This document shows, one piece after another, positions 1-64,000 of a stretch of DNA of 64,000 nt. This DNA comes from a virus: IMG/VR virus record IMGVR_UViG_3300046323_000673, positions 19,861 through 83,860 of that record; one strand, 5' to 3'. Made by a program: the position numbers and the translations under genes. Within the stretch, counting starts at the first letter, position 1. Each line of letters begins with the position of its first letter. The notes beneath the pieces are model-generated. The model did no database searches and had not been told where the DNA came from. It saw nothing but the letters and a program-made list of their open reading frames with translations.

Positions 1-306
1 ATCTACGACTGCCCAAGGGATTGCGACTTCTACACGTGCAGCAACAGCAAGTGCATATCCACCGGCACGAAAGCCGATGGTATGCCCTGCTCTCTCCAAT
101 GCACCGACCAACCAGCCTTCTGTCGAGCGGCAACGTGCACACCAGGGTGTGAGTATTCCCTCGATTGCCCACGACCCCCGAACGACTGCCAGGCCGTCAC
201 GTGCGCAAACAATGAGTGCTCGTACGGTCCAATGAGCAACGTCCCGTGCGACAACAACAATGGCACATGCATCAACGGCGCATGCTCGGTTGTCACCAAC
301 GACTGA
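1..306 (+). CDS. Cys-rich repeat protein, 5' end outside window
   Basis: The frame is open from base 1 to the TGA at 304-306, so only the C-terminal 101 residues are present. They contain 16 cysteines in short spacings of the CxxxxC and CxNGxC type, such as the terminal GTCINGAC segment, which suggests a disulfide-stabilised extracellular repeat domain. Similar Cys-rich repeats are common in secreted proteins of Myxococcota; linking this one to a host or to a phage adhesin is inference. No catalytic motif is visible. It could be the end of a receptor-binding or fibre protein, or a flanking host gene. Confidence 0.6.
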   Translation: MYDCPRDCDFYTCSNSKCISTGTKADGMPCSLQCTDQPAFCRAATCTPGCEYSLDCPRPPNDCQAVTCANNECSYGPMSNVPCDNNNGTCINGACSVVTND

Positions 307-340
307 ACATCCCACTGACCAACGCGCCATGATCCCTTCA

Positions 341-485
341 CGAAGAAGTGACGCGAACCGATAAACTCGGTCGCTTTTGGTGATTGGACCTCGGTGCTTC
401 ACCGAAACACACGGATGCACACGCATCCCATAAATTGGCGATTCGCCCCCCAATAGATAGCAATCACCACCGCGTCACTTCTTCG
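341..485. repeat. Inverted repeat pair in 229-bp intergenic gap
   Basis: CGAAGAAGTGACGCG at 341-355 is the exact reverse complement of 471-485, with 115 bases between. The pair lies in the gene-free stretch 307-535 between the Cys-rich gene and the HTH/propeller gene. No T-run follows, so a simple terminator is unlikely; an operator pair or a long stem-loop is possible. No convincing promoter is visible here. Confidence 0.5.
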
Positions 486-535
486 CTCTTCCCACCCAAC
501 ACATGACGAACAGGGTATAACCACCCCCATTCATC

Positions 536-1864
536 ATGTTTAACCCGTCAATTCGCGTTACTTCCATTGCCCAATTGGCGGCCCTACAAGGGGTCGACAT
601 CGCGCTTGCAGCGACCTCAGTAGGCCTTGACCCGATCCTGATTGAAAGGGTCGACAATGGGCGTCAGGGCTTCCCTAAAAGCTATGCACGAAATCTAGCC
701 GCTGCGTTGGGGGTTGATGAACCGACCCTACTCGCGGCGGCTAGAACCGTACTCGACGACAGTGCATACCCGCAGTCGATGGCGAGCGTGGCAATCGCAC
801 CCAAACCGCCCGAAGCGATCTTGGGCGAGACGTTCCCCATGTGCCTCACGAACGTGACGCGTAATCAGTCGACGGTGATGGCACCCGCGTTGACGGTTTG
901 GCTTGTTGGGCAGGACGTTGGGAACGTGGGGAGCAAGGGCGCGTTCGGGCGAATCAACAGGAACACGGGCGTACCTCTCGCGCCGATAGAGATGTCGAAC
1001 AATGTGCAGATGCCGATGACGCTAACGAGGGGTATCGACACGCTCTACACGTCGGGTGATGTGTCGGAGTTGGGGAACCCGAGAGTTGCGGCCGTATCGT
1101 TATTGAGCGGGACCATCACGCACGAGAGTTTGATCGGAACAACGAACAACACGTGCACGGTCACATACGCGCCGGCAACGAATGAGCTTTGGGTATCGGT
1201 GCAGCTCGACGAACGTGTGTACGTGCTCGATGTAGTTACGGGCGGGGTTCTCTATTCACTCGCGCTCACGTACTTGGGCAATGACTACGAGCCGTGCGGG
1301 ATGGTTGCCGCTAACGGGAAGATGTACGTCACGGGTGCACGAAACCTCGGGGGTGGATCATGGGAGGGCCACCTGTTCGAGTTCAATCAAACCACGTACG
1401 CGATTGAGCGGGTATCAACGGGGGACAACATGGGCACGTGCGTTGACGTGGCATTCGACGGCGTTGATACGTTCTACGTCGTGTCGAGCATCGTGGCAGG
1501 CGGGGGGTTCTTCGTTGTGCCGACCTCGAGCTTTTCGAGCTCGGCACGATCGTTCAGTGGGTTGGAGTTGATCTACGATGCGAAGTGGGTGGTGTGCGCG
1601 TTTGGGTTCGTGTTCGTGTCGGAGCAAAACATCGGGTCGATACCCAAGCTGATACGAGTCACGCCCGGTAGTGGTTTGCAGTTAGCGGCGACGTTCCTTT
1701 CGTTTGGGGGTAGTGGGTACTTGGGCAAGCCGGGGTTTGACTCGCTATTGTTATGGGTACCGAATCCCAACGATGGGACTGTATCCATGGTCAAACCCGA
1801 TACGATGACGGTGATGACGAGCGTGTTCGTGGACGGGCAACCATGGGCGGCAATCGTCGTTTGA
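536..1864 (+). CDS. HTH (XRE-like) plus beta-propeller fusion protein
   Basis: This 442-residue protein has an N-terminal segment (about residues 10-70) with the pattern of a Cro/CI-type helix-turn-helix: AALQGVDIALAATSVGLD, an ERVDNGRQ turn, then RNLAAALGVDEPTLL. The remaining 350 residues are repeated short beta-rich units with DxxTG-like turns (VYVLDVVTGGVLYSL, MYVTGARN, TFYVVSS), as in YVTN/NHL-type beta-propellers. The fusion of a DNA-binding-like head to a propeller is unusual and its role is unknown. It precedes a run of small unknown genes. The start ATG has only a poor ribosome-binding site. Confidence 0.6.
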   Translation: MFNPSIRVTSIAQLAALQGVDIALAATSVGLDPILIERVDNGRQGFPKSYARNLAAALGVDEPTLLAAARTVLDDSAYPQSMASVAIAPKPPEAILGETFPMCLTNVTRNQSTVMAPALTVWLVGQDVGNVGSKGAFGRINRNTGVPLAPIEMSNNVQMPMTLTRGIDTLYTSGDVSELGNPRVAAVSLLSGTITHESLIGTTNNTCTVTYAPATNELWVSVQLDERVYVLDVVTGGVLYSLALTYLGNDYEPCGMVAANGKMYVTGARNLGGGSWEGHLFEFNQTTYAIERVSTGDNMGTCVDVAFDGVDTFYVVSSIVAGGGFFVVPTSSFSSSARSFSGLELIYDAKWVVCAFGFVFVSEQNIGSIPKLIRVTPGSGLQLAATFLSFGGSGYLGKPGFDSLLLWVPNPNDGTVSMVKPDTMTVMTSVFVDGQPWAAIVV

Positions 1865-1868
1865 GGGC

Positions 1869-2198
1869 ATGATGGTGGGCATGAGACCTACCCTTGAAGA
1901 GATCGCGGAAGCACGCGCCCTAGCAACGCGAATGCTATTTCACCGTTCAGATGACCTTGTGTTGATGAAAGTGTTGCGCACGTTCATCGCGACAACAGCC
2001 CCATTAACGAAGGAACAAGCCATCCCGGTGATGGTTGGGCACGCGAACAAGGCAGGCGATTGGAAAGGCACGGACGCCGATATTGAGAGCGCAACCAAAG
2101 CCTTGATGACCGATTCGTCGGTTGGTCGAAGCGGGTGGCAAGACGTCGTGTGGGCGCAATGGGCAACGCTTGTGCACTTCAACGGGGGTGTAGAGTGA
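1869..2198 (+). CDS. Hypothetical protein, 109 aa
   Basis: Small helical protein with no recognised motif. It starts four bases after the stop of the HTH/propeller gene; ATGs at 1869, 1872 and 1881 are all possible, and GAGGG at 1863-1867 best serves 1872 or 1881. Its stop overlaps the GTG start of the next gene, so the two are probably translationally coupled. Confidence 0.6.
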   Translation: MMVGMRPTLEEIAEARALATRMLFHRSDDLVLMKVLRTFIATTAPLTKEQAIPVMVGHANKAGDWKGTDADIESATKALMTDSSVGRSGWQDVVWAQWATLVHFNGGVE

Positions 2199-2578
2199 GC
2201 ACGTTTCATTGCAAGAAGTTGTGCGAAAGTAGTTGTTGCTCATCATTCCGTATTGCGCTTATTGCGGATGGCAAGCGCAGCCAATTCGCAACTGCATCTT
2301 GCGATTGTTTCGAGTGTTCAGCGTGTGACCTGATTACGGACCCCAAGAAGCTTGCCAAGCTGATGATGAAGGCGTTGCGTGCACGGGGTTTGGATGTCGA
2401 ATCGTGGTCGCCCGAATATCCACCCTATGACCCGTCGATCGCGATACGGCTGAAGGATGGGTCGTTTCGTAGAATCATGTCGATGAAGCAGGCACGTACC
2501 GACCTTCTCATGGTGATGGCAACACCCGCCGACGAAACAAGCTTTGACGTCGTGAAGCAGATCATCGGCGCGGGATGA
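2195..2578 (+). CDS. Hypothetical Cys-rich N-terminus protein, 127 aa
   Basis: The likely start is GTG at 2195, overlapping the upstream TGA as GTGA with a GGGGG stretch just upstream. The N-terminus has eight cysteines in about 40 residues (HCKKLCESSCC, CDCFECSAC), a probable metal site or disulfide cluster, followed by a helical tail (ITDPKKLAKLMMKALRARGLD). The function is not recognised. It is the last gene before palindrome copy P1. Confidence 0.55.
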   Translation: MSTFHCKKLCESSCCSSFRIALIADGKRSQFATASCDCFECSACDLITDPKKLAKLMMKALRARGLDVESWSPEYPPYDPSIAIRLKDGSFRRIMSMKQARTDLLMVMATPADETSFDVVKQIIGAG

Positions 2579-2616
2579 TGTCGCGTGTGTTAGGGTACGC
2601 ATCGGGTCAGTTGTAG

Positions 2617-2646
2617 AAATCCAATTGGATCGATCCAATTGGATTT
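2617..2646. promoter_or_regulatory. 30-bp palindrome, copy P1 (exact)
   Basis: Exact copy of the window-wide palindrome: AAA, TCCAATTGGA, TCGA, TCCAATTGGA, TTT. To its right is CGTCGAG then TAACAT at 2654-2659 and an AGAGGG ribosome site before ATG 2671, so it is placed like a promoter/operator for the next gene. Confidence 0.85.
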
Positions 2647-2670
2647 CGTCGAGTAACATAGAGGGTCGTC

Positions 2671-3231
2671 ATGTTAGCAAGCGTCGAACGAGTGATCATT
2701 TGGGATGGTACGGGACAAGAACGGGTTGGAACTTTGGTGTATCCGAGTCCCGCGTTGTCGAGTGAGGAGGACAACGGGCGCATCATCACGCTTCCAACCG
2801 ACGAACGATTGTTTGGCAAGAGCGCGCTTGGTGGGCTCTTCATTCGTCATTGGGGCGGCGGGGTGAAGTTCACGTCGATGCAGCCGCAACGACATTGCCC
2901 GATGGTCCTGCATGTTTCGTCGGACTTGTCGTTTCTGCATTGGGTGCTGCGCATTGAAAAGGCCGATTCGAAAGCGGATGTACGCGGCACACTCGCGATC
3001 GTCGGAACGAACGATCCGGTGATTCAATCGGTCGGGGTATTGTCCGCGATAGGGCGCACCGTTGACCTGTCGTCGCTCGGGGAAGCCGACAAGCAAGGTG
3101 GGTGGTTCATCAAGGGCAAATCGGTCCTACGCACAATGCAGGACGGGCTTTGCCCATTGATGGTGCAAGCGGTGAGTGACAACTTGCGCGTGAGGTGGAC
3201 GGCGCTCACCCAAAGTCGAAGCGAGGAATGA
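2671..3231 (+). CDS. Hypothetical protein, 186 aa
   Basis: Mixed alpha/beta protein without recognised motifs; a segment such as MVLHVSSDLSFLHWVLRIEKAD suggests a beta-rich fold. It is the first gene downstream of palindrome P1, with GAGGG eight bases before the ATG. Its stop overlaps the next start (ATGA), so it heads a short operon leading to the portal gene. Confidence 0.65.
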   Translation: MLASVERVIIWDGTGQERVGTLVYPSPALSSEEDNGRIITLPTDERLFGKSALGGLFIRHWGGGVKFTSMQPQRHCPMVLHVSSDLSFLHWVLRIEKADSKADVRGTLAIVGTNDPVIQSVGVLSAIGRTVDLSSLGEADKQGGWFIKGKSVLRTMQDGLCPLMVQAVSDNLRVRWTALTQSRSEE

Positions 3232-3485
3232 ACGTGTTGAAGAAGCTTGGGGCGTTCATCTGGTTCGTGTACGATGTTGGGCGCCTCCTGTTCACTCGCG
3301 AATACAACGAACCTGATACGCCCCCGAACGACGACGATGAAGGCGAGCACGTACCAACAACACCCGTCGTGCACGTGTCGCCTGATGCATCGCGGATGAT
3401 CTCCCGTCCCAAGCCGGTCATCGCACCGGCAATCGACGAACCACTTGAAGGCAGCATCGAAGCTCGCCGACGCATGATCAACTGA
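3228..3485 (+). CDS. Small membrane-anchored-like protein, 85 aa
   Basis: Start chosen at ATG 3228, which overlaps the upstream TGA and is preceded by GAGGA. The N-terminus MNVLKKLGAFIWFVYDVGRLLF is positively charged then hydrophobic, so it could be a membrane anchor or amphipathic helix. An acidic, Pro-rich linker (residues 25-75) follows. Function unknown. Confidence 0.55.
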   Translation: MNVLKKLGAFIWFVYDVGRLLFTREYNEPDTPPNDDDEGEHVPTTPVVHVSPDASRMISRPKPVIAPAIDEPLEGSIEARRRMIN

Positions 3486-3805
3486 TGTTCACAGTGATCA
3501 ATGGCCATTCTGTCGATATTGTGGAGAGCGAGTTTCGTAGACGATTTCACGTGGAAGTCGCGCACGTCATCGATGAGATTCACGCAATGAATCTCATCGA
3601 GTCGGTTGGTGGACACGTTCCATTTCGCCGAAGACAATCCGTCGAAATGACGCTTAAACACTTGTTGTCGATCGGCTCGTACCCAGACGACAAGCTGCAA
3701 GCATCCCTGAAACATCCGACAACCGTTACATCGCAACCCACCATGAGGTTTATGGTTGGCGTCGTATCGCGTCTTTTTGGCGACGTTGGAGATGATTCAC
3801 GGTAG
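3485..3805 (+). CDS. Hypothetical protein upstream of portal, 106 aa
   Basis: The ATG shares its A with the preceding TGA (TGATG), a sign of coupled translation. No motif is recognised in this basic protein. It ends eight bases before the portal start; its place suggests an early packaging or head gene, but nothing in the sequence proves that. Confidence 0.5.
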   Translation: MFTVINGHSVDIVESEFRRRFHVEVAHVIDEIHAMNLIESVGGHVPFRRRQSVEMTLKHLLSIGSYPDDKLQASLKHPTTVTSQPTMRFMVGVVSRLFGDVGDDSR

Positions 3806-3813
3806 AAGGAACC

Positions 3814-5916
3814 ATGGGTTTCTTCCGCAACGATGGGCAAACGTTCCCCGGCCCCGCATTCCCCATTCAATCCACCGTGCGCGGCACGAACGGCACGATA
3901 TACGCCGTGAGTTCGTTTGGCGTGGATGACACGACGTTTGGCCCGTCGTTCCGCCCGCAAAGTCTTGTCGAGAACGACCGACATAGGACGCTCGACTTCC
4001 GCCGGAAGTTCTACAATTGCACACAGCACGACCACAAGATCTACGATATGTCGGGGCGGATGAACCGGGGTGGGCAGATGGCCCTTATGCAACCCCTGCT
4101 TTCCTCGCAACCCCCGCCGTTTTACGTGCCCCTTGATCAACGTCGGCCGAACAACCCGTATCGACTCGCGCGATTGATCGTGCAGGCGTTCACGAACTTC
4201 GTATTCGGTGAACATCGATTCCCGAAGATCAAATGCACGGGCGATACCGACGCGGAAGACTTCGCAGACGCGCTTGTGCAGGCGAGCGACCTACCCACTG
4301 TGATGATTCGCGCACGCAACATGGGCGGGTCATGCGGAAGCGTTGGCCTATCGTGGCGGTTCTATCAGGGCAAACCATGCGTGCGTGTGCATTCCGCGGC
4401 GAACGTGTACGTGCACGAATGGGTTGATCGTGATGAAGGCGTCGTCGCGCACGTGAGCGAGATCTATCTCGTGTATCGGGATGTTTGGAACGACAAGGCA
4501 AAGAAGCAGGAACGAGCCCCGCATTGGTACCGTCGCGATTGGACACCCACCGCCGATATCGTGTTTGTCGAACAGCCATTGAACAAGGACGGGGGTGCTA
4601 ACGAGTGGGTTGTCGATGAAGATCAAACGGTCGTGCACGATGACGGGTTTGCCCATTTCGTCTGGATTCCAAATCAACCGAGTGACGACGACGAAAGCGA
4701 ATACGACGGCGAACCCGATTACGAGGGGTTATTCGAGCAAGCCAACACGATCGATATGCTCAACAGCGTGCTCGCGACGGGCACAGTGCGAAACCTTGAT
4801 CCCACGCTCGTATTGAAGCTATCGACCGAACAGCAAGAGATGCAGAAGCGCGGCGTGTCTAAAGGAAGCGACAATGCGTTGAACGTCGGCGAATCGGGTG
4901 ATGCGAAGTATTTGGAACTCGGGGGCACGGCTGCATCGACGGGCATTGCGCTCTTGAAGCAGCAACGGCAATTCGCGCTCGAGGTCGCACAGTGCGTGAT
5001 TCCCGACCCGAACGAGATTGCAGCAGCAGCAACGTCGGGGCGTGCGATCGAATTGCTCTATGCACCCATGGGCGCGAAATCATCCATATTCCAAGCGCAA
5101 TATGGCAAGGGCATCACGTCGCTTGTTACGCAGATGATCACGAGTGCTCGAAAGCGAATGCCGACAACGAACGAGGATGGATCACTTGAATACCCGCTCG
5201 AACTCGATGGCGAGACGGGGTTGATGGTCCCCGTCGAATACTTCCTCGACTTGCCCCCACGCGAGATCACCGAAGCGGTTGTCGACCCGATATCGGGATT
5301 GCCCACGGGTGAGAACAAGATCGTCGGGTATGAGCAGCGCAAGCCGGGCAAGGGGCGAGTGTTCGTGTGCGAATGGCCGAAACGATTCGGAACGACAGAC
5401 ACTGACGATCAATCAGCCGCAACGACAACCGCGACAAGCACGGGCGGGAAAGCATTCGTGTCGCAACGAAGCGCGGTGGAATCGTTTGCAAAGCGTATGG
5501 GCCGTGATCCACACGAAGAATGGAAGCGCGTACTTGAGGAAAAGAAGCAGGCAGACGAACGTGAACAAGGGATGTTCCCCGGCACGGGCGGGGCAGTGGC
5601 GTCGTCGTTGGGTGCTGATACGGGTCAAGCGTCAGTTGACGACGTGGAAGAGCAGGACGGGGCGATTGCGGGCGAGCAAGGGGGGGGCAATGACGTCGCG
5701 CCTGTGCCCACTGAGATCGAACCGTCGCTTGTGCTTAACGGTGCACAGATACAAGCGGCACTCGAAATCGTGCAGCAGGTCGTCACGCAACAAATCCCAC
5801 GTGATACAGCGATCGGCCTGCTCAAGATCGGGTTCAATATGACCAACGCACAATCAATCGAGATCCTTGGTTCGGCTGGTCGTGGGTTTGTTCCTGCATC
5901 GCAAGACGGCAACTGA
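3814..5916 (+). CDS. Portal protein
   Basis: This 700-residue protein has the size, composition and position of a tailed-phage portal of the SPP1 gp6-like class: an N-terminal arm, a DFRRKFYN/YDMSGRMNRGG region, a central beta-rich stretch (VRVHSAANVYVHEWVD), a helical crown region (about residues 300-460, including AATSGRAIELLYAPM) and an acidic, Gln-rich C-terminal tail. Portals form the dodecameric ring through which DNA enters and leaves the capsid. It directly precedes the MuF-like gene with a one-base overlap (TGATG), the usual portal then MuF order. No terminase gene precedes it in the window. Confidence 0.85.
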   Translation: MGFFRNDGQTFPGPAFPIQSTVRGTNGTIYAVSSFGVDDTTFGPSFRPQSLVENDRHRTLDFRRKFYNCTQHDHKIYDMSGRMNRGGQMALMQPLLSSQPPPFYVPLDQRRPNNPYRLARLIVQAFTNFVFGEHRFPKIKCTGDTDAEDFADALVQASDLPTVMIRARNMGGSCGSVGLSWRFYQGKPCVRVHSAANVYVHEWVDRDEGVVAHVSEIYLVYRDVWNDKAKKQERAPHWYRRDWTPTADIVFVEQPLNKDGGANEWVVDEDQTVVHDDGFAHFVWIPNQPSDDDESEYDGEPDYEGLFEQANTIDMLNSVLATGTVRNLDPTLVLKLSTEQQEMQKRGVSKGSDNALNVGESGDAKYLELGGTAASTGIALLKQQRQFALEVAQCVIPDPNEIAAAATSGRAIELLYAPMGAKSSIFQAQYGKGITSLVTQMITSARKRMPTTNEDGSLEYPLELDGETGLMVPVEYFLDLPPREITEAVVDPISGLPTGENKIVGYEQRKPGKGRVFVCEWPKRFGTTDTDDQSAATTTATSTGGKAFVSQRSAVESFAKRMGRDPHEEWKRVLEEKKQADEREQGMFPGTGGAVASSLGADTGQASVDDVEEQDGAIAGEQGGGNDVAPVPTEIEPSLVLNGAQIQAALEIVQQVVTQQIPRDTAIGLLKIGFNMTNAQSIEILGSAGRGFVPASQDGN

Positions 5917-6914
5917 TGAAGCGCGCATCGCCCCTCGAAATCCTTCAACGTTCCCGACAACGCGCGCTCGACTTCGCGGGCAAAGCGGGCACGGCGCGGA
6001 TGCGTCACGTGTTGGAAAAGGCCCAACGCGATATGGAACGGCGGTTGAAGGAAACCGAGGGGCTGGGCGGGGCAGGCAGTGGAAGCTTCACCGCTGCCCA
6101 ATTGCGCACAACGTTGGCCCAAGTGCGTGACGTATTGCGTGCGACGGCATTGCCAGGGATGCAAAGCGATATCGTGGACGTTGGGAAGATGGCGGCGGAA
6201 AGCGCGGCGCAATCAACGATCGAATACATACGCGCGAGCGACAAGGCGTTCACGGGGCTTGGTCGTTCCCTCGCAATCGATAACGCGGCGCTTTACGATG
6301 TTGCCGTGCGAGGGTCGGAAGCGAGCATCTTGCGTCGCATTGGCTCGAACCCGAAAGACCCTCGTTCGTTGGGCGTGTTGCAGCGGTATGGGATCAACAC
6401 GGTTGGCGCGTTCGAGGGCGTGTTGCAACAACGATTGATTGCACAGAAGCCATGGGCAGACGTGCGCAAGGAACTGATTGAAGAGTCGCCGTTTCTGCAA
6501 GGCCAACCGATGCATTGGGCGGAACGCATTGTTCGAACCGAGGTCATGGGCGCCAACAACTTCGCGTCGAATTCGGCGATCACTGAATTGAATGAGCAGC
6601 TCGACGACATGCTGAAGATCAATTCAGCGACGTTCGACAACCGTACAAGTGCCGATAGCTACGCGGTGCACGGGCAGATACGTCGCACGAACGAGGCATT
6701 TGATTCGTGGTGGGGGAGCTTTATGCATCCACCGGATAGGCCGAACGATCGCAGTGTGGTCGTGCCGCACCGGATGTCGTGGCCATTGCCCGCTGGATTG
6801 AAGCCCAAGAGTGATGGGGAGATCGCCGCACGTTGGGCAATGGAAGGGCGGAAGGGTTCACCACCGGCACGGCCGCGAATCAGCACGGTGCCGATGGATC
6901 AATTGCGGAAGTGA
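5916..6914 (+). CDS. MuF-like minor head protein
   Basis: A 332-residue protein directly after the portal. The region AERIVRTEVMGANNFASNSAITELNEQLDD (about residues 205-235) matches the RTE helix typical of Mu gpF/SPP1 gp7 minor head proteins, and the later HPPDRPNDRSVVVPHR replaces the usual HPNCRC segment. Such proteins bind the portal and are injected or help head assembly. The N-terminal half is helical and basic. The start shares a base with the portal stop, so translation is likely coupled. Confidence 0.75.
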   Translation: MKRASPLEILQRSRQRALDFAGKAGTARMRHVLEKAQRDMERRLKETEGLGGAGSGSFTAAQLRTTLAQVRDVLRATALPGMQSDIVDVGKMAAESAAQSTIEYIRASDKAFTGLGRSLAIDNAALYDVAVRGSEASILRRIGSNPKDPRSLGVLQRYGINTVGAFEGVLQQRLIAQKPWADVRKELIEESPFLQGQPMHWAERIVRTEVMGANNFASNSAITELNEQLDDMLKINSATFDNRTSADSYAVHGQIRRTNEAFDSWWGSFMHPPDRPNDRSVVVPHRMSWPLPAGLKPKSDGEIAARWAMEGRKGSPPARPRISTVPMDQLRK

Positions 6915-6985
6915 ACCGTCAAGTAACCCGTGCAATATATTCCAGCACTCGACGAACATCCCTTCCTCGCGATACCCTCACGTGT

Positions 6986-7240
6986 ATGTCGATGTTCAAG
7001 CTCCGAACCGCACCGGGCGATCCCGGTATCAGGCGGGGTGATGCAGGCCGGTTCGTTCCGGCTGCACCTCCCCAAGTCACGCGTGAAGCTGTGAACGAGG
7101 GTATCGACACGATGCAGCTCGTTCACGAACGCTACCAAGCCCCCGAGCATCCCACGCCGGGGAAGAAGCGGGGCGTGTCGGAAAACCCCTGGCCTCCCGC
7201 AACGCCCCCCGCGCAGTCCCCTTTCCGCGTTCGTTCGTGA
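6986..7240 (+). CDS. Hypothetical Pro-rich small protein, 84 aa
   Basis: The best start is ATG 6986 (alternative 6992). There is no Shine-Dalgarno sequence, but GATACC at 6971-6976 could be a -10 box for a very short leader. The protein is Pro/Arg-rich (EHPTPGKKRGVSENPWPPATPPAQSP) and probably disordered. It sits between MuF and palindrome P2. Confidence 0.45.
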   Translation: MSMFKLRTAPGDPGIRRGDAGRFVPAAPPQVTREAVNEGIDTMQLVHERYQAPEHPTPGKKRGVSENPWPPATPPAQSPFRVRS

Positions 7241-7258
7241 TACGTTCAACAAGTAACC

Positions 7259-7288
7259 AAATCCAATTGGATCGATCCAATTGGATTT
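7259..7288. promoter_or_regulatory. 30-bp palindrome, copy P2 (exact)
   Basis: Exact copy. On its right is CATCGAG then TAACGA at 7296-7301 and AAGGG before ATG 7314. The right flank is nearly identical to that of P16 (49621 onward) although the downstream genes are unrelated, so the flank is part of the conserved unit. Confidence 0.85.
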
Positions 7289-7313
7289 CATCGAGTAACG
7301 AAGGGATTTGGTC

Positions 7314-7589
7314 ATGGCACAAGGCGACGGCAAGACACCGGGCACTGGTTCAAGTAGCCCGTTTGGCGACGGGCAGGGCGGCATCAGCGGCGGACGGGCA
7401 GCCCCGTTTGACCAGTTCGCGCAATCGAACCCGCAACGCCCTGTATCCCCTACGAGTTTTCCCAAGGGGCAAGTTCCCGCGGGTGGCGAGATCTTGAAAG
7501 CGGACCCCGTTGCGGGTTCGATTCGTGCCGCGCAGATCGGCACGACTGCAACGAACAACCGTCCCCCCTTCCGCACACGAGGCGCGTAA
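7314..7589 (+). CDS. Hypothetical Gly/Pro-rich protein, 91 aa
   Basis: Low-complexity small protein (Gly, Ser, Pro, Gln) starting 25 bases after palindrome P2, with AAGGG 8 bases before the ATG. Probably largely disordered. It lies in the head gene block; a structural accessory role is possible but unproven. Confidence 0.55.
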   Translation: MAQGDGKTPGTGSSSPFGDGQGGISGGRAAPFDQFAQSNPQRPVSPTSFPKGQVPAGGEILKADPVAGSIRAAQIGTTATNNRPPFRTRGA

Positions 7590-7592
7590 TCA

Positions 7593-8003
7593 ATGGGCGG
7601 CATCGTCGAACTCTCAGGCGGGTTATCCGCGGGTGCACCGGCGGGTTGCGGGTGTGGCGATGCCTCACTCGTATTCCCGTTTGAGTTTCCCGGCGGATGC
7701 AGCGGCAAACCATTCACGGTAAGCACGCAAGGCGGCCGGACGATCATCAGCCCGGTGACATACGTTTCGCTTCCGAATATTGGAACGGGCGGCGACGTCA
7801 CAAAAGCGGATCTCTTTGCCTTTCGAGGTGAAGGGACGGTCGAGCTCGAACTCACGTTCGACGACGGCATTGGAGGCACGACGGTTGTTGTGGTTCCAAT
7901 GCAGGGACTTTACTTCCAAACGTTTGGCGCTCCGAAGTACCTGGTAGGGGTACGGGTGCGCGGTAACAGCACGATCACGTATTTCGCATCAGGACCTCAA
8001 TAG
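7593..8003 (+). CDS. Hypothetical beta-rich head-region protein, 136 aa
   Basis: A Gly-rich N-terminus with CGCGDASLVFPF is followed by beta-strand-rich sequence (FRGEGTVELELTFDDGIGGTTVVVVPM). Size and position between MuF and scaffold would fit a capsid decoration or tail-attached structural protein, but no family is recognised. It starts three bases after the previous stop. Confidence 0.5.
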   Translation: MGGIVELSGGLSAGAPAGCGCGDASLVFPFEFPGGCSGKPFTVSTQGGRTIISPVTYVSLPNIGTGGDVTKADLFAFRGEGTVELELTFDDGIGGTTVVVVPMQGLYFQTFGAPKYLVGVRVRGNSTITYFASGPQ

Positions 8004-8023
8004 GTCGGAGGACACGGACGAAC

Positions 8024-8704
8024 ATGGCGAACATCAAAGAGAAAGCAGCGCTTGCGGGCGCGACGAACAACACGTTACCCGAGCACTTGAAAACGATCGG
8101 GTTTGCCGCGGTGATGCGTGGGCAAATCAATCAAGTGGTTCGGAAGAAGGATCCCGCGGCGAGTGTGTATTCGCCGGTCGCAACGGTGGAAGCGGTTGTG
8201 CTCGCCGACGATGCGAAAGCTACGAGCATCCTGCGTGCATACGCGCGTGTCGGAACCGTGACGGGTGCGCTTACCGTGGTTGCACCGGGAACCACGCCGG
8301 CGACAACCGAGATTTCGATTCAGCCGAACGGTGACATCATGGTTCTCGCGGCTGATGCTATTACGAGTCTCGACGTCACGTTCGTCCCGGAACGAGGCGA
8401 CGTTGACGAACTCCCGAATTGGCCCGTCGCATCCGATGCGATTGCATTGCCCGCGCGCATCACCACGCCGGGTGCGATCCTCTTGCTTGAAGCTGAATCA
8501 CTTGAAGGAACGCTCACGGGCAAACTGCGTGTGCTCGCCCCGAGTGCATCCGCAGCGGCGACAGGCCAAGCACGCTTGAACCTCGCGAAAACGAGCGTGA
8601 AGTTTGCCCCCGCGGATGCAGTGACGAAAGCGCGCGTGAAGCTGCTTGTGTGCGCGGCGGTCGATCTTGACACGGTTCTCGAATCCGACGCGACTATTCA
8701 GTAA
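8024..8704 (+). CDS. Putative capsid-associated protein, 226 aa
   Basis: Ala/Val/Thr-rich protein with repeated beta-strand patterns (LTVVAPGTTPATTEISIQ, GKLRVLAPSASAAATGQA). It has a good ribosome site, CGGAGGAC, ahead of the ATG and lies directly before the scaffold and major capsid genes. Such a place and composition suggest a decoration protein or capsid-stabilising trimer; this is inference from context. Confidence 0.5.
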   Translation: MANIKEKAALAGATNNTLPEHLKTIGFAAVMRGQINQVVRKKDPAASVYSPVATVEAVVLADDAKATSILRAYARVGTVTGALTVVAPGTTPATTEISIQPNGDIMVLAADAITSLDVTFVPERGDVDELPNWPVASDAIALPARITTPGAILLLEAESLEGTLTGKLRVLAPSASAAATGQARLNLAKTSVKFAPADAVTKARVKLLVCAAVDLDTVLESDATIQ

Positions 8705-8726
8705 TAACAAACGGAGGAAGGTCGTC

Positions 8727-9695
8727 ATGGCAGAACAATCGCAAGAGCAGGGTAACGAAACGGGTGCTGCGGGTGGGAACGCTGCACCGGACAAACAAGG
8801 CGGGGGCGCGTTTGGTACCGCCACACGTGCGCCCGTCTTCCCGTCGCAAGCCGCAGCGGCAACGCAAGGCAACAACGCTGCACAGGGGCAGGACGGGGCA
8901 GCAGCGGGCGGTGTAGCGCCAACAGTTCGCAAGCCCGTAGGCACTGCGCAGATCCCCGACGAAGCGTTGAATGCTCGACTCGAACGCAATCGCCGACAAA
9001 CCGAAGACAAGTATCTGAAGATGCTTGGTGTAAAGAGCGAAGCAGAAGCGAAAGCCAAACTCGATTCGCTCAAGAGTGCCGAGCAAGAGGGCGAGAAACG
9101 TCGGCTTGCGGAACTCTCCGAAGTCGAGCGGTACAAGGCAGAACTCGCCACCGCGCAACAACGAATCGCGCAGCTCGAATCGCAACTCGCGGAACGTGAT
9201 CAAGAGCGTGAACACGAGCAACACGAGCAAGTGATCGTGCGTGTTGCGGGCGAGAGCATCAAGCCGAACGCGTTGCGCCTCTACAAACTCGATCTCGCGC
9301 AACACGTGAAGAAGCTCGCGGTGACAAACCCGCAACTTGCCGAGTCTTTCAACGAACGCGGTATCCGACGATTCACCGACAAGTGGTTGAAGGAAAACCC
9401 TGAGTTTGCGAAAGCGCCCGTCGATGCAGCACCGGCGGGTACTGGTAATGCATCGGCGAAACCCCCCGCGACGGGTGCACGTCCCGCGCCTGCACAACCG
9501 GGCCTTGTGCGCCGTCCCGTGTCGACAGGCGCGCCTGTTCGTAAAGTCGGGGCACCCCCCGTTAATGGGCAAGCAGGCGGCGCGAATGGCCTGTTCAACG
9601 GCAAGACGCCCAAGCCGGGCCGTGCCAATTCGATGAATAACCAAGAATTCAAAGAGTACGTAAAGCAAACGACCGGCGCCAATTATAGCGGCTAG
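8727..9695 (+). CDS. Capsid scaffolding protein (candidate)
   Basis: Start ATG 8727 follows GGAGGA. The 322-residue product has a disordered Gly/Ala/Gln N-terminus, a long charged coiled coil (about residues 80-170, EKRRLAELSEVERYKAELA and following heptads), then a small basic domain and a low-complexity Pro/Ala tail. This architecture, immediately upstream of the major capsid gene, is typical of phage scaffolding proteins, which template the procapsid and are then lost. No protease motif is visible in it or nearby. Confidence 0.7.
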   Translation: MAEQSQEQGNETGAAGGNAAPDKQGGGAFGTATRAPVFPSQAAAATQGNNAAQGQDGAAAGGVAPTVRKPVGTAQIPDEALNARLERNRRQTEDKYLKMLGVKSEAEAKAKLDSLKSAEQEGEKRRLAELSEVERYKAELATAQQRIAQLESQLAERDQEREHEQHEQVIVRVAGESIKPNALRLYKLDLAQHVKKLAVTNPQLAESFNERGIRRFTDKWLKENPEFAKAPVDAAPAGTGNASAKPPATGARPAPAQPGLVRRPVSTGAPVRKVGAPPVNGQAGGANGLFNGKTPKPGRANSMNNQEFKEYVKQTTGANYSG

Positions 9696-9710
9696 GTCAC
9701 CCTCCCAACG

Positions 9711-9740
9711 AAATCCAATTGGATCGATCCAATTGGATTT
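9711..9740. promoter_or_regulatory. 30-bp palindrome, copy P3 (exact)
   Basis: Exact copy between scaffold and major capsid genes. No TAACAT box follows; instead a sigma70-like -35 (TTGACG, 9765) begins 24 bases to its right. Confidence 0.85.
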
Positions 9741-9764
9741 CGTGATCCATCCCATCACAATCCA

Positions 9765-9794
9765 TTGACGAACGGTGATCCTCGCGCGTAGGGT
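9765..9794 (+). promoter_or_regulatory. Candidate promoter for the major capsid gene
   Basis: TTGACG at 9765-9770, an 18-bp spacer and TAGGGT at 9789-9794 resemble a sigma70 promoter, with a weak -10. It would give a leader of about 115 bases before ATG 9916, long for this genome, and the leader ends in GGGGCAAGGAGA. Confidence 0.4.
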
Positions 9795-9915
9795 TGTATT
9801 CACACGCCCCCCCGTACACACGCGAGCGGCCAATCACGCGGCACACCGGCGGTCAATCAGGTGGTCTCCAGGCGACGCTAAGCACGACCCATAGCGGGGC
9901 AAGGAGACTGTTCAC

Positions 9916-11301
9916 ATGTCACTCGTTTTGGGTATCCCGCCCGCAATTCTCAACCTCGTTCAGCAAGGCTTGCTTGAACGAGCATTCCACGACGGCCTCT
10001 TCCCCTCGCTGCTCTATCGCGGCGAAGCGCAGTACGAGGAATGGCAAGGTCAAACCGGCACTGAGATCTTTATGACTCGGCCCGGGCTCTTGGCACCCAT
10101 CACGACCCCGCTCGTTCCAGGTGTGGATCCCGTTCCGCAGACCGTGAGTTTTGAGCAATGGGTTGCACGGCTTGATCGTTATTCGGGGACGATCGATACG
10201 CACATGCCGACGTCGGCGGTTGCGCAAGCTGATTTGTTCATGCGCAATGTTCAGCAGCTCGGTTTGCAGGCCGGTCAGAGCCTCAACCGTTTGCCCCGCA
10301 ACGCGCTTTACAAGTCGTACCTATCGGGCCAAACAGTGACGATCCTCGTCACTGCGGTACCTGATACGGCAATCCGTGTTGCGTCGTTGAATGGATTCAC
10401 TGACGTCGTGAGTCGTGGCGTGAACGTGCGCCCGTTGCCGGTTTCCCCGAGTGCACCGTTGCCCATTACGATCAACGGAACGACCGCGCGTAACGTGGTT
10501 GGTGCATTCCCCGATGACCCGAACGATCCGTACGGACCGGGCACGCTATTGCTTGATGCAGCCGTGGGTGCAGTGGTTGCAGTTCGTTCGTCAGTGCTTT
10601 CGCGATTCAAGCCACGCGTGATTCGTTGCGGCGGTGGTAGCTCGATTGACGCAATCGGAAGCACGGACGTGCTCACGTTGCAGGACGCAATCAATTCCAC
10701 GAATTGGCTGCGCAAAAACAACGTTCTTCCCCACGAAGATGGGTACTACCACGGGCATATCAACACGGACGCCAACTCGCAGGTCTTCCAAGATCCCGCG
10801 TTCCAACGATTGAACACGAGCTTGCCGAATGGCGAGTATTACCAAAAGGCGTTCTTCGGAACGATCGCCGGTATCGCGTTCTACTCGAACAACGAAAACC
10901 CGGATTACACCAACTCGGGGGCTCGTACGCTTACCGGGACGAACGCTGCGTATAGCGCTGACATCGGCGCTGAAACGACGAACGAATCGGGGATCAACAT
11001 TGGTCGCGTGGTCATCACCGGCCGTGGTTCGATCTACGAAAAGGGCCTCGACGAAAACGCATACGTCACCGAAGCGGGTGTTACCGGAAAGATCGCCGAT
11101 TTCCAGGTGGTGAATGGCGGTGTGGAAATCAGCACCGAACGTATTCGATTGATCCTGCGTGCCCCGCAGAATCGTTTGCAGGATCAAGTAGCTGCAACGT
11201 GGTCGATCACGACCTGCTTCCCGATTCCCTCGGATGCGGCGAGCGGCGGACTTGAGCGATTCAAGCGTGCGGTCGTCATCGAACACGCGCTCGATAGCTG
11301 A
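9916..11301 (+). CDS. Major capsid protein
   Basis: A 461-residue protein with its own candidate promoter, a strong ribosome site (AAGGAG) and a scaffold gene just upstream, the usual setting of the major capsid gene. The N-terminus lacks a signal or enzyme motif; the centre (residues 100-330) is mixed alpha/beta with long extended loops, and the C-terminus (QNRLQDQVAATWSITTCFPIPSD) fits the P-domain end of an HK97-fold shell protein. There is no visible prohead protease. Assignment is from order, size and overall pattern. Confidence 0.8.
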   Translation: MSLVLGIPPAILNLVQQGLLERAFHDGLFPSLLYRGEAQYEEWQGQTGTEIFMTRPGLLAPITTPLVPGVDPVPQTVSFEQWVARLDRYSGTIDTHMPTSAVAQADLFMRNVQQLGLQAGQSLNRLPRNALYKSYLSGQTVTILVTAVPDTAIRVASLNGFTDVVSRGVNVRPLPVSPSAPLPITINGTTARNVVGAFPDDPNDPYGPGTLLLDAAVGAVVAVRSSVLSRFKPRVIRCGGGSSIDAIGSTDVLTLQDAINSTNWLRKNNVLPHEDGYYHGHINTDANSQVFQDPAFQRLNTSLPNGEYYQKAFFGTIAGIAFYSNNENPDYTNSGARTLTGTNAAYSADIGAETTNESGINIGRVVITGRGSIYEKGLDENAYVTEAGVTGKIADFQVVNGGVEISTERIRLILRAPQNRLQDQVAATWSITTCFPIPSDAASGGLERFKRAVVIEHALDS

Positions 11302-11360
11302 TTGATTCAGTAGGCAAGAGCGGGACGGTTGACGATCGCCCTGCTCTTGCCGCACGATGC

Positions 11361-11377
11361 GACCTCCCTAGGAGGTC
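11361..11377 (+). promoter_or_regulatory. Hairpin that contains the Shine-Dalgarno
   Basis: GACCTCC, CTA, GGAGGTC forms a perfect 7-bp stem whose right arm is the ribosome-binding site of the ATG at 11383, followed by GTTTT. It could attenuate transcription behind the capsid gene or hide the ribosome site, or both. Confidence 0.55.
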
Positions 11378-11382
11378 GTTTT

Positions 11383-11973
11383 ATGGCTCGAAATCTTCCC
11401 GCAAACACTGAAGAACGAAACCTTACCCCGGTTGATGCGCAAGCGTTGAAGGAAGCGCAAGCGTTGAATGCTGCTGCTGATGCTTCGCGTGGTACGTCAA
11501 ACGTTGCTGCTGAAGCTGCACGTGCGCAGCAGCAACAAGGCGCGAGTGTGCAAGTGCTCGATGCAACGCCCATTCGAACGGTGGATATGTCCCCGCCGGG
11601 TAACAAGATTGACGCATTACCGGACATGGTCAGTCGGCATCTTGTCGATGCGTCAACGACTGCACCCGTCGTGCGCAGTGCACTTGATGTTCCCTTACCC
11701 AAAGTGGCGCGAACAGGAACGGCAATCGTGATGCAAGGCGTGGGTGCAATGCAAGGCAACGGAGCGACCGAAGCAGTAGAAGCAGCTCCCCCAGTCGAAC
11801 GAAAGTATCGTGTTATGGAAACACGAATGATCCTTGACACGACAAGTGCATCGCGAACAAAGCTGCAAGAGGGAAAGGAAATCAGTGACAAACACTACAC
11901 GATTCGCCGATTGCAGCAGCAGGGCGTGAAGCTCAAAGACATTACAGATCTTGATCCCAACGCGCCGGTTTGA
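11383..11973 (+). CDS. Hypothetical head-region protein, 196 aa
   Basis: Start ATG 11383 with AGGAGGT as ribosome site. The protein is Ala/Gln-rich and coiled-coil-like at the N-terminus (residues 15-55), disordered in the middle and ends in a short basic domain (ISDKHYTIRRLQQQGVKLKDITDLDP). Lying between capsid and neck genes it may be a head fibre, decoration or connector component; no family is recognised. Confidence 0.55.
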   Translation: MARNLPANTEERNLTPVDAQALKEAQALNAAADASRGTSNVAAEAARAQQQQGASVQVLDATPIRTVDMSPPGNKIDALPDMVSRHLVDASTTAPVVRSALDVPLPKVARTGTAIVMQGVGAMQGNGATEAVEAAPPVERKYRVMETRMILDTTSASRTKLQEGKEISDKHYTIRRLQQQGVKLKDITDLDPNAPV

Positions 11974-11986
11974 AAGGGTTTGACCA

Positions 11987-12394
11987 ATGGGTGTCGATTA
12001 TCTGACCGCTGATGAAAAGGTCCGCATTCGGCACCACCTTGGTTACCTGAATGTGGATGAATCGAGCACGTTCGTGATCGGTTTGCCCGCGGGTGTCGAA
12101 ACGCAATTCATGATCGAGGGATCGTTTTCCCGACTGCTTGCCGCTGCATTGCCCCAGGTGCGCAAGCTCTTGCAATACTGCGAATGCACCGAGGAACAAC
12201 GATTCAGCTCGCAACCCAACGCGGTTGTGAAAGAAGTCGATGGGATCAAGATGGGCGCAGAGGACGAACAGTTGATGCTTTCCCGCAATTACGACTATTG
12301 GCGCGCGGCACTCGCCAACATGTTCGGGATCCCGCCCAACCAGTTTGATATGCGGTACGGCGGCGGTTCACTCAACATCCGCGTGCAGGGGTGA
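11987..12394 (+). CDS. Putative head-tail connector protein, 135 aa
   Basis: A helical 135-residue protein (DEKVRIRHHLGYLNV, then SRLLAAALPQVRKLLQYCECTEEQR) in the position of head completion/adaptor proteins, which dock to the portal. The size and helical content fit the gp6/gp15-like adaptor class, but there is no diagnostic motif. It ends 12 bases before palindrome P4. Confidence 0.5.
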   Translation: MGVDYLTADEKVRIRHHLGYLNVDESSTFVIGLPAGVETQFMIEGSFSRLLAAALPQVRKLLQYCECTEEQRFSSQPNAVVKEVDGIKMGAEDEQLMLSRNYDYWRAALANMFGIPPNQFDMRYGGGSLNIRVQG

Positions 12395-12406
12395 GCATCG
12401 AAGGTG

Positions 12407-12436
12407 AAATCCAATTGGATCGATCCAATTGGATTT
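12407..12436. promoter_or_regulatory. 30-bp palindrome, copy P4 (exact)
   Basis: Exact copy lying between convergent genes (the + gene ends at 12394 and the - gene ends at 12448). It is the only copy clearly between two gene ends. Neither flank carries a TAACAT or CATGAT box. Confidence 0.85.
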
Positions 12437-12447
12437 CACCCCGTTCA

Positions 12448-13002
12448 TCACCGCGAGCGTGGACGACGTCGCAACATGCGAGGGACGCGAATCGCTGAAC
12501 GAAGAATCGACGCGAGTTCTTCACGGTCGAGTTTGCGTGCGTGTGCGAGTTCTTCTTCCAATCGAAAACAACGCTGAATCAACTCGTTGTATTCGGCGTT
12601 CAATGCATCGAACGAACCGAATTGTTTCAATTGTGATTCGAGCACGCGAACACGAGCATTCAGGTTTGCGCATTCGGTCGTCTTGGCATCGAGATCTGTT
12701 TGCTTGAACATCGTCTGCTCAACTGCCCATTGAAGGCACGCCGCTTCGTTCTCGGCAGTCTTGCGATCGAATGTGACTTCCGCAAGCTTGGCGTGGATCT
12801 GTTTCGCGCATGCCCATGTACACACGTCAAATGATGACTTATTGAATCCATTTCTTACGAATTCGGATCGATATCCTGCACTGAAATGACGCCATTCGTC
12901 TTCGTCTGGGTTTGGTGGGTATGCATTGCGTCGCTTGTTTGGATTCGCTTCCTGTTTCCCGCACGCATCACAGATCATTACTGTGGTTGTTTCGCTGCTC
13001 AT
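12448..13002 (-). CDS. Zinc-finger plus coiled-coil protein, minus strand
   Basis: This 184-residue protein is read against the late operon. Residues 9-15 (MICDACGKQ) and CTWACAKQ near residue 62 can form a four-Cys zinc site. The rest is a long charged coiled coil (residues 70-170). The start has GAGGA upstream. The mix of zinc knuckle and coiled coil suggests a DNA- or RNA-binding regulator, but no family is recognised. It looks like a moron-type insertion between neck genes. Confidence 0.65.
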   Translation of the reverse strand: MSSETTTVMICDACGKQEANPNKRRNAYPPNPDEDEWRHFSAGYRSEFVRNGFNKSSFDVCTWACAKQIHAKLAEVTFDRKTAENEAACLQWAVEQTMFKQTDLDAKTTECANLNARVRVLESQLKQFGSFDALNAEYNELIQRCFRLEEELAHARKLDREELASILRSAIRVPRMLRRRPRSR

Positions 13003-13050
13003 TGATTGATCCTCGCTCTCGTTCCCATCATGCGATGATTGCGCCTGCCC

Positions 13051-13611
13051 ATGAAACCTCGAGCCCTACCCGCTGGTACCGCGGCACGAACAGTGCTCGC
13101 ACGCATCGCCCCTGCCATCGACAACGCGCGACAAGTCGCAACCGAGATCGGCGCGCGTCCGTATCAAGTCTTCCTCGTGTGGGGCGCGTGGGGTGGCAAG
13201 GAACGGGGCGAAGGAACGTTCGGGGAACTCGCACGGTTGCAGCTATTGCCAAACCCCAAGATCGACACTGTGCAATTCACGAACACGCCCTACAGCGCGG
13301 GGCAGTTGCCCGTGGGTGCATTGCGCGTGTCGGGTATTTCGTCGACGTATACGCAACCTGTTTTGCAGGGTAATCGACTTCCGAATGGGCATGAGTTCGA
13401 CAAGCAAAACAGGCGTAACGACTTCTTCTACGAGATCACGCTCGATGATCGAACCCCGAGTGAAGACCCCGAACGTGCGCGTATGCGATTGCTCTCTGGA
13501 CCCACGCTCATGCCCACGCGCGTATCGTGGGAGATGCAACTTGAACGCTCGTCTGATGATCGTTCCAATCGGGAAGCACGCATTGATCGCGCGAATGGAA
13601 AGGGCTGCTGA
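13051..13611 (+). CDS. Putative neck/tail-connector protein, 186 aa
   Basis: Start ATG 13051. It diverges from the minus-strand gene that begins at 13002, with only 48 bases between. The product is mixed alpha/beta and ends in a charged tail (ERSSDDRSNREARIDRANGKGC). It overlaps the next gene by one base (TGATG). Position before the HK97 gp10-like gene suggests a head-tail joining role; no motif confirms this. Confidence 0.5.
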   Translation: MKPRALPAGTAARTVLARIAPAIDNARQVATEIGARPYQVFLVWGAWGGKERGEGTFGELARLQLLPNPKIDTVQFTNTPYSAGQLPVGALRVSGISSTYTQPVLQGNRLPNGHEFDKQNRRNDFFYEITLDDRTPSEDPERARMRLLSGPTLMPTRVSWEMQLERSSDDRSNREARIDRANGKGC

Positions 13612-14117
13612 TGGCTGCTGAAATCACGTTGCAGGAAGCGGCGCAACGAACGGAAGAACTCAAAGAGAAGTGGCACAAGGCGGCTGTGCTTGGCTTGCAA
13701 TCAGCAGCGGCAAGGGGCGTGCAGGACATCGTCACGCGCATCATCCCATCACGCACGCCGCAACCCGTGGACCGGGGAGTCTATCGCTCGGGATGGCGGT
13801 TCTATACAGCTCCCGATGGTGCGGTGATTGATAACGCCGAACCGCACGCCATCTTGATCGAAGACGGCGTGCGTGCGGGTAACGTTAAGATCGGGAAGAA
13901 GATGATCGACGCGCTTGCTGAGTGGGTACAGCGCAAGGGCATTGTTAGTGGGGATGACGCACGTTCGGTTGCATGGGCAATCGCGAAGTCGATGCAGCGC
14001 CGGGGGATATTCAACAAGGGCAAGGGAATGGGGATACTTGCCGAACTGGTCGACAAGTATCTGCCCGGCTATGTCGAAGAAGAAGTTGCGCGGGAAGTCG
14101 AACGGGCGGGGTTCTAG
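13611..14117 (+). CDS. HK97 gp10-like tail completion protein
   Basis: A 168-residue protein with the pattern of the HK97 gp10/neck family: an N-terminal helix, TPVDRGVYRSGW-like segment (residues 45-60), a buried strand, NAEPHAILIEDG, and a late AWAIAKSMQRRGIFNKGKGM segment followed by a helical end. These proteins join the tail tube end to the head connector. It sits in the expected place before sheath and tube genes. Confidence 0.65.
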   Translation: MAAEITLQEAAQRTEELKEKWHKAAVLGLQSAAARGVQDIVTRIIPSRTPQPVDRGVYRSGWRFYTAPDGAVIDNAEPHAILIEDGVRAGNVKIGKKMIDALAEWVQRKGIVSGDDARSVAWAIAKSMQRRGIFNKGKGMGILAELVDKYLPGYVEEEVAREVERAGF

Positions 14118-14236
14118 ATCGATTTACGTTGCGCCATTTTCAACGCATTCCGACGTAGTGCATCGAAATCGGCGATTAAGGCGAGTTCCCGAATGCACAG
14201 AAGTATCCGATAGAATTTGAGTTCGTCCTGATTCAT
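14114..14236 (-). CDS. Small protein, 40 aa, minus strand
   Basis: A short minus-strand frame (MNQDELKFYRILLC...) with helical character follows the winged-helix-like gene by nine bases and overlaps the end of the + gene by four bases. It probably belongs to the same minus-strand operon (14704 to 14114). Its coding status rests on spacing and amphipathic composition only. Confidence 0.4.
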   Translation of the reverse strand: MNQDELKFYRILLCIRELALIADFDALRRNALKMAQRKSI

Positions 14237-14245
14237 GTGGTGATT

Positions 14246-14470
14246 CTAGATCTTCTTGGCGAACCCGTATCGTTTGCCACGCTTTTCACCTTCCGCGTCG
14301 ATTGCACCAAGCGCGGTGAGGTACGCAATCGCGGCGCTCCATTCGGATGACGAGCATGAAACGTGAACAGCGATTTCGCCCTTGGTGAGTTTCTTGTCTT
14401 TCGACTTTTCGAGTGTGTTGACGATCTGTTGAGCGATTCGTTGGGTATTCGATGAGACTTCGGTAGCCAT
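14246..14470 (-). CDS. Small winged-helix-like DNA-binding protein, 74 aa
   Basis: The sequence is helical with a basic end: IAQQIVNTLEKSKDKKLTKGEIAVHVSCSSSEWSAAIAYLTALGAID then EKRGKRYGFAKKI. This matches the helix pattern of a small winged helix (helix, turn, GEIA recognition region, wing). AAGGAG lies upstream of the ATG. Its operon partners lie on both sides on the minus strand. Confidence 0.6.
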   Translation of the reverse strand: MATEVSSNTQRIAQQIVNTLEKSKDKKLTKGEIAVHVSCSSSEWSAAIAYLTALGAIDAEGEKRGKRYGFAKKI

Positions 14471-14500
14471 GGAATTGAACTCCTTTCGAGTCGGGATAGG

Positions 14501-14704
14501 TCATGCGACGTTTCTCGCGGCCCGTTGCGCGCGTTTCACTTCTTCCCGTCGTGATTGTGCCGCCTTCACTTGTGCGAGGTGCACGGCGCATCGCTTGTTT
14601 GGCTTCAACGCATCACGTTTGCAGTCGATGCATTTACCCATGTTCATTTGCTTCTTCCGCCATGCGTCGCGGTCTTCGTCGAAGATGCTGATTTTATGGA
14701 TCAT
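14501..14704 (-). CDS. Small CxxC protein, 67 aa, minus strand
   Basis: Start ATG 14704. The upstream sequence reads CATGAT, six bases, ATG, so the transcript may be leaderless; no Shine-Dalgarno is visible. CIDCKRDALKPNKRC (residues 25-39) can bind zinc and the rest is a basic helix. It begins 16 bases left of palindrome P5 and diverges from the + gene at 14772. Confidence 0.55.
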   Translation of the reverse strand: MIHKISIFDEDRDAWRKKQMNMGKCIDCKRDALKPNKRCAVHLAQVKAAQSRREEVKRAQRAARNVA

Positions 14705-14720
14705 GCCGTGATCATGCGTG

Positions 14721-14750
14721 AAATCCAATTGGATCGATCCAATTGGATTT
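14721..14750. promoter_or_regulatory. 30-bp palindrome, copy P5 (exact)
   Basis: Exact copy between divergent genes. On the minus side CACG then CATGAT leads to ATG 14704; on the plus side TGTGATGCTACC leads to ATG 14772. It is a clear bidirectional arrangement. Confidence 0.85.
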
Positions 14751-14771
14751 TGTGATGCTACCTTCACAACC

Positions 14772-15491
14772 ATGGCCGTTTTCGACGCGCTTAGGAAATA
14801 CCTTGCGGGCGGGCTGTTCTTCGGCCGGGCAAACCCAAGGAACAAGCCCCGACCCCTTCCCTCGCACGATGCACGGTCGTACGCGCTCGCGAAGTTTGGC
14901 GACTTCCTCGCGGCGCTCGAATGGTCCCGTCCTGGTGACGTCGGCAAACCCGATGTTCCATATCGAATCGCACGCGAGGATATTTACGAGGAACAACCCG
15001 ACGATCCCGCGCAATTGAACTTCCCAAGCATCGCGTTCCTTCCCGCGCGGGGCATGCACGATCAATACAACCTTGGTCCAAGCGACATTATCGACGAAAG
15101 CCGAGACCAGTTTGGGAAGGGCACCGTGCTGCTCTTGCAAGGGGAGTACATCGAACCGTTCATGATCGAGGTGTGGGGAAGTCACATCGCTGAACGCCGG
15201 TCGATTCTTGCCGGCATACAAGCGGTGATGCGAATGAACGAGCGTTCGAATGCGTTGCAGCTCCTGCTTCCCGAATACTTTGGTCGGGTCGCAAGCTTCA
15301 GTTTGATGGATTCGCAGAACATCGACGATCCCGACGTTGTTCGTGGACGCCGGCGGGGGCAAGTCGCGGTCGAACTGCGCGTACCCGAAGTTGTGCTTGT
15401 CGACGTCGTAACGATGCGTCCCTGCCTATGTGTTGAGGTCGTGGACAAGCTGCGTTCCGAACAATGCGGACAAGATGCCGACTCGACGTAG
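14772..15491 (+). CDS. Putative tail terminator/neck protein, 239 aa
   Basis: Directly upstream of the tail sheath gene, the usual place of tail or sheath terminator proteins. It contains an Arg-rich strand-helix core (EVWGSHIAERRSILAGIQAVMRM) and a beta-rich C-terminal half (GQVAVELRVPEVVLVDVV). No diagnostic motif is visible. It starts 21 bases after palindrome P5. Confidence 0.5.
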   Translation: MAVFDALRKYLAGGLFFGRANPRNKPRPLPSHDARSYALAKFGDFLAALEWSRPGDVGKPDVPYRIAREDIYEEQPDDPAQLNFPSIAFLPARGMHDQYNLGPSDIIDESRDQFGKGTVLLLQGEYIEPFMIEVWGSHIAERRSILAGIQAVMRMNERSNALQLLLPEYFGRVASFSLMDSQNIDDPDVVRGRRRGQVAVELRVPEVVLVDVVTMRPCLCVEVVDKLRSEQCGQDADST

Positions 15492-15518
15492 AGCGAAACA
15501 ACGGCGTAACGTACTTGC

Positions 15519-17738
15519 ATGGGTGCAGGCTTTTTACGCAGATTCATCGGGCGCCAACCTACAGTCGACGAGCTTCTCGCGATTGAAGGCGTTGTGCTCA
15601 TTGACAAGGATCCACCGGCGGCGATCAACGGGGCAAACACGGGTGTTGCCCTTGTCGTAGGTGAGTTCGAGGATGGTCCGTTCAATACGCCGCTAGAGAT
15701 CCTTTCATCGAATGATCTCGCGACGACGTTCGGGCAATTCGGTTTCAACTATGACGGTTTGGCGGGGGGTAACCCTTGTGCTCGATCACGACTCGCGGAC
15801 GGGGCGACATCCCCCGAGTATTGGAACGGCAACGGGTTCATCGGGCTTGTGAACAAGAGGTTCGCGGGGCTCGTTCTCGTTCGCGTTGATACGAGCGTGG
15901 GTGAAGTTTCGTTCACAAGACTTGCGAGTCTATCCGGACGAACTGATTTCTCGTTCGCGCTTTCCGATGGTGCATCGCTCGATTTCGATATCGGCGCGGG
16001 TACAGTATCGGCGGTGTTTAACGGCGCGGTTGCGACGATTGCAAGCGCGGCGGGCACGTACCCAAGCACGTTCACCGGCGGGCAAACCCTGACCGTCGCA
16101 ATCGAGGGAACGACCTACGTGATCACGTTCCTCGCGGCGGACCAAACCCAAGCGCAGTGCATCGCGCGAATGAACGCGGCGGTTGGGTACACGGCATTCG
16201 TTTCGTTCAGCGCAACCGTGATCGATTTCAATGGTCGCATTGAAGGCACCGATGGCGAGATCCAAGTGCTCGCGGTGAGCGGCGCACTCGTCACGACTGC
16301 AACCGGGTTTTCCGCGGGCGCTGCTGTAAACGGAACGGGCAACGTCCCGAACCTTGCAGCCATTTCAAGCACAGATGCCGACGCGGTAGTGAATGCGGCG
16401 GATGCAGACACCAACATCGACCGCGACGCGAACAACGCGATTCGCATCGTGAATACGGGTACGCCTGGCACAGGCACGATCATCGTCGATAGTACGAGCA
16501 CGGCACTCGCGTTTGGCTTCCCGCTCGACACGGAAGCAGATGCCGCAGTGGGCATTGATGGGAGCATTCCCGCGGGCACACGTATTCGAACAGGTGCGGG
16601 CGTTGAATTCGTCACAATGACGACGACGGCAATCACCGCGGCAAACGCCGGCCCCTACACGATTCGCGTACGACACGCGCTCGACAATGGTGCAGGTGCA
16701 TCACAACTCGTTTCGACGCTGAACGTTGTGCCTTTCCCGATTGCGATCGGGGCATTCGCAGTGACGAACAATCTGCCTATCGGTGCGGCGAAAACGGAAG
16801 CACAACTTGACGCGCTGTACACGACCGCGATTCAAGGAACGAAGTCGATCAAGGGCATCACGAAGAAAGTGAACATCATCGTGAGTGCGCGACAATCGAA
16901 CACGATTCGTTCGGCGCTGAAGGTGAATCAGCTTGAGGCGTCCACGGAAGGCTGCTTCGGGCGTATCGCATGCATTCGTCCCCCACTTGGAATCACTCGA
17001 GCAACCGCGCGCAGCACGTCGGCACAACCCGGCGTCGGGGCGTATAGGAACCGGGGTGTGGTGTACTGTTACCCCGGCGTTCAAACCTACGTCCCGCAGA
17101 TTGCAGCACGTGGCATCGCGGGCGGTGCGGGGTTCACCGCGGACGGGATCATCAACACGGGATTCGATACGTGGATGACCTCGATCCTTTCTCAACTCCC
17201 GCCGGAAGAAGATGCGGGGCAAGAAACCGGGTATTTGGCAGGCGTGCTTGATATCGAACGCAATGCCGATGTCGCTGATTTGAAGATCGAGGATTACATC
17301 GCGTTCAAGGCGTCGGGTATTGCCGCACCTCGCATCGATGACGGCGTATGTATCGTGCAAAGTGCGGATACAAGTGTTGACCCGGCGGTTGACCCCGTGG
17401 GCGTTCCCATTGCCCGACAACGATTCGTGTATTACCTGCAAGACACGCTTGGTCCGCGTCTCAATACGTACGTGAAGAAGGGCAGCACGAACGAACGACG
17501 GGCGTTGGTCGTGGGCGAAGTCGACGGGTTCTTGTCGGGTTTGCTTAGCGAGGGACAACCGTCACTCGCGCGCATTCTTGGTTATGAAATCGACACAATT
17601 AGCGGCAACACGCCTGCACTTCTCGAACGAGGGATCTTTCGTATCATCGAACGTGTGAAGATGATCGCGCCGTTCCGAGCTATTGTGCTCGAATCAATAG
17701 TGGGTGAAACGGTTCAGATCGCCGAAACAGCGGCGTAA
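15519..17738 (+). CDS. Tail sheath protein
   Basis: A 739-residue protein with contractile sheath features: an N-terminal strand/handshake region (GVVLIDKDPPAAINGANTGVALVVGEFEDGP), a 'GFIGLVNKRFAGLVLVRVD' segment, a long inserted beta-domain (about residues 150-400, rich in Thr/Ala/Gly), and a conserved C-terminal part with VKKGSTNERRALVVGEVDGFL and GIFRIIERVKMIAPFRAIVL. It is followed 11 bases later by the tube gene, the order in nearly all myoviruses. The sheath contracts to drive the tube through the cell envelope. Confidence 0.85.
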   Translation: MGAGFLRRFIGRQPTVDELLAIEGVVLIDKDPPAAINGANTGVALVVGEFEDGPFNTPLEILSSNDLATTFGQFGFNYDGLAGGNPCARSRLADGATSPEYWNGNGFIGLVNKRFAGLVLVRVDTSVGEVSFTRLASLSGRTDFSFALSDGASLDFDIGAGTVSAVFNGAVATIASAAGTYPSTFTGGQTLTVAIEGTTYVITFLAADQTQAQCIARMNAAVGYTAFVSFSATVIDFNGRIEGTDGEIQVLAVSGALVTTATGFSAGAAVNGTGNVPNLAAISSTDADAVVNAADADTNIDRDANNAIRIVNTGTPGTGTIIVDSTSTALAFGFPLDTEADAAVGIDGSIPAGTRIRTGAGVEFVTMTTTAITAANAGPYTIRVRHALDNGAGASQLVSTLNVVPFPIAIGAFAVTNNLPIGAAKTEAQLDALYTTAIQGTKSIKGITKKVNIIVSARQSNTIRSALKVNQLEASTEGCFGRIACIRPPLGITRATARSTSAQPGVGAYRNRGVVYCYPGVQTYVPQIAARGIAGGAGFTADGIINTGFDTWMTSILSQLPPEEDAGQETGYLAGVLDIERNADVADLKIEDYIAFKASGIAAPRIDDGVCIVQSADTSVDPAVDPVGVPIARQRFVYYLQDTLGPRLNTYVKKGSTNERRALVVGEVDGFLSGLLSEGQPSLARILGYEIDTISGNTPALLERGIFRIIERVKMIAPFRAIVLESIVGETVQIAETAA

Positions 17739-17749
17739 GAGGTGACGTC

Positions 17750-18199
17750 ATGGGCGATCGATTAAAGGGCCAAGAGGTATCAATCAGGGTCATCGACTCG
17801 GGGACGATGGTCGCGAGTCTCGATTCGATCACGAGCTTCAATGAGGAAATGAAGTCGGAGATCAAAGAGGACGGCTTTCTCGGGGAAGTCGCGAATCGAT
17901 TCGATGACATCTTCAACGGGTTTGGCGGCGACTTTGAAATTCACGTCCGTCGTTCGGATTATGTGAATTTTCAAAAACGCGTGAAGGAACGACAACAACG
18001 CAAGGTCGTGACGCGCGTGTTCAACGTCGTGCGTACCGACCTCTACCCCGATGGCACGTCGACCGTGTTCACGTACATCGACGTGAAGTGGGGGGCGATG
18101 AGTACGAGCGCGGGAAGTCGCACCGACTTCGTGAAGATGAAAACAAGTTTTGCTTGTTCAGAACGCGCCGACAAGCAAAACGCACTGCCCCTTTCCTGA
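17750..18199 (+). CDS. Tail tube protein
   Basis: A 149-residue protein right after the sheath, the normal place of the tube subunit. It has the expected acidic helix-strand core (MKSEIKEDGFLGEVANRFDDIFNGFGGDFEIHVRRSDYVNF) and a strand-rich C-terminal half. The tube forms the inner channel of the contractile tail. The ATG has AGAGGTGACG upstream. It ends 22 bases before palindrome P6. Confidence 0.75.
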   Translation: MGDRLKGQEVSIRVIDSGTMVASLDSITSFNEEMKSEIKEDGFLGEVANRFDDIFNGFGGDFEIHVRRSDYVNFQKRVKERQQRKVVTRVFNVVRTDLYPDGTSTVFTYIDVKWGAMSTSAGSRTDFVKMKTSFACSERADKQNALPLS

Positions 18200-18221
18200 C
18201 AAATCCCTACGTTACTCGACG

Positions 18222-18251
18222 AAATCCAATTGGATCGATCCAATTGGATTT
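18222..18251. promoter_or_regulatory. 30-bp palindrome, copy P6 (exact)
   Basis: Exact copy. The CGTCGAG plus TAACGT flank lies on its left side, pointing leftward into the antisense of the tube gene, while a sigma70-like promoter for the chaperone gene begins 30 bases to the right. Confidence 0.85.
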
Positions 18252-18281
18252 CGTTCGTTCACGCACACGAGCACGCATCCC

Positions 18282-18310
18282 TTGACGTCTTGCCCTATTG
18301 GCGTTCTGAT
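18282..18310 (+). promoter_or_regulatory. Sigma70-like promoter for tail chaperone/tape measure genes
   Basis: TTGACG (18282-18287), 17-bp spacer, TCTGAT (18305-18310), followed by TTGGAGGTC before ATG 18331. The spacer contains TTGCCCTA, similar to the CATGCCCTA shared by promoters at 38555, 39591 and 48106. Confidence 0.55.
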
Positions 18311-18330
18311 GTGATTTGGAGGTCGTGACG

Positions 18331-18981
18331 ATGGCTGATAAGAACGACGCTGATTGGTTTGATGGCGACGGCAAAGCGGGGCAGGAAGAGGGTACGCAAG
18401 AGCAAGGTGCCGAACTTGAAGTCGAGGACGATGACGAGTCGCAAGGGGCGGTGATGGATGAAGTTCCCATCGAAGAACTGCAATCCCCCGCGGCCGATCT
18501 CAAAACGGAAGAGCCAAAAAAGATCACAACGCGACAAATGGTCCCCAAGTCGGACGGTGTTCGTCGCGCGCCGGTATGGGCAAAGATCCCAAAGGGAATG
18601 AAGTTTCCCAAGGGTATCGACGTTTTGATTCTTCGCATTCGCGCCGAATTGACGATGTATCCCGGCAAGGGTGAACGTCAGGTCATTATCTGGCAGGTAA
18701 CGGACGGCGATCAAAAGCTCGCGATATCCCGCGCAATGGGCGATTCAAACCGCCTTGGAATCGAAATGACGAAACAGATGATTCGCGCGGCCGATGGTCA
18801 GCAAATCAATTGGACGGGTGATCCATCCGCGCCGGGAATTGATATCGATCGGTTTTGGCACGAAATCGGACAGAAGGGTCGGTCGATTCTTCATCGCATC
18901 ACAAACCAATTGTGCGTGATGAGCGAGGAAGAACATGCTGATTTTTTCGAGCATTGCATCGCTGCCGTTCGGACGGGCTAA
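18331..18981 (+). CDS. Tail assembly chaperone (G-like)
   Basis: A 216-residue protein between the tube and tape measure genes, where tail assembly chaperones lie. The N-terminus is very acidic (DWFDGDGKAGQEEGTQEQG) and the rest is alpha/beta. GGAGG precedes the ATG. Near the end of the frame the heptamer TTTTTTC (18942-18948) is a classical -1 slippery site, and the next frame is open through it, so a longer GT-type product should also be made. Confidence 0.7.
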   Translation: MADKNDADWFDGDGKAGQEEGTQEQGAELEVEDDDESQGAVMDEVPIEELQSPAADLKTEEPKKITTRQMVPKSDGVRRAPVWAKIPKGMKFPKGIDVLILRIRAELTMYPGKGERQVIIWQVTDGDQKLAISRAMGDSNRLGIEMTKQMIRAADGQQINWTGDPSAPGIDIDRFWHEIGQKGRSILHRITNQLCVMSEEEHADFFEHCIAAVRTG

Positions 18982-19289
18982 GGTTTGACAAGGAAGGCTT
19001 CACGCTTGATCCTGATGAGCGATTGAACCTTCTGAAACGGCTCATTCGATATGCGGGCGATGCTGAAATGTACGCGTTCGTGATTGCTTACTGCACGTCG
19101 ATCAACCCAATCGATATGCATAAGAATCGAATCTGGCAACACGTATACCTTGCCAGGTATATGCGCCTTTCCCCGAGCGAGATTGAGCGCATGCCCCTCT
19201 CGCTTATCCGTCAATACATCGCTACCCTGTCCGAGTTCATCAAAAAGGAAGCAGGTCCCGCGCAGCAAGCCGAGACCGACTTCGTGTGA
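18942..19289 (+). CDS. Tail assembly chaperone T part, made by -1 frameshift
   Basis: This frame has no good independent start. It is open from before the slippery heptamer TTTTTTC (18942-18948) and, after a -1 shift, continues as CGA GCA TTG CAT and on to a TGA at 19287-19289, adding 113 residues and giving a product of about 319 residues. The added part is helical (DERLNLLKRLIRYAGDAEMYAFVIAYC). The G/GT pair with a shift just before the tape measure gene is a hallmark of long-tailed phages. Confidence 0.75.
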   Translation, partial: FFRALHRCRSDGLRFDKEGFTLDPDERLNLLKRLIRYAGDAEMYAFVIAYCTSINPIDMHKNRIWQHVYLARYMRLSPSEIERMPLSLIRQYIATLSEFIKKEAGPAQQAETDFV

Positions 19290-19304
19290 TGCGAGGGTAG
19301 TTTC

Positions 19305-21284
19305 ATGGCGAAAACCACCGAAGTCAAAGTGAAGTTAAAAGTCGAGGACGGTGGTTCGTCCAGTGTCCTCGATCGAATCAAGAAGGGATTCTTCGGGGTC
19401 GAATCTGCTGAAAAGTTAGCCGAAAAATCGGCGAAAGATTTCGCCGAACAGTTCGTCGAGCAAAACAAAATCAAGGAACGAATCGATAAGGTCAAAGACT
19501 CGTTCCTTGATTTATCACGTAGCATTGCGGTATCTGCCATCGAAGGGCAAAAAGCTGATAAGTCGATCGCTGGTTTGATCGCGATTGCACAGGGTTCGCA
19601 ATGGTCCGCGGCGTATGAATCGGCGCAAGCGTTGAACGATCAACTCGACGAAATCAGTGTGAAGGCGGGGCAAGCAGGCGATGACGTAGGAGCTGCATTC
19701 CAGGTCATGGCCGAAATCAGCGGCGCGACGGAAGGCGGCCTAGCGAAAGCGAAAGAGCAAACCGCGAGTCTTGCGACCATTGCCAATACGCTCGGGAAAA
19801 GCACGGCGGACATCGCGCGTGAATTCAGCTTCATGGGTGAAGGCGTCGTGAAGACCAAGGGGCAGCTTTTCCAGTTGCTTCAAACAACGGGAATCTTCGG
19901 GGACAAGACGAAAGATGCGTCGAATTATTGGGCAAGTTTGACCGAAGAAAGCAGGCTTGAACAACTCTCGTCTGGGCTCGAAAAGGTCGCATCCAAGCTG
20001 AAGGATAGCGAGCCGGTGATCGGCGACTACCTCACGACGATCGACAACTTGTTCGGTATGGCAAAAGAGAAGCTCGGGGAACCAATCATCAATTCGATGA
20101 AACCCGCACTTACCGACTTGATTGGACGATTGAAAGTCGCAATGCCCGCGATTGAAAAGTTCGGCATTGTCATGGGCAAAGAGATTAGTCATTGGGTCGA
20201 TGACGCGGTGAAAGAGATTTCGGAGGGTTTCAAGTACATGGAAACCCACGCGGAAGAGATAAAGAACGCAATCGCAGAAGGGTACAAAACGGCGAAAGAA
20301 GTCGTGATGTTCATCCTCGATCACAAGGAAGAGATCGCGATCGCGTTCGGTGCAAATGCAGTGTTGCCAGGACTTCGTGCGGGTGCAAGTGCCGCGGGTT
20401 CGCTCATTGATGCGAGTGCCAAGGGGATTGGACCATTGGCGGGCACGGGCGGGGGTATTGCAGCGGGTGCTGCAACAATGGTTGCGTTTGCCGCGGCGGT
20501 GGGTGCATTCGCATTGGTTGTCGATCAATGGGGCGAGTTGATGGCGTCCACAGAAGGCGGCAAAAGCGAGGGGCAGCAAGACTTCGCGGCGTATCAACGG
20601 TCGTTTGAGCAACGTGCAGCAGCTCCCGATACGGGTGCATGGGGCAAAGACGAAATGAAGGGGTTTGAGCAGCAGCGCGCAGCGTTCGTGCAGCTCGCGC
20701 AAGACCTGGGTGAAAACGCACGTGCGGCCGGGGAACTTGCTGATCGTGCATTCGCGGCGCACAAGGGTATGCGCGATATGGTTGGGCCCGTCGAAGAAGC
20801 GCAAAAGATGTTCGACAACTTCGCAAAAGCCCGTGCTGAAGGGATGATTCCCGATGAAGCGAGCATTGCGACGGCTGATTCATTGATCGGGCAAGTAGGT
20901 GCGAGCTTTACAAAAGCAATGGCGACGCACAACCAAGGGGCATCGCAATACATCGCGAACCTGCTTGCGAAAAGCGAGGGGTTGCAAGGTGCATTCCTCG
21001 CATCTGCTGATCTCACGAGTGAAGGGTTTGAAGCCCTCGCAAGCATGGTCGAAGGGCAATCGAAGGAGTTTGCTGATTTGCTTCGGGGAAGAGCAGGCGA
21101 AGGAAAGACCGCGCCGGCGACGCCTGCTGCACCCAAAGTGGTGATGACGGGCGGACAAACATTCCAAATCAAGCAGGACTTCCGCGATCAAGATCCCGAC
21201 CGGGTTGCGATCATGTTCGAGCGGGATATTGGTCGGAGTATTGAAAGGAAGTTGTCGGCGGGGTCGAACGTGTTTGGCGCCTAA
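19305..21284 (+). CDS. Tape measure protein
   Basis: A 659-residue protein directly after the chaperone pair. It is helical and Ala/Lys/Glu-rich, with a coiled-coil N-terminal half and a hydrophobic Gly/Ala segment (about residues 385-405, GGGIAAGAATMVAFAAAVGAFALVV) that could cross a membrane during DNA injection. At roughly 1.5 angstrom per residue the tail would be near 100 nm. Start ATG 19305 has GAGGG upstream. Confidence 0.85.
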   Translation: MAKTTEVKVKLKVEDGGSSSVLDRIKKGFFGVESAEKLAEKSAKDFAEQFVEQNKIKERIDKVKDSFLDLSRSIAVSAIEGQKADKSIAGLIAIAQGSQWSAAYESAQALNDQLDEISVKAGQAGDDVGAAFQVMAEISGATEGGLAKAKEQTASLATIANTLGKSTADIAREFSFMGEGVVKTKGQLFQLLQTTGIFGDKTKDASNYWASLTEESRLEQLSSGLEKVASKLKDSEPVIGDYLTTIDNLFGMAKEKLGEPIINSMKPALTDLIGRLKVAMPAIEKFGIVMGKEISHWVDDAVKEISEGFKYMETHAEEIKNAIAEGYKTAKEVVMFILDHKEEIAIAFGANAVLPGLRAGASAAGSLIDASAKGIGPLAGTGGGIAAGAATMVAFAAAVGAFALVVDQWGELMASTEGGKSEGQQDFAAYQRSFEQRAAAPDTGAWGKDEMKGFEQQRAAFVQLAQDLGENARAAGELADRAFAAHKGMRDMVGPVEEAQKMFDNFAKARAEGMIPDEASIATADSLIGQVGASFTKAMATHNQGASQYIANLLAKSEGLQGAFLASADLTSEGFEALASMVEGQSKEFADLLRGRAGEGKTAPATPAAPKVVMTGGQTFQIKQDFRDQDPDRVAIMFERDIGRSIERKLSAGSNVFGA

Positions 21285-21484
21285 GAGTCAAACACGTCGC
21301 TTATTTTGAAAGCGTATCGCGAATTGACGACACGTTCATCTTCACGAACAAGCGCGCCGTGCCCATTTATGCAAGTTGCAGGCTCGCAACTTGTTTCATG
21401 AATACCCCTGCTTCCAGGTTCATACATAAGATCACGACGTGCTTTGTATCCGCACGTTTTGCAAACCAATGTGACGCGGGTCAT
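21281..21484 (-). CDS. Zinc-ribbon protein, 67 aa, minus strand
   Basis: VTLVCKTCGYKA near the N-terminus and CEPATCINGHG later provide two Cys pairs for a small zinc ribbon. The start overlaps the upstream minus-strand stop (ATGA), so it is the distal gene of a minus-strand operon (22085 to 21281). Its end overlaps the tape measure stop by four bases. Role unknown. Confidence 0.6.
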   Translation of the reverse strand: MTRVTLVCKTCGYKARRDLMYEPGSRGIHETSCEPATCINGHGALVREDERVVNSRYAFKISDVFDS

Positions 21485-21837
21485 GACTGATGGGAACCGC
21501 GCGGGTCGTGTTGGCCTTCGGTGCCGAAGAAATCTTCCTGTACAAGTTCGTCCAGGAACTCATTGAATTGCTGGACGAACGTTTCCCGTTCGTCTTTCGA
21601 TAATCCCAAGATCACGTCGAACAAGTACGCGGGATGTTTGATGTTCGCAATTGATTGGTCAACGAACGTGCAACGCGACAAGTATTGTTGCAATGCGTTG
21701 GTCATCGACTGCTTCATTGCAAATCGTTCGTAGAGCAATGTGCTTGTAATGGGCGAATGTCTTTCCATTGCGAGAATGGCGACGAACACGCGGGCAAGGT
21801 TGGCGGTACTTGCGTACTTGAAATTGGCACGGGGCAT
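21481..21837 (-). CDS. Hypothetical protein, 118 aa, minus strand
   Basis: Helical protein without recognised motif (VFVAILAMERHSPITSTLLYERF; LSKDERETFVQQFNEFLDELV). It is preceded on the minus strand by GGCAGGAGGTTTC ahead of the ATG, a strong ribosome site, and is coupled to the zinc-ribbon gene. It belongs to a minus-strand cluster inside the late genes. Confidence 0.6.
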   Translation of the reverse strand: MPRANFKYASTANLARVFVAILAMERHSPITSTLLYERFAMKQSMTNALQQYLSRCTFVDQSIANIKHPAYLFDVILGLSKDERETFVQQFNEFLDELVQEDFFGTEGQHDPRGSHQS

Positions 21838-21872
21838 GAGATGAAACCTCCTGCCCTCGTCATGCCGCGCGT

Positions 21873-22085
21873 TCAGTGTCGTCGTTTGCTTGGCTTTCCT
21901 TTCCGACGATTGCGTGCAAGGTTTGCACGCTTCTCGCGACGATTGCGAATGCGGGGTTGATTAGGTGATGGCTTATCAGGCGCGAAGTTTGTAACAACAT
22001 GACCTTGCAACATTGCGTGCCGTTCGGCTTCTGCCATCGGGTCGAATTCATCAACGATAAACTTGGTGGGTGTGGTGTTATCCAT
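21873..22085 (-). CDS. Small basic C-terminus protein, 70 aa, minus strand
   Basis: Start chosen at ATG 22085 because CATGAT ends seven bases upstream, matching the spacing of other leaderless-looking starts; ATGs at 22097 and 22094 are alternatives. The N-terminal half is neutral (FIVDEFDPMAEAERHAMLQG), and the C-terminus is highly basic (RNRREKRANLARNRRKGKPSKRRH), suggesting nucleic-acid binding. First gene of the minus-strand operon next to palindrome P7. Confidence 0.5.
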   Translation of the reverse strand: MDNTTPTKFIVDEFDPMAEAERHAMLQGHVVTNFAPDKPSPNQPRIRNRREKRANLARNRRKGKPSKRRH

Positions 22086-22101
22086 GTTCGACATCATGCA
22101 C

Positions 22102-22131
22102 AAATCCAATTGGATCGATCCAATTGGATTT
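22102..22131. promoter_or_regulatory. 30-bp palindrome, copy P7 (exact)
   Basis: Exact copy between divergent genes. On the minus side GTG then CATGAT follows at once; on the plus side TACACT lies about 25 bases away before the gene at 22206. Confidence 0.85.
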
Positions 22132-22205
22132 CACGCTCTCCCACGCGTGATGGTACACTCGCCACGTAAGCGCCCCCCACGGGCACATAGGAGGCACGGA
22201 AGCAC

Positions 22206-22904
22206 ATGCAGCACATGCATTTCGATTGGACGATGATCACGCCCGAAGAAGCGGGCGCGCTGGAAGAAGCAGCGGTGACAGCTCTTGATGCAGGCGAGTT
22301 TGGTTTGACCGAAATGCCCGCTGAACTCATGACGACGGGTGAAGAAGTTGTCGAGGAAGCCCTCGAAACGGTCGAAGACGAAAACGCCGAAAGCATCGAA
22401 GAACAGGCCGAAGAAGCAATCGAAGGGGAAGAATTGCACGCGGGCGAGATCGACCCGACCGTGCTAGGCGAGATCGCTTCTGCGTGCGCTGACAAGGCCG
22501 AAGAAGCCGCGACGAAAGCGGAAGAAGCTGCTGAACTCGCGGATGATTCCGAGCTTGAAGGCGTCGATCCCAAGGAAGCCAAGACAGCAGCGGAAGATGC
22601 ACGTGAAGCCGCTGATGCAGCTCGTGAAGCAGCCGATGAAGCTGAGAAAGCAGTCGCGGATGAAGATTATGGGAAGGCTCTTGAGCTTTACATGACGGCT
22701 GCCGAAGAAGCGGCGACGGCGGAAGAAGCGTGCACCGTTGCGTGTGCAGCCGCAAAGATGAACCAACAACCGCCTGTTGCAGCAGCACCGAGTGGCGACA
22801 AGGGTGCAGCAGCGAAAGCCGCTCCTACGCCCCCTGCAACGCCCGCAAAGTCCAAGCCTGCAAAGGGCATGGCGGGTTGGGCCGATCGCGTACTTGCAGC
22901 CTAG
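22206..22904 (+). CDS. Ala/Glu-rich coiled-coil protein, 232 aa
   Basis: The protein is dominated by Ala, Glu and Lys in heptad-like repeats (ADKAEEAATKAEEAAELAD; DAREAADAAREAADEAEKA), indicating a long helix or coiled coil (residues 90-180), then a Pro/Ala/Lys tail. GGAGG lies upstream of ATG 22206. In the tail region this could be a structural fibre or tape-measure-associated protein; composition alone does not decide. It converges with the next minus-strand gene by a four-base overlap. Confidence 0.55.
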   Translation: MQHMHFDWTMITPEEAGALEEAAVTALDAGEFGLTEMPAELMTTGEEVVEEALETVEDENAESIEEQAEEAIEGEELHAGEIDPTVLGEIASACADKAEEAATKAEEAAELADDSELEGVDPKEAKTAAEDAREAADAAREAADEAEKAVADEDYGKALELYMTAAEEAATAEEACTVACAAAKMNQQPPVAAAPSGDKGAAAKAAPTPPATPAKSKPAKGMAGWADRVLAA

Positions 22905-23209
22905 CTTCGGTGTCTGCGTTCCAAAGCATCGTGAAAGCGTCGTTTCGCTTCACGATGCTTTGCATCTGCTTCATCGGCTTCGCGACGTAGCTTGTCGATA
23001 TCAATGGGAACAACGTTCATTTCGATGAACTTCTGAACATCCTCGTTCAGTTTGCCAGTATCGTCAAACAAGCGAGCGATCAAACTTTCAGCACGTAATC
23101 CCAGAATGTCAGACGTGTTTGACCTGAGTTCGACAGAATGAAGTTCCTGTCTGATGCCGAGTTCCGAATTGATGCCTGTGATTTTGAACGTGATATCGAT
23201 TCTTTGCAT
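22901..23209 (-). CDS. Hypothetical protein, 102 aa, minus strand
   Basis: A beta-rich N-terminus (MQRIDITFKITGINSE) is followed by a charged helix (DIDKLRREADEADAKHREAKRRFHDALERRH). No Shine-Dalgarno is seen; instead CATGAT, six bases, ATG makes a leaderless transcript likely. It diverges from the LysM gene across palindrome P8. Confidence 0.55.
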   Translation of the reverse strand: MQRIDITFKITGINSELGIRQELHSVELRSNTSDILGLRAESLIARLFDDTGKLNEDVQKFIEMNVVPIDIDKLRREADEADAKHREAKRRFHDALERRHRS

Positions 23210-23229
23210 ACGTCGATCATGCCGTGACG

Positions 23230-23259
23230 AAATCCAATTGGATCAACCCAATTGGATCT
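23230..23259. promoter_or_regulatory. 30-bp palindrome, copy P8 (3 mismatches)
   Basis: The most divergent copy: the central TCGA is TCAA with a further C change and TTT reads TCT. It lies between divergent genes, with CATGAT nine bases to its left (minus direction) and GATACC to its right before GTG 23279. Confidence 0.75.
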
Positions 23260-23278
23260 CACGTGATACCCTTCCCAC

Positions 23279-24481
23279 GTGAGCAGCATCGTCATCGAAG
23301 AACTCGAGGGGCAGAAGCGCACTTTAACCTTGAACGGCCCGGCATTGCCCCTTCGCGGCGCAACATGGGGCGGCGAGATGCGCCTCGTGACTGCGTTCCC
23401 ACCAGGGCGGGGCGGTGAAGCAACGCAGCAGGTTCTAGGCATCACGGAAGCCCCTAGCGAATGGGAGGGCACGTGGAACACGACGCGCATGGTTGCAGCT
23501 CCGTCAGTTCTTCGTTCGTCAGGGCAGAACCAAGGCATCACACGCGCGTTCACGCTCATGACGGTGTTCGAGGAAATCATCCGCGCCGGTTCTCTCTTGC
23601 GCGTTACGTGGGCAACGGAGAACCGAAAGCTCGAGCGCGAGGGTCGGGTTGGGAGTTTCAAGTTTCCCATCGACCGCGAAGACGATATTCGGTGGAACGC
23701 GTCGTTCGTTTGGACATCACGTGGTTCGGGCAATTCGGTCACGCCCGTCGCGCAAGCTGAAGAAGATATCGAAGCGTCACTGCGCGCAATCAATGGCACC
23801 TTGGCGGATATCCAAAGCGTGATCGTTGGTTCGCCCGTGCAGAGCATCACGCCAACCACACCGAACGGCGCATCGTTTCTCACGCTTGGGCAGCTCGAAC
23901 AAATCGCGAGTGCACCCCGCAACTTCGCCGACCAAATCGGAAACACGGTTGTGTTTCTGCAATCAAATGTTTCACGCGCGATCGGCGTGGTCGAAACAAT
24001 ACGGGCACAACCGTCGCAGGTTGCGGAAATTGCATCGACGACATCGCAACAAGTGCAAACCGAAATGCTCGATATTCGCAAACGACTAGGGCGCATTCCC
24101 CCCGAGACGTTGGTTGAGCCGGGTTCGTCCGTTTCAACAGTTGCGCGCACGTCAGCATATTTCGCGAGCATCGGGGGCAAGACGAACAAGACGATTCAGC
24201 AAACGATCGCGGTGCAGAACGCGGCACGAAAGAACGTGCGGGCGGGGGATGCGCGTAGGGGTCAAGATCGCGCCGATCCATCGAACGTGATCGAAACGAT
24301 ATTTGCACGCGCGGGCGATACGTTCGCGGGGTTGTCGATGAAGTATTACGGGTCGGCTGATTTGGCGGCGCAACTCGCGCGGGCGAATGGGTTTCCCGCG
24401 TATCAAGTCGCGCCCCCGGTGGGAAAGCGGCTCATCATCCCCGAATTCACAAGCTCGGATGGTCCGCAGAAATCGAGCTAG
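23279..24481 (+). CDS. LysM-domain baseplate/tail protein
   Basis: A 400-residue protein just after the tape measure region. The C-terminal 50 residues are a LysM domain (IFARAGDTFAGLSMKYYGSADLAAQLARANG then PPVGKRLIIPEF), which binds peptidoglycan. The N-terminal 170 residues are beta-rich and the middle is helical. Proteins of this design (gp53/XkdP-like) join tube and baseplate hub. The start is GTG 23279; no Shine-Dalgarno is present and GATACC lies eight bases upstream. Confidence 0.75.
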   Translation: MSSIVIEELEGQKRTLTLNGPALPLRGATWGGEMRLVTAFPPGRGGEATQQVLGITEAPSEWEGTWNTTRMVAAPSVLRSSGQNQGITRAFTLMTVFEEIIRAGSLLRVTWATENRKLEREGRVGSFKFPIDREDDIRWNASFVWTSRGSGNSVTPVAQAEEDIEASLRAINGTLADIQSVIVGSPVQSITPTTPNGASFLTLGQLEQIASAPRNFADQIGNTVVFLQSNVSRAIGVVETIRAQPSQVAEIASTTSQQVQTEMLDIRKRLGRIPPETLVEPGSSVSTVARTSAYFASIGGKTNKTIQQTIAVQNAARKNVRAGDARRGQDRADPSNVIETIFARAGDTFAGLSMKYYGSADLAAQLARANGFPAYQVAPPVGKRLIIPEFTSSDGPQKSS

Positions 24482-24723
24482 TTCGAATTGGAATCAAGCA
24501 ACGCAAGTTCGGCACGCATTGCAATCACATCGGCTTCGATATCTTTGATCGCCGATTTCAATGCGGTGCGCTTTGCTTCATTGATTTCTTGTGCACCGAT
24601 TCGGCTCCCACGTGCATGCCAAACGTCAGTGCCCTTTTCATTCGATATGCCAATCGGTTTGGTCGACTTGCCTTCCCAATACCAGATATCGAATTTTGGA
24701 TTGATTGAACGATGGTTCCACAT
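24478..24723 (-). CDS. Hypothetical protein, 81 aa, minus strand
   Basis: Trp-rich N-terminal half (MWNHRSINPKFDIWYWEGKS, TDVWHARGSRIG) and a helical C-terminus (AIKDIEADVIAMRAELALLDS). Start ATG 24723 has AAGGTGAG directly upstream, and CATGAA seven bases away. It overlaps the end of the LysM gene by four bases and diverges from the hub gene across palindrome P9. Confidence 0.5.
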   Translation of the reverse strand: MWNHRSINPKFDIWYWEGKSTKPIGISNEKGTDVWHARGSRIGAQEINEAKRTALKSAIKDIEADVIAMRAELALLDSNSN

Positions 24724-24744
24724 GCTCACCTTCATGCTGCACCC

Positions 24745-24774
24745 AAATCCAATTGGATCGATCTAATTGGATTT
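24745..24774. promoter_or_regulatory. 30-bp palindrome, copy P9 (1 mismatch)
   Basis: One C to T change in the right TCCAATTGGA block. On the right, TGCCGTG then TAACAT (24782-24787) ends six bases before ATG 24794; on the left, CATGAA leads to the minus-strand gene. Both sides carry a -10-like box. Confidence 0.85.
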
Positions 24775-24793
24775 TGCCGTGTAACATAGGGAC

Positions 24794-26509
24794 ATGCCCG
24801 TTCGTGAGCAGCCCCGACAAAGCTACACCCCCCGCGCACGCCTCGAACTCATCATCCGTTTGGAAGACTTCGGGGACAAGGCGAACCCTGTCCCGCCTTC
24901 CCCGGTGATGCCTCCTCACTTACGCAGCGGGAAGAAGAAGGGCGGCACGAACGATGACAAGCTGCGTATCGAGCGCGAGGGCGATCGTTTGGTCCTGCGT
25001 TCACCCACCGCGGGCGATAACAAGGGCCCCCCGCAACAACAGATCCGTAGCAGCGACAACCGCACGTTTCGACTCGACGGGCTTGTTCCATTGCGCGCAA
25101 CTGTGAACCGCAACGGGCCACGCATGGCCGATACGCTTTCCCTCTCCGTCGACTTCGCAAGCTTGCCACTCGACCCGCGCGTGATTCGAAGCATCGCCGT
25201 GCAATTGTGGATCGGATGCATCACGCCCGAACAGCTTGCGGAAGAATCTCAGGGCAAACGAAAAACACCCTGTCCGGATACGTTCACCGATTCATTCGGA
25301 CGAACGAGAAGCAACCTGCGATTCCAAGGATACGTCGATGACTTCGAATGCACATTGAACGACGGCGCTCCTGAAGTGAACCTTGAATGCACCGACAACA
25401 CGCGCATCCTGATTGATCAAGACGCGCCAGTGAAACTCACGGTATCGGCTGATAAACCCCTCGACGAAGCAGTCGCCGACTACCTCTCGAACTTCCCGCA
25501 ATTCGTGGGCCTTAGCGTTGAGTACAGGCCGGGGGGTGTGGCTGTTCCGAGCTTGGGTACTGCCCTTGCTAAAACCGCGTTTAAGCCAAAGCTAGGGCCT
25601 CCCCCGGCGGGCGGCGGCGCGGGTGGGAAAATGACGGTATGGGATTACCTGACCGACATCGCGGGTTCGGTGGGCTTGCTTGTTCGGTTCGAGAATACGA
25701 CCGTGATTCTGCAACGCCCTCGCACGTTCTACGCGGGGCGGGGACGTGCACGCCCTGATGATCCATTTCGTGGACGCATCTTGCCCACGGGAAGGCAGAT
25801 TGATTCACGCCTGCTTGTGTATGGGCGCAACGTGGACGAACTCGGGTTCAAACGTAAGTTTTCCCGGAACATCAGTACGAACGTGGAAGTGCGCTGTTAT
25901 TCGCCCCGATTGGGCAAAACGTTGGTTGCTCGATACCCGGTTGGAAAATCGGATAGGCAAAACAAGCCTGTGCCCGGCGACAAGCAAGATACGTCGTGGA
26001 AGGTCGTCACGGTGTACGGCATTGAAGACGAACCCACGTTACGCGTCGTTGCACAAGGCGTGTACGAGCAATTAGGCAGGGCTGAACTCACTGGCAAAGT
26101 CGTCACGAAGAACCTTGGCAGCTTTGGTGGAAGCAATAGCGATCCCGATTTACTCGATGTGCAAGCGGGTGATTCGGTCGTGATCGAAGTGCAGCGGGAT
26201 GATCCGGCACTCACGGCAATGGGCGGGCAGGGCGGAAGCGGGAACGCGCAAGCATTTCTCGAACGGTTGGGATACCCGAGCGATTTTGCAACGGCGTATC
26301 AAAACGCGGTGACGAACATCGGATTACCGACGACGTTTCGTGTTCGTACCACGGCGATTGATTGGGATTTCGAGCAAGGTGTGACGCTCGATTACGAGGT
26401 GGTCAATTACGTGGAAGTGCGCGCGTCGAAGGAATTACCGGAAGGGGAAGAGATTCCCGATGTGGACCCCGCCGATCAACCGGATAGGGTCGCGGTTGAG
26501 AGCGAGTGA
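24794..26509 (+). CDS. Baseplate hub protein (gpD/gp27-like candidate)
   Basis: A 571-residue, beta-rich protein between the LysM protein and the spike, where myoviruses encode the hub. The N-terminal domain (about residues 80-200) has tube-like strands (RFQGYVDDFECTLNDGAPEVNLECTDNTRILIDQ), and a later part (VWDYLTDIAGSVGLLVRFENTTVILQRP) matches the LysM-proximal hub pattern. The ATG lies six bases after TAACAT with no separate Shine-Dalgarno, so a leaderless mRNA is likely. Assignment rests on order and fold pattern. Confidence 0.65.
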   Translation: MPVREQPRQSYTPRARLELIIRLEDFGDKANPVPPSPVMPPHLRSGKKKGGTNDDKLRIEREGDRLVLRSPTAGDNKGPPQQQIRSSDNRTFRLDGLVPLRATVNRNGPRMADTLSLSVDFASLPLDPRVIRSIAVQLWIGCITPEQLAEESQGKRKTPCPDTFTDSFGRTRSNLRFQGYVDDFECTLNDGAPEVNLECTDNTRILIDQDAPVKLTVSADKPLDEAVADYLSNFPQFVGLSVEYRPGGVAVPSLGTALAKTAFKPKLGPPPAGGGAGGKMTVWDYLTDIAGSVGLLVRFENTTVILQRPRTFYAGRGRARPDDPFRGRILPTGRQIDSRLLVYGRNVDELGFKRKFSRNISTNVEVRCYSPRLGKTLVARYPVGKSDRQNKPVPGDKQDTSWKVVTVYGIEDEPTLRVVAQGVYEQLGRAELTGKVVTKNLGSFGGSNSDPDLLDVQAGDSVVIEVQRDDPALTAMGGQGGSGNAQAFLERLGYPSDFATAYQNAVTNIGLPTTFRVRTTAIDWDFEQGVTLDYEVVNYVEVRASKELPEGEEIPDVDPADQPDRVAVESE

Positions 26510-26535
26510 TTTACTGTGATGATTGTCGTTTGTCC

Positions 26536-26730
26536 TTAACGCAACACGATCTTTTTCTTTTGTGCGCCGGTAAATGGATTCACGACGAAGATCTCTTTAT
26601 ATACTCCAGGAAAGAACGCGTTGATAAACTCAAAACGTGTACATTGCAATCTGACAATTTCTCCTGGTTTTGAATTGAGTAAGTTAAAACAATCACGTGA
26701 TAGCTTTCCATTCGTAGAATCTTTAATCAC
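26536..26730 (-). CDS. Small protein, 64 aa, minus strand
   Basis: The frame starts at GTG 26730 (no ATG near) and contains a short beta-rich region (EIVRLQCTRFEFINAFFPGVYKEIFVVNPF). AAGAGAC lies upstream. It diverges from the spike gene across palindrome P10. Base composition is more AT-rich than the flanking structural genes, which fits a recently gained gene. Confidence 0.45.
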   Translation of the reverse strand: MIKDSTNGKLSRDCFNLLNSKPGEIVRLQCTRFEFINAFFPGVYKEIFVVNPFTGAQKKKIVLR

Positions 26731-26763
26731 GGTTTGTCTCTTTCCTGTAATGGGTGGGTAGTA

Positions 26764-26780
26764 TGCATGAATTTTTCATG
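26764..26780. terminator. Short perfect hairpin next to palindrome P10
   Basis: GCATGAA, TTT, TTCATGC gives a 7-bp stem. It could end or slow leftward transcription, or it may be a second operator; its arms repeat the CATGAA -10-like hexamer that follows several palindromes, in both orientations. Confidence 0.4.
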
Positions 26781-26788
26781 CAGCACCC

Positions 26789-26818
26789 AAATCCAATCGG
26801 ATCGATCCAATTGGATTT
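26789..26818. promoter_or_regulatory. 30-bp palindrome, copy P10 (1 mismatch)
   Basis: One T to C change in the left block (AATCGG). To the right CACCG then TGATACA stands before ATG 26839; to the left GGGTGCTG then CATGAA. Both sides are promoter-like. Confidence 0.85.
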
Positions 26819-26838
26819 CACCGTGATACAGGTAGGGC

Positions 26839-27870
26839 ATGCCCCCCCGACGACGACCACGCGCACGCCCGATGAACCTTCCCGATCTCGCAAACGCGAT
26901 GAAGGGACCGGGCAACGACACGCGGCAATGGGTATCGTTTGGCCTGGTTGACGAGGTGCCCGTCGACTTCGATGTTGACCACGGCCCGCTCATATCAGTC
27001 ATCTTGAAACCATCCGAAGTCGAGGTGGTTTGCCGAGTTGCGATGCAGGTAGGAGGCAATGGGGAGGGCGAGTATTACCCGTTCGTCGAAGGCGATGAAG
27101 TCATCGTGCTTGTCCCCGGCGGCAACGAACGAGGCGGATGCGTCATCGTCGGACGATTGCCCAACCAACGCACGCCATTCCCCCAAGGAAGCGTCGCGGG
27201 ACAAGACCCATCGACGAATGCATTCGGGTTCCGCCGGACGAAAGCACCGTTCATCAGTGAAGCGGACGGGCCAATCCTTCAGCGACAAGCCAAGAGCGGC
27301 GCGTTCATTTCACTTGATGAAGCCGGTACGGCGACGATTGCGAATGGCGACAAGAGCGCGATGCAATTGTCGTCAGACGCGCTCACAATTCAATCGGGTG
27401 ACGGCAACTCGATTGTGCAGCTCGACATCACGGGTGGACGCGCAACCGTGCAAAGTGGTTCGGCGGTGCTCACCCTCGCAAGTGCGACGGCTGTACCCGC
27501 GACAAGCTCGATCGTGACACCCAACGTGCTGCAATTCTCGACGGCAGGGGCTCCCCCGGCGGAACACGTCATCACGACAGAAGCGGTCGTGAATCTTGTA
27601 TCGGGCATCTTGAACACGTTGGGTGTTGCATTGACCGCACTTGGCGCAACGCCGTTGACGGGTGCGGTACTTGGCGCGTTACTCGAAGATCCAGCGTTCT
27701 CGATTGCGTTAGCAGCGGCGATCCCAGTGATTGCACAACGGCAACAGAACAGCCTTGTTGCGCTCGCATTGGTTGCCGCGTTTAGCAATCCAACGGCGAA
27801 ACCCCCGCCGGTGCCAGGTCAGGGACAGACGTCACCGGGAATAGGCTGTACGGGGCTCTTGGCGGGGTAG
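26839..27870 (+). CDS. Baseplate spike protein (gpV/VgrG-like candidate)
   Basis: A 343-residue protein with an OB-fold-like N-terminal region (about residues 40-115: ISVILKPSEVEVVCRVAMQVGGNGEGEYYPFVEGDEVIVLVPGGNERGG) followed by short repeated beta units (AFISLDEAGTATIANGDKSAMQL; LTIQSGDGNSIVQLDITGG) as in a trimeric beta-helix spike. Its place after the hub gene is normal for the gpV-like puncturing spike. The C-terminus is Ala/Pro-rich. GATACA is eight bases before the ATG. Confidence 0.7.
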   Translation: MPPRRRPRARPMNLPDLANAMKGPGNDTRQWVSFGLVDEVPVDFDVDHGPLISVILKPSEVEVVCRVAMQVGGNGEGEYYPFVEGDEVIVLVPGGNERGGCVIVGRLPNQRTPFPQGSVAGQDPSTNAFGFRRTKAPFISEADGPILQRQAKSGAFISLDEAGTATIANGDKSAMQLSSDALTIQSGDGNSIVQLDITGGRATVQSGSAVLTLASATAVPATSSIVTPNVLQFSTAGAPPAEHVITTEAVVNLVSGILNTLGVALTALGATPLTGAVLGALLEDPAFSIALAAAIPVIAQRQQNSLVALALVAAFSNPTAKPPPVPGQGQTSPGIGCTGLLAG

Positions 27871-28088
27871 GAACGAACGACTTTCCACGTGGGATCATTC
27901 GTCGCTTTGCGAAGCCAATTGCGTACGTAAATCGCGACCGATTTCTTGCGATAAACCTGCCCGTCTTTGCGATGCTTGCTCCATTGATAACCACGCGCTG
28001 TTTCTAACGTGTATTGTCCTTTTCCGTTTTTAATGCGGAACTTGGGCTTCTTATCCTTCATAACGTCATATTTGATCGCGCTGCTCAT
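27819..28088 (-). CDS. Basic small protein, 89 aa, minus strand
   Basis: Start chosen at ATG 28088, seven bases after CATGAT; ATG 28100 is the alternative. The sequence is very basic and beta-rich (KYDVMKDKKPKFRIKNGKGQYTLETARGYQWSKHRKDGQVYRKKSVAIYVRNWLRKATNDP), likely nucleic-acid binding. Its end overlaps the spike gene C-terminus by 52 bases, and its start region overlaps the divergent gene at 28099. Confidence 0.5.
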   Translation of the reverse strand: MSSAIKYDVMKDKKPKFRIKNGKGQYTLETARGYQWSKHRKDGQVYRKKSVAIYVRNWLRKATNDPTWKVVRSYPAKSPVQPIPGDVCP

Positions 28089-28098
28089 ATCTGCGATC

Positions 28099-28416
28099 AT
28101 GGCACGCATGGGTCGTTCACCTTCACCCGATGCAGCACCCCCCGTTGAACAAGCAGCAGCAGCCGCAAACGCATCGTTTCTGCCATCACCGACAGGGCTT
28201 GAACTGTGCGGGTTCGCCTTGCCTGCAATCCCGGCGTTCCCTGGATTGCCCGCACTTCCGAGTCTCGACACGTTGTTTGCTTTCCCGCCCGCGTTCAGCT
28301 TCCCGATTCCGATGGTGTGCGGGTTGGCGGATAGTTTGGCGGGGAGCGTTGGGTATGGCGGGGGACGTACGCCGTCGCGGGTGGAAGCGATTGATCACGA
28401 ATTCGATGGGGCGTGA
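28099..28416 (+). CDS. Pro/Ala-rich protein after the spike, 105 aa
   Basis: A hydrophobic Pro/Ala/Gly-rich sequence (LCGFALPAIPAFPGLPALPSLDTLFAFPPAFSFPIPM) without recognised motif. ATG 28099 or 28108 can be the start. By position a spike-tip or chaperone role could be imagined, but this is speculation. Confidence 0.4.
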   Translation: MARMGRSPSPDAAPPVEQAAAAANASFLPSPTGLELCGFALPAIPAFPGLPALPSLDTLFAFPPAFSFPIPMVCGLADSLAGSVGYGGGRTPSRVEAIDHEFDGA

Positions 28417-28417
28417 T

Positions 28418-28672
28418 TCACAAGTCGATGCAATCGGCGACGCTAAAGCTACGTTCCGATTTCAATTGAGCTTTCAATCGTTCGACTTCTGCTTTCAAGG
28501 CATCACGTTCCATTGCCAATTCTACGATAACGCCTGGATACACGTAGCCTTGGTATCCGTTAGGAATCAATTCAGGATGCACACAATCGGTCCGATAAGT
28601 CTTCAAAACATCAGCATCGATCGTCATTTGCATAGGAACACCAAGTAAAGTTCCTGCCCATACAATTTTCAT
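28418..28672 (-). CDS. Hypothetical protein, 84 aa, minus strand
   Basis: The N-terminal part is mixed, and the C-terminus is a charged coiled coil (ELAMERDALKAEVERLKAQLKSERS). AGAGGTGA precedes ATG 28672. It diverges from the + gene at 28793 across palindrome P11, with CATGAA about eight bases from the palindrome. Confidence 0.55.
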   Translation of the reverse strand: MKIVWAGTLLGVPMQMTIDADVLKTYRTDCVHPELIPNGYQGYVYPGVIVELAMERDALKAEVERLKAQLKSERSFSVADCIDL

Positions 28673-28705
28673 GAAATCACCTCTTGTTCGCTTCATGCCA
28701 CGACG

Positions 28706-28735
28706 AAATCCAATTGGATCGATCCAATTGGATTT
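28706..28735. promoter_or_regulatory. 30-bp palindrome, copy P11 (exact)
   Basis: Exact copy between divergent genes. On the minus side CGTCGTGG then CATGAA; the plus side lacks a clear -10 box near the palindrome. Confidence 0.85.
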
Positions 28736-28792
28736 CACCGACAAAACCGATGATCCTTGACCCAACGCCCCAACTTGCACGACCCTGTACCC

Positions 28793-29596
28793 ATGCCGCT
28801 CGTGCAGATCAAGATCGACCAAGCAGGTAAACCAGCGGGCCTTCCCGGCGTCGCACGTGAAGATCTCGACGTCAGCGTCGATGTCGTCTTGAGCGCGGTT
28901 GGCGGACCCTTCAGGCAGTGGCGATGGTCGGTCATCGATCAAGCACTCGAGTTCGAAACCGACTCGCTTGGAACAGCCGCGATCGTTTCACCGTCTTCGA
29001 GCACGACCGTGCTGTCTCCCATCGATGCGTCGGGGACTTACTTGGTGCAGCTTGAGATCGATAGCGGCTCGGGACTCGGGGCGACGGCTGATGACATCGT
29101 GCGCATCACATTTTACGCGGGCGTACCGCTTGCGATCGAACCAGACGAACTTCCGCAACGCATCCCCGCGGCGCGTGAATACACGGAGCACAACGTCCCG
29201 AATGCGGCCTACCCGCTCGGGAACGTAATCGGTTGGGCCTACACGATCGGCAAGTGGCTTAATGGGGTCGCGCGACGGCTTTATCGAGTTGCGCCCCGTG
29301 CGGGCATTCGCATAACAACCGCAAGTGCAGGGCCTACCGTTTCGGTTGTGCGTCAGTTCTACATGTTGATCCCCACGTTCAACGGCACGACGTACACGTG
29401 CACGATTGATCCGCCATTCCCCAACGCGTTTTATGGGGTATCGATTACGCCACACGAAAGTGTGGATTATGGGCACCCTAAAACGTGGGCGGTGAACGTG
29501 GTAAGTTCGTCCGTGTTCGAGGTCGTGTTTTACGACAACGCGGATGCACCAACGGGCGCGGACTTCACTGCGTTCGTCGGCCTTGGGGATAGCTGA
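28793..29596 (+). CDS. Baseplate-region structural protein, 267 aa
   Basis: A beta-rich protein; the first part resembles an Ig-like domain (GTYLVQLEIDSGSGLGATADDIVRITFYAGVPLAI), followed by a helical linker and a further beta region (IPTFNGTTYTCTIDPPFPNAFYGVSITP). It overlaps the next gene by one base (TGATG). Position between spike and gp25-like genes suggests a baseplate component. The start has no good Shine-Dalgarno. Confidence 0.55.
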   Translation: MPLVQIKIDQAGKPAGLPGVAREDLDVSVDVVLSAVGGPFRQWRWSVIDQALEFETDSLGTAAIVSPSSSTTVLSPIDASGTYLVQLEIDSGSGLGATADDIVRITFYAGVPLAIEPDELPQRIPAAREYTEHNVPNAAYPLGNVIGWAYTIGKWLNGVARRLYRVAPRAGIRITTASAGPTVSVVRQFYMLIPTFNGTTYTCTIDPPFPNAFYGVSITPHESVDYGHPKTWAVNVVSSSVFEVVFYDNADAPTGADFTAFVGLGDS

Positions 29597-30465
29597 TGCT
29601 GGGCCTTGGTTGGGGCTCTAGCGGGTGGGGGGCTAGTGGTTGGGGTGCGCCTACCCTTGCCGATGCACTCACGATTCTATCGGCGGTTGCGGTCCGGGAA
29701 AACTGCGTGCGTCTCACGTTCAATTTGATCCTCGCGTACACCGACGTGCGAGGACTTGTCGACGCGGCCGATCCTGATAACTACGTGTTCGAACCTGTGG
29801 AAGGCACGATCGGCGAAGATGGTTTGCCCCCCCGGCCTGTGTTTCCCGTGCTTGTCGAACAAGTCAAACGACCCGACGTGAATGGTAAATCGATCGACGT
29901 GTGGCTTGATCGACGATTGTCACCATATCCCGCGCAATATCGTGTTCGTTGCGTGCGTTCAGTTGCCGCAAATGGCGCTGCACTTTCAAGCATGATTGCC
30001 GTGTTTCACGGCGTAACGTGGGCACCTCCCACGCCGGAAAACGCAACCACGCCCGCAACCGACATCGCGAATCCCGGATATGAATCAGCATCGATCCCGG
30101 GTTCAACGCAGATCTTGGGCGTGTATCCAACGACGTCCCAAGGCGACTACGCGACGGATCAAGGACTCGTTTCGTACAAGAAACGCATCTTTCGCCGGCT
30201 CACGACAAGGCGTGGACGATTCGCGCATTTGCCAAATTACGGCGTAGGGTTGCTTGACCAGATCAAACGCCTCGCCAAACCTTCGATCAAACAGACGATC
30301 GCGGCGCAAGCAGAGGCGCAAATACGCGAGGAACCTGAAACACTCGACGTGCGCGTGACAATCACGAGCGACGCAAACACACCGGGACTCTTCCGATTCC
30401 GCGTGCAGGCGCGAACAAGTGTGTTCGGTACGGTAAACCTCGACATTCCCGTATCAACTGCGTGA
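29596..30465 (+). CDS. Baseplate wedge protein with gp25-like C-terminus
   Basis: The C-terminal part (about residues 190-289: KKRIFRRLTTRRGRFAHLPNYGVGLLDQIKRLAKPSIKQTIAAQAEAQIREEPE) matches the gp25/gpW-type lysozyme-like baseplate wedge: a TxxGxxxHxPxYG-like pattern and a helix ending in EEPE. The N-terminal 180 residues are an extra beta-rich domain not found in minimal gp25. Wedge proteins start sheath polymerisation. It directly precedes the gpJ-like gene, the usual order. Confidence 0.7.
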   Translation: MLGLGWGSSGWGASGWGAPTLADALTILSAVAVRENCVRLTFNLILAYTDVRGLVDAADPDNYVFEPVEGTIGEDGLPPRPVFPVLVEQVKRPDVNGKSIDVWLDRRLSPYPAQYRVRCVRSVAANGAALSSMIAVFHGVTWAPPTPENATTPATDIANPGYESASIPGSTQILGVYPTTSQGDYATDQGLVSYKKRIFRRLTTRRGRFAHLPNYGVGLLDQIKRLAKPSIKQTIAAQAEAQIREEPETLDVRVTITSDANTPGLFRFRVQARTSVFGTVNLDIPVSTA

Positions 30466-30475
30466 TTATTGCCGG

Positions 30476-31582
30476 GTGGATACCCCTACCCGCTTCGACC
30501 TCTACCAGATTGGCCGTGAGTATCTGCTCACGTACGCGACAAACATTCAGCGCAACGTGGTTGACACTGAAGGGTCGGATGCGAACCTGTTCGTCGGGGC
30601 AACAAGCTTCATGGCGGGCGCGGTATCAACGCAACTTGCCGCTCGATTAGCTGCGCATTTTGCTCGTTCCGCAATTGGTGAAGACCTTGATCGATTGCTT
30701 GTCGATCGGTGGACCCTACCGCGTAAAGGTGCAGCACCCGCAATCGGTTCCGTTCGTTTTTACCGAACATCAGCAGCAGCCGGTGCGGGTACGGTTCTGG
30801 TTGGAACGAAGGTCGGAACGGATGACGGTATCGAGTACGTCACAACAACGCCTGCGCTCTTCAGCACAGGAACGCTTTCGGTTTCCGCTGACGTGCGTGC
30901 AACACGCGCGGGCGATACGCAGCAAGTCGGACGATACCGGCTCGTTCGTATTTATCAACCGGGTGTGATCTTTGACCCGTCGATTCAAGTCATCAACGAC
31001 GAATCCACCGCGGGCGGGGAACCTCGAGAAGATGACGACGACTATCGATTGCGAGGGCAGAACGCACCTGCTTCGCTTGCACGCGGAACGTTACAAGCCA
31101 TTCGTGAGGGTGCGGTATCAACGCCGGGTGTAGCGACTGCAATGGCAACGGAAGCCATCGACGGGGATCTTCGTCCCGCACGCGTTGTGCTTTTATCCAT
31201 CGCGGATGGTTCGGGGTTGGCAAATCGCGCATTAGGAAACGAGGCATTGCGCACCGTTGATGATTATCGCGCGGCGGGAATTGCCGTGATTGCCACGTTA
31301 TCCACGCCGTTTCTGATTGGCGTGCGATTGAAACTCGCGTTCATCGCGGGCGTGTCGACGACGATCCTGAGTGATACCGTTCGGCGTGCGGTGATCGCAT
31401 ACGTGAACAGTTTACCCACGGGCGGCGCGCTCTATCGCTCGAACTTGAACAGCTTGCTTGCGCGGTACCAGGCAAACGGGCTGATACCGAATCAAAGCAG
31501 CATCGTCGAACCAACGGGCGATATCTTCCCGCCGGCGGGGCGAACGATTCGCACGACAAGCGATCTCGTCACGTTGGAGTGA
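30476..31582 (+). CDS. Baseplate J-like protein
   Basis: A 368-residue protein with the gpJ pattern: an N-terminal 'DANLFVGATSFMAGAVSTQLAARLAAHFARSAIGEDLDRLLVDR' region, a beta domain (residues 85-165), then the conserved EDDDDYRLRGQ segment near residue 185 and a helix-strand C-terminal half ending in SSIVEPTGDIFP. The start is GTG 30476. gpJ joins the wedges around the hub. It ends 12 bases before palindrome P12. Confidence 0.8.
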   Translation: MDTPTRFDLYQIGREYLLTYATNIQRNVVDTEGSDANLFVGATSFMAGAVSTQLAARLAAHFARSAIGEDLDRLLVDRWTLPRKGAAPAIGSVRFYRTSAAAGAGTVLVGTKVGTDDGIEYVTTTPALFSTGTLSVSADVRATRAGDTQQVGRYRLVRIYQPGVIFDPSIQVINDESTAGGEPREDDDDYRLRGQNAPASLARGTLQAIREGAVSTPGVATAMATEAIDGDLRPARVVLLSIADGSGLANRALGNEALRTVDDYRAAGIAVIATLSTPFLIGVRLKLAFIAGVSTTILSDTVRRAVIAYVNSLPTGGALYRSNLNSLLARYQANGLIPNQSSIVEPTGDIFPPAGRTIRTTSDLVTLE

Positions 31583-31593
31583 TCAAAAGGACA

Positions 31594-31623
31594 AAATCCA
31601 ATTGGATCGATCCAATTGGATTT
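31594..31623. promoter_or_regulatory. 30-bp palindrome, copy P12 (exact)
   Basis: Exact copy between the gpJ-like gene and the tRNA-like element. Neither flank shows TAACAT or CATGAT close by. The next TAACAT is 232 bases to the right, immediately before the following gene. Confidence 0.85.
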
Positions 31624-31625
31624 TG

Positions 31626-31728
31626 TGGGCGCGGCGACGGGACTCAAACCCGCGACTCCGACAACCTTGGGTAAAAGATAACGAAAACTCCAAAGTCGTC
31701 GGCGTACGTCACCTTGATCTGCACCGCG
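31626..31728 (-). tRNA. tRNA-like element with interrupted anticodon loop (possibly degenerate)
   Basis: On the minus strand CGCGGTG (31722-31728) pairs with CGCCGCG (31630-31636), followed by C and an encoded CCA. A good T-arm (GCGGG, TTTGAGT, CCCGT) lies at 31637-31653. CCGAC (31698-31702) pairs with GTCGG (31658-31662) exactly where an anticodon stem belongs, but encloses 35 bases instead of 7. The D-stem pairs only at its outer and inner ends. It may be a decayed tRNA, one with a small insertion, or a tRNA-derived site. The anticodon cannot be assigned. Confidence 0.4.
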
Positions 31729-31867
31729 CATACGCATCATGACTCGTCGTCGAAGTACTCGCACGACATATCGTTCGGCGCCGCGTGAGTCATACGTTGT
31801 CGTCGGCGCCGAACGACGTGTCACTTGGGTACCAGGGCGACGCATGCTTTGCGCTAACATCGCCAAC

Positions 31868-33442
31868 ATGGCCGAACTGAAGACAGGACCCATCACCCGC
31901 GCAGAGCTCGAACAGATTTGGAAGAGCGTCACGGACCCCGAGTATTCCCGCGCGTTCATCGACCGGGGTGAAGGACAAGGGTTCGAAGCGCACACGCAAG
32001 CGATGCAGCAGCTCGCGCGCGTATCGACGGGCATTGACCGAACAACGCAAGGGCTCTACGTCAAATCTTGGTCGGGACAAACGTTCGAGCCTGCATCAGG
32101 CGCGCAGTTCTCGACTGTGGATATCACCATCACCCGATCGAAGGAATTCGTTTGGTCGGTTGTGCTTCCCGTCGGAACACGCATTCAAGAGGTAGCGATC
32201 GATTTCGGTCGACTCGGGGGGGAAGAAGTTATCACCGGCCGGGAATACCTCTTCCCGCAAAACACGGGATTCGTCTCAGGGCAACCCGGACCCATCACCA
32301 TTACCGCGATTGCAGATAGGCAAGGTGAAGGTTTCGACAATCCCCTGCCCGGAACGTTGAACCGCATTGCACAGGTCGGTGTTGGGCTCTCCAATTCAGG
32401 CGCGAGCATCGTGCTTGGAACGAGCATTCATTCGATGATTCTCGCAATCGAACCCGACGTGATTACGAATGACCAGATCGGGCAATACGTGCAGTTCATC
32501 GCAGGTGCGAACCAAGGGCAGATCCGCCGCGTCGTGGGTATTATTCCGCCCGATCCGATAACGCCGATCGATGGCGGAACCGCACTGCTTGAAGCAACGC
32601 AAATCTTTCGATTCGCATCAGTGGCCGGAACGTTCATCCCCGGCGAGATACTTTCGCAACCCGCAACGCCCGCGACAAGCATCGTCGTTTTGCAGGGACC
32701 GACCCATTTGATCGCGCAACGGCAAAGCGGGGATATCGTCGCGGGAACGCTTGTGTATGGCGTGCAAAGCGGCGCGGTTGCAGTCTTCGATTCTGTCGAT
32801 CAATCGGGTGACTTGATCGCCGAAACGAACACCGCAACATGGCGGATCATGAGCTGGGGTGAATTCGGGATTGCTGTTACGAACGAGGAACACCCCAACG
32901 GCGGACGTGCAGCCGTGCTTGACGAAATTGGATATGAGCGGATGACGTATCGCGGCACGGGCGAAAGCGACGATGGGTTTCGTAAACGCGTTGCGAACTT
33001 TGCGGACCTCGTGAGTCCCAAGGCGATCACGCGCATTGCGAATCGAATCCTTGTTCCGTACGGATACGAGGCGCATTTGTGCGAGGTGGGGAAGCCGAAC
33101 TTTCGAGGGTTCTTCTACGACGGCGATCCCGTGCAGCAAAACCCAGCAATCGCGTTTGCATACGATCTCGACTTCGCATTGCAACCCGCGCAAAAGCTCA
33201 TGCTCGAACTCGATTACACAGAATTCCGCGCGTTCTTTTTGTTGGGTGTGCCGCGACTTGCGCTTGGTGAATTCGGGTTTGCGTACGATGATGGGATGGT
33301 GAACTTCTACGATGCAGCGCCATACCTATCGTTTTTCGATGGGTTTCCGGCAACTGCATCGACGATTTACCGAACGTTATGGCACGCGGTAAACGGGGCA
33401 AAAGCGGGCGGGGTAGGGTTTGACTTGTCGGTGGATTGCTAA
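31868..33442 (+). CDS. Baseplate/tail-fibre-associated protein (gpI-region), 524 aa
   Basis: Start ATG 31868, seven bases after TAACAT (31855-31860), with no Shine-Dalgarno. The protein begins with a helical region, then a long beta-rich domain (FVWSVVLPVGTRIQEVAIDFGRLGGEE; GRIAQVGVGLSNSGAS-like strands) and ends in a mixed region (RMTYRGTGESDDGFRKRVANFADLVSPKAITRIANRILVPYG) resembling part of gpJ/gpI-like wedge proteins. Placed after gpJ it is likely the outer wedge or fibre attachment protein. It is the last tail gene before the insertion element. Confidence 0.6.
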   Translation: MAELKTGPITRAELEQIWKSVTDPEYSRAFIDRGEGQGFEAHTQAMQQLARVSTGIDRTTQGLYVKSWSGQTFEPASGAQFSTVDITITRSKEFVWSVVLPVGTRIQEVAIDFGRLGGEEVITGREYLFPQNTGFVSGQPGPITITAIADRQGEGFDNPLPGTLNRIAQVGVGLSNSGASIVLGTSIHSMILAIEPDVITNDQIGQYVQFIAGANQGQIRRVVGIIPPDPITPIDGGTALLEATQIFRFASVAGTFIPGEILSQPATPATSIVVLQGPTHLIAQRQSGDIVAGTLVYGVQSGAVAVFDSVDQSGDLIAETNTATWRIMSWGEFGIAVTNEEHPNGGRAAVLDEIGYERMTYRGTGESDDGFRKRVANFADLVSPKAITRIANRILVPYGYEAHLCEVGKPNFRGFFYDGDPVQQNPAIAFAYDLDFALQPAQKLMLELDYTEFRAFFLLGVPRLALGEFGFAYDDGMVNFYDAAPYLSFFDGFPATASTIYRTLWHAVNGAKAGGVGFDLSVDC

Positions 33443-33537
33443 CGTTCGCGACGGGGTTTCCAGGGCGGTTCTTCCCCCGGTTCGCCCATTGTTTGAGCGA
33501 GACCGGGGATGGTTCCCGCTGCGCCAAGCACGGCACC
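33439..33537 (-). pseudogene. Detached 3' end of a minus-strand phage gene
   Basis: This fragment encodes GAVLGAAGTIPGLAQTMGEPG and following residues to a stop at 33439. Joining it to the codons at 36886 and above, with one copy of the 8-bp duplication, restores one frame (ILG followed by AVLGAAG). It is the C-terminus cut off from the gene at 36886-37401 by the insertion element. Confidence 0.8.
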
Positions 33538-33545
33538 AAGAATCG
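33538..33545. repeat. Target-site duplication, left copy
   Basis: AAGAATCG here is repeated directly at 36886-36893, flanking the insertion element. Eight-base duplications are within the range reported for IS1-family elements. Confidence 0.8.
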
Positions 33546-33861
33546 GGTAGTGGGGTAAGTACCCCAGTCGCAGTTTCAAATGGGACCACTTTGGGAACGC
33601 AAACGGTCGTACTTGACGAACCCTAGTCGATGACGATTTGTGCGTACCTGAACACGCGAACCGATGACAAGAATCGTCCGATCCATCGAATGAGTGCTTG
33701 ACCGTTGCAAAGTGGTCAAGTTTCACCGTGACAAACTACTAAACAATGTCCTAGCGCGCGGACAAACACTAGAAAACACTGCGTTTGGTGCTAGATTGGT
33801 CTTACTTGACGTGCACTGAAGAGTCGATTTGTTCGACGCCGGTGCGCTTCGCGAGGGGACC

Positions 33862-34959
33862 ATGTCGAACGTTTTGTCCGACGAGAAGCGTCTTGCCGTT
33901 CTTGCGGCATTGGTGGACGGCAATTCTGAGCGTGCGGTCGAACGCATGACCGACGTTGATCGGAAGACGGTTCGTCGACTTGCGATTGCGTTGGGTGAAG
34001 GTGCGGTCAACCTGCACAATCGTCTCGCGCGTGGGTTGTCGTGCTCTCTTGTCCAAGTCGATGAGATTTGGTCGTACGTGCAGAAGAAGGAAGCTCGCGT
34101 CACTGAGAAGGACGGCCCCGACGTAGGAGAGGCGTACACGTTCGTCGCGTTGGATTCGTCATCGCGGTTTGTCATTGGTTGGCACGTGGGCAAGCGTGAC
34201 CAAGCGTCGACAGACACCTTCATGCAGGACGTGCGTGCGCGGCTCGTTGTTATGCCCGCCATGACGTCGGACGGGTTCGCGCCGTATATCAGTGCGATCG
34301 GTGCGTCGTTCGGTCCTGGCATCGATTACGCGCAAACGATCAAGAATTACGGAAGCAAGGGACGTCGCGAGGGCGGATCGGATCACCGCTACGAGCCCCC
34401 TCGTGACCCGTTCATCACGAAGAAAAGCATCTTCGGCGCTCCGAACCTTGAACGCGCGAGCACGGCCTACGTAGAGCGAAACAACGGGACAATGCGCCAT
34501 CACATTGGACGCATGCGCCGCTTGTGTTTGGCATTTTCCAAGAAACTTCCGAACCATCGCGCGGCAATTGCGTTGGCGTACGTGCACTACAACCTTTGCC
34601 ACGTGGTCTCTACGTTGCGCGTAACGCCCGCGATGGCGGCGCACGTGACGGATCATGTTTGGGATCTTCGGGAGTTACTTGCGGCGTTGCTTGACGCTGC
34701 TCCTTGTGAAGCACCGGAGAAGCAGGTCCTTGCGTCTCGCGTGCCCGAAGTGACGCACCGCGAGCTTCCGAATAATCGCGGCTTTCTTCGGGTCGTGGAC
34801 GGCGGGAAAGCCAAACCTGTAGCGCCTACGCCGATCGCCCCTGTACCCGTTCCAATGGTTGCGACGGTAGCCGAACCCGAAATACCACGGGGGACGCAGC
34901 TCGATCTTTTTGCCTGGAAAACACGTGAAAGACAGCTTTCGCTGTTTCCCGATGCGTAA
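33862..34959 (+). CDS. IS1-family DDE transposase
   Basis: Start ATG 33862 with GAGGGG upstream. Residues 1-50 are a helix-turn-helix region (EKRLAVLAALVDGNSERAVERMTDVDRKTVRRLA). Catalytic segments follow: VDEIWSYV (first Asp, about residue 67), TSDGFAPYI (second Asp, about 136), and YVERNNGTMRHHIGRMRRLCLAFSKKLPNH (Glu), then LRVTPAMAAHVTDHVW, all typical of IS1-family transposases. The C-terminus is extended and carries QLDLF and QLSLF, two sliding-clamp-binding-like motifs. It acts on the element's ends by cut/copy of DNA; details are family knowledge. Confidence 0.9.
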   Translation: MSNVLSDEKRLAVLAALVDGNSERAVERMTDVDRKTVRRLAIALGEGAVNLHNRLARGLSCSLVQVDEIWSYVQKKEARVTEKDGPDVGEAYTFVALDSSSRFVIGWHVGKRDQASTDTFMQDVRARLVVMPAMTSDGFAPYISAIGASFGPGIDYAQTIKNYGSKGRREGGSDHRYEPPRDPFITKKSIFGAPNLERASTAYVERNNGTMRHHIGRMRRLCLAFSKKLPNHRAAIALAYVHYNLCHVVSTLRVTPAMAAHVTDHVWDLRELLAALLDAAPCEAPEKQVLASRVPEVTHRELPNNRGFLRVVDGGKAKPVAPTPIAPVPVPMVATVAEPEIPRGTQLDLFAWKTRERQLSLFPDA

Positions 34960-35029
34960 CAAATAGACGTTGCCAATAAACATGGTCTATTGCTTCAATC
35001 ATGTTCATCGATTTTGGGGACGTGTGACA

Positions 35030-35491
35030 ATGAAGCATGAGCGTAACAACTGGCCTCCGTCGTCGGCACAACTCGCGATCATAGACAAGAAGTGGCATCT
35101 GAGCGCAGAGCTACCACTTCCACCTGAAAGCACGTTGATCGAACATGCTTTTTTGATTGCGTGCGGTGTTCGACCAATGGCGTTGGTTTGCGCTATCGGT
35201 AATGATCCGGGAGCCGTGTACTATGTCGCGCTACGGCTTGACAAGTACGCGGTAAACGCTGGCGATAACGTGATCGCGTTTATGGTTCAGGATGATAACG
35301 GCGTCATGCAATGTGGATTTGCCGGTGCACCATGGGTCATCGATATGCTTCGATTTGCATACAGCACAGCCGCTGCGGACCATAAGCACGAGATAATCGG
35401 GCTACTGCTTGGCTACAGTGCCAACGCCATCGACCGTCATGCGTGTTTCAATGCGGGCAAACCCGTAATTAACCCAATAGGTCAAGTTTGA
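35030..35491 (+). CDS. Passenger gene in insertion element, 153 aa
   Basis: Start ATG 35030 is preferred, 34982 possible. The sequence is alpha/beta (EHAFLIACGVRPMALVCAIGNDPGAVYYVALRLDKYA) and ends in a hydrophobic helix region. No family is recognised. It lies just downstream of the transposase and overlaps the following convergent gene by 23 bases. Confidence 0.5.
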   Translation: MKHERNNWPPSSAQLAIIDKKWHLSAELPLPPESTLIEHAFLIACGVRPMALVCAIGNDPGAVYYVALRLDKYAVNAGDNVIAFMVQDDNGVMQCGFAGAPWVIDMLRFAYSTAAADHKHEIIGLLLGYSANAIDRHACFNAGKPVINPIGQV

Positions 35492-35867
35492 CCGCATACC
35501 AATCGCATTGGGGGCACATGGTACATCTAGTAAACTCGTCAGATTTTATCAGTCGGACTTCCTTCATGTGGCCACACACGCTCAAATAGCTACCCGTGAA
35601 TGGCACTTTGCCATTAAGCGTTGTCTTATTGGCTATGAGTTCACGAGCATTCTTTTGCACGCTTAGCGATCGCATTACATCATCGCTTTGGCGTGCTGCT
35701 ATTACCATGTGTATCGAATTTGTACTCTCGAACAGTACCGGATTAACGGATATAACTTCGTACGAACCGTTCGTCAGTTCGTCGAGCGTGGCTTTCGCCT
35801 TTTCTAGCGGCACTGTGCGCACTTCCCAAGTGTAGACAGTGTGGAGAGGCAAAGGTTTGTCGGCCAT
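35469..35867 (-). CDS. Passenger gene with Cys cluster, 132 aa
   Basis: The N-terminal part is alpha/beta (YTWEVRTVPLEKAKATLDELTNGSYEVISVNPVLF); the C-terminus contains SVCGH and RCTMCPQCDW, enough for a zinc site. Start ATG 35867. Function unknown. Orientation is opposite to the transposase. Confidence 0.5.
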   Translation of the reverse strand: MADKPLPLHTVYTWEVRTVPLEKAKATLDELTNGSYEVISVNPVLFESTNSIHMVIAARQSDDVMRSLSVQKNARELIANKTTLNGKVPFTGSYLSVCGHMKEVRLIKSDEFTRCTMCPQCDWYAVKLDLLG

Positions 35868-35879
35868 GGATCGGATCCC

Positions 35880-36194
35880 ATGGCGAGCGCACGCAACACG
35901 AATCCCTTGACTCGGGACCGTTACCCCTTCATCATCGCACGCATCCGTGACGGGATGGCGGGCGAGTCTGTCGGGGCGAAAGCCGCGCGGCTCGCCCTTC
36001 TACTTTTGTTGTCAACCGCTAAACGTCCAGACAAGCCCAAACGTTCAGCGTGTGAATGGATGGAACACCACGGCGAGCCAGTCAATGGGGCATTGTGTGG
36101 AATTTTCTACGCAATTCTAAGCAATTGGAATTGCTCACGAATGCGAGACAAGAGGGGCAGTTGTCGCGTCAATCCGTGCTTCGATCTCGCGTAA
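35880..36194 (+). CDS. Possible passenger gene, 104 aa
   Basis: Arg/Ala-rich small frame diverging from the 35867 gene with only 12 bases between. It contains a helical basic region (PFIIARIRDGMAGESVGAKAARLALLLLLSTAKRPDKPKR). The end overlaps the convergent gene at 36135. Coding status is uncertain; no family is recognised. Confidence 0.35.
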   Translation: MASARNTNPLTRDRYPFIIARIRDGMAGESVGAKAARLALLLLLSTAKRPDKPKRSACEWMEHHGEPVNGALCGIFYAILSNWNCSRMRDKRGSCRVNPCFDLA

Positions 36195-36392
36195 ACCCTT
36201 CAAGATCTCCCGACGTAGGAACACGCGTGAATGCACGCGTTTATCAGGCGTCGCGGTAGCGTCTTCGACCAACGAACGAAGGTTCGTCACAACGGGACGA
36301 AGCAGATCCGCATAGGCCGCAAGGGCCGCGGGATCGGAAGTCTGGATCGCGGCACGTATCCGCGCGCGTTCCCTCACTCGGGATCGGCTCAT
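36135..36392 (-). CDS. Small protein paired with HTH regulator, 85 aa
   Basis: ATG 36392 overlaps the TGA of the HTH gene (ATGA), so the two form an operon. The product is a basic helical protein (MSRSRVRERARIRAAIQTSDPAALAAYADLLRPVVTN). A regulator with a small coupled partner resembles toxin-antitoxin or regulator pairs, but no toxin motif is visible. Confidence 0.5.
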   Translation of the reverse strand: MSRSRVRERARIRAAIQTSDPAALAAYADLLRPVVTNLRSLVEDATATPDKRVHSRVFLRREILKGLREIEARIDATTAPLVSHS

Positions 36393-36733
36393 GCTGCCCT
36401 CCCGATGATCGGCGTCGTGACGACAACCTTCCCGCCTAGAAGGACCTCTACAGGCACCTTTGCCACGGCCGCCAAACGGATCGCGAACGTTCCGGTAGGC
36501 GGGATCCCGTTGGGATTTGCGATGCGTCGAAGCGTCCCGGATGGGATCCCGGTTTGGACGGCGAGACAAGCGAAGCTTCCGAACGCGCGCTTCAACTTAC
36601 GCACGGCGACGCGTACGGCCTTAGTTTCTTCGGGGGATAACTTCAACGCGTCGGAACGACGGCGCTTTGCGGGGGATGTTTTAGACGTGTCGTTTTCTTG
36701 GCCAGCTTCGCTAGGCCAGGATAGATCGAACAT
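36389..36733 (-). CDS. Helix-turn-helix regulator (XRE-like), 114 aa
   Basis: After a basic N-terminal arm, residues 40-100 read as a Cro/CI-type domain: VRVAVRKLKRAFGSFACLAVQTGIPSGTLRRIANP then PPTGTFAIRLAAVAKVPVEVLLGG. It probably regulates genes of the insertion element, being close to its right end and transcribed inward on the minus strand. Direct evidence for targets is lacking. Confidence 0.6.
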   Translation of the reverse strand: MFDLSWPSEAGQENDTSKTSPAKRRRSDALKLSPEETKAVRVAVRKLKRAFGSFACLAVQTGIPSGTLRRIANPNGIPPTGTFAIRLAAVAKVPVEVLLGGKVVVTTPIIGRAA

Positions 36734-36885
36734 GGGCGTGACCTCGTAGAGCGGGGTTGCGTCAAGTCGCCTCGGAGGGTTTCCAGATCCTTCGGGGCGA
36801 CGCCTTTTCAGGCACGCACATTCTACATCGCCGCAAGTTCGATCGTGTTAAATGGGACCACTATTCATGAAAGTACCCCACTACC

Positions 36886-36893
36886 AAGAATCG
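36886..36893. repeat. Target-site duplication, right copy
   Basis: AAGAATCG, identical to 33538-33545 on the other side of the insertion element. Confidence 0.8.
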
Positions 36894-37401
36894 CCATTGT
36901 CGCGATTCTTGCATTTCGATTCACGCGGCGATATGCGGGCGATTGATTCGGGCGATGAACCGTCACCTCCATTTGATCTGAACCTGGCATCGCGGGATCA
37001 ACCCCGGTGATGTATTCGCTCGCAACGGGCGTTCCTTGGGGCGTGCCTTCCTGTTCCTGCACGTCGGTTGTCTTGTGTTCGGCACGCTCGGGAACTGCCA
37101 GTTGCGGCGCGGCAAATTCACCATTCACCCATTCAATGATCTCACGTTCACCATCTGGTAAAACGTACCTAAGTTTGGGCGAATCGTAATACCAGTATAC
37201 GAGACGTCCATCGGGCAACCTTGACTCGTGATGATTGTGCACATTGGCGCAATCATACGCATTGTATTGGCATACAATGCCGGAAGGATGAAGCGCGTGG
37301 CAATATGACGGCTTCTGTTTGGGAAAGTCGGGATGACCCGCGGTGATGGGTTTCCCGTACCATTCCCCAAGTCGAGCATTGTTTCGTTTCGCTTCACCCA
37401 T
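36886..37401 (-). pseudogene. 5' part of an IS-interrupted phage gene (MGEAKRN protein)
   Basis: The frame begins MGEAKRNNARLGEWYG at 37401 and runs to the insertion point. It now ends inside the element (stop at 36865, after the added GSGVLS). Rejoined with 33439-33537 the intact gene would encode 204 residues ending in a Pro/Arg-rich tail (EEPPWKPRRER). The N-terminal half holds conserved-looking H/C residues (SYCHALHPSGIVCQYNAYDC, a possible metal site). It overlaps the MazG-like gene by eight bases upstream. Confidence 0.8.
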
Positions 37402-38449
37402 TTAAGCACCTATCACAGTGGCGCATTCGTACATCGCCATCCTTCGAAAACAGCTTGATCCCGTGAACCGGACATTCGTCAATCGGAACATGCGCGGAAT
37501 AAGCGAATGCACTCTCATCACGAACAATTAATTGCTCATTGCCCAACCATCCTTGTTTGCGCAGTTCACCGACGATATCAGCAGGCGTCCACCCCGGCGG
37601 CTTCAATCGCTTCCCATCGCTTTCGCGTTTGGGCCCGTCTTTCTTCGCCATGTTTGCGGCGTGGATCGCGCGTGCAATTGGTCGACCATCGACGCCACAT
37701 GCAACCCGCGCCCCTTCGATAACCACGTCGAGATCGCCCAACGCGTCGATGAATTCGGGGAAGTCGACTTTGATTCGTCCATCTTTGATAATCGCAAGAA
37801 TCGAATCTTGGATTGATTCCAATTCCATGCACTCCGCTTCACCGCCGCCATAAATGCCTTGATTTCCAAACACGGAATCAAGCAGCTCGACGAACTCTTC
37901 CGCAATGAGCCGCAATCGAAAGCGCACGGTCGCATCGCTCGGAATGCCAGGCGTATCCCGACGCTCTTGGTCGGGAAGCACAACCGTGAACAGCTCGCGA
38001 ACCTGCGTTGTGCGGTCATTGGCGCGGCATTGTTCAAGCTCTTTGCGCATACGCTGAACATCGAGTGCGATACCATCGCCGCCGTTTTCGGATGCATGCC
38101 CAACGTGCGCAAGTTCGGCTGAAACGTCGCGGATGACTTCGCGGAAACAATCGCGGTACATATCGCGTTCAATACGCATTTCGTCAAGTTGTTTTTGCAA
38201 TAAGCGGATCGAACTATGCTTCTCGATGAACGCAATGCATTCGGGCGGCGCACCATCCTCCGCGCGTTGATGCCACGCGTCGGAAAGCTCCTGCTTAAAG
38301 TCGTGGATCAAGTCATAGTCGTCAGTACCGTCACCATCCCGTTTTGCGATGATGTGGCTGTACGCATCCGAGATCATGGATCGTGCCCACGCATCGAAGA
38401 ATTCGTCGAGTTCATTGGCGTCGTCGTTGGGTGTTTGCTCTTGAGTCAT
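37394..38449 (-). CDS. MazG-like NTP pyrophosphohydrolase with N-terminal extension
   Basis: A 351-residue protein. The C-terminal half contains the all-alpha NTP-PPase pattern: RFRLRLIAEEFVELLDSVFG (first metal-binding EExxE-like helix), then IDALGDLDVVIEGARVACGVDGRPIARAIHAANMAK and LKPPGWTPADI. Such enzymes hydrolyse NTPs or (p)ppGpp to monophosphates and are frequent in phages. The N-terminal 170 residues are a charged helical extension, and a short Cys/His tail (CPVHGIKL...RMRHCDRC) could bind zinc. GGAGC precedes ATG 38449, and CATGAA lies near palindrome P13. Confidence 0.75.
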   Translation of the reverse strand: MTQEQTPNDDANELDEFFDAWARSMISDAYSHIIAKRDGDGTDDYDLIHDFKQELSDAWHQRAEDGAPPECIAFIEKHSSIRLLQKQLDEMRIERDMYRDCFREVIRDVSAELAHVGHASENGGDGIALDVQRMRKELEQCRANDRTTQVRELFTVVLPDQERRDTPGIPSDATVRFRLRLIAEEFVELLDSVFGNQGIYGGGEAECMELESIQDSILAIIKDGRIKVDFPEFIDALGDLDVVIEGARVACGVDGRPIARAIHAANMAKKDGPKRESDGKRLKPPGWTPADIVGELRKQGWLGNEQLIVRDESAFAYSAHVPIDECPVHGIKLFSKDGDVRMRHCDRCLNG

Positions 38450-38486
38450 CGGGGGGAAGCTCCTTCGTTTGGGTTCATGGCACACA

Positions 38487-38516
38487 AAATCCAATTGGAT
38501 CGATCCAATTGGATTT
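38487..38516. promoter_or_regulatory. 30-bp palindrome, copy P13 (exact)
   Basis: Exact copy between divergent genes. The minus side has TGTGTGC then CATGAA towards the MazG-like gene; the plus side leads to a near-consensus sigma70 promoter 38 bases away. Confidence 0.85.
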
Positions 38517-38554
38517 TGTCGGCAGTAGTACGAAAAGAAAACAAACAACATCAC

Positions 38555-38583
38555 TTGACACCCTAGGCATCATGCCCTATATA
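38555..38583 (+). promoter_or_regulatory. Strong sigma70-like promoter, cassette A
   Basis: TTGACA (38555-38560), a 17-bp spacer and TATATA (38578-38583). The 55-base leader that follows closely matches the leader of the promoter at 39591 (shared TATATATGGGTTGTCGACGG and ACAAGGGAGC). Confidence 0.8.
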
Positions 38584-38632
38584 TGGGTTGTCGACGGCGC
38601 GATGAGTGCTGCAACAAGGGAGCTGGACGAAG

Positions 38633-38836
38633 ATGAACATCGGGGACGTGGTAACCGCAAAGGTTCGATGTGAAGTGGTTGAGCTTGTTGTGTCGTCGGT
38701 GATTCAGGTTTCCGACGCGATGAAGCAAGCCAAGCCCGGTATTGTGTGTACGATCATCGCAGAAGGCAGCCACAAGCGTACGCAGTTGTGCAAGATCGCT
38801 GACGTGTTCTCTGATGGTTGCGTTGCTTGGATGTGA
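38633..38836 (+). CDS. Small beta-rich protein of cassette A, 67 aa
   Basis: Start ATG 38633 with AAGGGAGC upstream. The sequence MNIGDVVTAKVRCEVVELVV...KRTQLCKIADVFSDGCVAWM suggests a small SH3-like or OB-like beta barrel. It is expressed from the strong promoter at 38555 and followed by a hairpin. Function unknown; a short highly expressed host-takeover or regulatory protein would fit, but that is inference. Confidence 0.6.
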   Translation: MNIGDVVTAKVRCEVVELVVSSVIQVSDAMKQAKPGIVCTIIAEGSHKRTQLCKIADVFSDGCVAWM

Positions 38837-38861
38837 TGAGCCAATCGCATCTTTGATGAAC

Positions 38862-38879
38862 CCCGACGATAGCGCCGGG
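38862..38879 (+). terminator. Hairpin after cassette A gene
   Basis: CCCGACG, ATAG, CGCCGGG forms a 7-bp stem with one mismatch, preceded by GATGAAC as at the matching terminator of cassette B (39924). There is no long T-run, so termination is less certain. Confidence 0.45.
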
Positions 38880-39207
38880 CTCAGTGCGTTAAGTGCCTAG
38901 AACATTGTCACAAGACGGCCCCTGGAACGCGTCGACATTCCCGAACCACCAAAGACACGACCGAACCAACCAACGACGCACCTTGCCCGGTTCTATTGCG
39001 AACGAAATACGTTCACGACCGGGCGAGTGTTACGCGTTTGGGCTAGCGGGTCGTGCGGCGTGAGGGGGTAGGGGGTTTTGTTGTTGCCGTTTGGGAGACG
39101 GCTGCGCGTTCGCTTGCCGTCGTGGCGATGGGTTCAAGTACAGCGCGTTCACCACTCGCACTTGGTCCAACAACATCACGTCGCGACGTCGTTGCGTGCA
39201 ACGCAAC

Positions 39208-39231
39208 GGAGCACTCCGCTAGGAGTGCTCC
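39208..39231. terminator. Perfect 10-bp hairpin
   Basis: GGAGCACTCC, GCTA, GGAGTGCTCC is a perfect stem-loop without a T-run. It shares its first G with the preceding hairpin (39190-39208), so two stems stand back to back. It could act as a terminator or be part of a larger RNA structure. Confidence 0.45.
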
Positions 39232-39375
39232 TGAGACAATGATCAAGTATGATTACGAAATATAGCGATATATTGCGTAAGATCTAAGTATTTCGATCCC
39301 ATACAAAATAGTACCTTGACACCTTGCCTATGTCACGTCACCCTAGAGGGCGGCGGGAGGGGAAGGTCTGGATCT

Positions 39376-39411
39376 TACGCGTGCGTGTGTGCGCATGCGC
39401 GTGTACGCGTG
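39376..39411. other. Alternating pyrimidine-purine tract (Z-DNA potential)
   Basis: Thirty-six bases alternate strictly between pyrimidine and purine (TACGCGTGCGTG... to GTACGCGTG), mostly CG and TG steps. Such tracts can adopt left-handed Z-DNA under negative supercoiling. The alternation resumes with a phase slip for another few bases. Confidence 0.6.
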
Positions 39412-39513
39412 ACGTGCGCGAGGGGCGATCGAATGAGGTGTGGGCGACCTGAGACGTCCACACGTGACGAGTTTGGACCATCGCCGGGACGTGTTTTGCT
39501 ATGTTACCCGATG

Positions 39514-39543
39514 AAATCCAATTGGATCGATCCAATTGGATTT
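39514..39543. promoter_or_regulatory. 30-bp palindrome, copy P14 (exact)
   Basis: Exact copy. CATCGGG plus TAACAT is on its left side and points leftward into the noncoding block; the sigma70-like promoter of cassette B lies 47 bases to its right. Confidence 0.85.
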
Positions 39544-39590
39544 GCATTTTGGTTGTTGAACGTACCGAAAATAAAAAGATCAAGATCGTC

Positions 39591-39619
39591 TTGACTACCT
39601 AGACAACATGCCCTATATA
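39591..39619 (+). promoter_or_regulatory. Strong sigma70-like promoter, cassette B
   Basis: TTGACT (39591-39596), 17-bp spacer, TATATA (39614-39619). The spacer end CATGCCC and the following leader match cassette A at 38555, showing duplication of the control region. Confidence 0.8.
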
Positions 39620-39668
39620 TGGGTTGTCGACGGCGTGATGGGTGCCGAGACAAGGGAGCAAGACGCGC

Positions 39669-39902
39669 ATGAACACGACGGACGCAAACGGCAAGACCCT
39701 AGATCAAGCTCGTGAATACGCACAGGCCACCGCGAACAAGCTTGGCGCGTCCACGAACGATCGAGTCGTCACGCTGAACCAGCTCTACCATTCGAAGCGT
39801 CGCTGGTCATACGGCGTGCGCTTTGAACTTCCAGGCGATTTGACGACGAAGGTCGTGGACGGCTCGCGCATCGAATCGGTTGAACAGTTTTACCCACAAT
39901 GA
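39669..39902 (+). CDS. Small protein of cassette B, 77 aa
   Basis: Start ATG 39669 with AAGGGAGCAAG upstream. The sequence has a helical first half (DQAREYAQATANKLGASTND) and a strand-rich second half (RRWSYGVRFELPGDLTTKVVDGSRIESVEQFYP). It is unrelated to the cassette A protein although promoter, leader and terminator are shared. Function unknown. Confidence 0.6.
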   Translation: MNTTDANGKTLDQAREYAQATANKLGASTNDRVVTLNQLYHSKRRWSYGVRFELPGDLTTKVVDGSRIESVEQFYPQ

Positions 39903-39923
39903 GATCCACGCATTCCTGATGAA

Positions 39924-39946
39924 CCCCGACGATGGCGTCGGGGTTT
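39924..39946 (+). terminator. Rho-independent-like terminator of cassette B
   Basis: CCCCGAC, GATGGC, GTCGGGG (39924-39943) is a perfect 7-bp stem followed by TTT. Confidence 0.65.
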
Positions 39947-39969
39947 GGTGCGTTGAAGGGTAGGAGATC

Positions 39970-40278
39970 ATGAGCATGTGTTGCAGGAATCATCTGTTGT
40001 GTTTGGGCCTTGGCGCGGATTGCGCGCCTCCCATTGAACTTGAAGTGCTTTTCAATGGGGAGCTTTCGCGCACGATTCCCGTGTCGAACACTTCACCCGA
40101 AGCGATTCACGAGGCGCTCGATTCGGCTCCCATGGGCGGGGGTTGGGGCGTGCGTATCAAGAGCACCGCCGATATCCTCGACTTGATTGGTGCATTTCAC
40201 ACAGTGGCAACTGCAAGTGGTTGGGTTTTCGAGTCTCAGTTTGGGATGATGTTTGATTGTGCCGAGGTTTCGCAATGA
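39970..40278 (+). CDS. Hypothetical protein, 102 aa
   Basis: Preceded by GGGTAGGAGATC, a good ribosome site. Cys-rich N-terminus (MSMCCRNHLLCLGLGADC), then alpha/beta sequence (IELEVLFNGELSRTIPVSNTSPEAIHEALD). First gene of a row of overlapping small genes (39970-42256), each coupled by ATGA. Role unknown. Confidence 0.55.
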   Translation: MSMCCRNHLLCLGLGADCAPPIELEVLFNGELSRTIPVSNTSPEAIHEALDSAPMGGGWGVRIKSTADILDLIGAFHTVATASGWVFESQFGMMFDCAEVSQ

Positions 40279-40451
40279 CACGGGCGGCACAGGAACTCAC
40301 GAGTATCGTCGACGACTACGAGCGGGAAGCAAACGAGTTCGAACAATGCGCGGCGATGCGTCGCGGTGACATGAAGCTCGAGCGGGAAGCGATGACTTGC
40401 CGCTCGGAAGCACGCAGGGTTCGTCAAGAATTGGAAAGGTTTGGACGATGA
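40275..40451 (+). CDS. Small coiled-coil protein, 58 aa
   Basis: ATG 40275 overlaps the upstream TGA. The sequence is a charged helix (DDYEREANEFEQCAAMRRGDMKLEREAMTCRSEARRVRQEL). Its stop overlaps the next start. Function unknown. Confidence 0.5.
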   Translation: MTRAAQELTSIVDDYEREANEFEQCAAMRRGDMKLEREAMTCRSEARRVRQELERFGR

Positions 40452-40753
40452 AATCTATTTCAATCAATGGGCGCGTAGTTAGTGCCCGTTCATGTGGTGT
40501 AAATGTATTTTGTCGCGATATTCATGCAAGTGGGATTATTTGTATTTATGAAAATTCAAGCGGTCATCCCCCAGTTGGCGATATGCCAGCACATGTACAT
40601 ACGACAACAACTCGTAAACATGGGCCGATGTATTGGAATTCAGATGAAGGTCCATTGTTTTTTATGAATGAGTTAAGACAACCGATTGACCCACCATTGG
40701 CATGGACTCACGGCTGTTTTGCCGTCTTGAACGATAAAGGCGAATTGATATGA
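40448..40753 (+). CDS. Hypothetical AT-rich gene, 101 aa
   Basis: Start ATG 40448 overlaps the upstream stop. Codon use is clearly more AT-rich than its neighbours (runs such as TGTATTTATGAAAATTC), which suggests recent acquisition. The product has several His residues (DMPAHVHTTTTRKHGPMYW) and no recognised domain. Confidence 0.5.
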   Translation: MKSISINGRVVSARSCGVNVFCRDIHASGIICIYENSSGHPPVGDMPAHVHTTTTRKHGPMYWNSDEGPLFFMNELRQPIDPPLAWTHGCFAVLNDKGELI

Positions 40754-41286
40754 AAAACAATCGAGTGATTACATTCCTTCAGCGCAAGGGTGCACGCGAA
40801 ACGTGGGAGTACGAGCGGGTCGTGATCCTGCTGCTTGAACTGGCCTGCTTGGTCGCGGGTGTGCTCGCGTCCCCGTCACGTACCACGATGCTTCTAATGG
40901 CAATCGATTTGCCGCGTTCGCTTTACGCAACCGAACTTGCACGAGCGGTACGGTCAGGAGCGGCAAGGAAGGCCGAACGCGCGAAAGCAATGGGCATCCC
41001 TGAAGTCGAGCTTGCGTGCTCGCGGGATATTGAACGCGCGGCGAAGAATCAGCAGCTCATGACTGCGGCACAACCCGTGGTCGGACTTGCGTTGTCAGTC
41101 GCGGGTTCGGGGCAGGGATTCACGCGAGCGATCATTGTGGGGTTTATCGTGTCGGTGATTCGATGGGCGAGCGTCGAAGTGTATGGAGTTTGGCGCGCGT
41201 GGTATCGGGAACGTGTACCCGTGCAGGTGACAAGACAATCACGTGATTTGACTCATGCGCTCATGATTGGGCAGGTGAAATCATGA
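40750..41286 (+). CDS. Putative membrane protein, 178 aa
   Basis: Two hydrophobic segments are visible: VVILLLELACLVAGVLA (about residues 24-40) and AIIVGFIVSVIRWASV (about 126-142), with a charged helical region between. ATG 40750 overlaps the upstream stop. Function unknown; a membrane-associated phage protein. Confidence 0.5.
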   Translation: MKNNRVITFLQRKGARETWEYERVVILLLELACLVAGVLASPSRTTMLLMAIDLPRSLYATELARAVRSGAARKAERAKAMGIPEVELACSRDIERAAKNQQLMTAAQPVVGLALSVAGSGQGFTRAIIVGFIVSVIRWASVEVYGVWRAWYRERVPVQVTRQSRDLTHALMIGQVKS

Positions 41287-41963
41287 ATCGCGTATCATTC
41301 CACGGCGACGCATCGTTGCCGCATTACGTGCACGGCGGGCATTTCGAGTACAGCCATGAAGTCAATGGGATCCCAACGTGGGAAAGCGTCAAGGTGCCTC
41401 GTGAGCTTTGGGGTGAAGGATATCCATGGTGCACTGATAAAGATCGCGAGTATTATCGTCAATGGGATCATCGGCAGTTCCTTCCATACGTTCAATTGCG
41501 TCCTGAAGACAAACCATGTGGGCAATCCCGTGGTGAAGGTCAAGGAGCTGGCACTGCGCAAATAACGTACACGGCGAGCCATACAGTTTTCGCGTGCTGG
41601 GATTACACCGGCGATGTTCGCGGCGGGAGCTATTCGATGTTTTGGATCGATGGTCGGCTATCGGCAAACGATATGATCACCGCGATCAATAGAGACTTCC
41701 CGTGCATCTGGGCACGCATTACGGGTGGCAGCGGCGCAATGCATGTTTGGGGCGATGATCCTCCGCCGGTTGCGACTGCCTTGGACGTGGTTGCAGTGGC
41801 GAAAGTAGCGACGTCAAAAGCAGAACCCGCGCCAACGTATGACTTTTCGATTCCTGACGAGCTGTTCGTTAGGGCAGCACCCACGCCCGAACTTGTGCAG
41901 ATCGTCGAAGATGCCACACCTGTTGCCAATGAACAATTGCGAAGTGCGATGGTGAAACCATGA
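41283..41963 (+). CDS. Hypothetical protein, 226 aa
   Basis: No recognised domain. The first 160 residues are rich in aromatic residues and Gly/Asp (HYVHGGHFEYSHEVNGIPTWESVKVPRELWGEGYPWC; CWDYTGDVRGGSYSMFWIDGR), and the C-terminal 50 residues look disordered. Translationally coupled on both sides. Confidence 0.5.
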   Translation: MNRVSFHGDASLPHYVHGGHFEYSHEVNGIPTWESVKVPRELWGEGYPWCTDKDREYYRQWDHRQFLPYVQLRPEDKPCGQSRGEGQGAGTAQITYTASHTVFACWDYTGDVRGGSYSMFWIDGRLSANDMITAINRDFPCIWARITGGSGAMHVWGDDPPPVATALDVVAVAKVATSKAEPAPTYDFSIPDELFVRAAPTPELVQIVEDATPVANEQLRSAMVKP

Positions 41964-42256
41964 ATTGGAAAGCTGACGAATCCGGTTCGTTTTCTGAACT
42001 GAACATTGACCCGTTCACGTTGCGCGTTGCGTGCGGCGACAATGGGAAGTTTTACGCGGCCGTTTTTCGCAGTACCATCGTTTGCACGATGACGTTCTCA
42101 ATGTACAAGACGGAAGCGAACGCGCAACGTGCCGCGGTGAAGCTGTTCGAGAAATACGTGACCAGTGAATGGCAAGTGCTTCGCGATGCATTCGCGAATT
42201 TGCGTTTGCAAAGTAATGATAAACGAAAGCGAATGCCGAAGTTTGTTCCTTTATGA
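41960..42256 (+). CDS. Hypothetical protein, 98 aa
   Basis: Alpha/beta small protein (FTLRVACGDNGKFYAAVFRSTIVCTMTFSMYKTEANAQRAAVKLFEKYV). Coupled by overlap to the preceding gene. The pattern, a strand pair then a helix with AxRAAxKLF, is seen in several unrelated small phage proteins, and no function is inferred. Confidence 0.5.
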   Translation: MNWKADESGSFSELNIDPFTLRVACGDNGKFYAAVFRSTIVCTMTFSMYKTEANAQRAAVKLFEKYVTSEWQVLRDAFANLRLQSNDKRKRMPKFVPL

Positions 42257-42265
42257 GGTGAAGTC

Positions 42266-42574
42266 ATGAAGCGCAAAATCATGCAAGCGACTGTCATTCG
42301 ATTGGACAAGAATGGTATTCCACCGAGCGTGAAGCCGAACTCGTTTTGGCTCATGAACAAGCAAGAGACGGGTTGGTCAAGCCATGGGTACCCATACCCT
42401 TCAATTGGCAGACTTCTTAATGAATGGGATGTTTTATTAGGTGCATCTGGTAACGATAAGCATGGTGCATTCATTAAAGCGCATCCTATTCCTGACGATC
42501 CGCATGAGCGATACAATCGATTGAAAGAACATCGAAACACTTTGCGAATGCTTGTCGATAATTCAGTTGCATGA
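42266..42574 (+). CDS. Hypothetical protein, 102 aa
   Basis: GAGGTGAAGTC lies before ATG 42266. The sequence is more AT-rich in codon use than the helicase that follows. A conserved-looking SFWLMNKQETGWSSHGYPYPSIGRLLNEWD segment is present, but no family is recognised. Confidence 0.5.
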   Translation: MKRKIMQATVIRLDKNGIPPSVKPNSFWLMNKQETGWSSHGYPYPSIGRLLNEWDVLLGASGNDKHGAFIKAHPIPDDPHERYNRLKEHRNTLRMLVDNSVA

Positions 42575-42581
42575 TCCGTAC

Positions 42582-44081
42582 GTGAAGCGGATATCCATTA
42601 CGATCGACAACAGATTGCGTATGCGTGCGAGCGATCTCGATTCCGAGACGCTTACCCACCTGCAACGCGAATTCACCCACCGCAACCCCCAAAAGGCCAA
42701 GCTCGAAAAGCAGACGGAAGGCGCGAAGTACAATCGCGCCAAACCGTTCCTGAAGTTCGCCCTTGCGAAAAGCGCAGCCGCACAACCCGCGACGATTTCG
42801 ACGTGGGCATTGAATGGCGACGAACTCACGTTCCCCCGTGGCGGGCGCGAACGATTGACGTTCATGCTTGAGGATCGCGATTACTTGGTCGACACGATTG
42901 ATCAACGCACGGACGGCACGCTTCCCTGGCCGAACGCGCGCTACACGGGCGAGCTATGGGACTTTCAGCAACGCATGGTTGAGACGGGCATGCAGGTTGA
43001 GGAAGGCATCGCGCGTAGCCCTACAGGCTCGGGAAAGACCGAAGCAATCATCGGGCTTATGTGCGAAGCGAATCTGCCATCACTCGTGATCGTGCATGGG
43101 CACGCATTGCTTGATCAATGGATTCGTCGGGTGCGGCAATCGACGAATATCAATGATATCGGAATCATTGGCGATGGGAAGTTTGACCCGAAGCCGATTA
43201 CAATCGGGATGCAGCAAACGCTTGCTCGCCGAATCGATAAGGTTAGAGGGTTTTTTGGGTTCGTCGCGTGTGACGAGGCGCATCTATTCGCGGCTGATAC
43301 GTTTCTTGAAGTGGTTGATCAATTGCCTTCGCGGTACCGGGTTGGATTCACCGCGGACGAACACCGTAAAGATGGGAAGGAATTCCTGCTCTACGATACG
43401 CTTGGGCCTGTCTTCGCGGAAGTGAAGGAAAAGAAGCTTGTTGATGAAGGGTACATTCTGGACGTCGAAGTTCGCCTTGTGCCCACAGGTTTCGAGCGGC
43501 AATGGTGGACCGATCTTCACCCGCAAGCACGCGGAATGGAAATGCTTCGGCTTATTAACGAAATGGGCGAAGACAACGAACGGAACGCAATCGCTACCCA
43601 AATCGCGTTATGGGCAGCGCGGGAAGGGCACCAAGTGCTTGTGATGGCGCATCACACCGTGCATTGTCGTCGACTGCTTGCCGATATTGCCGCGTCAAAC
43701 CCGCGCGTTGGATTGCTTATCGGCGAAGACAAAGACGCGTACGTGCGAGGTATCGCAGGAATGATGCAGGGTTCCGTTCAGATCGGCGTTGGTACCTACA
43801 AGAAGATGGGTACCGGCATTGATTTGAAGGCATTGTCAAGGGGTGTTGCCGTCACGCCGGTGCACTTGAACAAGTTTTTCCTGAAGCAACTGAAGGGTCG
43901 GTTCTGTCGCACTGCTACCGATAAAGCAGATTCGGCGATCTACGTGCTGTACGACGAATTGATCTTCGGACTCGCGCCAGTGGAAAACTTCAAACGTTGG
44001 GCGTCACGTGTGCTTGTGCGTGATGATGACCAATGGATTGACGCGAAAGAATACTTGAAGCGCGAGAAGGCCGAATCATGA
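42582..44081 (+). CDS. SF2 DNA helicase/translocase
   Basis: About 499 residues from GTG 42582 (TTG 42552 and ATG 42621 are alternatives). Helicase motifs of superfamily 2 are clear: QQRM near the Q region, SPTGSGKTE (motif I, about residue 147), CDEAHLF (DEAH-box motif II), VGFTADEHR (motif III region), and a C-terminal domain with VLVMAHHTVHC and KGRFCRTA (motif VI-like Arg finger). The design resembles phage UvsW/RAD25-like helicases used in recombination and origin handling. It leads the replication module. Confidence 0.85.
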   Translation: MKRISITIDNRLRMRASDLDSETLTHLQREFTHRNPQKAKLEKQTEGAKYNRAKPFLKFALAKSAAAQPATISTWALNGDELTFPRGGRERLTFMLEDRDYLVDTIDQRTDGTLPWPNARYTGELWDFQQRMVETGMQVEEGIARSPTGSGKTEAIIGLMCEANLPSLVIVHGHALLDQWIRRVRQSTNINDIGIIGDGKFDPKPITIGMQQTLARRIDKVRGFFGFVACDEAHLFAADTFLEVVDQLPSRYRVGFTADEHRKDGKEFLLYDTLGPVFAEVKEKKLVDEGYILDVEVRLVPTGFERQWWTDLHPQARGMEMLRLINEMGEDNERNAIATQIALWAAREGHQVLVMAHHTVHCRRLLADIAASNPRVGLLIGEDKDAYVRGIAGMMQGSVQIGVGTYKKMGTGIDLKALSRGVAVTPVHLNKFFLKQLKGRFCRTATDKADSAIYVLYDELIFGLAPVENFKRWASRVLVRDDDQWIDAKEYLKREKAES

Positions 44082-44620
44082 GAACGATGAAACCGCTTCC
44101 ACCATTGCCGAATCACGTGCTTGCAAAGCAGGGCCTTGGCGCGTGGGTTGAGCAGGTGAATCAAAAGGCGATATCGAAACCGCCCAAAAAGAAAGCGAAG
44201 TACACGCCTCGTTCGGTCAGTGGGTATGAGCAGGCGCGCACGCAAGCCGACGTGTTCGCCAAGTCGGGCACGTGGGGCGATGCCGAACCGCGGCACTTGG
44301 TTGGCCTTTATGCGCTCTTGCATGAGCAAGTCTATGGCGTACCGCCCGAGGAATTGAAAGACGCTTGGAAGACGGCTGTAGGCGCGGCAAAGTACATGCT
44401 CGAAAACGAGTTCGCGGGGGACATGCGCGCTCTTATCGAGTTCGTTCGTTGGGTGTGGAAGAAGGAGCGCCGGCGGGAAGATATGCGCAAGGCGAATCCG
44501 GGTGATGACGGGTTCCGCATCGGTTGGCGATATCAATTCAAAAACAAGACATTGCTCACGGATTACCGCGTTGAATTGGCACGTGCAATTGAGGCAGCAA
44601 CGCCCAAGGGGAAGCGATGA
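44078..44620 (+). CDS. Hypothetical protein before DnaB, 180 aa
   Basis: Overlaps the helicase stop (ATGA) and the dnaB-like start. It has a basic N-terminus (ISKPPKKKAKYTPRS) and helical remainder (KDAWKTAVGAAKYMLENEFAGDMRALIEFVRWVWKKERRRED). Its place directly ahead of a DnaB-type helicase would suit a helicase loader, but no AAA+ motif is present. Role unknown. Confidence 0.5.
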   Translation: MRTMKPLPPLPNHVLAKQGLGAWVEQVNQKAISKPPKKKAKYTPRSVSGYEQARTQADVFAKSGTWGDAEPRHLVGLYALLHEQVYGVPPEELKDAWKTAVGAAKYMLENEFAGDMRALIEFVRWVWKKERRREDMRKANPGDDGFRIGWRYQFKNKTLLTDYRVELARAIEAATPKGKR

Positions 44621-46254
44621 GAGCACGAACAGCAGCGGGCAAAGTGGATGCGTCAACATCCGTCGTGTCGTCGACTGATGCGTTCCTTGGGTCGTATTCA
44701 CCCCCGAACTTGCAAGCTACGTCCGGAAATCCAATTGGATCGATCCAATTGGATTCGAAGGGGAAGGCAGCAGCAAGCAAGCCATCACTCAAGGGCGAGA
44801 CGATCAAGATCCCCATGCCCGAACCAGTGGGCGAGATCGTCATCATCGGCGCGGCATTGGTTGACCATGATGCACGTGCGCGCCTCGTGAAGGCATTACC
44901 AAGCGATTCGTTTTACGCGAAAGGGCATTCTGAGATCTGGTCTGTGATTGCCGAGCTTGAACGTAAGGGGCTTGCGTATGACCCATTGACGGTGCAACAA
45001 ATCAGTAATGGGCGGGTTGATACGAGCTACCTTGATTCGATTATCACGCAACGCCCGGTCGTGCCCCCGAATCTCGACTTTCATATTGAATCGTTGAAAT
45101 GGTATCGGACCCGCGTTGAATTCATTAAAGGTCCACTTACTTCGACGCTTGAATTGGTGAAGGATCCAAACGCGGATATCGAAACGATCAAGCGCGCGGT
45201 GGATCAACAAGCCGCCACGTTGAAAAGCTCGGGGACGCATCGGTACTTGCGTGATTCGCAAGTGCTCGTTCGTGAGCAGATGGCGGCGATTCGTGCGCGT
45301 CGTGGGGGCGCGGCTGTGTACCCGTTCGGGATTGATGGGTTTGACGTGTACGGGAAGGACGAAAAGCTCGACGACGGCACCGACATATCGAATACGTGGC
45401 GGGTGATCCCCGGTTGTGCACCGACGAAAACAACGGTTGTCACGGGCGTCTCAGGTTCGGGCAAAACGACAGTGACGGCGAACATTGCCCTTGCCCAAGT
45501 CAATGCAGGGCGTCGTGTGCTTTACGGCGCGTGGGAACAGGGTTCGGGCATGACGCTCGAAATGATGGCGGCGCATTCACTCGGCATATCGAAAAGTCGA
45601 TTGATGACGGGCCACATGACCGATGATGAGGACGTTGCAATCGAGCAAGAAATGGATCGCATTGGCGCGTATGTGAAGTTCTTCGACGTGCCGTTTGGGC
45701 GCAAGCAGGGCGAGCGGGTAATCAACGATCGCACGCTCGATACGATCGCCGAGTATATCATCGCGAGTCGATGCGAGGTTGCGATCTTTGACCTATGGCG
45801 TCGTGCACTTCGTCAATTTGATCCGGATGAAGAAGAAGCAGCGCTTTACCGGCAACAATCGATTGCAGAAGAAACGAAGGTTCATCAGATCCTTATTCAT
45901 CAGCAGCGATTGAAAGACCTTGAGCAGCGCGAGGACAAGCAACCCACACGCGAGGGGTTGAAGGGTTCGGGCGCGTGGGTTGAGATGCCAGATACGATCA
46001 TCGGCGTTCACCGGGAAAGCCTGTTCAAGGCAGTCCCGAGCGATGTCATTCGATTGATTCTGCTCAAACAACGATATGGGGTTTGGCCGCTCGCAGTGGA
46101 TCTCGATTTCAATCCTGATACGGGCTGCATGTTGAATGGAAGAAGCGCGAACTTTGCCGTTCGTGGGGGCACCAAGGAAGGGTTTGACGCGTTCCTCGAC
46201 AAGCCGGTTGAGATGAACCGGCAATCAAATCGACGCGGCGGGCGTAGGTCATAA
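44617..46254 (+). CDS. dnaB-like: DnaB-type replicative helicase
   Basis: Start ATG 44617 with AAGGGGAAG upstream. The N-terminal domain of the DnaB family appears at residues 70-160 (IIGAALVDHDARARLVKALPSDSFYAKGHSEIWSV). The RecA-like motor follows: GVSGSGKTT (Walker A, about residues 277-284), EVAIFDLWRRAL (Walker B), and LKGSGAWVEMPDTIIGVHRE. It unwinds DNA ahead of the fork. Residues 38-46 (NPIGSIQLD) are encoded by palindrome copy P15, a unique coding use of the repeat. The true N-terminus could also be internal. Confidence 0.88.
   Translation: MRARTAAGKVDASTSVVSSTDAFLGSYSPPNLQATSGNPIGSIQLDSKGKAAASKPSLKGETIKIPMPEPVGEIVIIGAALVDHDARARLVKALPSDSFYAKGHSEIWSVIAELERKGLAYDPLTVQQISNGRVDTSYLDSIITQRPVVPPNLDFHIESLKWYRTRVEFIKGPLTSTLELVKDPNADIETIKRAVDQQAATLKSSGTHRYLRDSQVLVREQMAAIRARRGGAAVYPFGIDGFDVYGKDEKLDDGTDISNTWRVIPGCAPTKTTVVTGVSGSGKTTVTANIALAQVNAGRRVLYGAWEQGSGMTLEMMAAHSLGISKSRLMTGHMTDDEDVAIEQEMDRIGAYVKFFDVPFGRKQGERVINDRTLDTIAEYIIASRCEVAIFDLWRRALRQFDPDEEEAALYRQQSIAEETKVHQILIHQQRLKDLEQREDKQPTREGLKGSGAWVEMPDTIIGVHRESLFKAVPSDVIRLILLKQRYGVWPLAVDLDFNPDTGCMLNGRSANFAVRGGTKEGFDAFLDKPVEMNRQSNRRGGRRS
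44727..44756. promoter_or_regulatory. 30-bp palindrome, copy P15 (1 mismatch, inside dnaB-like gene)
   Basis: The final T is C. It lies in the coding leader of the helicase gene, is in frame and contains no stop in any of the six frames. Neither flank has TAACAT. Gene-internal location argues against a plain transcription terminator. Confidence 0.8.
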
Positions 46255-46255
46255 A

Positions 46256-47227
46256 ATGCGAATCATTAACATTCTCAACCTACTCGAACGGTTGGGAATC
46301 AAAACGAAACCAAAGGGGCGCGAGCTTTGGGCTTGTTGCCCATTGCATGAAGAGCGCACACCGTCCTGGCAGATTCGCGACGACGCTGATGATCCGATCA
46401 AGCACGGGCGATGGCGATGCCTTGGGAAGTGCCACACCGGCGGCGGACCGATATCGCTCGTGATGCACGTGCTCAACCTGGACTCAAAAGCCGCATGGGA
46501 ATGGATCAAGTCGGGAAGCACGCACGAACGCGTTGTGCTGGGTATTGACTTCGATTCGACGGGCCCCGATCTTTCAAGGCATGTGTTTGGGTTTCAAATC
46601 CCCCAAGGGGTTGAGTTTGCGCCCCTGTTTGATTGGCCCAAACCCGCGTCGCAATACCTCGAGCAACGAAAAGTCACGGCTGAACAAGTCGACAAGTGGG
46701 GTATCGGGTTTGCTCGTGATGGGAAGCTCGCGAAGCGTATTGTGTTTCCGTGGCGTGAAGCATCGGGCAAGCTCCTTGGGTACACGGCGCGGGCGTATGT
46801 GCCACACGAGAAGCGATATCTTGAGCCAAGTGAGAAGGAAGGGGCGTCAAGGGGTGCGGTGTTCGGTGAGGAGCACTGGCCCCCGCCGGGTGATGCTCGA
46901 GATGTTGTTGTCGTTGTTGAAGGCGCGTTCGATGGGCTTGCGATTGAACGTGCGACGGGGATCCCGTTCGGTGCGCCGAATGGATCAAACTTCCTCCCCT
47001 CGCATGCGAACAAGATCTCGACGTTCAAAAGGATCATTACCGCGACGGACCCTGATGCAGCGGGGGCGGCGTTCCAAGCGGCGGTTGAGACGTTGTCCCG
47101 TCATTCGCAGGTGATTCCGATTGAATTGCCGATAGATGCAAAGGGCGGAAGGTTTGACCCCGCACGACTTGCGACCGAACGCGGAAACGACGAATTGCGC
47201 AAGATCATCATGGGGGCGATATCGTGA
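46256..47227 (+). CDS. DnaG-type primase
   Basis: A 323-residue protein with a CHC2 zinc-binding region at the N-terminus (CPLHEE at residues 28-33 and WRCLGKCHTGGG at 53-64) and a Toprim-like core further on (VVVVEGAFDGLAIERATG, then ITATDPDAAG). It makes RNA primers for replication. It is separated from the helicase stop by one base and overlaps the next gene, so helicase and primase are probably co-translated. Confidence 0.88.
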   Translation: MRIINILNLLERLGIKTKPKGRELWACCPLHEERTPSWQIRDDADDPIKHGRWRCLGKCHTGGGPISLVMHVLNLDSKAAWEWIKSGSTHERVVLGIDFDSTGPDLSRHVFGFQIPQGVEFAPLFDWPKPASQYLEQRKVTAEQVDKWGIGFARDGKLAKRIVFPWREASGKLLGYTARAYVPHEKRYLEPSEKEGASRGAVFGEEHWPPPGDARDVVVVVEGAFDGLAIERATGIPFGAPNGSNFLPSHANKISTFKRIITATDPDAAGAAFQAAVETLSRHSQVIPIELPIDAKGGRFDPARLATERGNDELRKIIMGAIS

Positions 47228-47565
47228 AGAGTAAGAATCCTGTATCTAGGAAAAACCCTAGTTCGCGTTGGGGACAAACGCTCAATCAATATGGGCTTGC
47301 AGCCGCAATCGAATTGCTGAAGGGTTTACTTGCCGAAACGGGCGGCAATGTTCGTCGTGCGAGTGCATTGCTTGGCAAACGTCGTGAGGACGTGGTTGAC
47401 CTTATCGACAAGCACGGCCTGAAGGGGTACGTTCAAGAGCAGCGGCGACTACTCGCGGACCGAAAGACGCAATCCAAGTCGTGGATTGAACAAACACAGA
47501 AGGAGCTTTGCGATGGACCAGCAGATTCAGGCGATGGCGATGGCGTACCAGGGGATGGCGGCTGA
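47224..47565 (+). CDS. Fis-like helix-turn-helix protein, 113 aa
   Basis: Start GTG 47224 overlaps the primase TGA. Residues 25-70 (AAIELLKGLLAETGGNVRRASALLGKRREDVVDLIDKHGLKGYV) match the C-terminal helix-turn-helix of Fis/NtrC proteins, with the GGN...AALLG signature. This suggests DNA binding at replication or transcription sites. The C-terminal 30 residues are acidic and overlap the next small gene in another frame. Confidence 0.65.
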   Translation: MKSKNPVSRKNPSSRWGQTLNQYGLAAAIELLKGLLAETGGNVRRASALLGKRREDVVDLIDKHGLKGYVQEQRRLLADRKTQSKSWIEQTQKELCDGPADSGDGDGVPGDGG

Positions 47566-47662
47566 AGAGATCTTCGCCGATATGCAGGCGCAAGGGGCGG
47601 AAGCCTTGTTCGTTGACGCGTGGATGGTCGCAAATTATCTCGCGCATCTTGCTAGTGCGTGA
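47513..47662 (+). CDS. Small protein, 49 aa
   Basis: ATG 47513 follows GAAGGAG at ideal spacing, stronger than most sites here. The product is Met/Ala/Gln-rich (MDQQIQAMAMAYQGMAAEEIF...). It overlaps the C-terminal codons of the Fis-like gene in a different frame. Short helical protein of unknown role. Confidence 0.5.
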   Translation: MDQQIQAMAMAYQGMAAEEIFADMQAQGAEALFVDAWMVANYLAHLASA

Positions 47663-47698
47663 TGACCGTGGCATGATGCCAGTTGAGGATTCGTCGTC

Positions 47699-48010
47699 AT
47701 GTCATTTCATTATACGAGATTGGGACATTTGATGAACGAGGACAAGTTCGCGGAAGCGGCCGAAATCTTCGTTCAGAAACTTGTCGAATACGAGATCAAA
47801 ACAGCAGCAGCAGAGAACCGTGCAGTTGTTGTAAAGACGAACAAAGCAGCGTTCTCGCGAGATCCCGAGTTTGGGGCGAATTACCGCACGGTGAGTCGCT
47901 GGGCGACGACGCTGCTTGATCACGGGTTCGACGTGATTGGTGAAGCGAAGAAGAAGCTTGAAGCGCACATCGCAAGTTCGGGGCAGGCGACGACGACAAC
48001 GACAAGCTAA
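47699..48010 (+). CDS. Hypothetical protein, 103 aa
   Basis: Helical protein (EDKFAEAAEIFVQKLVEYEIKTAAAENRAVVVKTNKAAF, then TVSRWATTLLDHGFDV) with a Thr/Ser tail. The second part looks like a small helix-turn-helix (YRTVSRWATTLLDHG). GAGGATTC lies upstream of ATG 47699. A strong terminator follows. Confidence 0.5.
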   Translation: MSFHYTRLGHLMNEDKFAEAAEIFVQKLVEYEIKTAAAENRAVVVKTNKAAFSRDPEFGANYRTVSRWATTLLDHGFDVIGEAKKKLEAHIASSGQATTTTTS

Positions 48011-48042
48011 CCAAGTAACCAGGGCGACGAATCCAAATCGAC

Positions 48043-48074
48043 AAACCCGGTGGGACATGTTCTCACCGGGTTTT
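48043..48074 (+). terminator. Rho-independent terminator
   Basis: AAACCCGGTG pairs with CACCGGGTTT, forming a 10-bp stem around GGACATGTTCT, followed by TTTTCGTTTTTG. It ends the transcript of the helicase-primase block. Confidence 0.8.
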
Positions 48075-48105
48075 CGTTTTTGTTTGGGTCGTGCACAAAT
48101 AATCC

Positions 48106-48134
48106 TCGACAGATAAGACACCATGCCCTAGGCT
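48106..48134 (+). promoter_or_regulatory. Sigma70-like promoter for the zinc-repeat gene
   Basis: TCGACA (48106-48111), 17-bp spacer ending CATGCCC, TAGGCT (48129-48134). The spacer end is shared with promoters at 38555 and 39591. Confidence 0.6.
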
Positions 48135-48180
48135 TACTCTACCGTTGTGGTTGTGCGACGGCCAAGAAAGTCGAGGGATC

Positions 48181-48984
48181 ATGCGACGCTCATTACGGAC
48201 GATTGATTCGGAGAAGGCGCTTGCCAATTACCTTACAGGTATTGGCATTTTGAAGATGCGATCCGAAGGTGTCGAGTTGGAGGAAGCTGCAAAAAAGAAT
48301 GGCGTGTCGCTTGCGTATGCCTGGTCGTTATCGACGATTGCGCAGCACTTTCCTAAAGAGGTGTTGATGCGGCTCGGGATCGGTAAATGCGAGACCATCT
48401 ACAAGTTGAAGGTGCCAGGTAATCATTTACCCGTGATTTATCGAATTGCGGGTATGTGTTCGATGTACGAATTGCGTCAGACGCTTACCGCTCTTTATGG
48501 TGAGCCGAATGGGCGTGAACGTGTGGCTGTGTTGCAATGCAATTGCAAGGCAAGACGCCCGATTCCTTATGCGCGGTTGTCTATTATGAAATGTGATACG
48601 TGCATTAAATACAAGGAAAGAGCTGAAAACTGCAAATTGATCGGGTTGTGCCGATGTGGAAGAGCAAGGCATGGTGAAAGTAACCGGTGCATATCGTGTA
48701 TTGAGAGTATGAGGAAGCATGACCTAAAACGACGAATTACGCGGGAAGTATTGGATGGTGTTCAAGTTGATCACCATCAAAATCGTATTGAATCTCGTAA
48801 ACAGCGTAGACGTGAACGCGAGGCTAAATACGTCGCGAATGGGTTGTGTCGTTGCGGGAAAACACCTAGCCCTGGATTCCGCTGTTGTGAACGCTGCAAA
48901 ATGAAATTCCGAGCTTGGTCGAAGGCTTACTATGTCAAACGCCCACGTGCGCATTCTAGTTCTGTCGAACAGGCAAGCCAATGA
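48181..48984 (+). CDS. HTH protein with three CxC/CxxC zinc repeats
   Basis: Start ATG 48181 with GAGGG upstream; 267 residues. The N-terminal third resembles a ParB/KorB-like helix-turn-helix (ILKMRSEGVELEEAAKKNGVSLAYAWSL). The C-terminal half has three similar Cys modules: CNCKARRPIPYARLSIMKCDTC, CRCGRARHGESNRCISC and CRCGKTPSPGFRCCERC, each a CxC then CxxC. A very basic linker separates the last two. This is a likely DNA-binding regulator with its own promoter, and its family is not recognised. Codon use is more AT-rich than the neighbours. Confidence 0.6.
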   Translation: MRRSLRTIDSEKALANYLTGIGILKMRSEGVELEEAAKKNGVSLAYAWSLSTIAQHFPKEVLMRLGIGKCETIYKLKVPGNHLPVIYRIAGMCSMYELRQTLTALYGEPNGRERVAVLQCNCKARRPIPYARLSIMKCDTCIKYKERAENCKLIGLCRCGRARHGESNRCISCIESMRKHDLKRRITREVLDGVQVDHHQNRIESRKQRRREREAKYVANGLCRCGKTPSPGFRCCERCKMKFRAWSKAYYVKRPRAHSSSVEQASQ

Positions 48985-49574
48985 GCACTTACGAGTCAGC
49001 ACCGGCGGTTCAGATGGTCGCGACGACGTGTTGCGTGTGCGGGCGGGCGTTGCTTGACGCTGTATCAGTAAAGAGCGGTATTGGTCCTATCTGCGCAGAT
49101 AAGACGGGTTATGGGCGTGAGAGCATGCCCGAAGCTGAACGTGCTGAGGTCAATCAATTGGTCTACGAGTTGGCTGCGTTGGGACGTGATGCGCGGGCGG
49201 TTGATCGATTGCCGCGACTTCGGGCGCTTGGCTTCCACGACCTCGTTCGGCGTGTCGAGGAACGCCTGCAATCGCTTGTCGAGATTCGCACGGGGCTTAC
49301 TGAACCTACGGAACAGGCTGGACCTGTGCGGGTATGGGTGGAGTTCCCAAAGCTAGAAACGCATGTATTCGACGCGGTGTTGCGGGATCTCAGGTGCGTG
49401 CCGGGTCGACAATGGGTGCGCGACGCATCGGGCAAAACGGGGCGCAATACATTTGATCGAACGCGCGAAGCTTCGAATGCATGGCGGGCATTGCTCGCGA
49501 AGCATTTCCCCGGTCGTGTTGTGTTGGGGCTGAAGGGTTTGTATGTGGTGTGGTCTGACGATGGTGAGCGTTAG
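48981..49574 (+). CDS. Zinc-binding protein with DUF6011-like N-terminus, 197 aa
   Basis: Overlaps the upstream stop (ATGA). Near the N-terminus the segment CCVCGRALLDAVSVKSGIGPICADK (residues 17-41) matches the small zinc-binding module named DUF6011 in phage and actinobacterial proteins. The rest is helical (residues 55-95) and then a beta-rich C-terminal domain. A role in nucleic-acid metabolism is likely but not shown. Confidence 0.6.
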   Translation: MSTYESAPAVQMVATTCCVCGRALLDAVSVKSGIGPICADKTGYGRESMPEAERAEVNQLVYELAALGRDARAVDRLPRLRALGFHDLVRRVEERLQSLVEIRTGLTEPTEQAGPVRVWVEFPKLETHVFDAVLRDLRCVPGRQWVRDASGKTGRNTFDRTREASNAWRALLAKHFPGRVVLGLKGLYVVWSDDGER

Positions 49575-49590
49575 GCTGCTTTCCAAATGC

Positions 49591-49620
49591 AAATCCAATT
49601 GGATCGATCCAATTGGATTT
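49591..49620. promoter_or_regulatory. 30-bp palindrome, copy P16 (exact)
   Basis: Exact copy. CATCGAG then TAACGA (49628-49633) and AAGGG follow on the right before ATG 49646, as at P2. The gene it controls encodes a sigma-factor-like protein. Confidence 0.88.
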
Positions 49621-49645
49621 CATCGAGTAACGAAGGGATCGTCTT

Positions 49646-50335
49646 ATGGCTAGAGCGGGTCGTCAGGGTTTGAACGATGCGTTGATGGACTTGCGTGAGG
49701 GAAGGATCAACCTTGCGCGATTCTTTCAGCTTGCGGAAAAGGACATTCAACGAATGGCGGATGCGCTGTATTCGCGGTGGGTGCTTCCGCCGGGCGTGTC
49801 GTCGGATGATCTTTGCCAAGAAATGCGCGTTGGGGTATTGATGCACCGGTGGGATCTCGGTTGGGTTCCTGGTACGCGCAATAAAAAAGGTGCATTGATA
49901 TCAATTAGCGTGCATTTCAATTGGCGAATGCACGTGCACGGCAAACGTTGGCTGCACGAACAACGGGGCGCGCATCGTCGCAGTGGGCATGCAATGTCGA
50001 GGTTCCCGATATGCATGGCATTCTTTCGTGATGATGATTACGAAGGTGACGAGTTTGACCGTTTTGGTCAAACCATTGATTCATCCGCGGCACAAGAGCA
50101 GGCCAATAAGGAAATCGTTTTGGCGGCGTATGACAAGCTGCCTTTTGAGAAGGCCACCGCGTGGGCTGTGTACGTCGCTGAAGGCGATGAAGAGCAGGCG
50201 GCAAAGCGTATCGACGCGTCGGCGGGACTTGGGAGTGCATGCCACGCTTCGACGATTGTCGAGGCTCGCAAGGTGGTAAAGCGGGCAGTGAAGGACGGCC
50301 GGGCGCTTGCTCGTGCCATGAATGCATCGGCGTAG
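49646..50335 (+). CDS. Sigma-70-like transcription factor (candidate)
   Basis: A 229-residue protein. Residues 30-100 fit sigma-70 region 2: helices with ADALYSRWVLPPGVSSDDLCQEMRVGVLMHRWDLGWVPGTRNKKGALISISVHFNWRMHVHGKRW, including the DDLxQEMRVGVLxAxxRWD-like core. A C-terminal part (LAAYDKLPFEKATAWAVYVAEGDEEQAAKRIDASAG...ARKVVKRAVKDG) resembles region 4 or a helical substitute. It could redirect RNA polymerase to phage promoters. Matching to sigma family is by pattern only; an alternative is an unrelated helical protein. Start ATG 49646, AAGGG upstream. Confidence 0.6.
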   Translation: MARAGRQGLNDALMDLREGRINLARFFQLAEKDIQRMADALYSRWVLPPGVSSDDLCQEMRVGVLMHRWDLGWVPGTRNKKGALISISVHFNWRMHVHGKRWLHEQRGAHRRSGHAMSRFPICMAFFRDDDYEGDEFDRFGQTIDSSAAQEQANKEIVLAAYDKLPFEKATAWAVYVAEGDEEQAAKRIDASAGLGSACHASTIVEARKVVKRAVKDGRALARAMNASA

Positions 50336-50355
50336 GGTTGGAGAGGGTCACGATC

Positions 50356-51768
50356 ATGAAGAAGAACGAAATCGATCCGAATACGAAAATCGACATTGCA
50401 GCAGTGAATGAAGAGGTACTCGATGGGTATCTCGTGAAGTTGGGATTGCCCACGAAAGGGATTGTGCCCTTGCGATTGCTTCGACTTCACGAGGCAATGC
50501 AGCTTTTCCCGGACAAATCCAAGTTGGCGAATTGTACGCCCTCAAAAGACAAACCGGGTTGTCGCGGATCGAGTCACGTTGATCTGAATTGTTGCCCGTT
50601 TTGCGGTGATGGCGATGCGGATCAAACGGTCGCATCGCAACGGTCGAATGCAGCCGATCCCGAACAACTCGTGATTGACGAGTTGAAACGTCTCATTGAA
50701 AAGAAACAAGCTGCTGACGAGAAACTTGCTGAGGAGAAACGTGCAGTTGATGAAAGATTTGCTGCTGAATTTGCAGCAAAGGAAAAGGAAAAAAACAAGC
50801 ACGTAACAGTGCCGTCCCCCGTCGCAGGTCAAGCATTGGTTCCCGTGGGGAAAAGCAAACGAGCGGCGAAGAAAACTGCGCAATCAGCTCTCGCGCTTGA
50901 TACGGCGAACACAGCGGTTGTGGATGCACCAAATGCACCATTAACAGCCGAGGATCTTGATATCTCGAACGAGATTATTCGGGATGGTTTCAAGCGTGCC
51001 AAGCTTGGTGTTTACGACGCGGCTGCTGAAATGTTTCGTGTGTTCAGCAATAAGGCGTGGATGCAACGCCGAAACCCGGATGGGACATCGAAGTATAGTT
51101 CGTGGGCGCAATGGGTCAACGCGGAACATGGTTACAGTGAAGACTACGCTTATCAGTTGATTGACCTGCCAAAATTCTTCACTCGTGAGCAGGCAGCGAC
51201 GATTGATCCGACCAAACTGATTCTTTCATTGCGCATCGAAGATTCAGAACGGCGCAAGATGCTTGAGTCTGGTGAACTTGAAAAACTTACGGTTCGTCAG
51301 GTGAAGTCGCGCATTACACAAAATCCTTTAACCGAAGCGCGCAACCCCGAACGAGGCGACAAGGGCTCCAAGGCTTCACACACGCGTCTTCCCGGCGGAA
51401 CCAAGTCGACGTCCAAGGGGACGAACAAACTCGGTTCTGTAGGCACTTCCGCCCCGGCAAACGATACGCCTGCGCCTCCCCCGCCCCGTACACCGGAACG
51501 CATAACGATCCACACGTGCATGCTTCCGACTGCGATCGATTTCAAGATGTTGGCGCGTAATCATTCTGAAGGAAAACCGGATGTTCCCGCGACGGATCTT
51601 AAAGACGACCCGTATGCGTACATTACGTGCGCAAATGGCGTCGAACTTCGACTCCTTGTTTTCAAGGGGCAAGACGGGACGCTGAAGGGGTCACTCACCG
51701 TTGTATCCAATTCGGATCTCGTGTCGCATGAACACGACGAACCGGACCCTGATAACGAAGAGGAATGA
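50356..51768 (+). CDS. Coiled-coil protein with zinc and DNA-binding-like region, 470 aa
   Basis: Start ATG 50356 with GGAGAGGG upstream. After a helical N-terminus there is a Cys cluster (NCTPSKDKPGC...NCCPFCGDGD, about residues 58-85), then a charged coiled coil (residues 95-150, EKKQAADEKLAEEKRAVDERF), a mixed domain (SSWAQWVNAEHGYSEDYAYQLIDLPKFF, residues 255-285) resembling ParB/helix-turn-helix regions, and a disordered Pro/Ser/Thr stretch. The role is unknown; a nucleoid-type or replication accessory protein is possible, as the DNA polymerase follows directly. Confidence 0.5.
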   Translation: MKKNEIDPNTKIDIAAVNEEVLDGYLVKLGLPTKGIVPLRLLRLHEAMQLFPDKSKLANCTPSKDKPGCRGSSHVDLNCCPFCGDGDADQTVASQRSNAADPEQLVIDELKRLIEKKQAADEKLAEEKRAVDERFAAEFAAKEKEKNKHVTVPSPVAGQALVPVGKSKRAAKKTAQSALALDTANTAVVDAPNAPLTAEDLDISNEIIRDGFKRAKLGVYDAAAEMFRVFSNKAWMQRRNPDGTSKYSSWAQWVNAEHGYSEDYAYQLIDLPKFFTREQAATIDPTKLILSLRIEDSERRKMLESGELEKLTVRQVKSRITQNPLTEARNPERGDKGSKASHTRLPGGTKSTSKGTNKLGSVGTSAPANDTPAPPPPRTPERITIHTCMLPTAIDFKMLARNHSEGKPDVPATDLKDDPYAYITCANGVELRLLVFKGQDGTLKGSLTVVSNSDLVSHEHDEPDPDNEEE

Positions 51769-51771
51769 GTC

Positions 51772-54315
51772 ATGCAAACACGCTCGTCACGGCGCGCTAA
51801 TGAACGGCGCGCGTACACCAATGCATTTTGGGCAGGGCAACACATTGTGCTTCTGTCCCGTGACGAGCGCGGCGAATTGGTTCGTGAGTTAGTCCCCGCC
51901 GAACACACGTCCTTTATTCGCAAAACAGAATTTGACAAGCATCCGACTTTGCGTGCGGTAATTGAGCAAAGTCGGTTCGTGCTTGGTTGGCGTCCTGAAG
52001 GCGAGTTCATCCGCATATCGTGGACAACCCGCGACAAATCAATTCAAGCAGCCGAGAAGGGCGGGTTTTTCGCAAGTCACGGCATTGACGTGTTTGAAGC
52101 TGACGTTGATCCCGTGCGCCGGTTTGTCACGGATAACCCGATCGATATTCAAAAGCCGAAACGTGCGTATCTTGATTTGGAGACGGACGATCGGGTGAGT
52201 TTTTCCGAGTTGCACAAGATGCGGATCTTGTGTTGGTCGGTCATTTCGCACGATGTTGACCCCGTAACAGGCAAGCAGGTGATGCAAACGGGCGTGCTCG
52301 CGGCTGAAACGATTGAAGCTGAACGCGAGCTATTGAAGTCGCTCTTTGCTGCGCTTGCCGATTACGATCAAGTTGTTGCGTGGAACGGCGATCGTTTTGA
52401 TTTTAAAGTCATTGGACATCGATTGCAAGCGGCGGGACTTGCGGTTGAACTTCGCCGATGGCTTTGGACCGATCAAATGCTTGTGTTTGAACGGTTCGAC
52501 AAGGCGAGTGCAGAGAGCGGCGAAGAAAAGCAGAGTATGTCGCTTGCCGCGGTAGCTGCATCGAAACTAGGCGTGGACGAAAAGAAGCTTGTCGAGCTTG
52601 GTAAAGTGGGCGGGGAACGCACCTATGCAATGTGGGCAGTGGGCGGCGAAAAGCGTAAATGCCTTATCGAGTATTGTGTCGATGACACGTTGAAACAATA
52701 CAAGATTGAATGCAAAACTGGATACCTCGACCTGCTTTATGCAGTCGCGGAAGTAACGCACACGTTTCCCGATACACGCGGTGCGGACCCCATTCAATTC
52801 GTCGAGGGGTTTTTGCTGCGTACAGGCGTCGAACGGGATTATCGATTCCCCACGTGGTACCCGCCCGAAGTAAACGAGAAGGGCGAGCGCGAGAAGTTCC
52901 GCGGCGCGTGGGTACAAGAGCCAACGAAGACGGGGATCTTGCATGACGTGCACGTTGCCGACTTCGCGGGGATGTATCCCACGATCATTATCACGTGGAA
53001 TATGTCGCTCGACACGATGCGCCCAGAAATTCAATTGTCGGAAACATGGCTTACGCGCCCGACATATCGAATGCATTTACCATTGGAACGTTATCCAATC
53101 CCCGAAGGGCATTGCGCAGCGCCGGGCACCGACATTGCATTCGTGAATGAGCCGCAAGGGATTCTTCCCGCGGCGGTGAGTGAAATCATTCGGTTGCGTG
53201 CGCATTGGAACGACGAAAAGAAGAAGCATCCACCAGGCTCGCCTGCATGGCACGACGCGAATCGTCGGAGTGCCGCGTTCAAGATTGTCGCGAATAGCTT
53301 CTACGGTGTGATGGGTTCGGTATGGTCGCGCTTCTTTGATAAGCGACTTGCCGAAAGCGTGACGCAAGCAGGTGTTTGGCTCATTCAGGAGACAAGCAAA
53401 GCAGGTGAAGCGCGGGGCATCAAAACGGTTTACGGCGACACTGATAGCATCTTTTCAATGGGCGTGACAGAAGCAGAGTTTCGATTGTTTGTCGAGTATG
53501 CGAACAATGAGCTGTATCCACGTTTGTTGAAAGGGCAGGGTTGCTCGCGTAACCGAATCAAGCTGGAGTTTGAAAAATCGTTTCGTCTGCTCTTGTTAAT
53601 GGGTAAAAAGCGGTACGCGGGCGCTTATTCGCAATACAAGGGCAAGCGCGCGGATGCGACAAGCAAGCCCGAAATCAAGGGGCTGGAGTTTAAGCGGGGC
53701 GACGTTACGCGGCTTGCTCGCCATTTGCAAAGTGACGTGATTGATTCGATCATGGCGGGTGAGTTGACCCCTGCGAAGTACGAAGAAATCGTGATGCGTT
53801 ACCGGATGCTCTTGCTTGAAGGGCAGGTTGAGCTTGCCGATATTGTGCAATCGAAGGGCTTGTCGAAGTCTTTGCGCGAGTATCAAGCGAAGTCGAAGAA
53901 AGACGGGACGGATAGCGCCCTGCCTGCACACGTGGTTGTCGCGAAAGAACTGAAGAAGCGAGGGCAAGACGTTGGGCAGGGGATTCGCGTCGAGTATTTC
54001 GTGAAGGATTCCAAGACGGACCCTGTTTCGTATGCGCCGGCGGAAGACTGGACAGGCGAGTTCGATCGGTATCACGCGTGGGAGAAGCTTGTTTATCCCG
54101 CGACAGAACGAGTGCTCGCGTGCGCATTCAAGTCGCAAGATTGGACTCGTTTTGCACGGGTTCGGCCGGCGAAGGAAGTCGCGGGGGGCGTGAACCTGTT
54201 CGGCGCGGGAACGCTTGCGGTACCCGTGGGAGGCGTGGCAAAGCGGGTCGTGCGCAAACCATCGTCGAAAGCGAGCACGGGTTCGAATAGGTCGGGGCAA
54301 GGTGACTTGTTCTGA
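51772..54315 (+). CDS. Family B DNA polymerase
   Basis: An 847-residue enzyme with both active sites. 3'-5' exonuclease: YLDLETDD (Exo I, D135/E137), AWNGDRFDFK (Exo II, D210) and YCVDDT (Exo III, Y301/D305). Polymerase: ADFAGMYPTII (motif A, D397), FKIVANSFYGVMG (motif B, K504 and Y511), YGDTDSIF (motif C, D556/D558), and KKRYAG. The last residues are SGQGDLF, matching the QxDLF type of clamp-binding motif. The gene is unsplit and full length, so it is the replicative polymerase of this phage. Confidence 0.97.
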   Translation: MQTRSSRRANERRAYTNAFWAGQHIVLLSRDERGELVRELVPAEHTSFIRKTEFDKHPTLRAVIEQSRFVLGWRPEGEFIRISWTTRDKSIQAAEKGGFFASHGIDVFEADVDPVRRFVTDNPIDIQKPKRAYLDLETDDRVSFSELHKMRILCWSVISHDVDPVTGKQVMQTGVLAAETIEAERELLKSLFAALADYDQVVAWNGDRFDFKVIGHRLQAAGLAVELRRWLWTDQMLVFERFDKASAESGEEKQSMSLAAVAASKLGVDEKKLVELGKVGGERTYAMWAVGGEKRKCLIEYCVDDTLKQYKIECKTGYLDLLYAVAEVTHTFPDTRGADPIQFVEGFLLRTGVERDYRFPTWYPPEVNEKGEREKFRGAWVQEPTKTGILHDVHVADFAGMYPTIIITWNMSLDTMRPEIQLSETWLTRPTYRMHLPLERYPIPEGHCAAPGTDIAFVNEPQGILPAAVSEIIRLRAHWNDEKKKHPPGSPAWHDANRRSAAFKIVANSFYGVMGSVWSRFFDKRLAESVTQAGVWLIQETSKAGEARGIKTVYGDTDSIFSMGVTEAEFRLFVEYANNELYPRLLKGQGCSRNRIKLEFEKSFRLLLLMGKKRYAGAYSQYKGKRADATSKPEIKGLEFKRGDVTRLARHLQSDVIDSIMAGELTPAKYEEIVMRYRMLLLEGQVELADIVQSKGLSKSLREYQAKSKKDGTDSALPAHVVVAKELKKRGQDVGQGIRVEYFVKDSKTDPVSYAPAEDWTGEFDRYHAWEKLVYPATERVLACAFKSQDWTRFARVRPAKEVAGGVNLFGAGTLAVPVGGVAKRVVRKPSSKASTGSNRSGQGDLF

Positions 54316-54332
54316 CGGGTAATGTCCTAGCC

Positions 54333-54362
54333 AAATCCAATTGGATCGATCCAATTGGATTT
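54333..54362. promoter_or_regulatory. 30-bp palindrome, copy P17 (exact)
   Basis: Exact copy between the polymerase and the next gene. On the right CGTGATG then CATGAT (54370-54375) stands upstream of AGGAGGT and ATG 54397. Confidence 0.85.
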
Positions 54363-54365
54363 CGT

Positions 54366-54396
54366 GATGCATGATCCACCTAGGAGGTCCTGCATC
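54366..54396 (+). promoter_or_regulatory. Hairpin enclosing the ribosome site
   Basis: GATGCA (54366-54371) pairs with TGCATC (54391-54396), and inner ACCT pairs with AGGT (54378-54381, 54385-54388). The Shine-Dalgarno AGGAGGT of the gene at 54397 lies in the inner stem, so folding could limit translation. The hairpin also overlaps the CATGAT box beside P17. Confidence 0.5.
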
Positions 54397-55386
54397 ATGG
54401 CGGACGATGGGTTTCCGGTTGCGAGTAGTGCGAGGTCGAGACGGCGGGGTGCGGCGGGGGTAGCACGCACGCCCCAAGCGTCAATTGATGATTTCCTTGG
54501 CGGGGGATCTTTATCGCGTTCAGCAGCCCCTACGACGTCGGCATTGCCCGATCCGGGTGGATGGGTGAGCGACAAGAGCGGGGTTGAGGTTTATCAAATC
54601 AAGGGACAGTTCGTTCCCCAGTCGCACAATACGATGACGGAACGCGAGATTGCACGGCCAGGTGAATCGGTCGTTGATACGGCTGAATCGAAGTATCCCA
54701 AGGTCGATGCAGTCGCGAGTGGTAAAAGTACCGAAACGTTGGTGGGTGACGATGCGCGTGAGATGGGACGTCGCATTGCCGCGGAAGTTGCGAAAGTGGA
54801 TGCGCCGACGATTATCATGCCCAAAGCAGCATCAGCGCCCGCGATGAACCCGAGCGGGCTTGACGATGCACTTTCCGCGCCTCGCAAGCACAATTCGCCC
54901 GAGCTGTATCCCGCGTATGCGCGCATTATCAAAACCACGTTCAATTTCGATCCTGAGAAGGTTTACGACGAATTGAACGAGAAGCTTCGTTTCAATAAGC
55001 CAATTCGGGATATGGGTTATCTTGAATTGAGCGAAGCACTCGACGAGGCGGCAAGACTGCACCGGGACGCGTCTCGCCTGCACGCGCATGCAAAAGTGAC
55101 GCTCGCGGTGTTCGAGGCTGATTGCGATGCAATGAGCGGCGATATGCGCACACAAGCTTCGAACCAATTGAAGGCTGAAAAGGAAAAGAACGGCGGTAAG
55201 CAGATCACGGACGGGGATGTCACGGCGCGGATGGCATCGCTGTTCCCCGATGAGTACCGGCGTCAAACGCGAATGAAAGCGGAAGCTAAGGCGAGCGCTG
55301 GTGATCTTGAGAATCTTGTCGAGATTTGGAAGATGCGCCGTCGCGAAATCGACACGATGCTTCGCGAGTGCCGTAGCGGCGCGTGA
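54397..55386 (+). CDS. Hypothetical replication-region protein, 329 aa
   Basis: Start ATG 54397, AGGAGGT upstream. The N-terminal 70 residues are disordered and Arg/Ser-rich; the centre carries a helical domain (ELYPAYARIIKTTFNFDPEKVYDELNEKLRFNKPIRDMGYLELSEALDEAARLHRDASRLHAHAKVTL), and a charged helix follows. Placed between DNA polymerase and the putative ssDNA-binding protein, it may be a recombination mediator or annealing factor. No known family is recognised. Confidence 0.5.
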   Translation: MADDGFPVASSARSRRRGAAGVARTPQASIDDFLGGGSLSRSAAPTTSALPDPGGWVSDKSGVEVYQIKGQFVPQSHNTMTEREIARPGESVVDTAESKYPKVDAVASGKSTETLVGDDAREMGRRIAAEVAKVDAPTIIMPKAASAPAMNPSGLDDALSAPRKHNSPELYPAYARIIKTTFNFDPEKVYDELNEKLRFNKPIRDMGYLELSEALDEAARLHRDASRLHAHAKVTLAVFEADCDAMSGDMRTQASNQLKAEKEKNGGKQITDGDVTARMASLFPDEYRRQTRMKAEAKASAGDLENLVEIWKMRRREIDTMLRECRSGA

Positions 55387-55438
55387 TGATTACGGTGGGG
55401 GATTGGCAAGTAACGTAAGAACGCAAGGTGTGAAGGTA

Positions 55439-57058
55439 ATGGGACACGATAAAGGGTTGGATGGTTTCTTGGGTGCATCGAGTAAGTCGCCGAAATTGGG
55501 CGGTGTATTCCTTGGCAGTTGGAAAAAGAACATCGACGAACAGCACGGCAAACTCACAATTTGGTTGCCGACTGAGTGCATGCCTTTTTCATTTTGGGCG
55601 CATCCGATGCAGGCGGTGATTGAGTCTCAGGGCAAGCTGAAGGTCGTTCCGCGCATGTTTGGTTGTCACGAGGCGACGATCATGAAGCAGATCAAAAAGG
55701 ATCAAGTCGTCAGTGCTGCGTTGCAACGTTGGCGGCACGATAATGGGGAAGCCGAGCACAAGCCCGAATTGTGCCCGCAATGCATCTTGACTGATGTTGT
55801 TGCGCGAATGGTCGACAAGGGAGAGCTTGGATTCACCGAGATCGTTTTCGAGTGGGTCGGAACTGATAGCACTGTCGAGATCATGGCGGGTGGTATCGCA
55901 GGCACGTTTCGTAAGAAGTTTGCGAATTTGACACGTGATCAACAAGTCGCAATGCGCAAGGCGGGCGTTCGTGAGAAGGACGCGTATAAGCACGATATGA
56001 GGACGAACATGAAGTTTTTCTTCGTTATTGCTGACGACGGGAATCCGGACAAGGGTTTACTGACAACATCGGAAAGCGAAGGATTTGGTGATAAGGTCAA
56101 GGCCGCGATCCTTGCTGAGAAGCTAAAGGTTGCCGAGCAAAACAAGTTCACGGATGCGAATGACCCGCGATTGAATGCATCGCCGTTGCGTGAGAAATGG
56201 GACCCGTCTTTAAATCCGTATCCATTCGTTTGGCTATACGACGACACACAAGATGTTCCCGCTAATAAAGCAAAGGTTGTCGCAATGAATGGGACAGAGA
56301 TTCCCGCGGCAATTCGTGAACTCATATTCGATACGGAGTTGCCCGATCTGCTTGCGATTGAACCGGCGATTGAACCGGGTAATTGCTACGAATTGCGCGC
56401 TGAATGGGAAGCGCATTGCAAGGTGCAGCTCCCGTGGGATGAAATCTTTGGACCGGCGGAAGCGGCGGGGCTCATGCATCCACCGGGCGAGAGCAAGGAA
56501 GAGCGCACACCCGAAGTCACGACGAAAGCAGCGGCAACGGGACAGCAAGTCAAGCTTCCTGCATCGGGTGCGATCTGTATTGGCGACGATCATATCGTTT
56601 GGAAAAACAAGGCATTCAAGCCCGGTCCCGAGTTTAAGGGGCGTGAGGTGCACTTGTTGGCCCCTGAAGGTGCAACTGATGCCGACGTTTCGCGTGCGAT
56701 TGCTGCATTCAAAACGGTCGCGAAGGAAGTAGCTGAGATCGTTTCGTGTGAGCATTGCGGTGCGCAAATGACGACGTTCGATCCGTCGTGCCCGAAGTGC
56801 GGCGCCGAGTACAGCGACGAAGGTGTGTTGATGTCGCGACCATGCGTGAAGGAAGGGTGCGGGGCGCAAGTACCGCTCGTGAAGCCGGGCGGGTGGCAAG
56901 AGGGCGATCCCCTTGCCTATATCTGCGCAAAGTGCGCGACGGTGCATGTTCTTGAAGAGAACGATCAAAGCGTCGAATGGAAAGCGCAACCCGCACCCGC
57001 GCCAGTTGCAGGGGCTTCCCGTCGTCGTCGTGGCGGTTCGGGCACCACGTTTCCTTGA
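55439..57058 (+). CDS. Putative ssDNA-binding-like protein with zinc ribbon, 539 aa
   Basis: Start ATG 55439 (GTG 55430 possible). The central part has beta-strand segments (MKFFFVIADDGNPDKGLLTTS, NPYPFVWLYDDTQDVPANKAKVVAMNG), as in an OB-type ssDNA-binding protein of the gp32 kind, and the C-terminus has two Cys pairs (CEHCGAQM, CPKCGAEYS) plus a further CVKEGCG...ICAKC, so up to two zinc ribbons. It stands just before RecA, where an SSB would act. The identification is inference; no diagnostic motif exists. Confidence 0.45.
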   Translation: MGHDKGLDGFLGASSKSPKLGGVFLGSWKKNIDEQHGKLTIWLPTECMPFSFWAHPMQAVIESQGKLKVVPRMFGCHEATIMKQIKKDQVVSAALQRWRHDNGEAEHKPELCPQCILTDVVARMVDKGELGFTEIVFEWVGTDSTVEIMAGGIAGTFRKKFANLTRDQQVAMRKAGVREKDAYKHDMRTNMKFFFVIADDGNPDKGLLTTSESEGFGDKVKAAILAEKLKVAEQNKFTDANDPRLNASPLREKWDPSLNPYPFVWLYDDTQDVPANKAKVVAMNGTEIPAAIRELIFDTELPDLLAIEPAIEPGNCYELRAEWEAHCKVQLPWDEIFGPAEAAGLMHPPGESKEERTPEVTTKAAATGQQVKLPASGAICIGDDHIVWKNKAFKPGPEFKGREVHLLAPEGATDADVSRAIAAFKTVAKEVAEIVSCEHCGAQMTTFDPSCPKCGAEYSDEGVLMSRPCVKEGCGAQVPLVKPGGWQEGDPLAYICAKCATVHVLEENDQSVEWKAQPAPAPVAGASRRRRGGSGTTFP

Positions 57059-57073
57059 TTGAGGTAACCAATC

Positions 57074-58366
57074 GTGAGAACTGTCAACAATGGCGCGGAT
57101 CTAGTCGCGTCGATGGTAAACAACGCAAGCGCTGCGCGTAAAACCGCGGCGCTTGGCGCCTGTCTTGACGAAATTGGACTTTCGCAAGCGGCTGATGTGC
57201 TCCGTTCGGTTCGGGCAGTACCGACGATCTTTCCGTGGGTAGACACGACAATCGGTGTTGGCGGTTGGCCTACAGATCGATTTTCAATTGTGCACGGCCC
57301 AAGCAATATGGGCAAAACCGCGTTTGTAATCGGACAATGCTTGTCGTTCGTGCAGGTTGGTCATCCCGCATTGTTTCTCGATGCTGAAACGACGACGGCG
57401 AACAGTGGCGATTGGGTGCATTCTCTTATGGGCGAATGTACGAAGTCACCATTGTTTCGATTGGAAAAACCAAAAAGCTACGAGAAGATTGTCGAACTTA
57501 CGCGTAAGTTCTGCAATGCAATCGGCGACTTGAAAGCGAAAGGGAAAGTCGATCAAGACACGACGGGGATCGTCGTGCTCGATTCGATTCGCAAAGCGAT
57601 ACCGACGAAGCTTCTTGATCAATTGATTCGCGAGTTCTCGGATGGTGCCAAGCCGGGCAAGAACGACCGCAACGGTATTGACGGTGCGGGCGGTAGGGCG
57701 AATCAGATCAAGGCGGCATTGAATGCGCAATGGGCTGACGAACTGACAGCGTTGCTTGACCAGACAGGCACATGCTTGATCGCCATTGCACGCGAATATC
57801 AAAACACCGACCAGTCGCAATACGCGCAAGCGTATAAATTGGGCGGCGGTGATGGGATCATATTCGAGGCAAGCGTTCGGGCGCGCATTACGGAAAGCAA
57901 GCGATACGCTGACGACGAACACCGACTATTTGCAACTGAGCATTCCGTCGAGATCTTGAAAACGAAGGTTGCGGGCAAGGAAGAAAGGTTTCCGCGGGCG
58001 TTTTTCCACCTCGCATCGGGCAACGAAGAAGGCGTGCAGTATGGGTTTGACCGGGCAAGGGACGTGCTTTACCTTGCGAGGCACTTGGGGATCATCGGCA
58101 GTGGCGCGTGGTATCCGTTTGAGGGTGAGAACCTTGGACAGGGCGAAACAAACGCGTTGAAAACATTGCGGGCGAATCCTACATTGATGCAGAAGATCGA
58201 AACGAAATGCCGATTCGCGAAGATGCCTCAAGACGCACAGGTCGAAGCGGTTGGGCAGAACGGGGCAGTGGTTGTGCAGGAAGGGCCCAAGACGGAACCT
58301 TCCCCGTCGAAGGTAGCAGCGGCGCCCCGTAAGCGTGCAGCAGCCGGGAAGGCGGCGAAGAAGTGA
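57074..58366 (+). CDS. RecA/UvsX-type recombinase
   Basis: A 430-residue ATPase: Walker A GPSNMGKT (residues 75-82), FLDAETT (catalytic Glu about 105) and Walker B GIVVLDS (D170), followed by LAIAREYQ and a helical C-terminal domain. The tail (from about 395) is basic and Pro/Lys-rich. Such proteins form filaments on ssDNA and exchange strands during phage recombination-dependent replication. It lies next to the putative SSB and SbcCD genes. Confidence 0.88.
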   Translation: MRTVNNGADLVASMVNNASAARKTAALGACLDEIGLSQAADVLRSVRAVPTIFPWVDTTIGVGGWPTDRFSIVHGPSNMGKTAFVIGQCLSFVQVGHPALFLDAETTTANSGDWVHSLMGECTKSPLFRLEKPKSYEKIVELTRKFCNAIGDLKAKGKVDQDTTGIVVLDSIRKAIPTKLLDQLIREFSDGAKPGKNDRNGIDGAGGRANQIKAALNAQWADELTALLDQTGTCLIAIAREYQNTDQSQYAQAYKLGGGDGIIFEASVRARITESKRYADDEHRLFATEHSVEILKTKVAGKEERFPRAFFHLASGNEEGVQYGFDRARDVLYLARHLGIIGSGAWYPFEGENLGQGETNALKTLRANPTLMQKIETKCRFAKMPQDAQVEAVGQNGAVVVQEGPKTEPSPSKVAAAPRKRAAAGKAAKK

Positions 58367-58500
58367 ACTTGGAACAGTTCATAAATTCGTTTCTGTACAA
58401 CGCAGCAGTAGATGCGCTTGGTAGAAACGATTTGAATATCGATCAACAACAGGCAATTGATCGATTCTTTGATTGGTATTGGCGAGGTGCACGAACGTGA
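58363..58500 (+). CDS. Small protein, 45 aa
   Basis: GTG 58363 overlaps the RecA TGA and the TGA overlaps the following GTG (58497), so it fits a chain of coupled genes. The product is helical and aromatic-rich (MNLEQFINSFLYNAAVDALG...RFFDWYWRGART; first residue as Met). No known domain. Confidence 0.45.
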   Translation: MNLEQFINSFLYNAAVDALGRNDLNIDQQQAIDRFFDWYWRGART

Positions 58501-59252
58501 AGATCTTAGTTACCGGTGATTGGCACCTTGACGCACGCACGGCGGGCTTCGACAGGTTCGAGGATCTCCGGGCGGCGGTATCTTGGACAGTGGATATCGC
58601 GGATAGAGAGCACGTGGATCTCTACGTGATGCTTGGTGATCTTTGCGATCCTGATACGACGCGATCTCACCGTTCAATCGGGCTTGCTTGCGAGACGGCG
58701 GCAAACCTTGCGGACCGCGGGATTGCGCAGGTGTGGATCTCCGGCAACCACGACGTGATCGAGGACGGGTCGGGTAGCACGACGATGGCGGCGCTTGCGG
58801 GCTGGTCCGGCTTGCGCCGTTTTCGTTCCGATAAGAATCAGTTCGCGCGCATGTTCCAAGTCGCGGAAACTCCCATGCATATCCCGCGATTCATGGGCAC
58901 GACCAATGACGTGATTCTGTTCCCATTCACTGCGCGAGTGAACGCATACGATCCGGTTCAATTCGTTGAACGAACATCACTTTCGCAGGGGTGCACGAAA
59001 GTGCTCGTGTTCGGGCACTTGAACGTGATTGGCGCGGATGATGGGAGCGAAACGGAAGACTTTCCCCGCGGGCGTGAGGTCGTGTTTCCGACTGACACAT
59101 TGCTCGCGAAGTGGGGTGATCTTTGCTTTCTTTCCAATGGGCACTACCATCGCCGGCAAGTCGTGCGTGGTGTTCGAATGCCGGGTGCGCTTGGTCGACT
59201 CGGGTTTGGTGAAGTTGGGAATCCGGCGGGTGTGTTGATTGTCGAGGTGTGA
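58497..59252 (+). CDS. SbcD/Mre11-type nuclease
   Basis: Start GTG 58497. Metallophosphoesterase motifs are complete: GDWHLD (about residue 7), MLGDLCD, SGNHD, FGHLN and NGHYHRR. These bind two metal ions and cut DNA ends. It is 251 residues long, shorter than bacterial SbcD, as in phage gp47-type proteins. The SbcC/Rad50-like partner follows 31 bases downstream. Confidence 0.88.
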   Translation: MKILVTGDWHLDARTAGFDRFEDLRAAVSWTVDIADREHVDLYVMLGDLCDPDTTRSHRSIGLACETAANLADRGIAQVWISGNHDVIEDGSGSTTMAALAGWSGLRRFRSDKNQFARMFQVAETPMHIPRFMGTTNDVILFPFTARVNAYDPVQFVERTSLSQGCTKVLVFGHLNVIGADDGSETEDFPRGREVVFPTDTLLAKWGDLCFLSNGHYHRRQVVRGVRMPGALGRLGFGEVGNPAGVLIVEV

Positions 59253-59257
59253 AGATG

Positions 59258-59288
59258 CGCATGATGTCCCTCGAGGGATGAACATGCG
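59258..59288 (+). promoter_or_regulatory. Hairpin over the start of the SbcC-like gene
   Basis: CGCATG (59258-59263) pairs with CATGCG (59283-59288), and TCCCTCGAGGGA (59267-59278) is an internal palindrome that contains the GAGGG ribosome site. The start ATG (59284) lies in the stem itself. Folding would shut off translation. Confidence 0.5.
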
Positions 59289-61743
59289 CACTCGAAAAGA
59301 AGCAGCAGCAAAAACAGAACCCTTGCCGGAACAATCTGGCAAGGGTTCTTTCGTTTCAACGGTTCACGAATTCGATCACGGGGAATCGCGACCCCTTATT
59401 GATATCGATGAAGATAGTCGAATTTGGGAACTTGGTGACGGAATTGGTGAATCGTGGATGTCGGGGGCGATCGTTCGTCTTTGCCCCCCTGCATCAGTAA
59501 CGGATGCACGGCTCGCACGAATTGAGCAAACGATACGAGAAGCGGGCGCGGTGAGTGTGAAGGTCGTGCGGCGCGAGGTTGCTGTGTTGGGCATGGGTGG
59601 CAAGGTGGAAAGGGTCGAAGCAATGCAGGACGTACGAAGTCATCGGGAAGTGGTCGAAGCGAAGCTGCAATCGGTGAAGACCGACAACCCCGACGAACTG
59701 CGCGCGATCGTATTGCGTGCATTGGAGGAAGGGGCAAAGCAATCCAAACCGACGATCAAGCCGCGTGGGAATGGACCGATTTACATCACGTCGATTCGCT
59801 TGATGAATTGGCAACGATTCCAAGGTCCGCATGTAGTGAACCTCGATCAATCGGTTTATGCGATCACCGCTGAACATGAAGAGAACCCCGGCCGATCGAA
59901 TTGGCTCGGCAAGTCGAGCCTGCTAGGGACCATCCCGTTCGCCCTTTACGGATGGCACACACGACCACGGGAAGACGCTTGGATAAGCGACGAAGAGAGC
60001 GAGGGCGGGGTTGCGTTGACGTTATCGGACGGGTGCGTGATTCAGCGTAAGCGCGCGCGTGGCAAGTCGACCAAGCTCGTGTTGAAGCGACCTGACGGAT
60101 CGCAATCGTTCGACGATGAAGCGCAACGGGAGATTATCGAACGTGTGGGTTTGACCGAAGCTGACTTCTTCAGCACGAGCTTCTTCGTGCAAAAGAGCAT
60201 TGGGCAGTTCGTCACAATGCAGCCCGCGAAACGGCAAGAGTTGATCTCGGGATGGCTTGCGCTTGGACCCTTGCGTGCGGCGGAAGAGTGGGCGCGGGAT
60301 ATGCTCGATCAATCGGCGGGGCAGGAAATGAAGCAGCGCGAACGCCTTACGCAATGGGAACAGGAGGCGAAGCGTATTGAAGAACAATGGGGTCGCGATG
60401 TTGAGCAATCGATCACGAATCACATCGCGGGAATGGAAGCGAAGCTGAAGGAAGCGCAAGAGCAGGCGTCGGTGATTCGTGCGCAGAACCAAGCGGCTGA
60501 ACATGTGGATCATCGTCGAAGTGCAATTGAACGAGCACGATTGACGAGCGCTCGTGCTGCATCCGAGCTTGCGACGGCGGAAGCGGCGATGCAGGGGATC
60601 GATCGGCTCGCATTGCAATCGTCACTTGATCGGGCAACGGAAGAGCACTCGCGTGCAAATGTTGAATGGCATAAAACAACGGGCGAAGCAGACACACGAC
60701 GGCGTTTTCTTGTTTCTGGATTTAATGGAAAGTGCCCCGTTGCGCAGATTGAATGCCCAGCAAAGGACGCAATTAACTCGCGACGGGAAGAAGCCGATGC
60801 GCAGTATCAAACGGCGGAACGAGCGCGAATTGCAGCGGCTAAACGACAAGAAACGACGAACGATCACAAGCGCGATGCTGAATTGTTGATATCGTCGGCG
60901 AATCAAAAGTCGAACGCGTTCCGTGAAGCAATACGTGCGTTTGATGCAGCCAAGAAGGCAGAAGATTCGCTCGGGGCAATGCCCGAAGTGATGCCATTGT
61001 TGGGCACCACTGAAGAATTCGATGCAAACGTTCGGCAATACGCACGGGATATCGAGCAAGCCCGGACGGCACTTGTTCAGCATCAGGCGGCTATTAAACA
61101 GCTTGAAGGGGCAAAACACGCAGCAGAGCAGGTGGCAAAGGAAAGCGCGCTCTACGGGGCAGTTGCTCGGCTTCTAGGGCGTGGTGAAGGTGGGGCTCAA
61201 AAGGATATCGCGGCGGGTGCGCTTGCCGTGATTGAAGCAAGCACGAATCAAAGTCTTGCTGAATCGGGCGTTGAATTGTCTGTATCGTTGAAATGGGGAA
61301 CGGAGAGCACGACGGAACTCGCGACGTATTGCAGTGGGTGCGGCGCTAGCTTCCCGGCGAGCAAACGGGTGAAGAACTGCGCAAGGTGCAATGCGGTGCG
61401 CGGGCCCAAGGTTGACGAAAAGATTGACTTTGCGCTTTCGGATCGCAGTGGCGCGGCTGAAGATCTTGCCGGGTTTCATTTGCAGGTTGCGGCGGCGGCA
61501 TGGCTCTATGGTCAACGCGGCGTTCCGTGGCGTGTGATTGCCGTGGACGAACCGTTTGGCGCGCTTGACGAGGCACATCGCAAGTCGATGGGCGTGCACG
61601 TAGCGAGGCTATTGAAGTCGAGGTATGCGTTCGAGCAAGCGTTCGTGATTGCGCACGATACAAGCAGCACTGATGCAATGCCGGGACGTATTCGGGTGAT
61701 TGCGGGTTCGGGTGGTTGGTCGAGGGTGGAGGTGGAATCGTGA
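59284..61743 (+). CDS. SbcC/Rad50-type ATPase
   Basis: Start ATG 59284 (59278 possible). An extra N-terminal region of about 165 residues precedes the ATPase head, which begins IYITSIRLMNWQRFQGPHVV. The P-loop reads GRSNWLGKSSLL. Long coiled coils flank a hook region (KCPVAQIECP). The C-terminal head has Walker B VIAVDEPFGALD and a degenerate signature (ALSDRSGAAEDLAGFHLQ), and an added zinc ribbon (YCSGCGASFP...CARCNA) lies before it. With SbcD it processes DNA ends during recombination. Confidence 0.85.
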   Translation: MRTRKEAAAKTEPLPEQSGKGSFVSTVHEFDHGESRPLIDIDEDSRIWELGDGIGESWMSGAIVRLCPPASVTDARLARIEQTIREAGAVSVKVVRREVAVLGMGGKVERVEAMQDVRSHREVVEAKLQSVKTDNPDELRAIVLRALEEGAKQSKPTIKPRGNGPIYITSIRLMNWQRFQGPHVVNLDQSVYAITAEHEENPGRSNWLGKSSLLGTIPFALYGWHTRPREDAWISDEESEGGVALTLSDGCVIQRKRARGKSTKLVLKRPDGSQSFDDEAQREIIERVGLTEADFFSTSFFVQKSIGQFVTMQPAKRQELISGWLALGPLRAAEEWARDMLDQSAGQEMKQRERLTQWEQEAKRIEEQWGRDVEQSITNHIAGMEAKLKEAQEQASVIRAQNQAAEHVDHRRSAIERARLTSARAASELATAEAAMQGIDRLALQSSLDRATEEHSRANVEWHKTTGEADTRRRFLVSGFNGKCPVAQIECPAKDAINSRREEADAQYQTAERARIAAAKRQETTNDHKRDAELLISSANQKSNAFREAIRAFDAAKKAEDSLGAMPEVMPLLGTTEEFDANVRQYARDIEQARTALVQHQAAIKQLEGAKHAAEQVAKESALYGAVARLLGRGEGGAQKDIAAGALAVIEASTNQSLAESGVELSVSLKWGTESTTELATYCSGCGASFPASKRVKNCARCNAVRGPKVDEKIDFALSDRSGAAEDLAGFHLQVAAAAWLYGQRGVPWRVIAVDEPFGALDEAHRKSMGVHVARLLKSRYAFEQAFVIAHDTSSTDAMPGRIRVIAGSGGWSRVEVES

Positions 61744-61922
61744 GTGAAATGTTAAATCGAAAGTTTCCAAAATTGGACGAACCCGCTCGCGAAATCGTTT
61801 ATCGGGCATTGATGGCAGTTACGACAAATGACGATGAACATTGGAAGTCGGGTCGTGATTATGTTCACGATGGTGCTGATGAATGGTTGAAGGAGATCAA
61901 ACAAGATAACAGCAAGCCATGA
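61740..61922 (+). CDS. Small acidic protein, 60 aa
   Basis: GTG 61740 overlaps the SbcC-like stop; ATG 61749 is an alternative start. The product is short, acidic and helical (EPAREIVYRALMAVTTNDDEHWKSGRDY). It overlaps the next start (ATGA). Confidence 0.5.
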   Translation: MSEMLNRKFPKLDEPAREIVYRALMAVTTNDDEHWKSGRDYVHDGADEWLKEIKQDNSKP

Positions 61923-62539
61923 GAACACGACATAGCCCAACGTCAACCGTTCTCGCGCTTGACCCCGGTCTTGCACACGTGGGGTATATCCTTGCTCGTA
62001 TTTGGCGCGGGCAAGGATTCCAGTGTTCCCCATGGGATATCGAGGTTGTCGAGGCGGGGTTATGGATCGCGCCACTCCCCGATATCGACGAACGAGTTCT
62101 CGACGCAATCGACGACACGACGAATCGGGCGATGTTCCAATTGGGCAATGTGCTCGCGAAGTACACGCAGGAAGGCGCCTCCGTCATCGTCGCGGAAAAG
62201 ATCTCACACCCTCGTGACGCATCGACGGCGATCCAAGTCACCGCGTTTTGGGCGATGCTCACCTACGCATTGAAGCAGCAGGCGATTCCGTTCGTGGCAC
62301 TTCGGCCGCAAGATATTCGCACGACGTTGGGTCTTCCCAAGACCAAGGCGACGATGACTCGGAATGATAAGAAGAAGCTCGTGACGGACGAAATCGAACG
62401 CAGGTATGGGCAGCCCAAGCTGAAGACGCTCTTGAGGCATCTGACGCGCAAGGAAGACCGTTCGCACCCACTTGATGCGCTTGCTAGCTTCACCGCGGCG
62501 ATGATCAAACAGTTCGGTACGGACTGCACGTTTCGGTGA
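61919..62539 (+). CDS. RuvC-type Holliday junction resolvase
   Basis: A 206-residue protein with RNase H-fold motifs: ALDPGLAHVGY (first Asp, about residue 15), IVAEKIS (Glu), and a C-terminal HPLDALASFTAA (acidic Asp), together with RPQDIRTTLGLPKTKATM. These are the catalytic acidic residues of phage-type RuvC proteins. It would resolve recombination intermediates made by RecA before packaging. Coupled to the upstream small gene. Confidence 0.85.
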   Translation: MRTRHSPTSTVLALDPGLAHVGYILARIWRGQGFQCSPWDIEVVEAGLWIAPLPDIDERVLDAIDDTTNRAMFQLGNVLAKYTQEGASVIVAEKISHPRDASTAIQVTAFWAMLTYALKQQAIPFVALRPQDIRTTLGLPKTKATMTRNDKKKLVTDEIERRYGQPKLKTLLRHLTRKEDRSHPLDALASFTAAMIKQFGTDCTFR

Positions 62540-62561
62540 CGATCATCTATGTTGCTCGATG

Positions 62562-62591
62562 AAATCCAATTGGATCGATCCAATTGGATTT
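62562..62591. promoter_or_regulatory. 30-bp palindrome, copy P18 (exact)
   Basis: Exact copy. CATCGAG then CAACAT is on its left side, pointing leftward into the antisense of the RuvC-like gene; no box is visible on the right. Confidence 0.85.
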
Positions 62592-62644
62592 CATCAATTG
62601 GCAACGCGCCTAACGTGTGGTCATCTCGGGGCGTGGCTGAATTC

Positions 62645-62977
62645 ATGGCGATTGGAACGGTGATCGCGAGCATCGGGGGCACACTTGCCGCGATCGCGAA
62701 GGATCGTTCCGATCGTTCGGCGATCGTGAAGGACTTGGGCGAGCTCAAAACGCAAGTCCAGGACCTCATCGATGCAGTCGAGCGGGTGAAGGCGCGGCTG
62801 AAGGGGCAAGGTCCCGACGCGGCTGTTGTCGCAATCCAACGGCAACTGGAGTCGTTCGATGCAAGGATCGACAAGCTCGCGGCGCGCATTGATGAACGTG
62901 ATGAGCAGCGGGTATCGCTTCAACGCGAGCTTGGGGCTATTGGGGCAAAGATTGAAATCTTGTTGGCGGCGAAGTGA
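62645..62977 (+). CDS. Coiled-coil protein with hydrophobic N-terminus, 110 aa
   Basis: Start ATG 62645 (GTG 62633 possible). MAIGTVIASIGGTLAAIA is a hydrophobic segment, then a charged coiled coil with heptads (QVQDLIDAVERVKARLKGQ; LESFDARIDKLAARIDERDEQR). The design resembles XhlA-like or holin-associated proteins, but this is weak evidence. Confidence 0.5.
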   Translation: MAIGTVIASIGGTLAAIAKDRSDRSAIVKDLGELKTQVQDLIDAVERVKARLKGQGPDAAVVAIQRQLESFDARIDKLAARIDERDEQRVSLQRELGAIGAKIEILLAAK

Positions 62978-62985
62978 GGATGGTC

Positions 62986-63150
62986 ATGGGCGAGAAACCC
63001 AAGCAAGCGCAGCAGTGTGATCAGTATGGCGGGGCGATTGTCGAGGCAAAGCGTTTGAATGAACGGCTCGACGAATTGATGAGAAAACGAAGGTTGGCGC
63101 CTGCATCGGTGAGAAGTTGTCAAGCTGGTGAGAAGTTGCCAAGCAGCTAG
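62986..63150 (+). CDS. Small protein, 54 aa
   Basis: ATG 62986 follows GTGAGGATGGTC. The sequence is basic and helical (YGGAIVEAKRLNERLDELMRKRRLA). It converges with the minus-strand gene at 63147 with a four-base overlap. Function unknown. Confidence 0.45.
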   Translation: MGEKPKQAQQCDQYGGAIVEAKRLNERLDELMRKRRLAPASVRSCQAGEKLPSS

Positions 63151-63365
63151 CGCGGCGGGAACTCGAGATCGTCGAGTTTGTTTTTGATTGAGCGGCTTGC
63201 ATCGCGTTGCGTGTCGGTCACGTGCTGTTCAAGGGCTCCCAAACGAAGCAGAATGAACAGCACTGCAACAATCAAACAACCGCCAATGATCGCGACGGTG
63301 ACGGTTAGCGCGAGAATTCGCTCGATGAGTTCGGCGATAAGCTTTTGCTGTTCATCGTTCCCCAT
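63147..63365 (-). CDS. Small one-helix membrane protein, 72 aa
   Basis: Start ATG 63365. A hydrophobic stretch (ILALTVTVAIIGGCLIVAVLFILLRLG, residues 18-44) crosses the membrane; the C-terminal tail is charged. Such single-span proteins can act as holins, spanins or regulators. The upstream gene overlaps by 61 bases. Confidence 0.5.
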   Translation of the reverse strand: MGNDEQQKLIAELIERILALTVTVAIIGGCLIVAVLFILLRLGALEQHVTDTQRDASRSIKNKLDDLEFPPR

Positions 63366-63952
63366 AGAACGCGAGCATGCAGGACAATCAGCGCAACGTA
63401 CAGCACGCAATAAACGATCACGGCGGGCCACCAATGCCCCTTGACGAGATGACCAACCATCGCGGCTGTACCCTCCCCGATTGCGCATAAAAACGCGGCG
63501 GTTTCAAAGGGTGACAGTTTGGTCGGGACGCGCGCTAAAACGAACAGGGCGAGACCAATTGCGCATACGCCATCGAATGCAGCGACGGCTTGCGCAACGA
63601 TTACGATTCGCCCGTTCGCGAATAGGTACGGGATGCACCCGAGTGCGGTGATGAGCAGGCCGGCGAAGACGAACACCCACCCCGCCATCTTTCGTTTATT
63701 GAAGGCCCAAAGCAGGACGAACGCCGTTCCTATCGGCCAAACCATGAAGAGCGTGCGGCTCGTGAAAACGTCGAGTGCAAGGGTGGGAGTTTCGCCCAAG
63801 CGATGACGGACGATGTTTGCGCAGATGGTCGCGAATAACAGGGCGGGAATCGGCGCAAATGGTTCGTCTTGTTCAAGGCGAACCACAGCTACAATCACGC
63901 TCGATATGAACGCGATTGTGAGTAGGGTGTATGCGATTTGGAGTAACTGCAT
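63305..63952 (-). CDS. Multi-span membrane protein, 215 aa
   Basis: At least six hydrophobic segments are visible, starting at LLQIAYTLLTIAFISSVIVAVV and including WPIGTAFVLLWAF and WVFVFAGLLITALGCI. ATG 63952 is six bases from CATGAT (63959-63964), the leaderless-like arrangement seen at other minus-strand starts, but no palindrome is in view upstream. Possible host or phage membrane protein; function unknown. Confidence 0.55.
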   Translation of the reverse strand: MQLLQIAYTLLTIAFISSVIVAVVRLEQDEPFAPIPALLFATICANIVRHRLGETPTLALDVFTSRTLFMVWPIGTAFVLLWAFNKRKMAGWVFVFAGLLITALGCIPYLFANGRIVIVAQAVAAFDGVCAIGLALFVLARVPTKLSPFETAAFLCAIGEGTAAMVGHLVKGHWWPAVIVYCVLYVALIVLHARVLWGTMNSKSLSPNSSSEFSR

Positions 63953-64000
63953 GTATGCATCATGCAGGCGTGGGCGGGGTTTATAGAAGGGGCTTTATTG

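Follow-up and report, generated by a model that had tools for sequence, protein, structure and literature searches.

The question addressed here is what reads a 30-bp nested palindrome that recurs, almost without change, throughout a phage genome, and to what end. The DNA is IMG/VR record IMGVR_UViG_3300046323_000673 (83,860 bp; labelled G000), of which positions 19861–83860 form the window, the whole 64,000-nucleotide stretch that was analysed; coordinates are those of the window unless given as record positions. Gene calls were made for this analysis and were poor in three relatives (G012, G023 and G027). A scan with the 24-bp core TCCAATTGGATCGATCCAATTGGA gave 18 matches in the window (15 exact and three with 1–2 mismatches) and none in 100 shuffles. 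All 18 starts listed in an earlier sequence-only reading were recovered, and its count of 14 identical copies and four with 1–3 changes was reproduced over the 30-bp unit, the divergent copies being those at 23230, 24745, 26789 and 44727. Extension of the scan to the full record, which that reading had proposed as a check, gave 23 copies, five of them exact ones outside the window; 19 of the 23 are identical over 30 bp. The half word TCCAATTGGA is almost absent outside the array sites. The sites in the window, none of which is assigned a strand, are as follows.

2617–2646, 30-bp nested dyad, exact; upstream of 2671–3231
7259–7288, exact; aligns dyad on dyad with L046:6984–7001
9711–9740, exact; aligns dyad on dyad with L046:9384–9401
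12407–12436, exact; as far from the capsid gene as L046:12010
14721–14750, exact
18222–18251, exact
22102–22131, exact
23230–23259, three changes
24745–24774, one change
26789–26818, one change
28706–28735, exact
31594–31623, exact
38487–38516, exact
39514–39543, exact
44727–44756, one flank change; within the frame of a DnaB-like helicase, N-terminal part
49591–49620, exact; upstream of a sigma-like gene
54333–54362, exact
62562–62591, exact

The copies had been described as standing between transcription units at 1–8 kb spacing. The spacing in the window is 1.0–8.2 kb and 17 of the 18 sites lie between genes; the description fails only for the copy inside the helicase frame. With the same gene calls, 22 of the 23 sites of the full record are intergenic. 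The sites of this phage are spaced more evenly than at random (CV of 0.51 versus 0.94, p = 0.0008), also when compared with random gene junctions (p = 0.002).

Beside many of the sites, on either side and in either orientation, stands an extended flank, TTTCRTCGAGTAACRTAGGG (2641–2661, 7283–7306 and 49615–49639; reversed at 18203–18225). A 95-nt leader is duplicated at 38554–38648 and 39590–39684, downstream of two array sites; both leaders carry a strong sigma-70-like promoter (TTGAC ... TATATAT), and an element resembling them comes after the array site at record position 6873. A transposase-like gene (IS1/rve type) is located inside the phage genome at 33862–34959.

The exact 24-mer had no match among the other viral contigs of IMG/VR or in 84,980 prokaryote genomes. 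The word is therefore not a generic host repeat, and a host-derived repeat was ruled out by the lack of a match in the prokaryote genomes; the concern that the motif might be common in hosts and unrelated phages was thus not borne out in the collections scanned. These scans were empty because each phage has a different word.

Relatives were drawn from IMG/VR by means of their tail sheath, capsid, primase and polymerase genes, and 32 further long contigs were read. Arrays were present in 26 of the 33 long genomes, this phage included, with 5–26 copies per genome; as the relatives were picked by homology, such counts are not independent samples, and IMG/VR contigs may be fragments. Nearly every array genome has its own palindrome (e.g. 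GATTGGAAACCCGGGTTTCCAATC or TGGAACTCGAGTTCCA), the copies of which are nearly identical within the genome. The words of the following relatives were recorded.

G004, GGATGATCGATCATCC
G007, G024 and G027 (shared), GGAAACCCGGGTTTCC
G008, TGGAACTCGAGTTCCA
G009, CGGTGATCGATCACCG
G011, GGAAGATCGATCTTCC
G012, ATAACACCGGTGTTAT
G013, GCCGGATCGATCCGGC
G015, CGCACGGCGCCGTGCG
G016, CCGACATCGATGTCGG
G017, CGAAAGTCGACTTTCG
G018, CGCGCCGCGCGGCGCG
G020, CGAAAAGCGCTTTTCG
G021, GGGAACCCGGGTTCCC
G022, CCAAACCCGGGTTTGG
G023, GTAAACCGCGGTTTAC
G026, GACAGATCGATCTGTC

Arrays also occur in G030, G031, G032, G034, G035, G036 and G039, with those of G030 and G039 more degenerate and that of G031 consisting of five copies only. 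A scan for repeated palindromes found no array in G001, G014, G019, G025, G028, G029 or G033; a weak CACCCGGGTG present eight times in G001 was counted as no array. A repeated palindrome is evident at 40 of 82 capsid-gene loci, even in short stretches, and MAG contigs with capsid-gene matches (a proteobacterium, Armatimonadetes and Methylocystis) had no array within 12–21 kb. No close cultured phage is known for this lineage.

Repeats of other kinds were also observed. In the array-less relative G014 a promoter-like repeat, GGGTTTCGGTTTATGGT, recurs many times in the early region (26.2–38 kb; L140), and G026 has, besides its palindrome array, nine copies of a second repeat, CCTTGACAGAAAC, which includes TTGACA. 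The unrelated Acidovorax phage Aval (L004), which has a ParB-like protein, carries a 14-bp palindrome, TGCACACGTGTGCA, three times (7663, 13370 and 20626).

A close relative, L046, has a capsid protein 86% identical to that of this phage. Its word, CTTTCGGATCGATCCGAAAG, is located at 273, 2577, 6984, 9384 (one mismatch) and 12010 (core coordinates), and the last four positions correspond to window cores 2620, 7262, 9714 and 12410. The pairings with 7262 and 9714 are alignments of dyad on dyad within homologous flanks, and those with 2620 and 12410 were assigned from the distance to the capsid gene and from alignments that are weaker. Both phages have the centre GGATCGATCC; the L046 copies differ in the outer arms, at half-site positions 6, 8 and 9 counted from the centre, and one of them has an additional change on one side. 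That all of the L046 copies changed in step at homologous junctions points to a co-evolving trans-acting reader, and we give this concerted change more weight than any other evidence for a reader that would act in trans. Taken with the different strict arrays in the relatives, it strongly supports the earlier proposal that some protein would read the sites.

The L046 copies changed in place and not by transposition, which argues against a selfish self-copying repeat. This was considered together with an RNA-level element (a hairpin for RNA processing or a terminator acting in both directions). A 13-bp hairpin can form from the dyad, and a terminator scan picked up one copy, but nearly all words have complementary bases where the loop would be, the sequence itself and not merely its pairing is invariant, the stems are AT-rich or GC-rich depending on the phage, and the sites are evenly spaced; we regard both as scarcely credible. 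An intrinsic terminator or RNA hairpin was rejected on the invariance of the sequence and the lack of a sustained T-tract.

Flank conservation is equal on both sides of the sites, and the site is therefore a true dyad of about 20–30 bp. The sites are symmetric and unoriented, with no promoter element common to the genomes. In this phage five of 23 downstream flanks and four of 23 upstream ones have TAnnnT at a distance of 10 bp from the core, and in G009 a −10-like element was found downstream only, at 4–7 of 19 sites. A promoter or −10 element at a fixed distance was rejected, being present at part of the G000 sites, on both sides, and at that minority of the G009 sites. The 412 sites of 23 genomes are placed more evenly than under uniform placement (combined Fisher p = 3e-28), with evenness not significant singly in five of the 23 (G023, G026, G034, G035 and G036), and the result also holds against random gene junctions in all five genomes so tested.

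Gene calls were usable in 16 genomes. Of the 296 sites there, 204 are intergenic (69%; 27 expected) and 48 (about 16%) lie deep in genes (210 expected); the motif is thus not equally frequent inside genes, an outcome that would have counted against the sequence-only reading. For intergenic sites between co-directional genes, the median distance is 13 bp from the previous stop and 38 bp to the next start, and intergenic sites are often 22–40 bp before a start codon. Sites within genes often fall in the one frame whose translation is a polar loop (TDDRSSV in G004, VGDRSPT in G009 and GTRVP in G008); other frames are also used, which places the constraint on the DNA. Site positions are mostly not conserved among distant relatives that share gene order. 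Strong positional conservation across these relatives was rejected, as it was mostly not above chance and weak for G007, G008 and G009 only.

This placement bears on the main rival of the architectural role proposed below, namely distributed operators or stoperators, in which a regulator at transcription-unit boundaries would block initiation and/or elongation, in the manner of Rep at cluster A stoperators or MrpR at SPBRE, and even spacing would reflect operon sizes. The intergenic share, the 38-bp median distance to the start and the TAnnnT flanks of this phage are all consistent with operators, as are the number, dispersal and between-phage divergence of the sites, which resemble those of stoperators (PMC6550527, PMC9283540). 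Operators are harder to reconcile with symmetric, unoriented sites that share no promoter element, with the 48 sites deep in genes, and with positions that mostly drift between distant relatives of shared gene order. There is also no sign of lysogeny: sequence profiles detected no tyrosine recombinase (PF00589) in 25 genomes and no serine recombinase (PF00239) in 15. A lysogeny repressor is less likely because no integrase-type recombinase was found. We consider distributed operators a possible explanation, but one with the odds against it.

Candidates for the reader were sought among the genes that accompany the arrays, which in this phage are the following.

44078–44620, + strand, conserved protein of ~165–180 amino acids (p165), present in 26 of 26 array phages
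44617–46254, + strand, DnaB-like replicative helicase, with an array site in its N-terminal part
46256–47227, + strand, DNA primase; belongs to the replication module found together with arrays
47224–47565, + strand, small Fis-type helix-turn-helix (HTH) protein, directly after the primase; best reader candidate
49646–50335, + strand, diverged sigma-70-region-2-like protein; family members match PF04542
51772–54315, + strand, family B DNA polymerase (PolB) of the replication module

The array follows the module of PolB, primase, p165 and Fis-like protein and not the capsid gene. G019, G028 and G029 have the capsid gene without the replication module and have no arrays; G032, G034, G035, G036 and G039 have no match to the capsid profile and have both the replication module and arrays. 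A capsid-linked origin of the array was rejected, since the array does not track the capsid gene.

The Fis-like protein, which is often a tandem pair, was found in 25 of the 26 array phages, beside the primase in 23 and elsewhere in G035 and G036. It was not detected in G039, which has an array, and is present in G014 and G033, in which no array was found. PF02954 (HTH_8) was matched above the cut-off in G004, G007, G008, G011, G016, G023, G024, G026, G030, G031, G032, G035 and G036; in this phage the HTH_8 match (record positions 67174–67236) is below the Pfam cut-off. The AlphaFold model of the protein of this phage has a confident helical HTH core, and the highest-probability PDB matches of the model in Foldseek were an NtrC-type DNA-binding domain and Fis, all with E > 1. 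Co-occurrence is not enough to pick out the Fis-like protein, because p165, the primase and the sigma-like protein co-occur too.

Covariation with the words was calculated for five proteins (Fis-type HTH, primase, PolB, p165 and sigma-like) using a partial Mantel test, which can be permissive, with the best of several HTH copies taken per genome. HTH similarity gave the best correlation with motif similarity of the five, although the effect is modest (r = 0.30, p = 0.001; primase, r = 0.23). Given primase and PolB, the partial r was 0.24 (p = 0.008), and for the outer half-site it was 0.29 (p = 0.004). Among the binders named at the outset (HTH, zinc-repeat and Fis-like proteins), the Fis-like protein beside the primase would be the best candidate for the reader. 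The p165 protein, for which no match was found in cultured phages, is a possible partner or reader.

The sigma-like protein is present in 25 of the 26 array phages (the exception, G017, is a partial contig). It lies near PolB in most of these phages, and region 4 was not recognised in the members scanned. The dyad might accordingly be part of a phage-specific promoter for this protein, as its co-occurrence with the arrays, the array site that precedes its gene in this phage and a weak correlation with the outer half-site (partial p = 0.045) would allow. Perfect dyad symmetry, the absence of any orientation to genes or of a constant downstream element, and the sites deep inside genes make such promoters highly improbable.

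A partition-like role was also weighed, in which the dyads would be loading sites of a ParB/KorB/Noc-type protein for genome segregation or spreading. The reader here would be a 675-residue ParB-like protein encoded upstream of the window (record positions 4819–6846), the nearest cultured matches of which are the ParB proteins of Variovorax phage VarioGold and Acidovorax phage Aval. It has both ParB_N (E = 6.9e-17) and HTH_ParB (2.6e-7) domains (L001:4819–6846), an array site lies 26 bp past its gene, and dispersed dyads are the targets of Noc and KorB (PMC4331003, PMC8429893, PMC11790492). No relative of it was found in the ten related phages searched with it, however, and ParB as a general reader was rejected on this basis; G004, G007 and G009 encode short ParB_N proteins in which inspection by eye showed no obvious HTH_ParB region, and ParB_N had no match in G008, whose array has 24 sites. 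Partition by this protein is very unlikely, and a centromere-like role of the sites is possible. The short ParB_N-domain proteins are encoded at 44754–46018 in G004, 46100–47457 in G007 and 89811–90563 in G009, and that of G004 adjoins a possible adenine methylase, as read from sequence.

The array was compared with known dispersed-site systems. The candidate reader has a Fis-type HTH (PF02954), like Fis and nucleoid-associated HTH proteins. Fis sites are degenerate, whereas each array phage uses a single long word that is nearly exact. Conceptually nearest are the stoperators of cluster A mycobacteriophages (L5, Bxb1). A genome has over 20 of them, dispersed and in many cases located in short gaps between genes, with a consensus and cognate Rep repressor for each phage group and a motif distance that follows repressor distance; stoperators are asymmetric 13-mers, bound by monomers and oriented with transcription, in temperate phages (PMC6550527, PMC9283540). 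The comparison with stoperators drawn in the sequence-only reading stands for the many (about 20) dispersed, phage-specific sites, with one consensus per genome and a mostly intergenic placement. It breaks down for the perfect 16–30-bp dyads, which are unoriented, evenly spaced, linked to the replication module and in about 16% of cases deep in genes. Stoperator phages are temperate, with an integrase or parABS, whereas here no tyrosine recombinase was found in the 25 genomes searched and no serine recombinase in 15, and this phage has a ParB-like protein.

In the Bacillus prophage SPbeta, the 15-bp SPBRE motif occurs in about 10 promoter regions and MrpR is a repressor with a tyrosine-recombinase fold (PMC10516654). 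In both systems a single element, specific to the phage, recurs in many intergenic regions, and for SPBRE one phage protein reads it; unlike in SPbeta, no PF00589 protein was found here by sequence profile. KorB–OB of plasmid RK2, Noc–NBS and ParB–parS combine dispersed palindromes with a dimeric reader and genome-scale action, and changes in the reader can switch specificity (PMC11790492, PMC4331003, PMC8429893, PMC7383237). In contrast, no common reader of the ParB family (ParB_N plus HTH_ParB) was found among the array phages searched. Stoperators and SPBRE were the only phage-wide arrays found in a literature search for palindrome arrays of this kind. We file the array as a dispersed-site system distinct from stoperators, SPBRE and KorB/Noc, and as a variant of the distributed-operator idea.

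Symmetric, unoriented and even sites, with positions that drift and a sequence that is strict, suggest action across the genome. It is about an even call that the sites bind a phage-encoded, dimeric, sequence-specific protein, probably of the Fis-type HTH kind, acting genome-wide as an architectural protein or roadblock. The small Fis-type protein, often a tandem pair, would be made together with the replication proteins and, less certainly, would hold one dyad every ~4 kb, dividing the genome into short intervals. Once bound, it would limit transcription read-through and organise replicating DNA, and would not serve as the operator protein of particular promoters. Word and reader would change together, giving each phage lineage a private system. 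A bolder version, which we offer tentatively and think rather unlikely, is that the Fis-type protein pins the genome at a private dyad every 4–5 kb as a phage chromatin, with domains that would tell self DNA from that of the host or of rival phages, in dozens of mutually blind specificities.

At least 20 natural pairs of sites and candidate readers are available in one phage family, and they make the co-change of a DNA-binding protein's word with some 20 dispersed sites directly testable. The words can be used as signatures to assign contigs of this uncultured lineage. If the architectural reading is true, the arrays would represent a viral genome-organising system not previously described in the literature searched.
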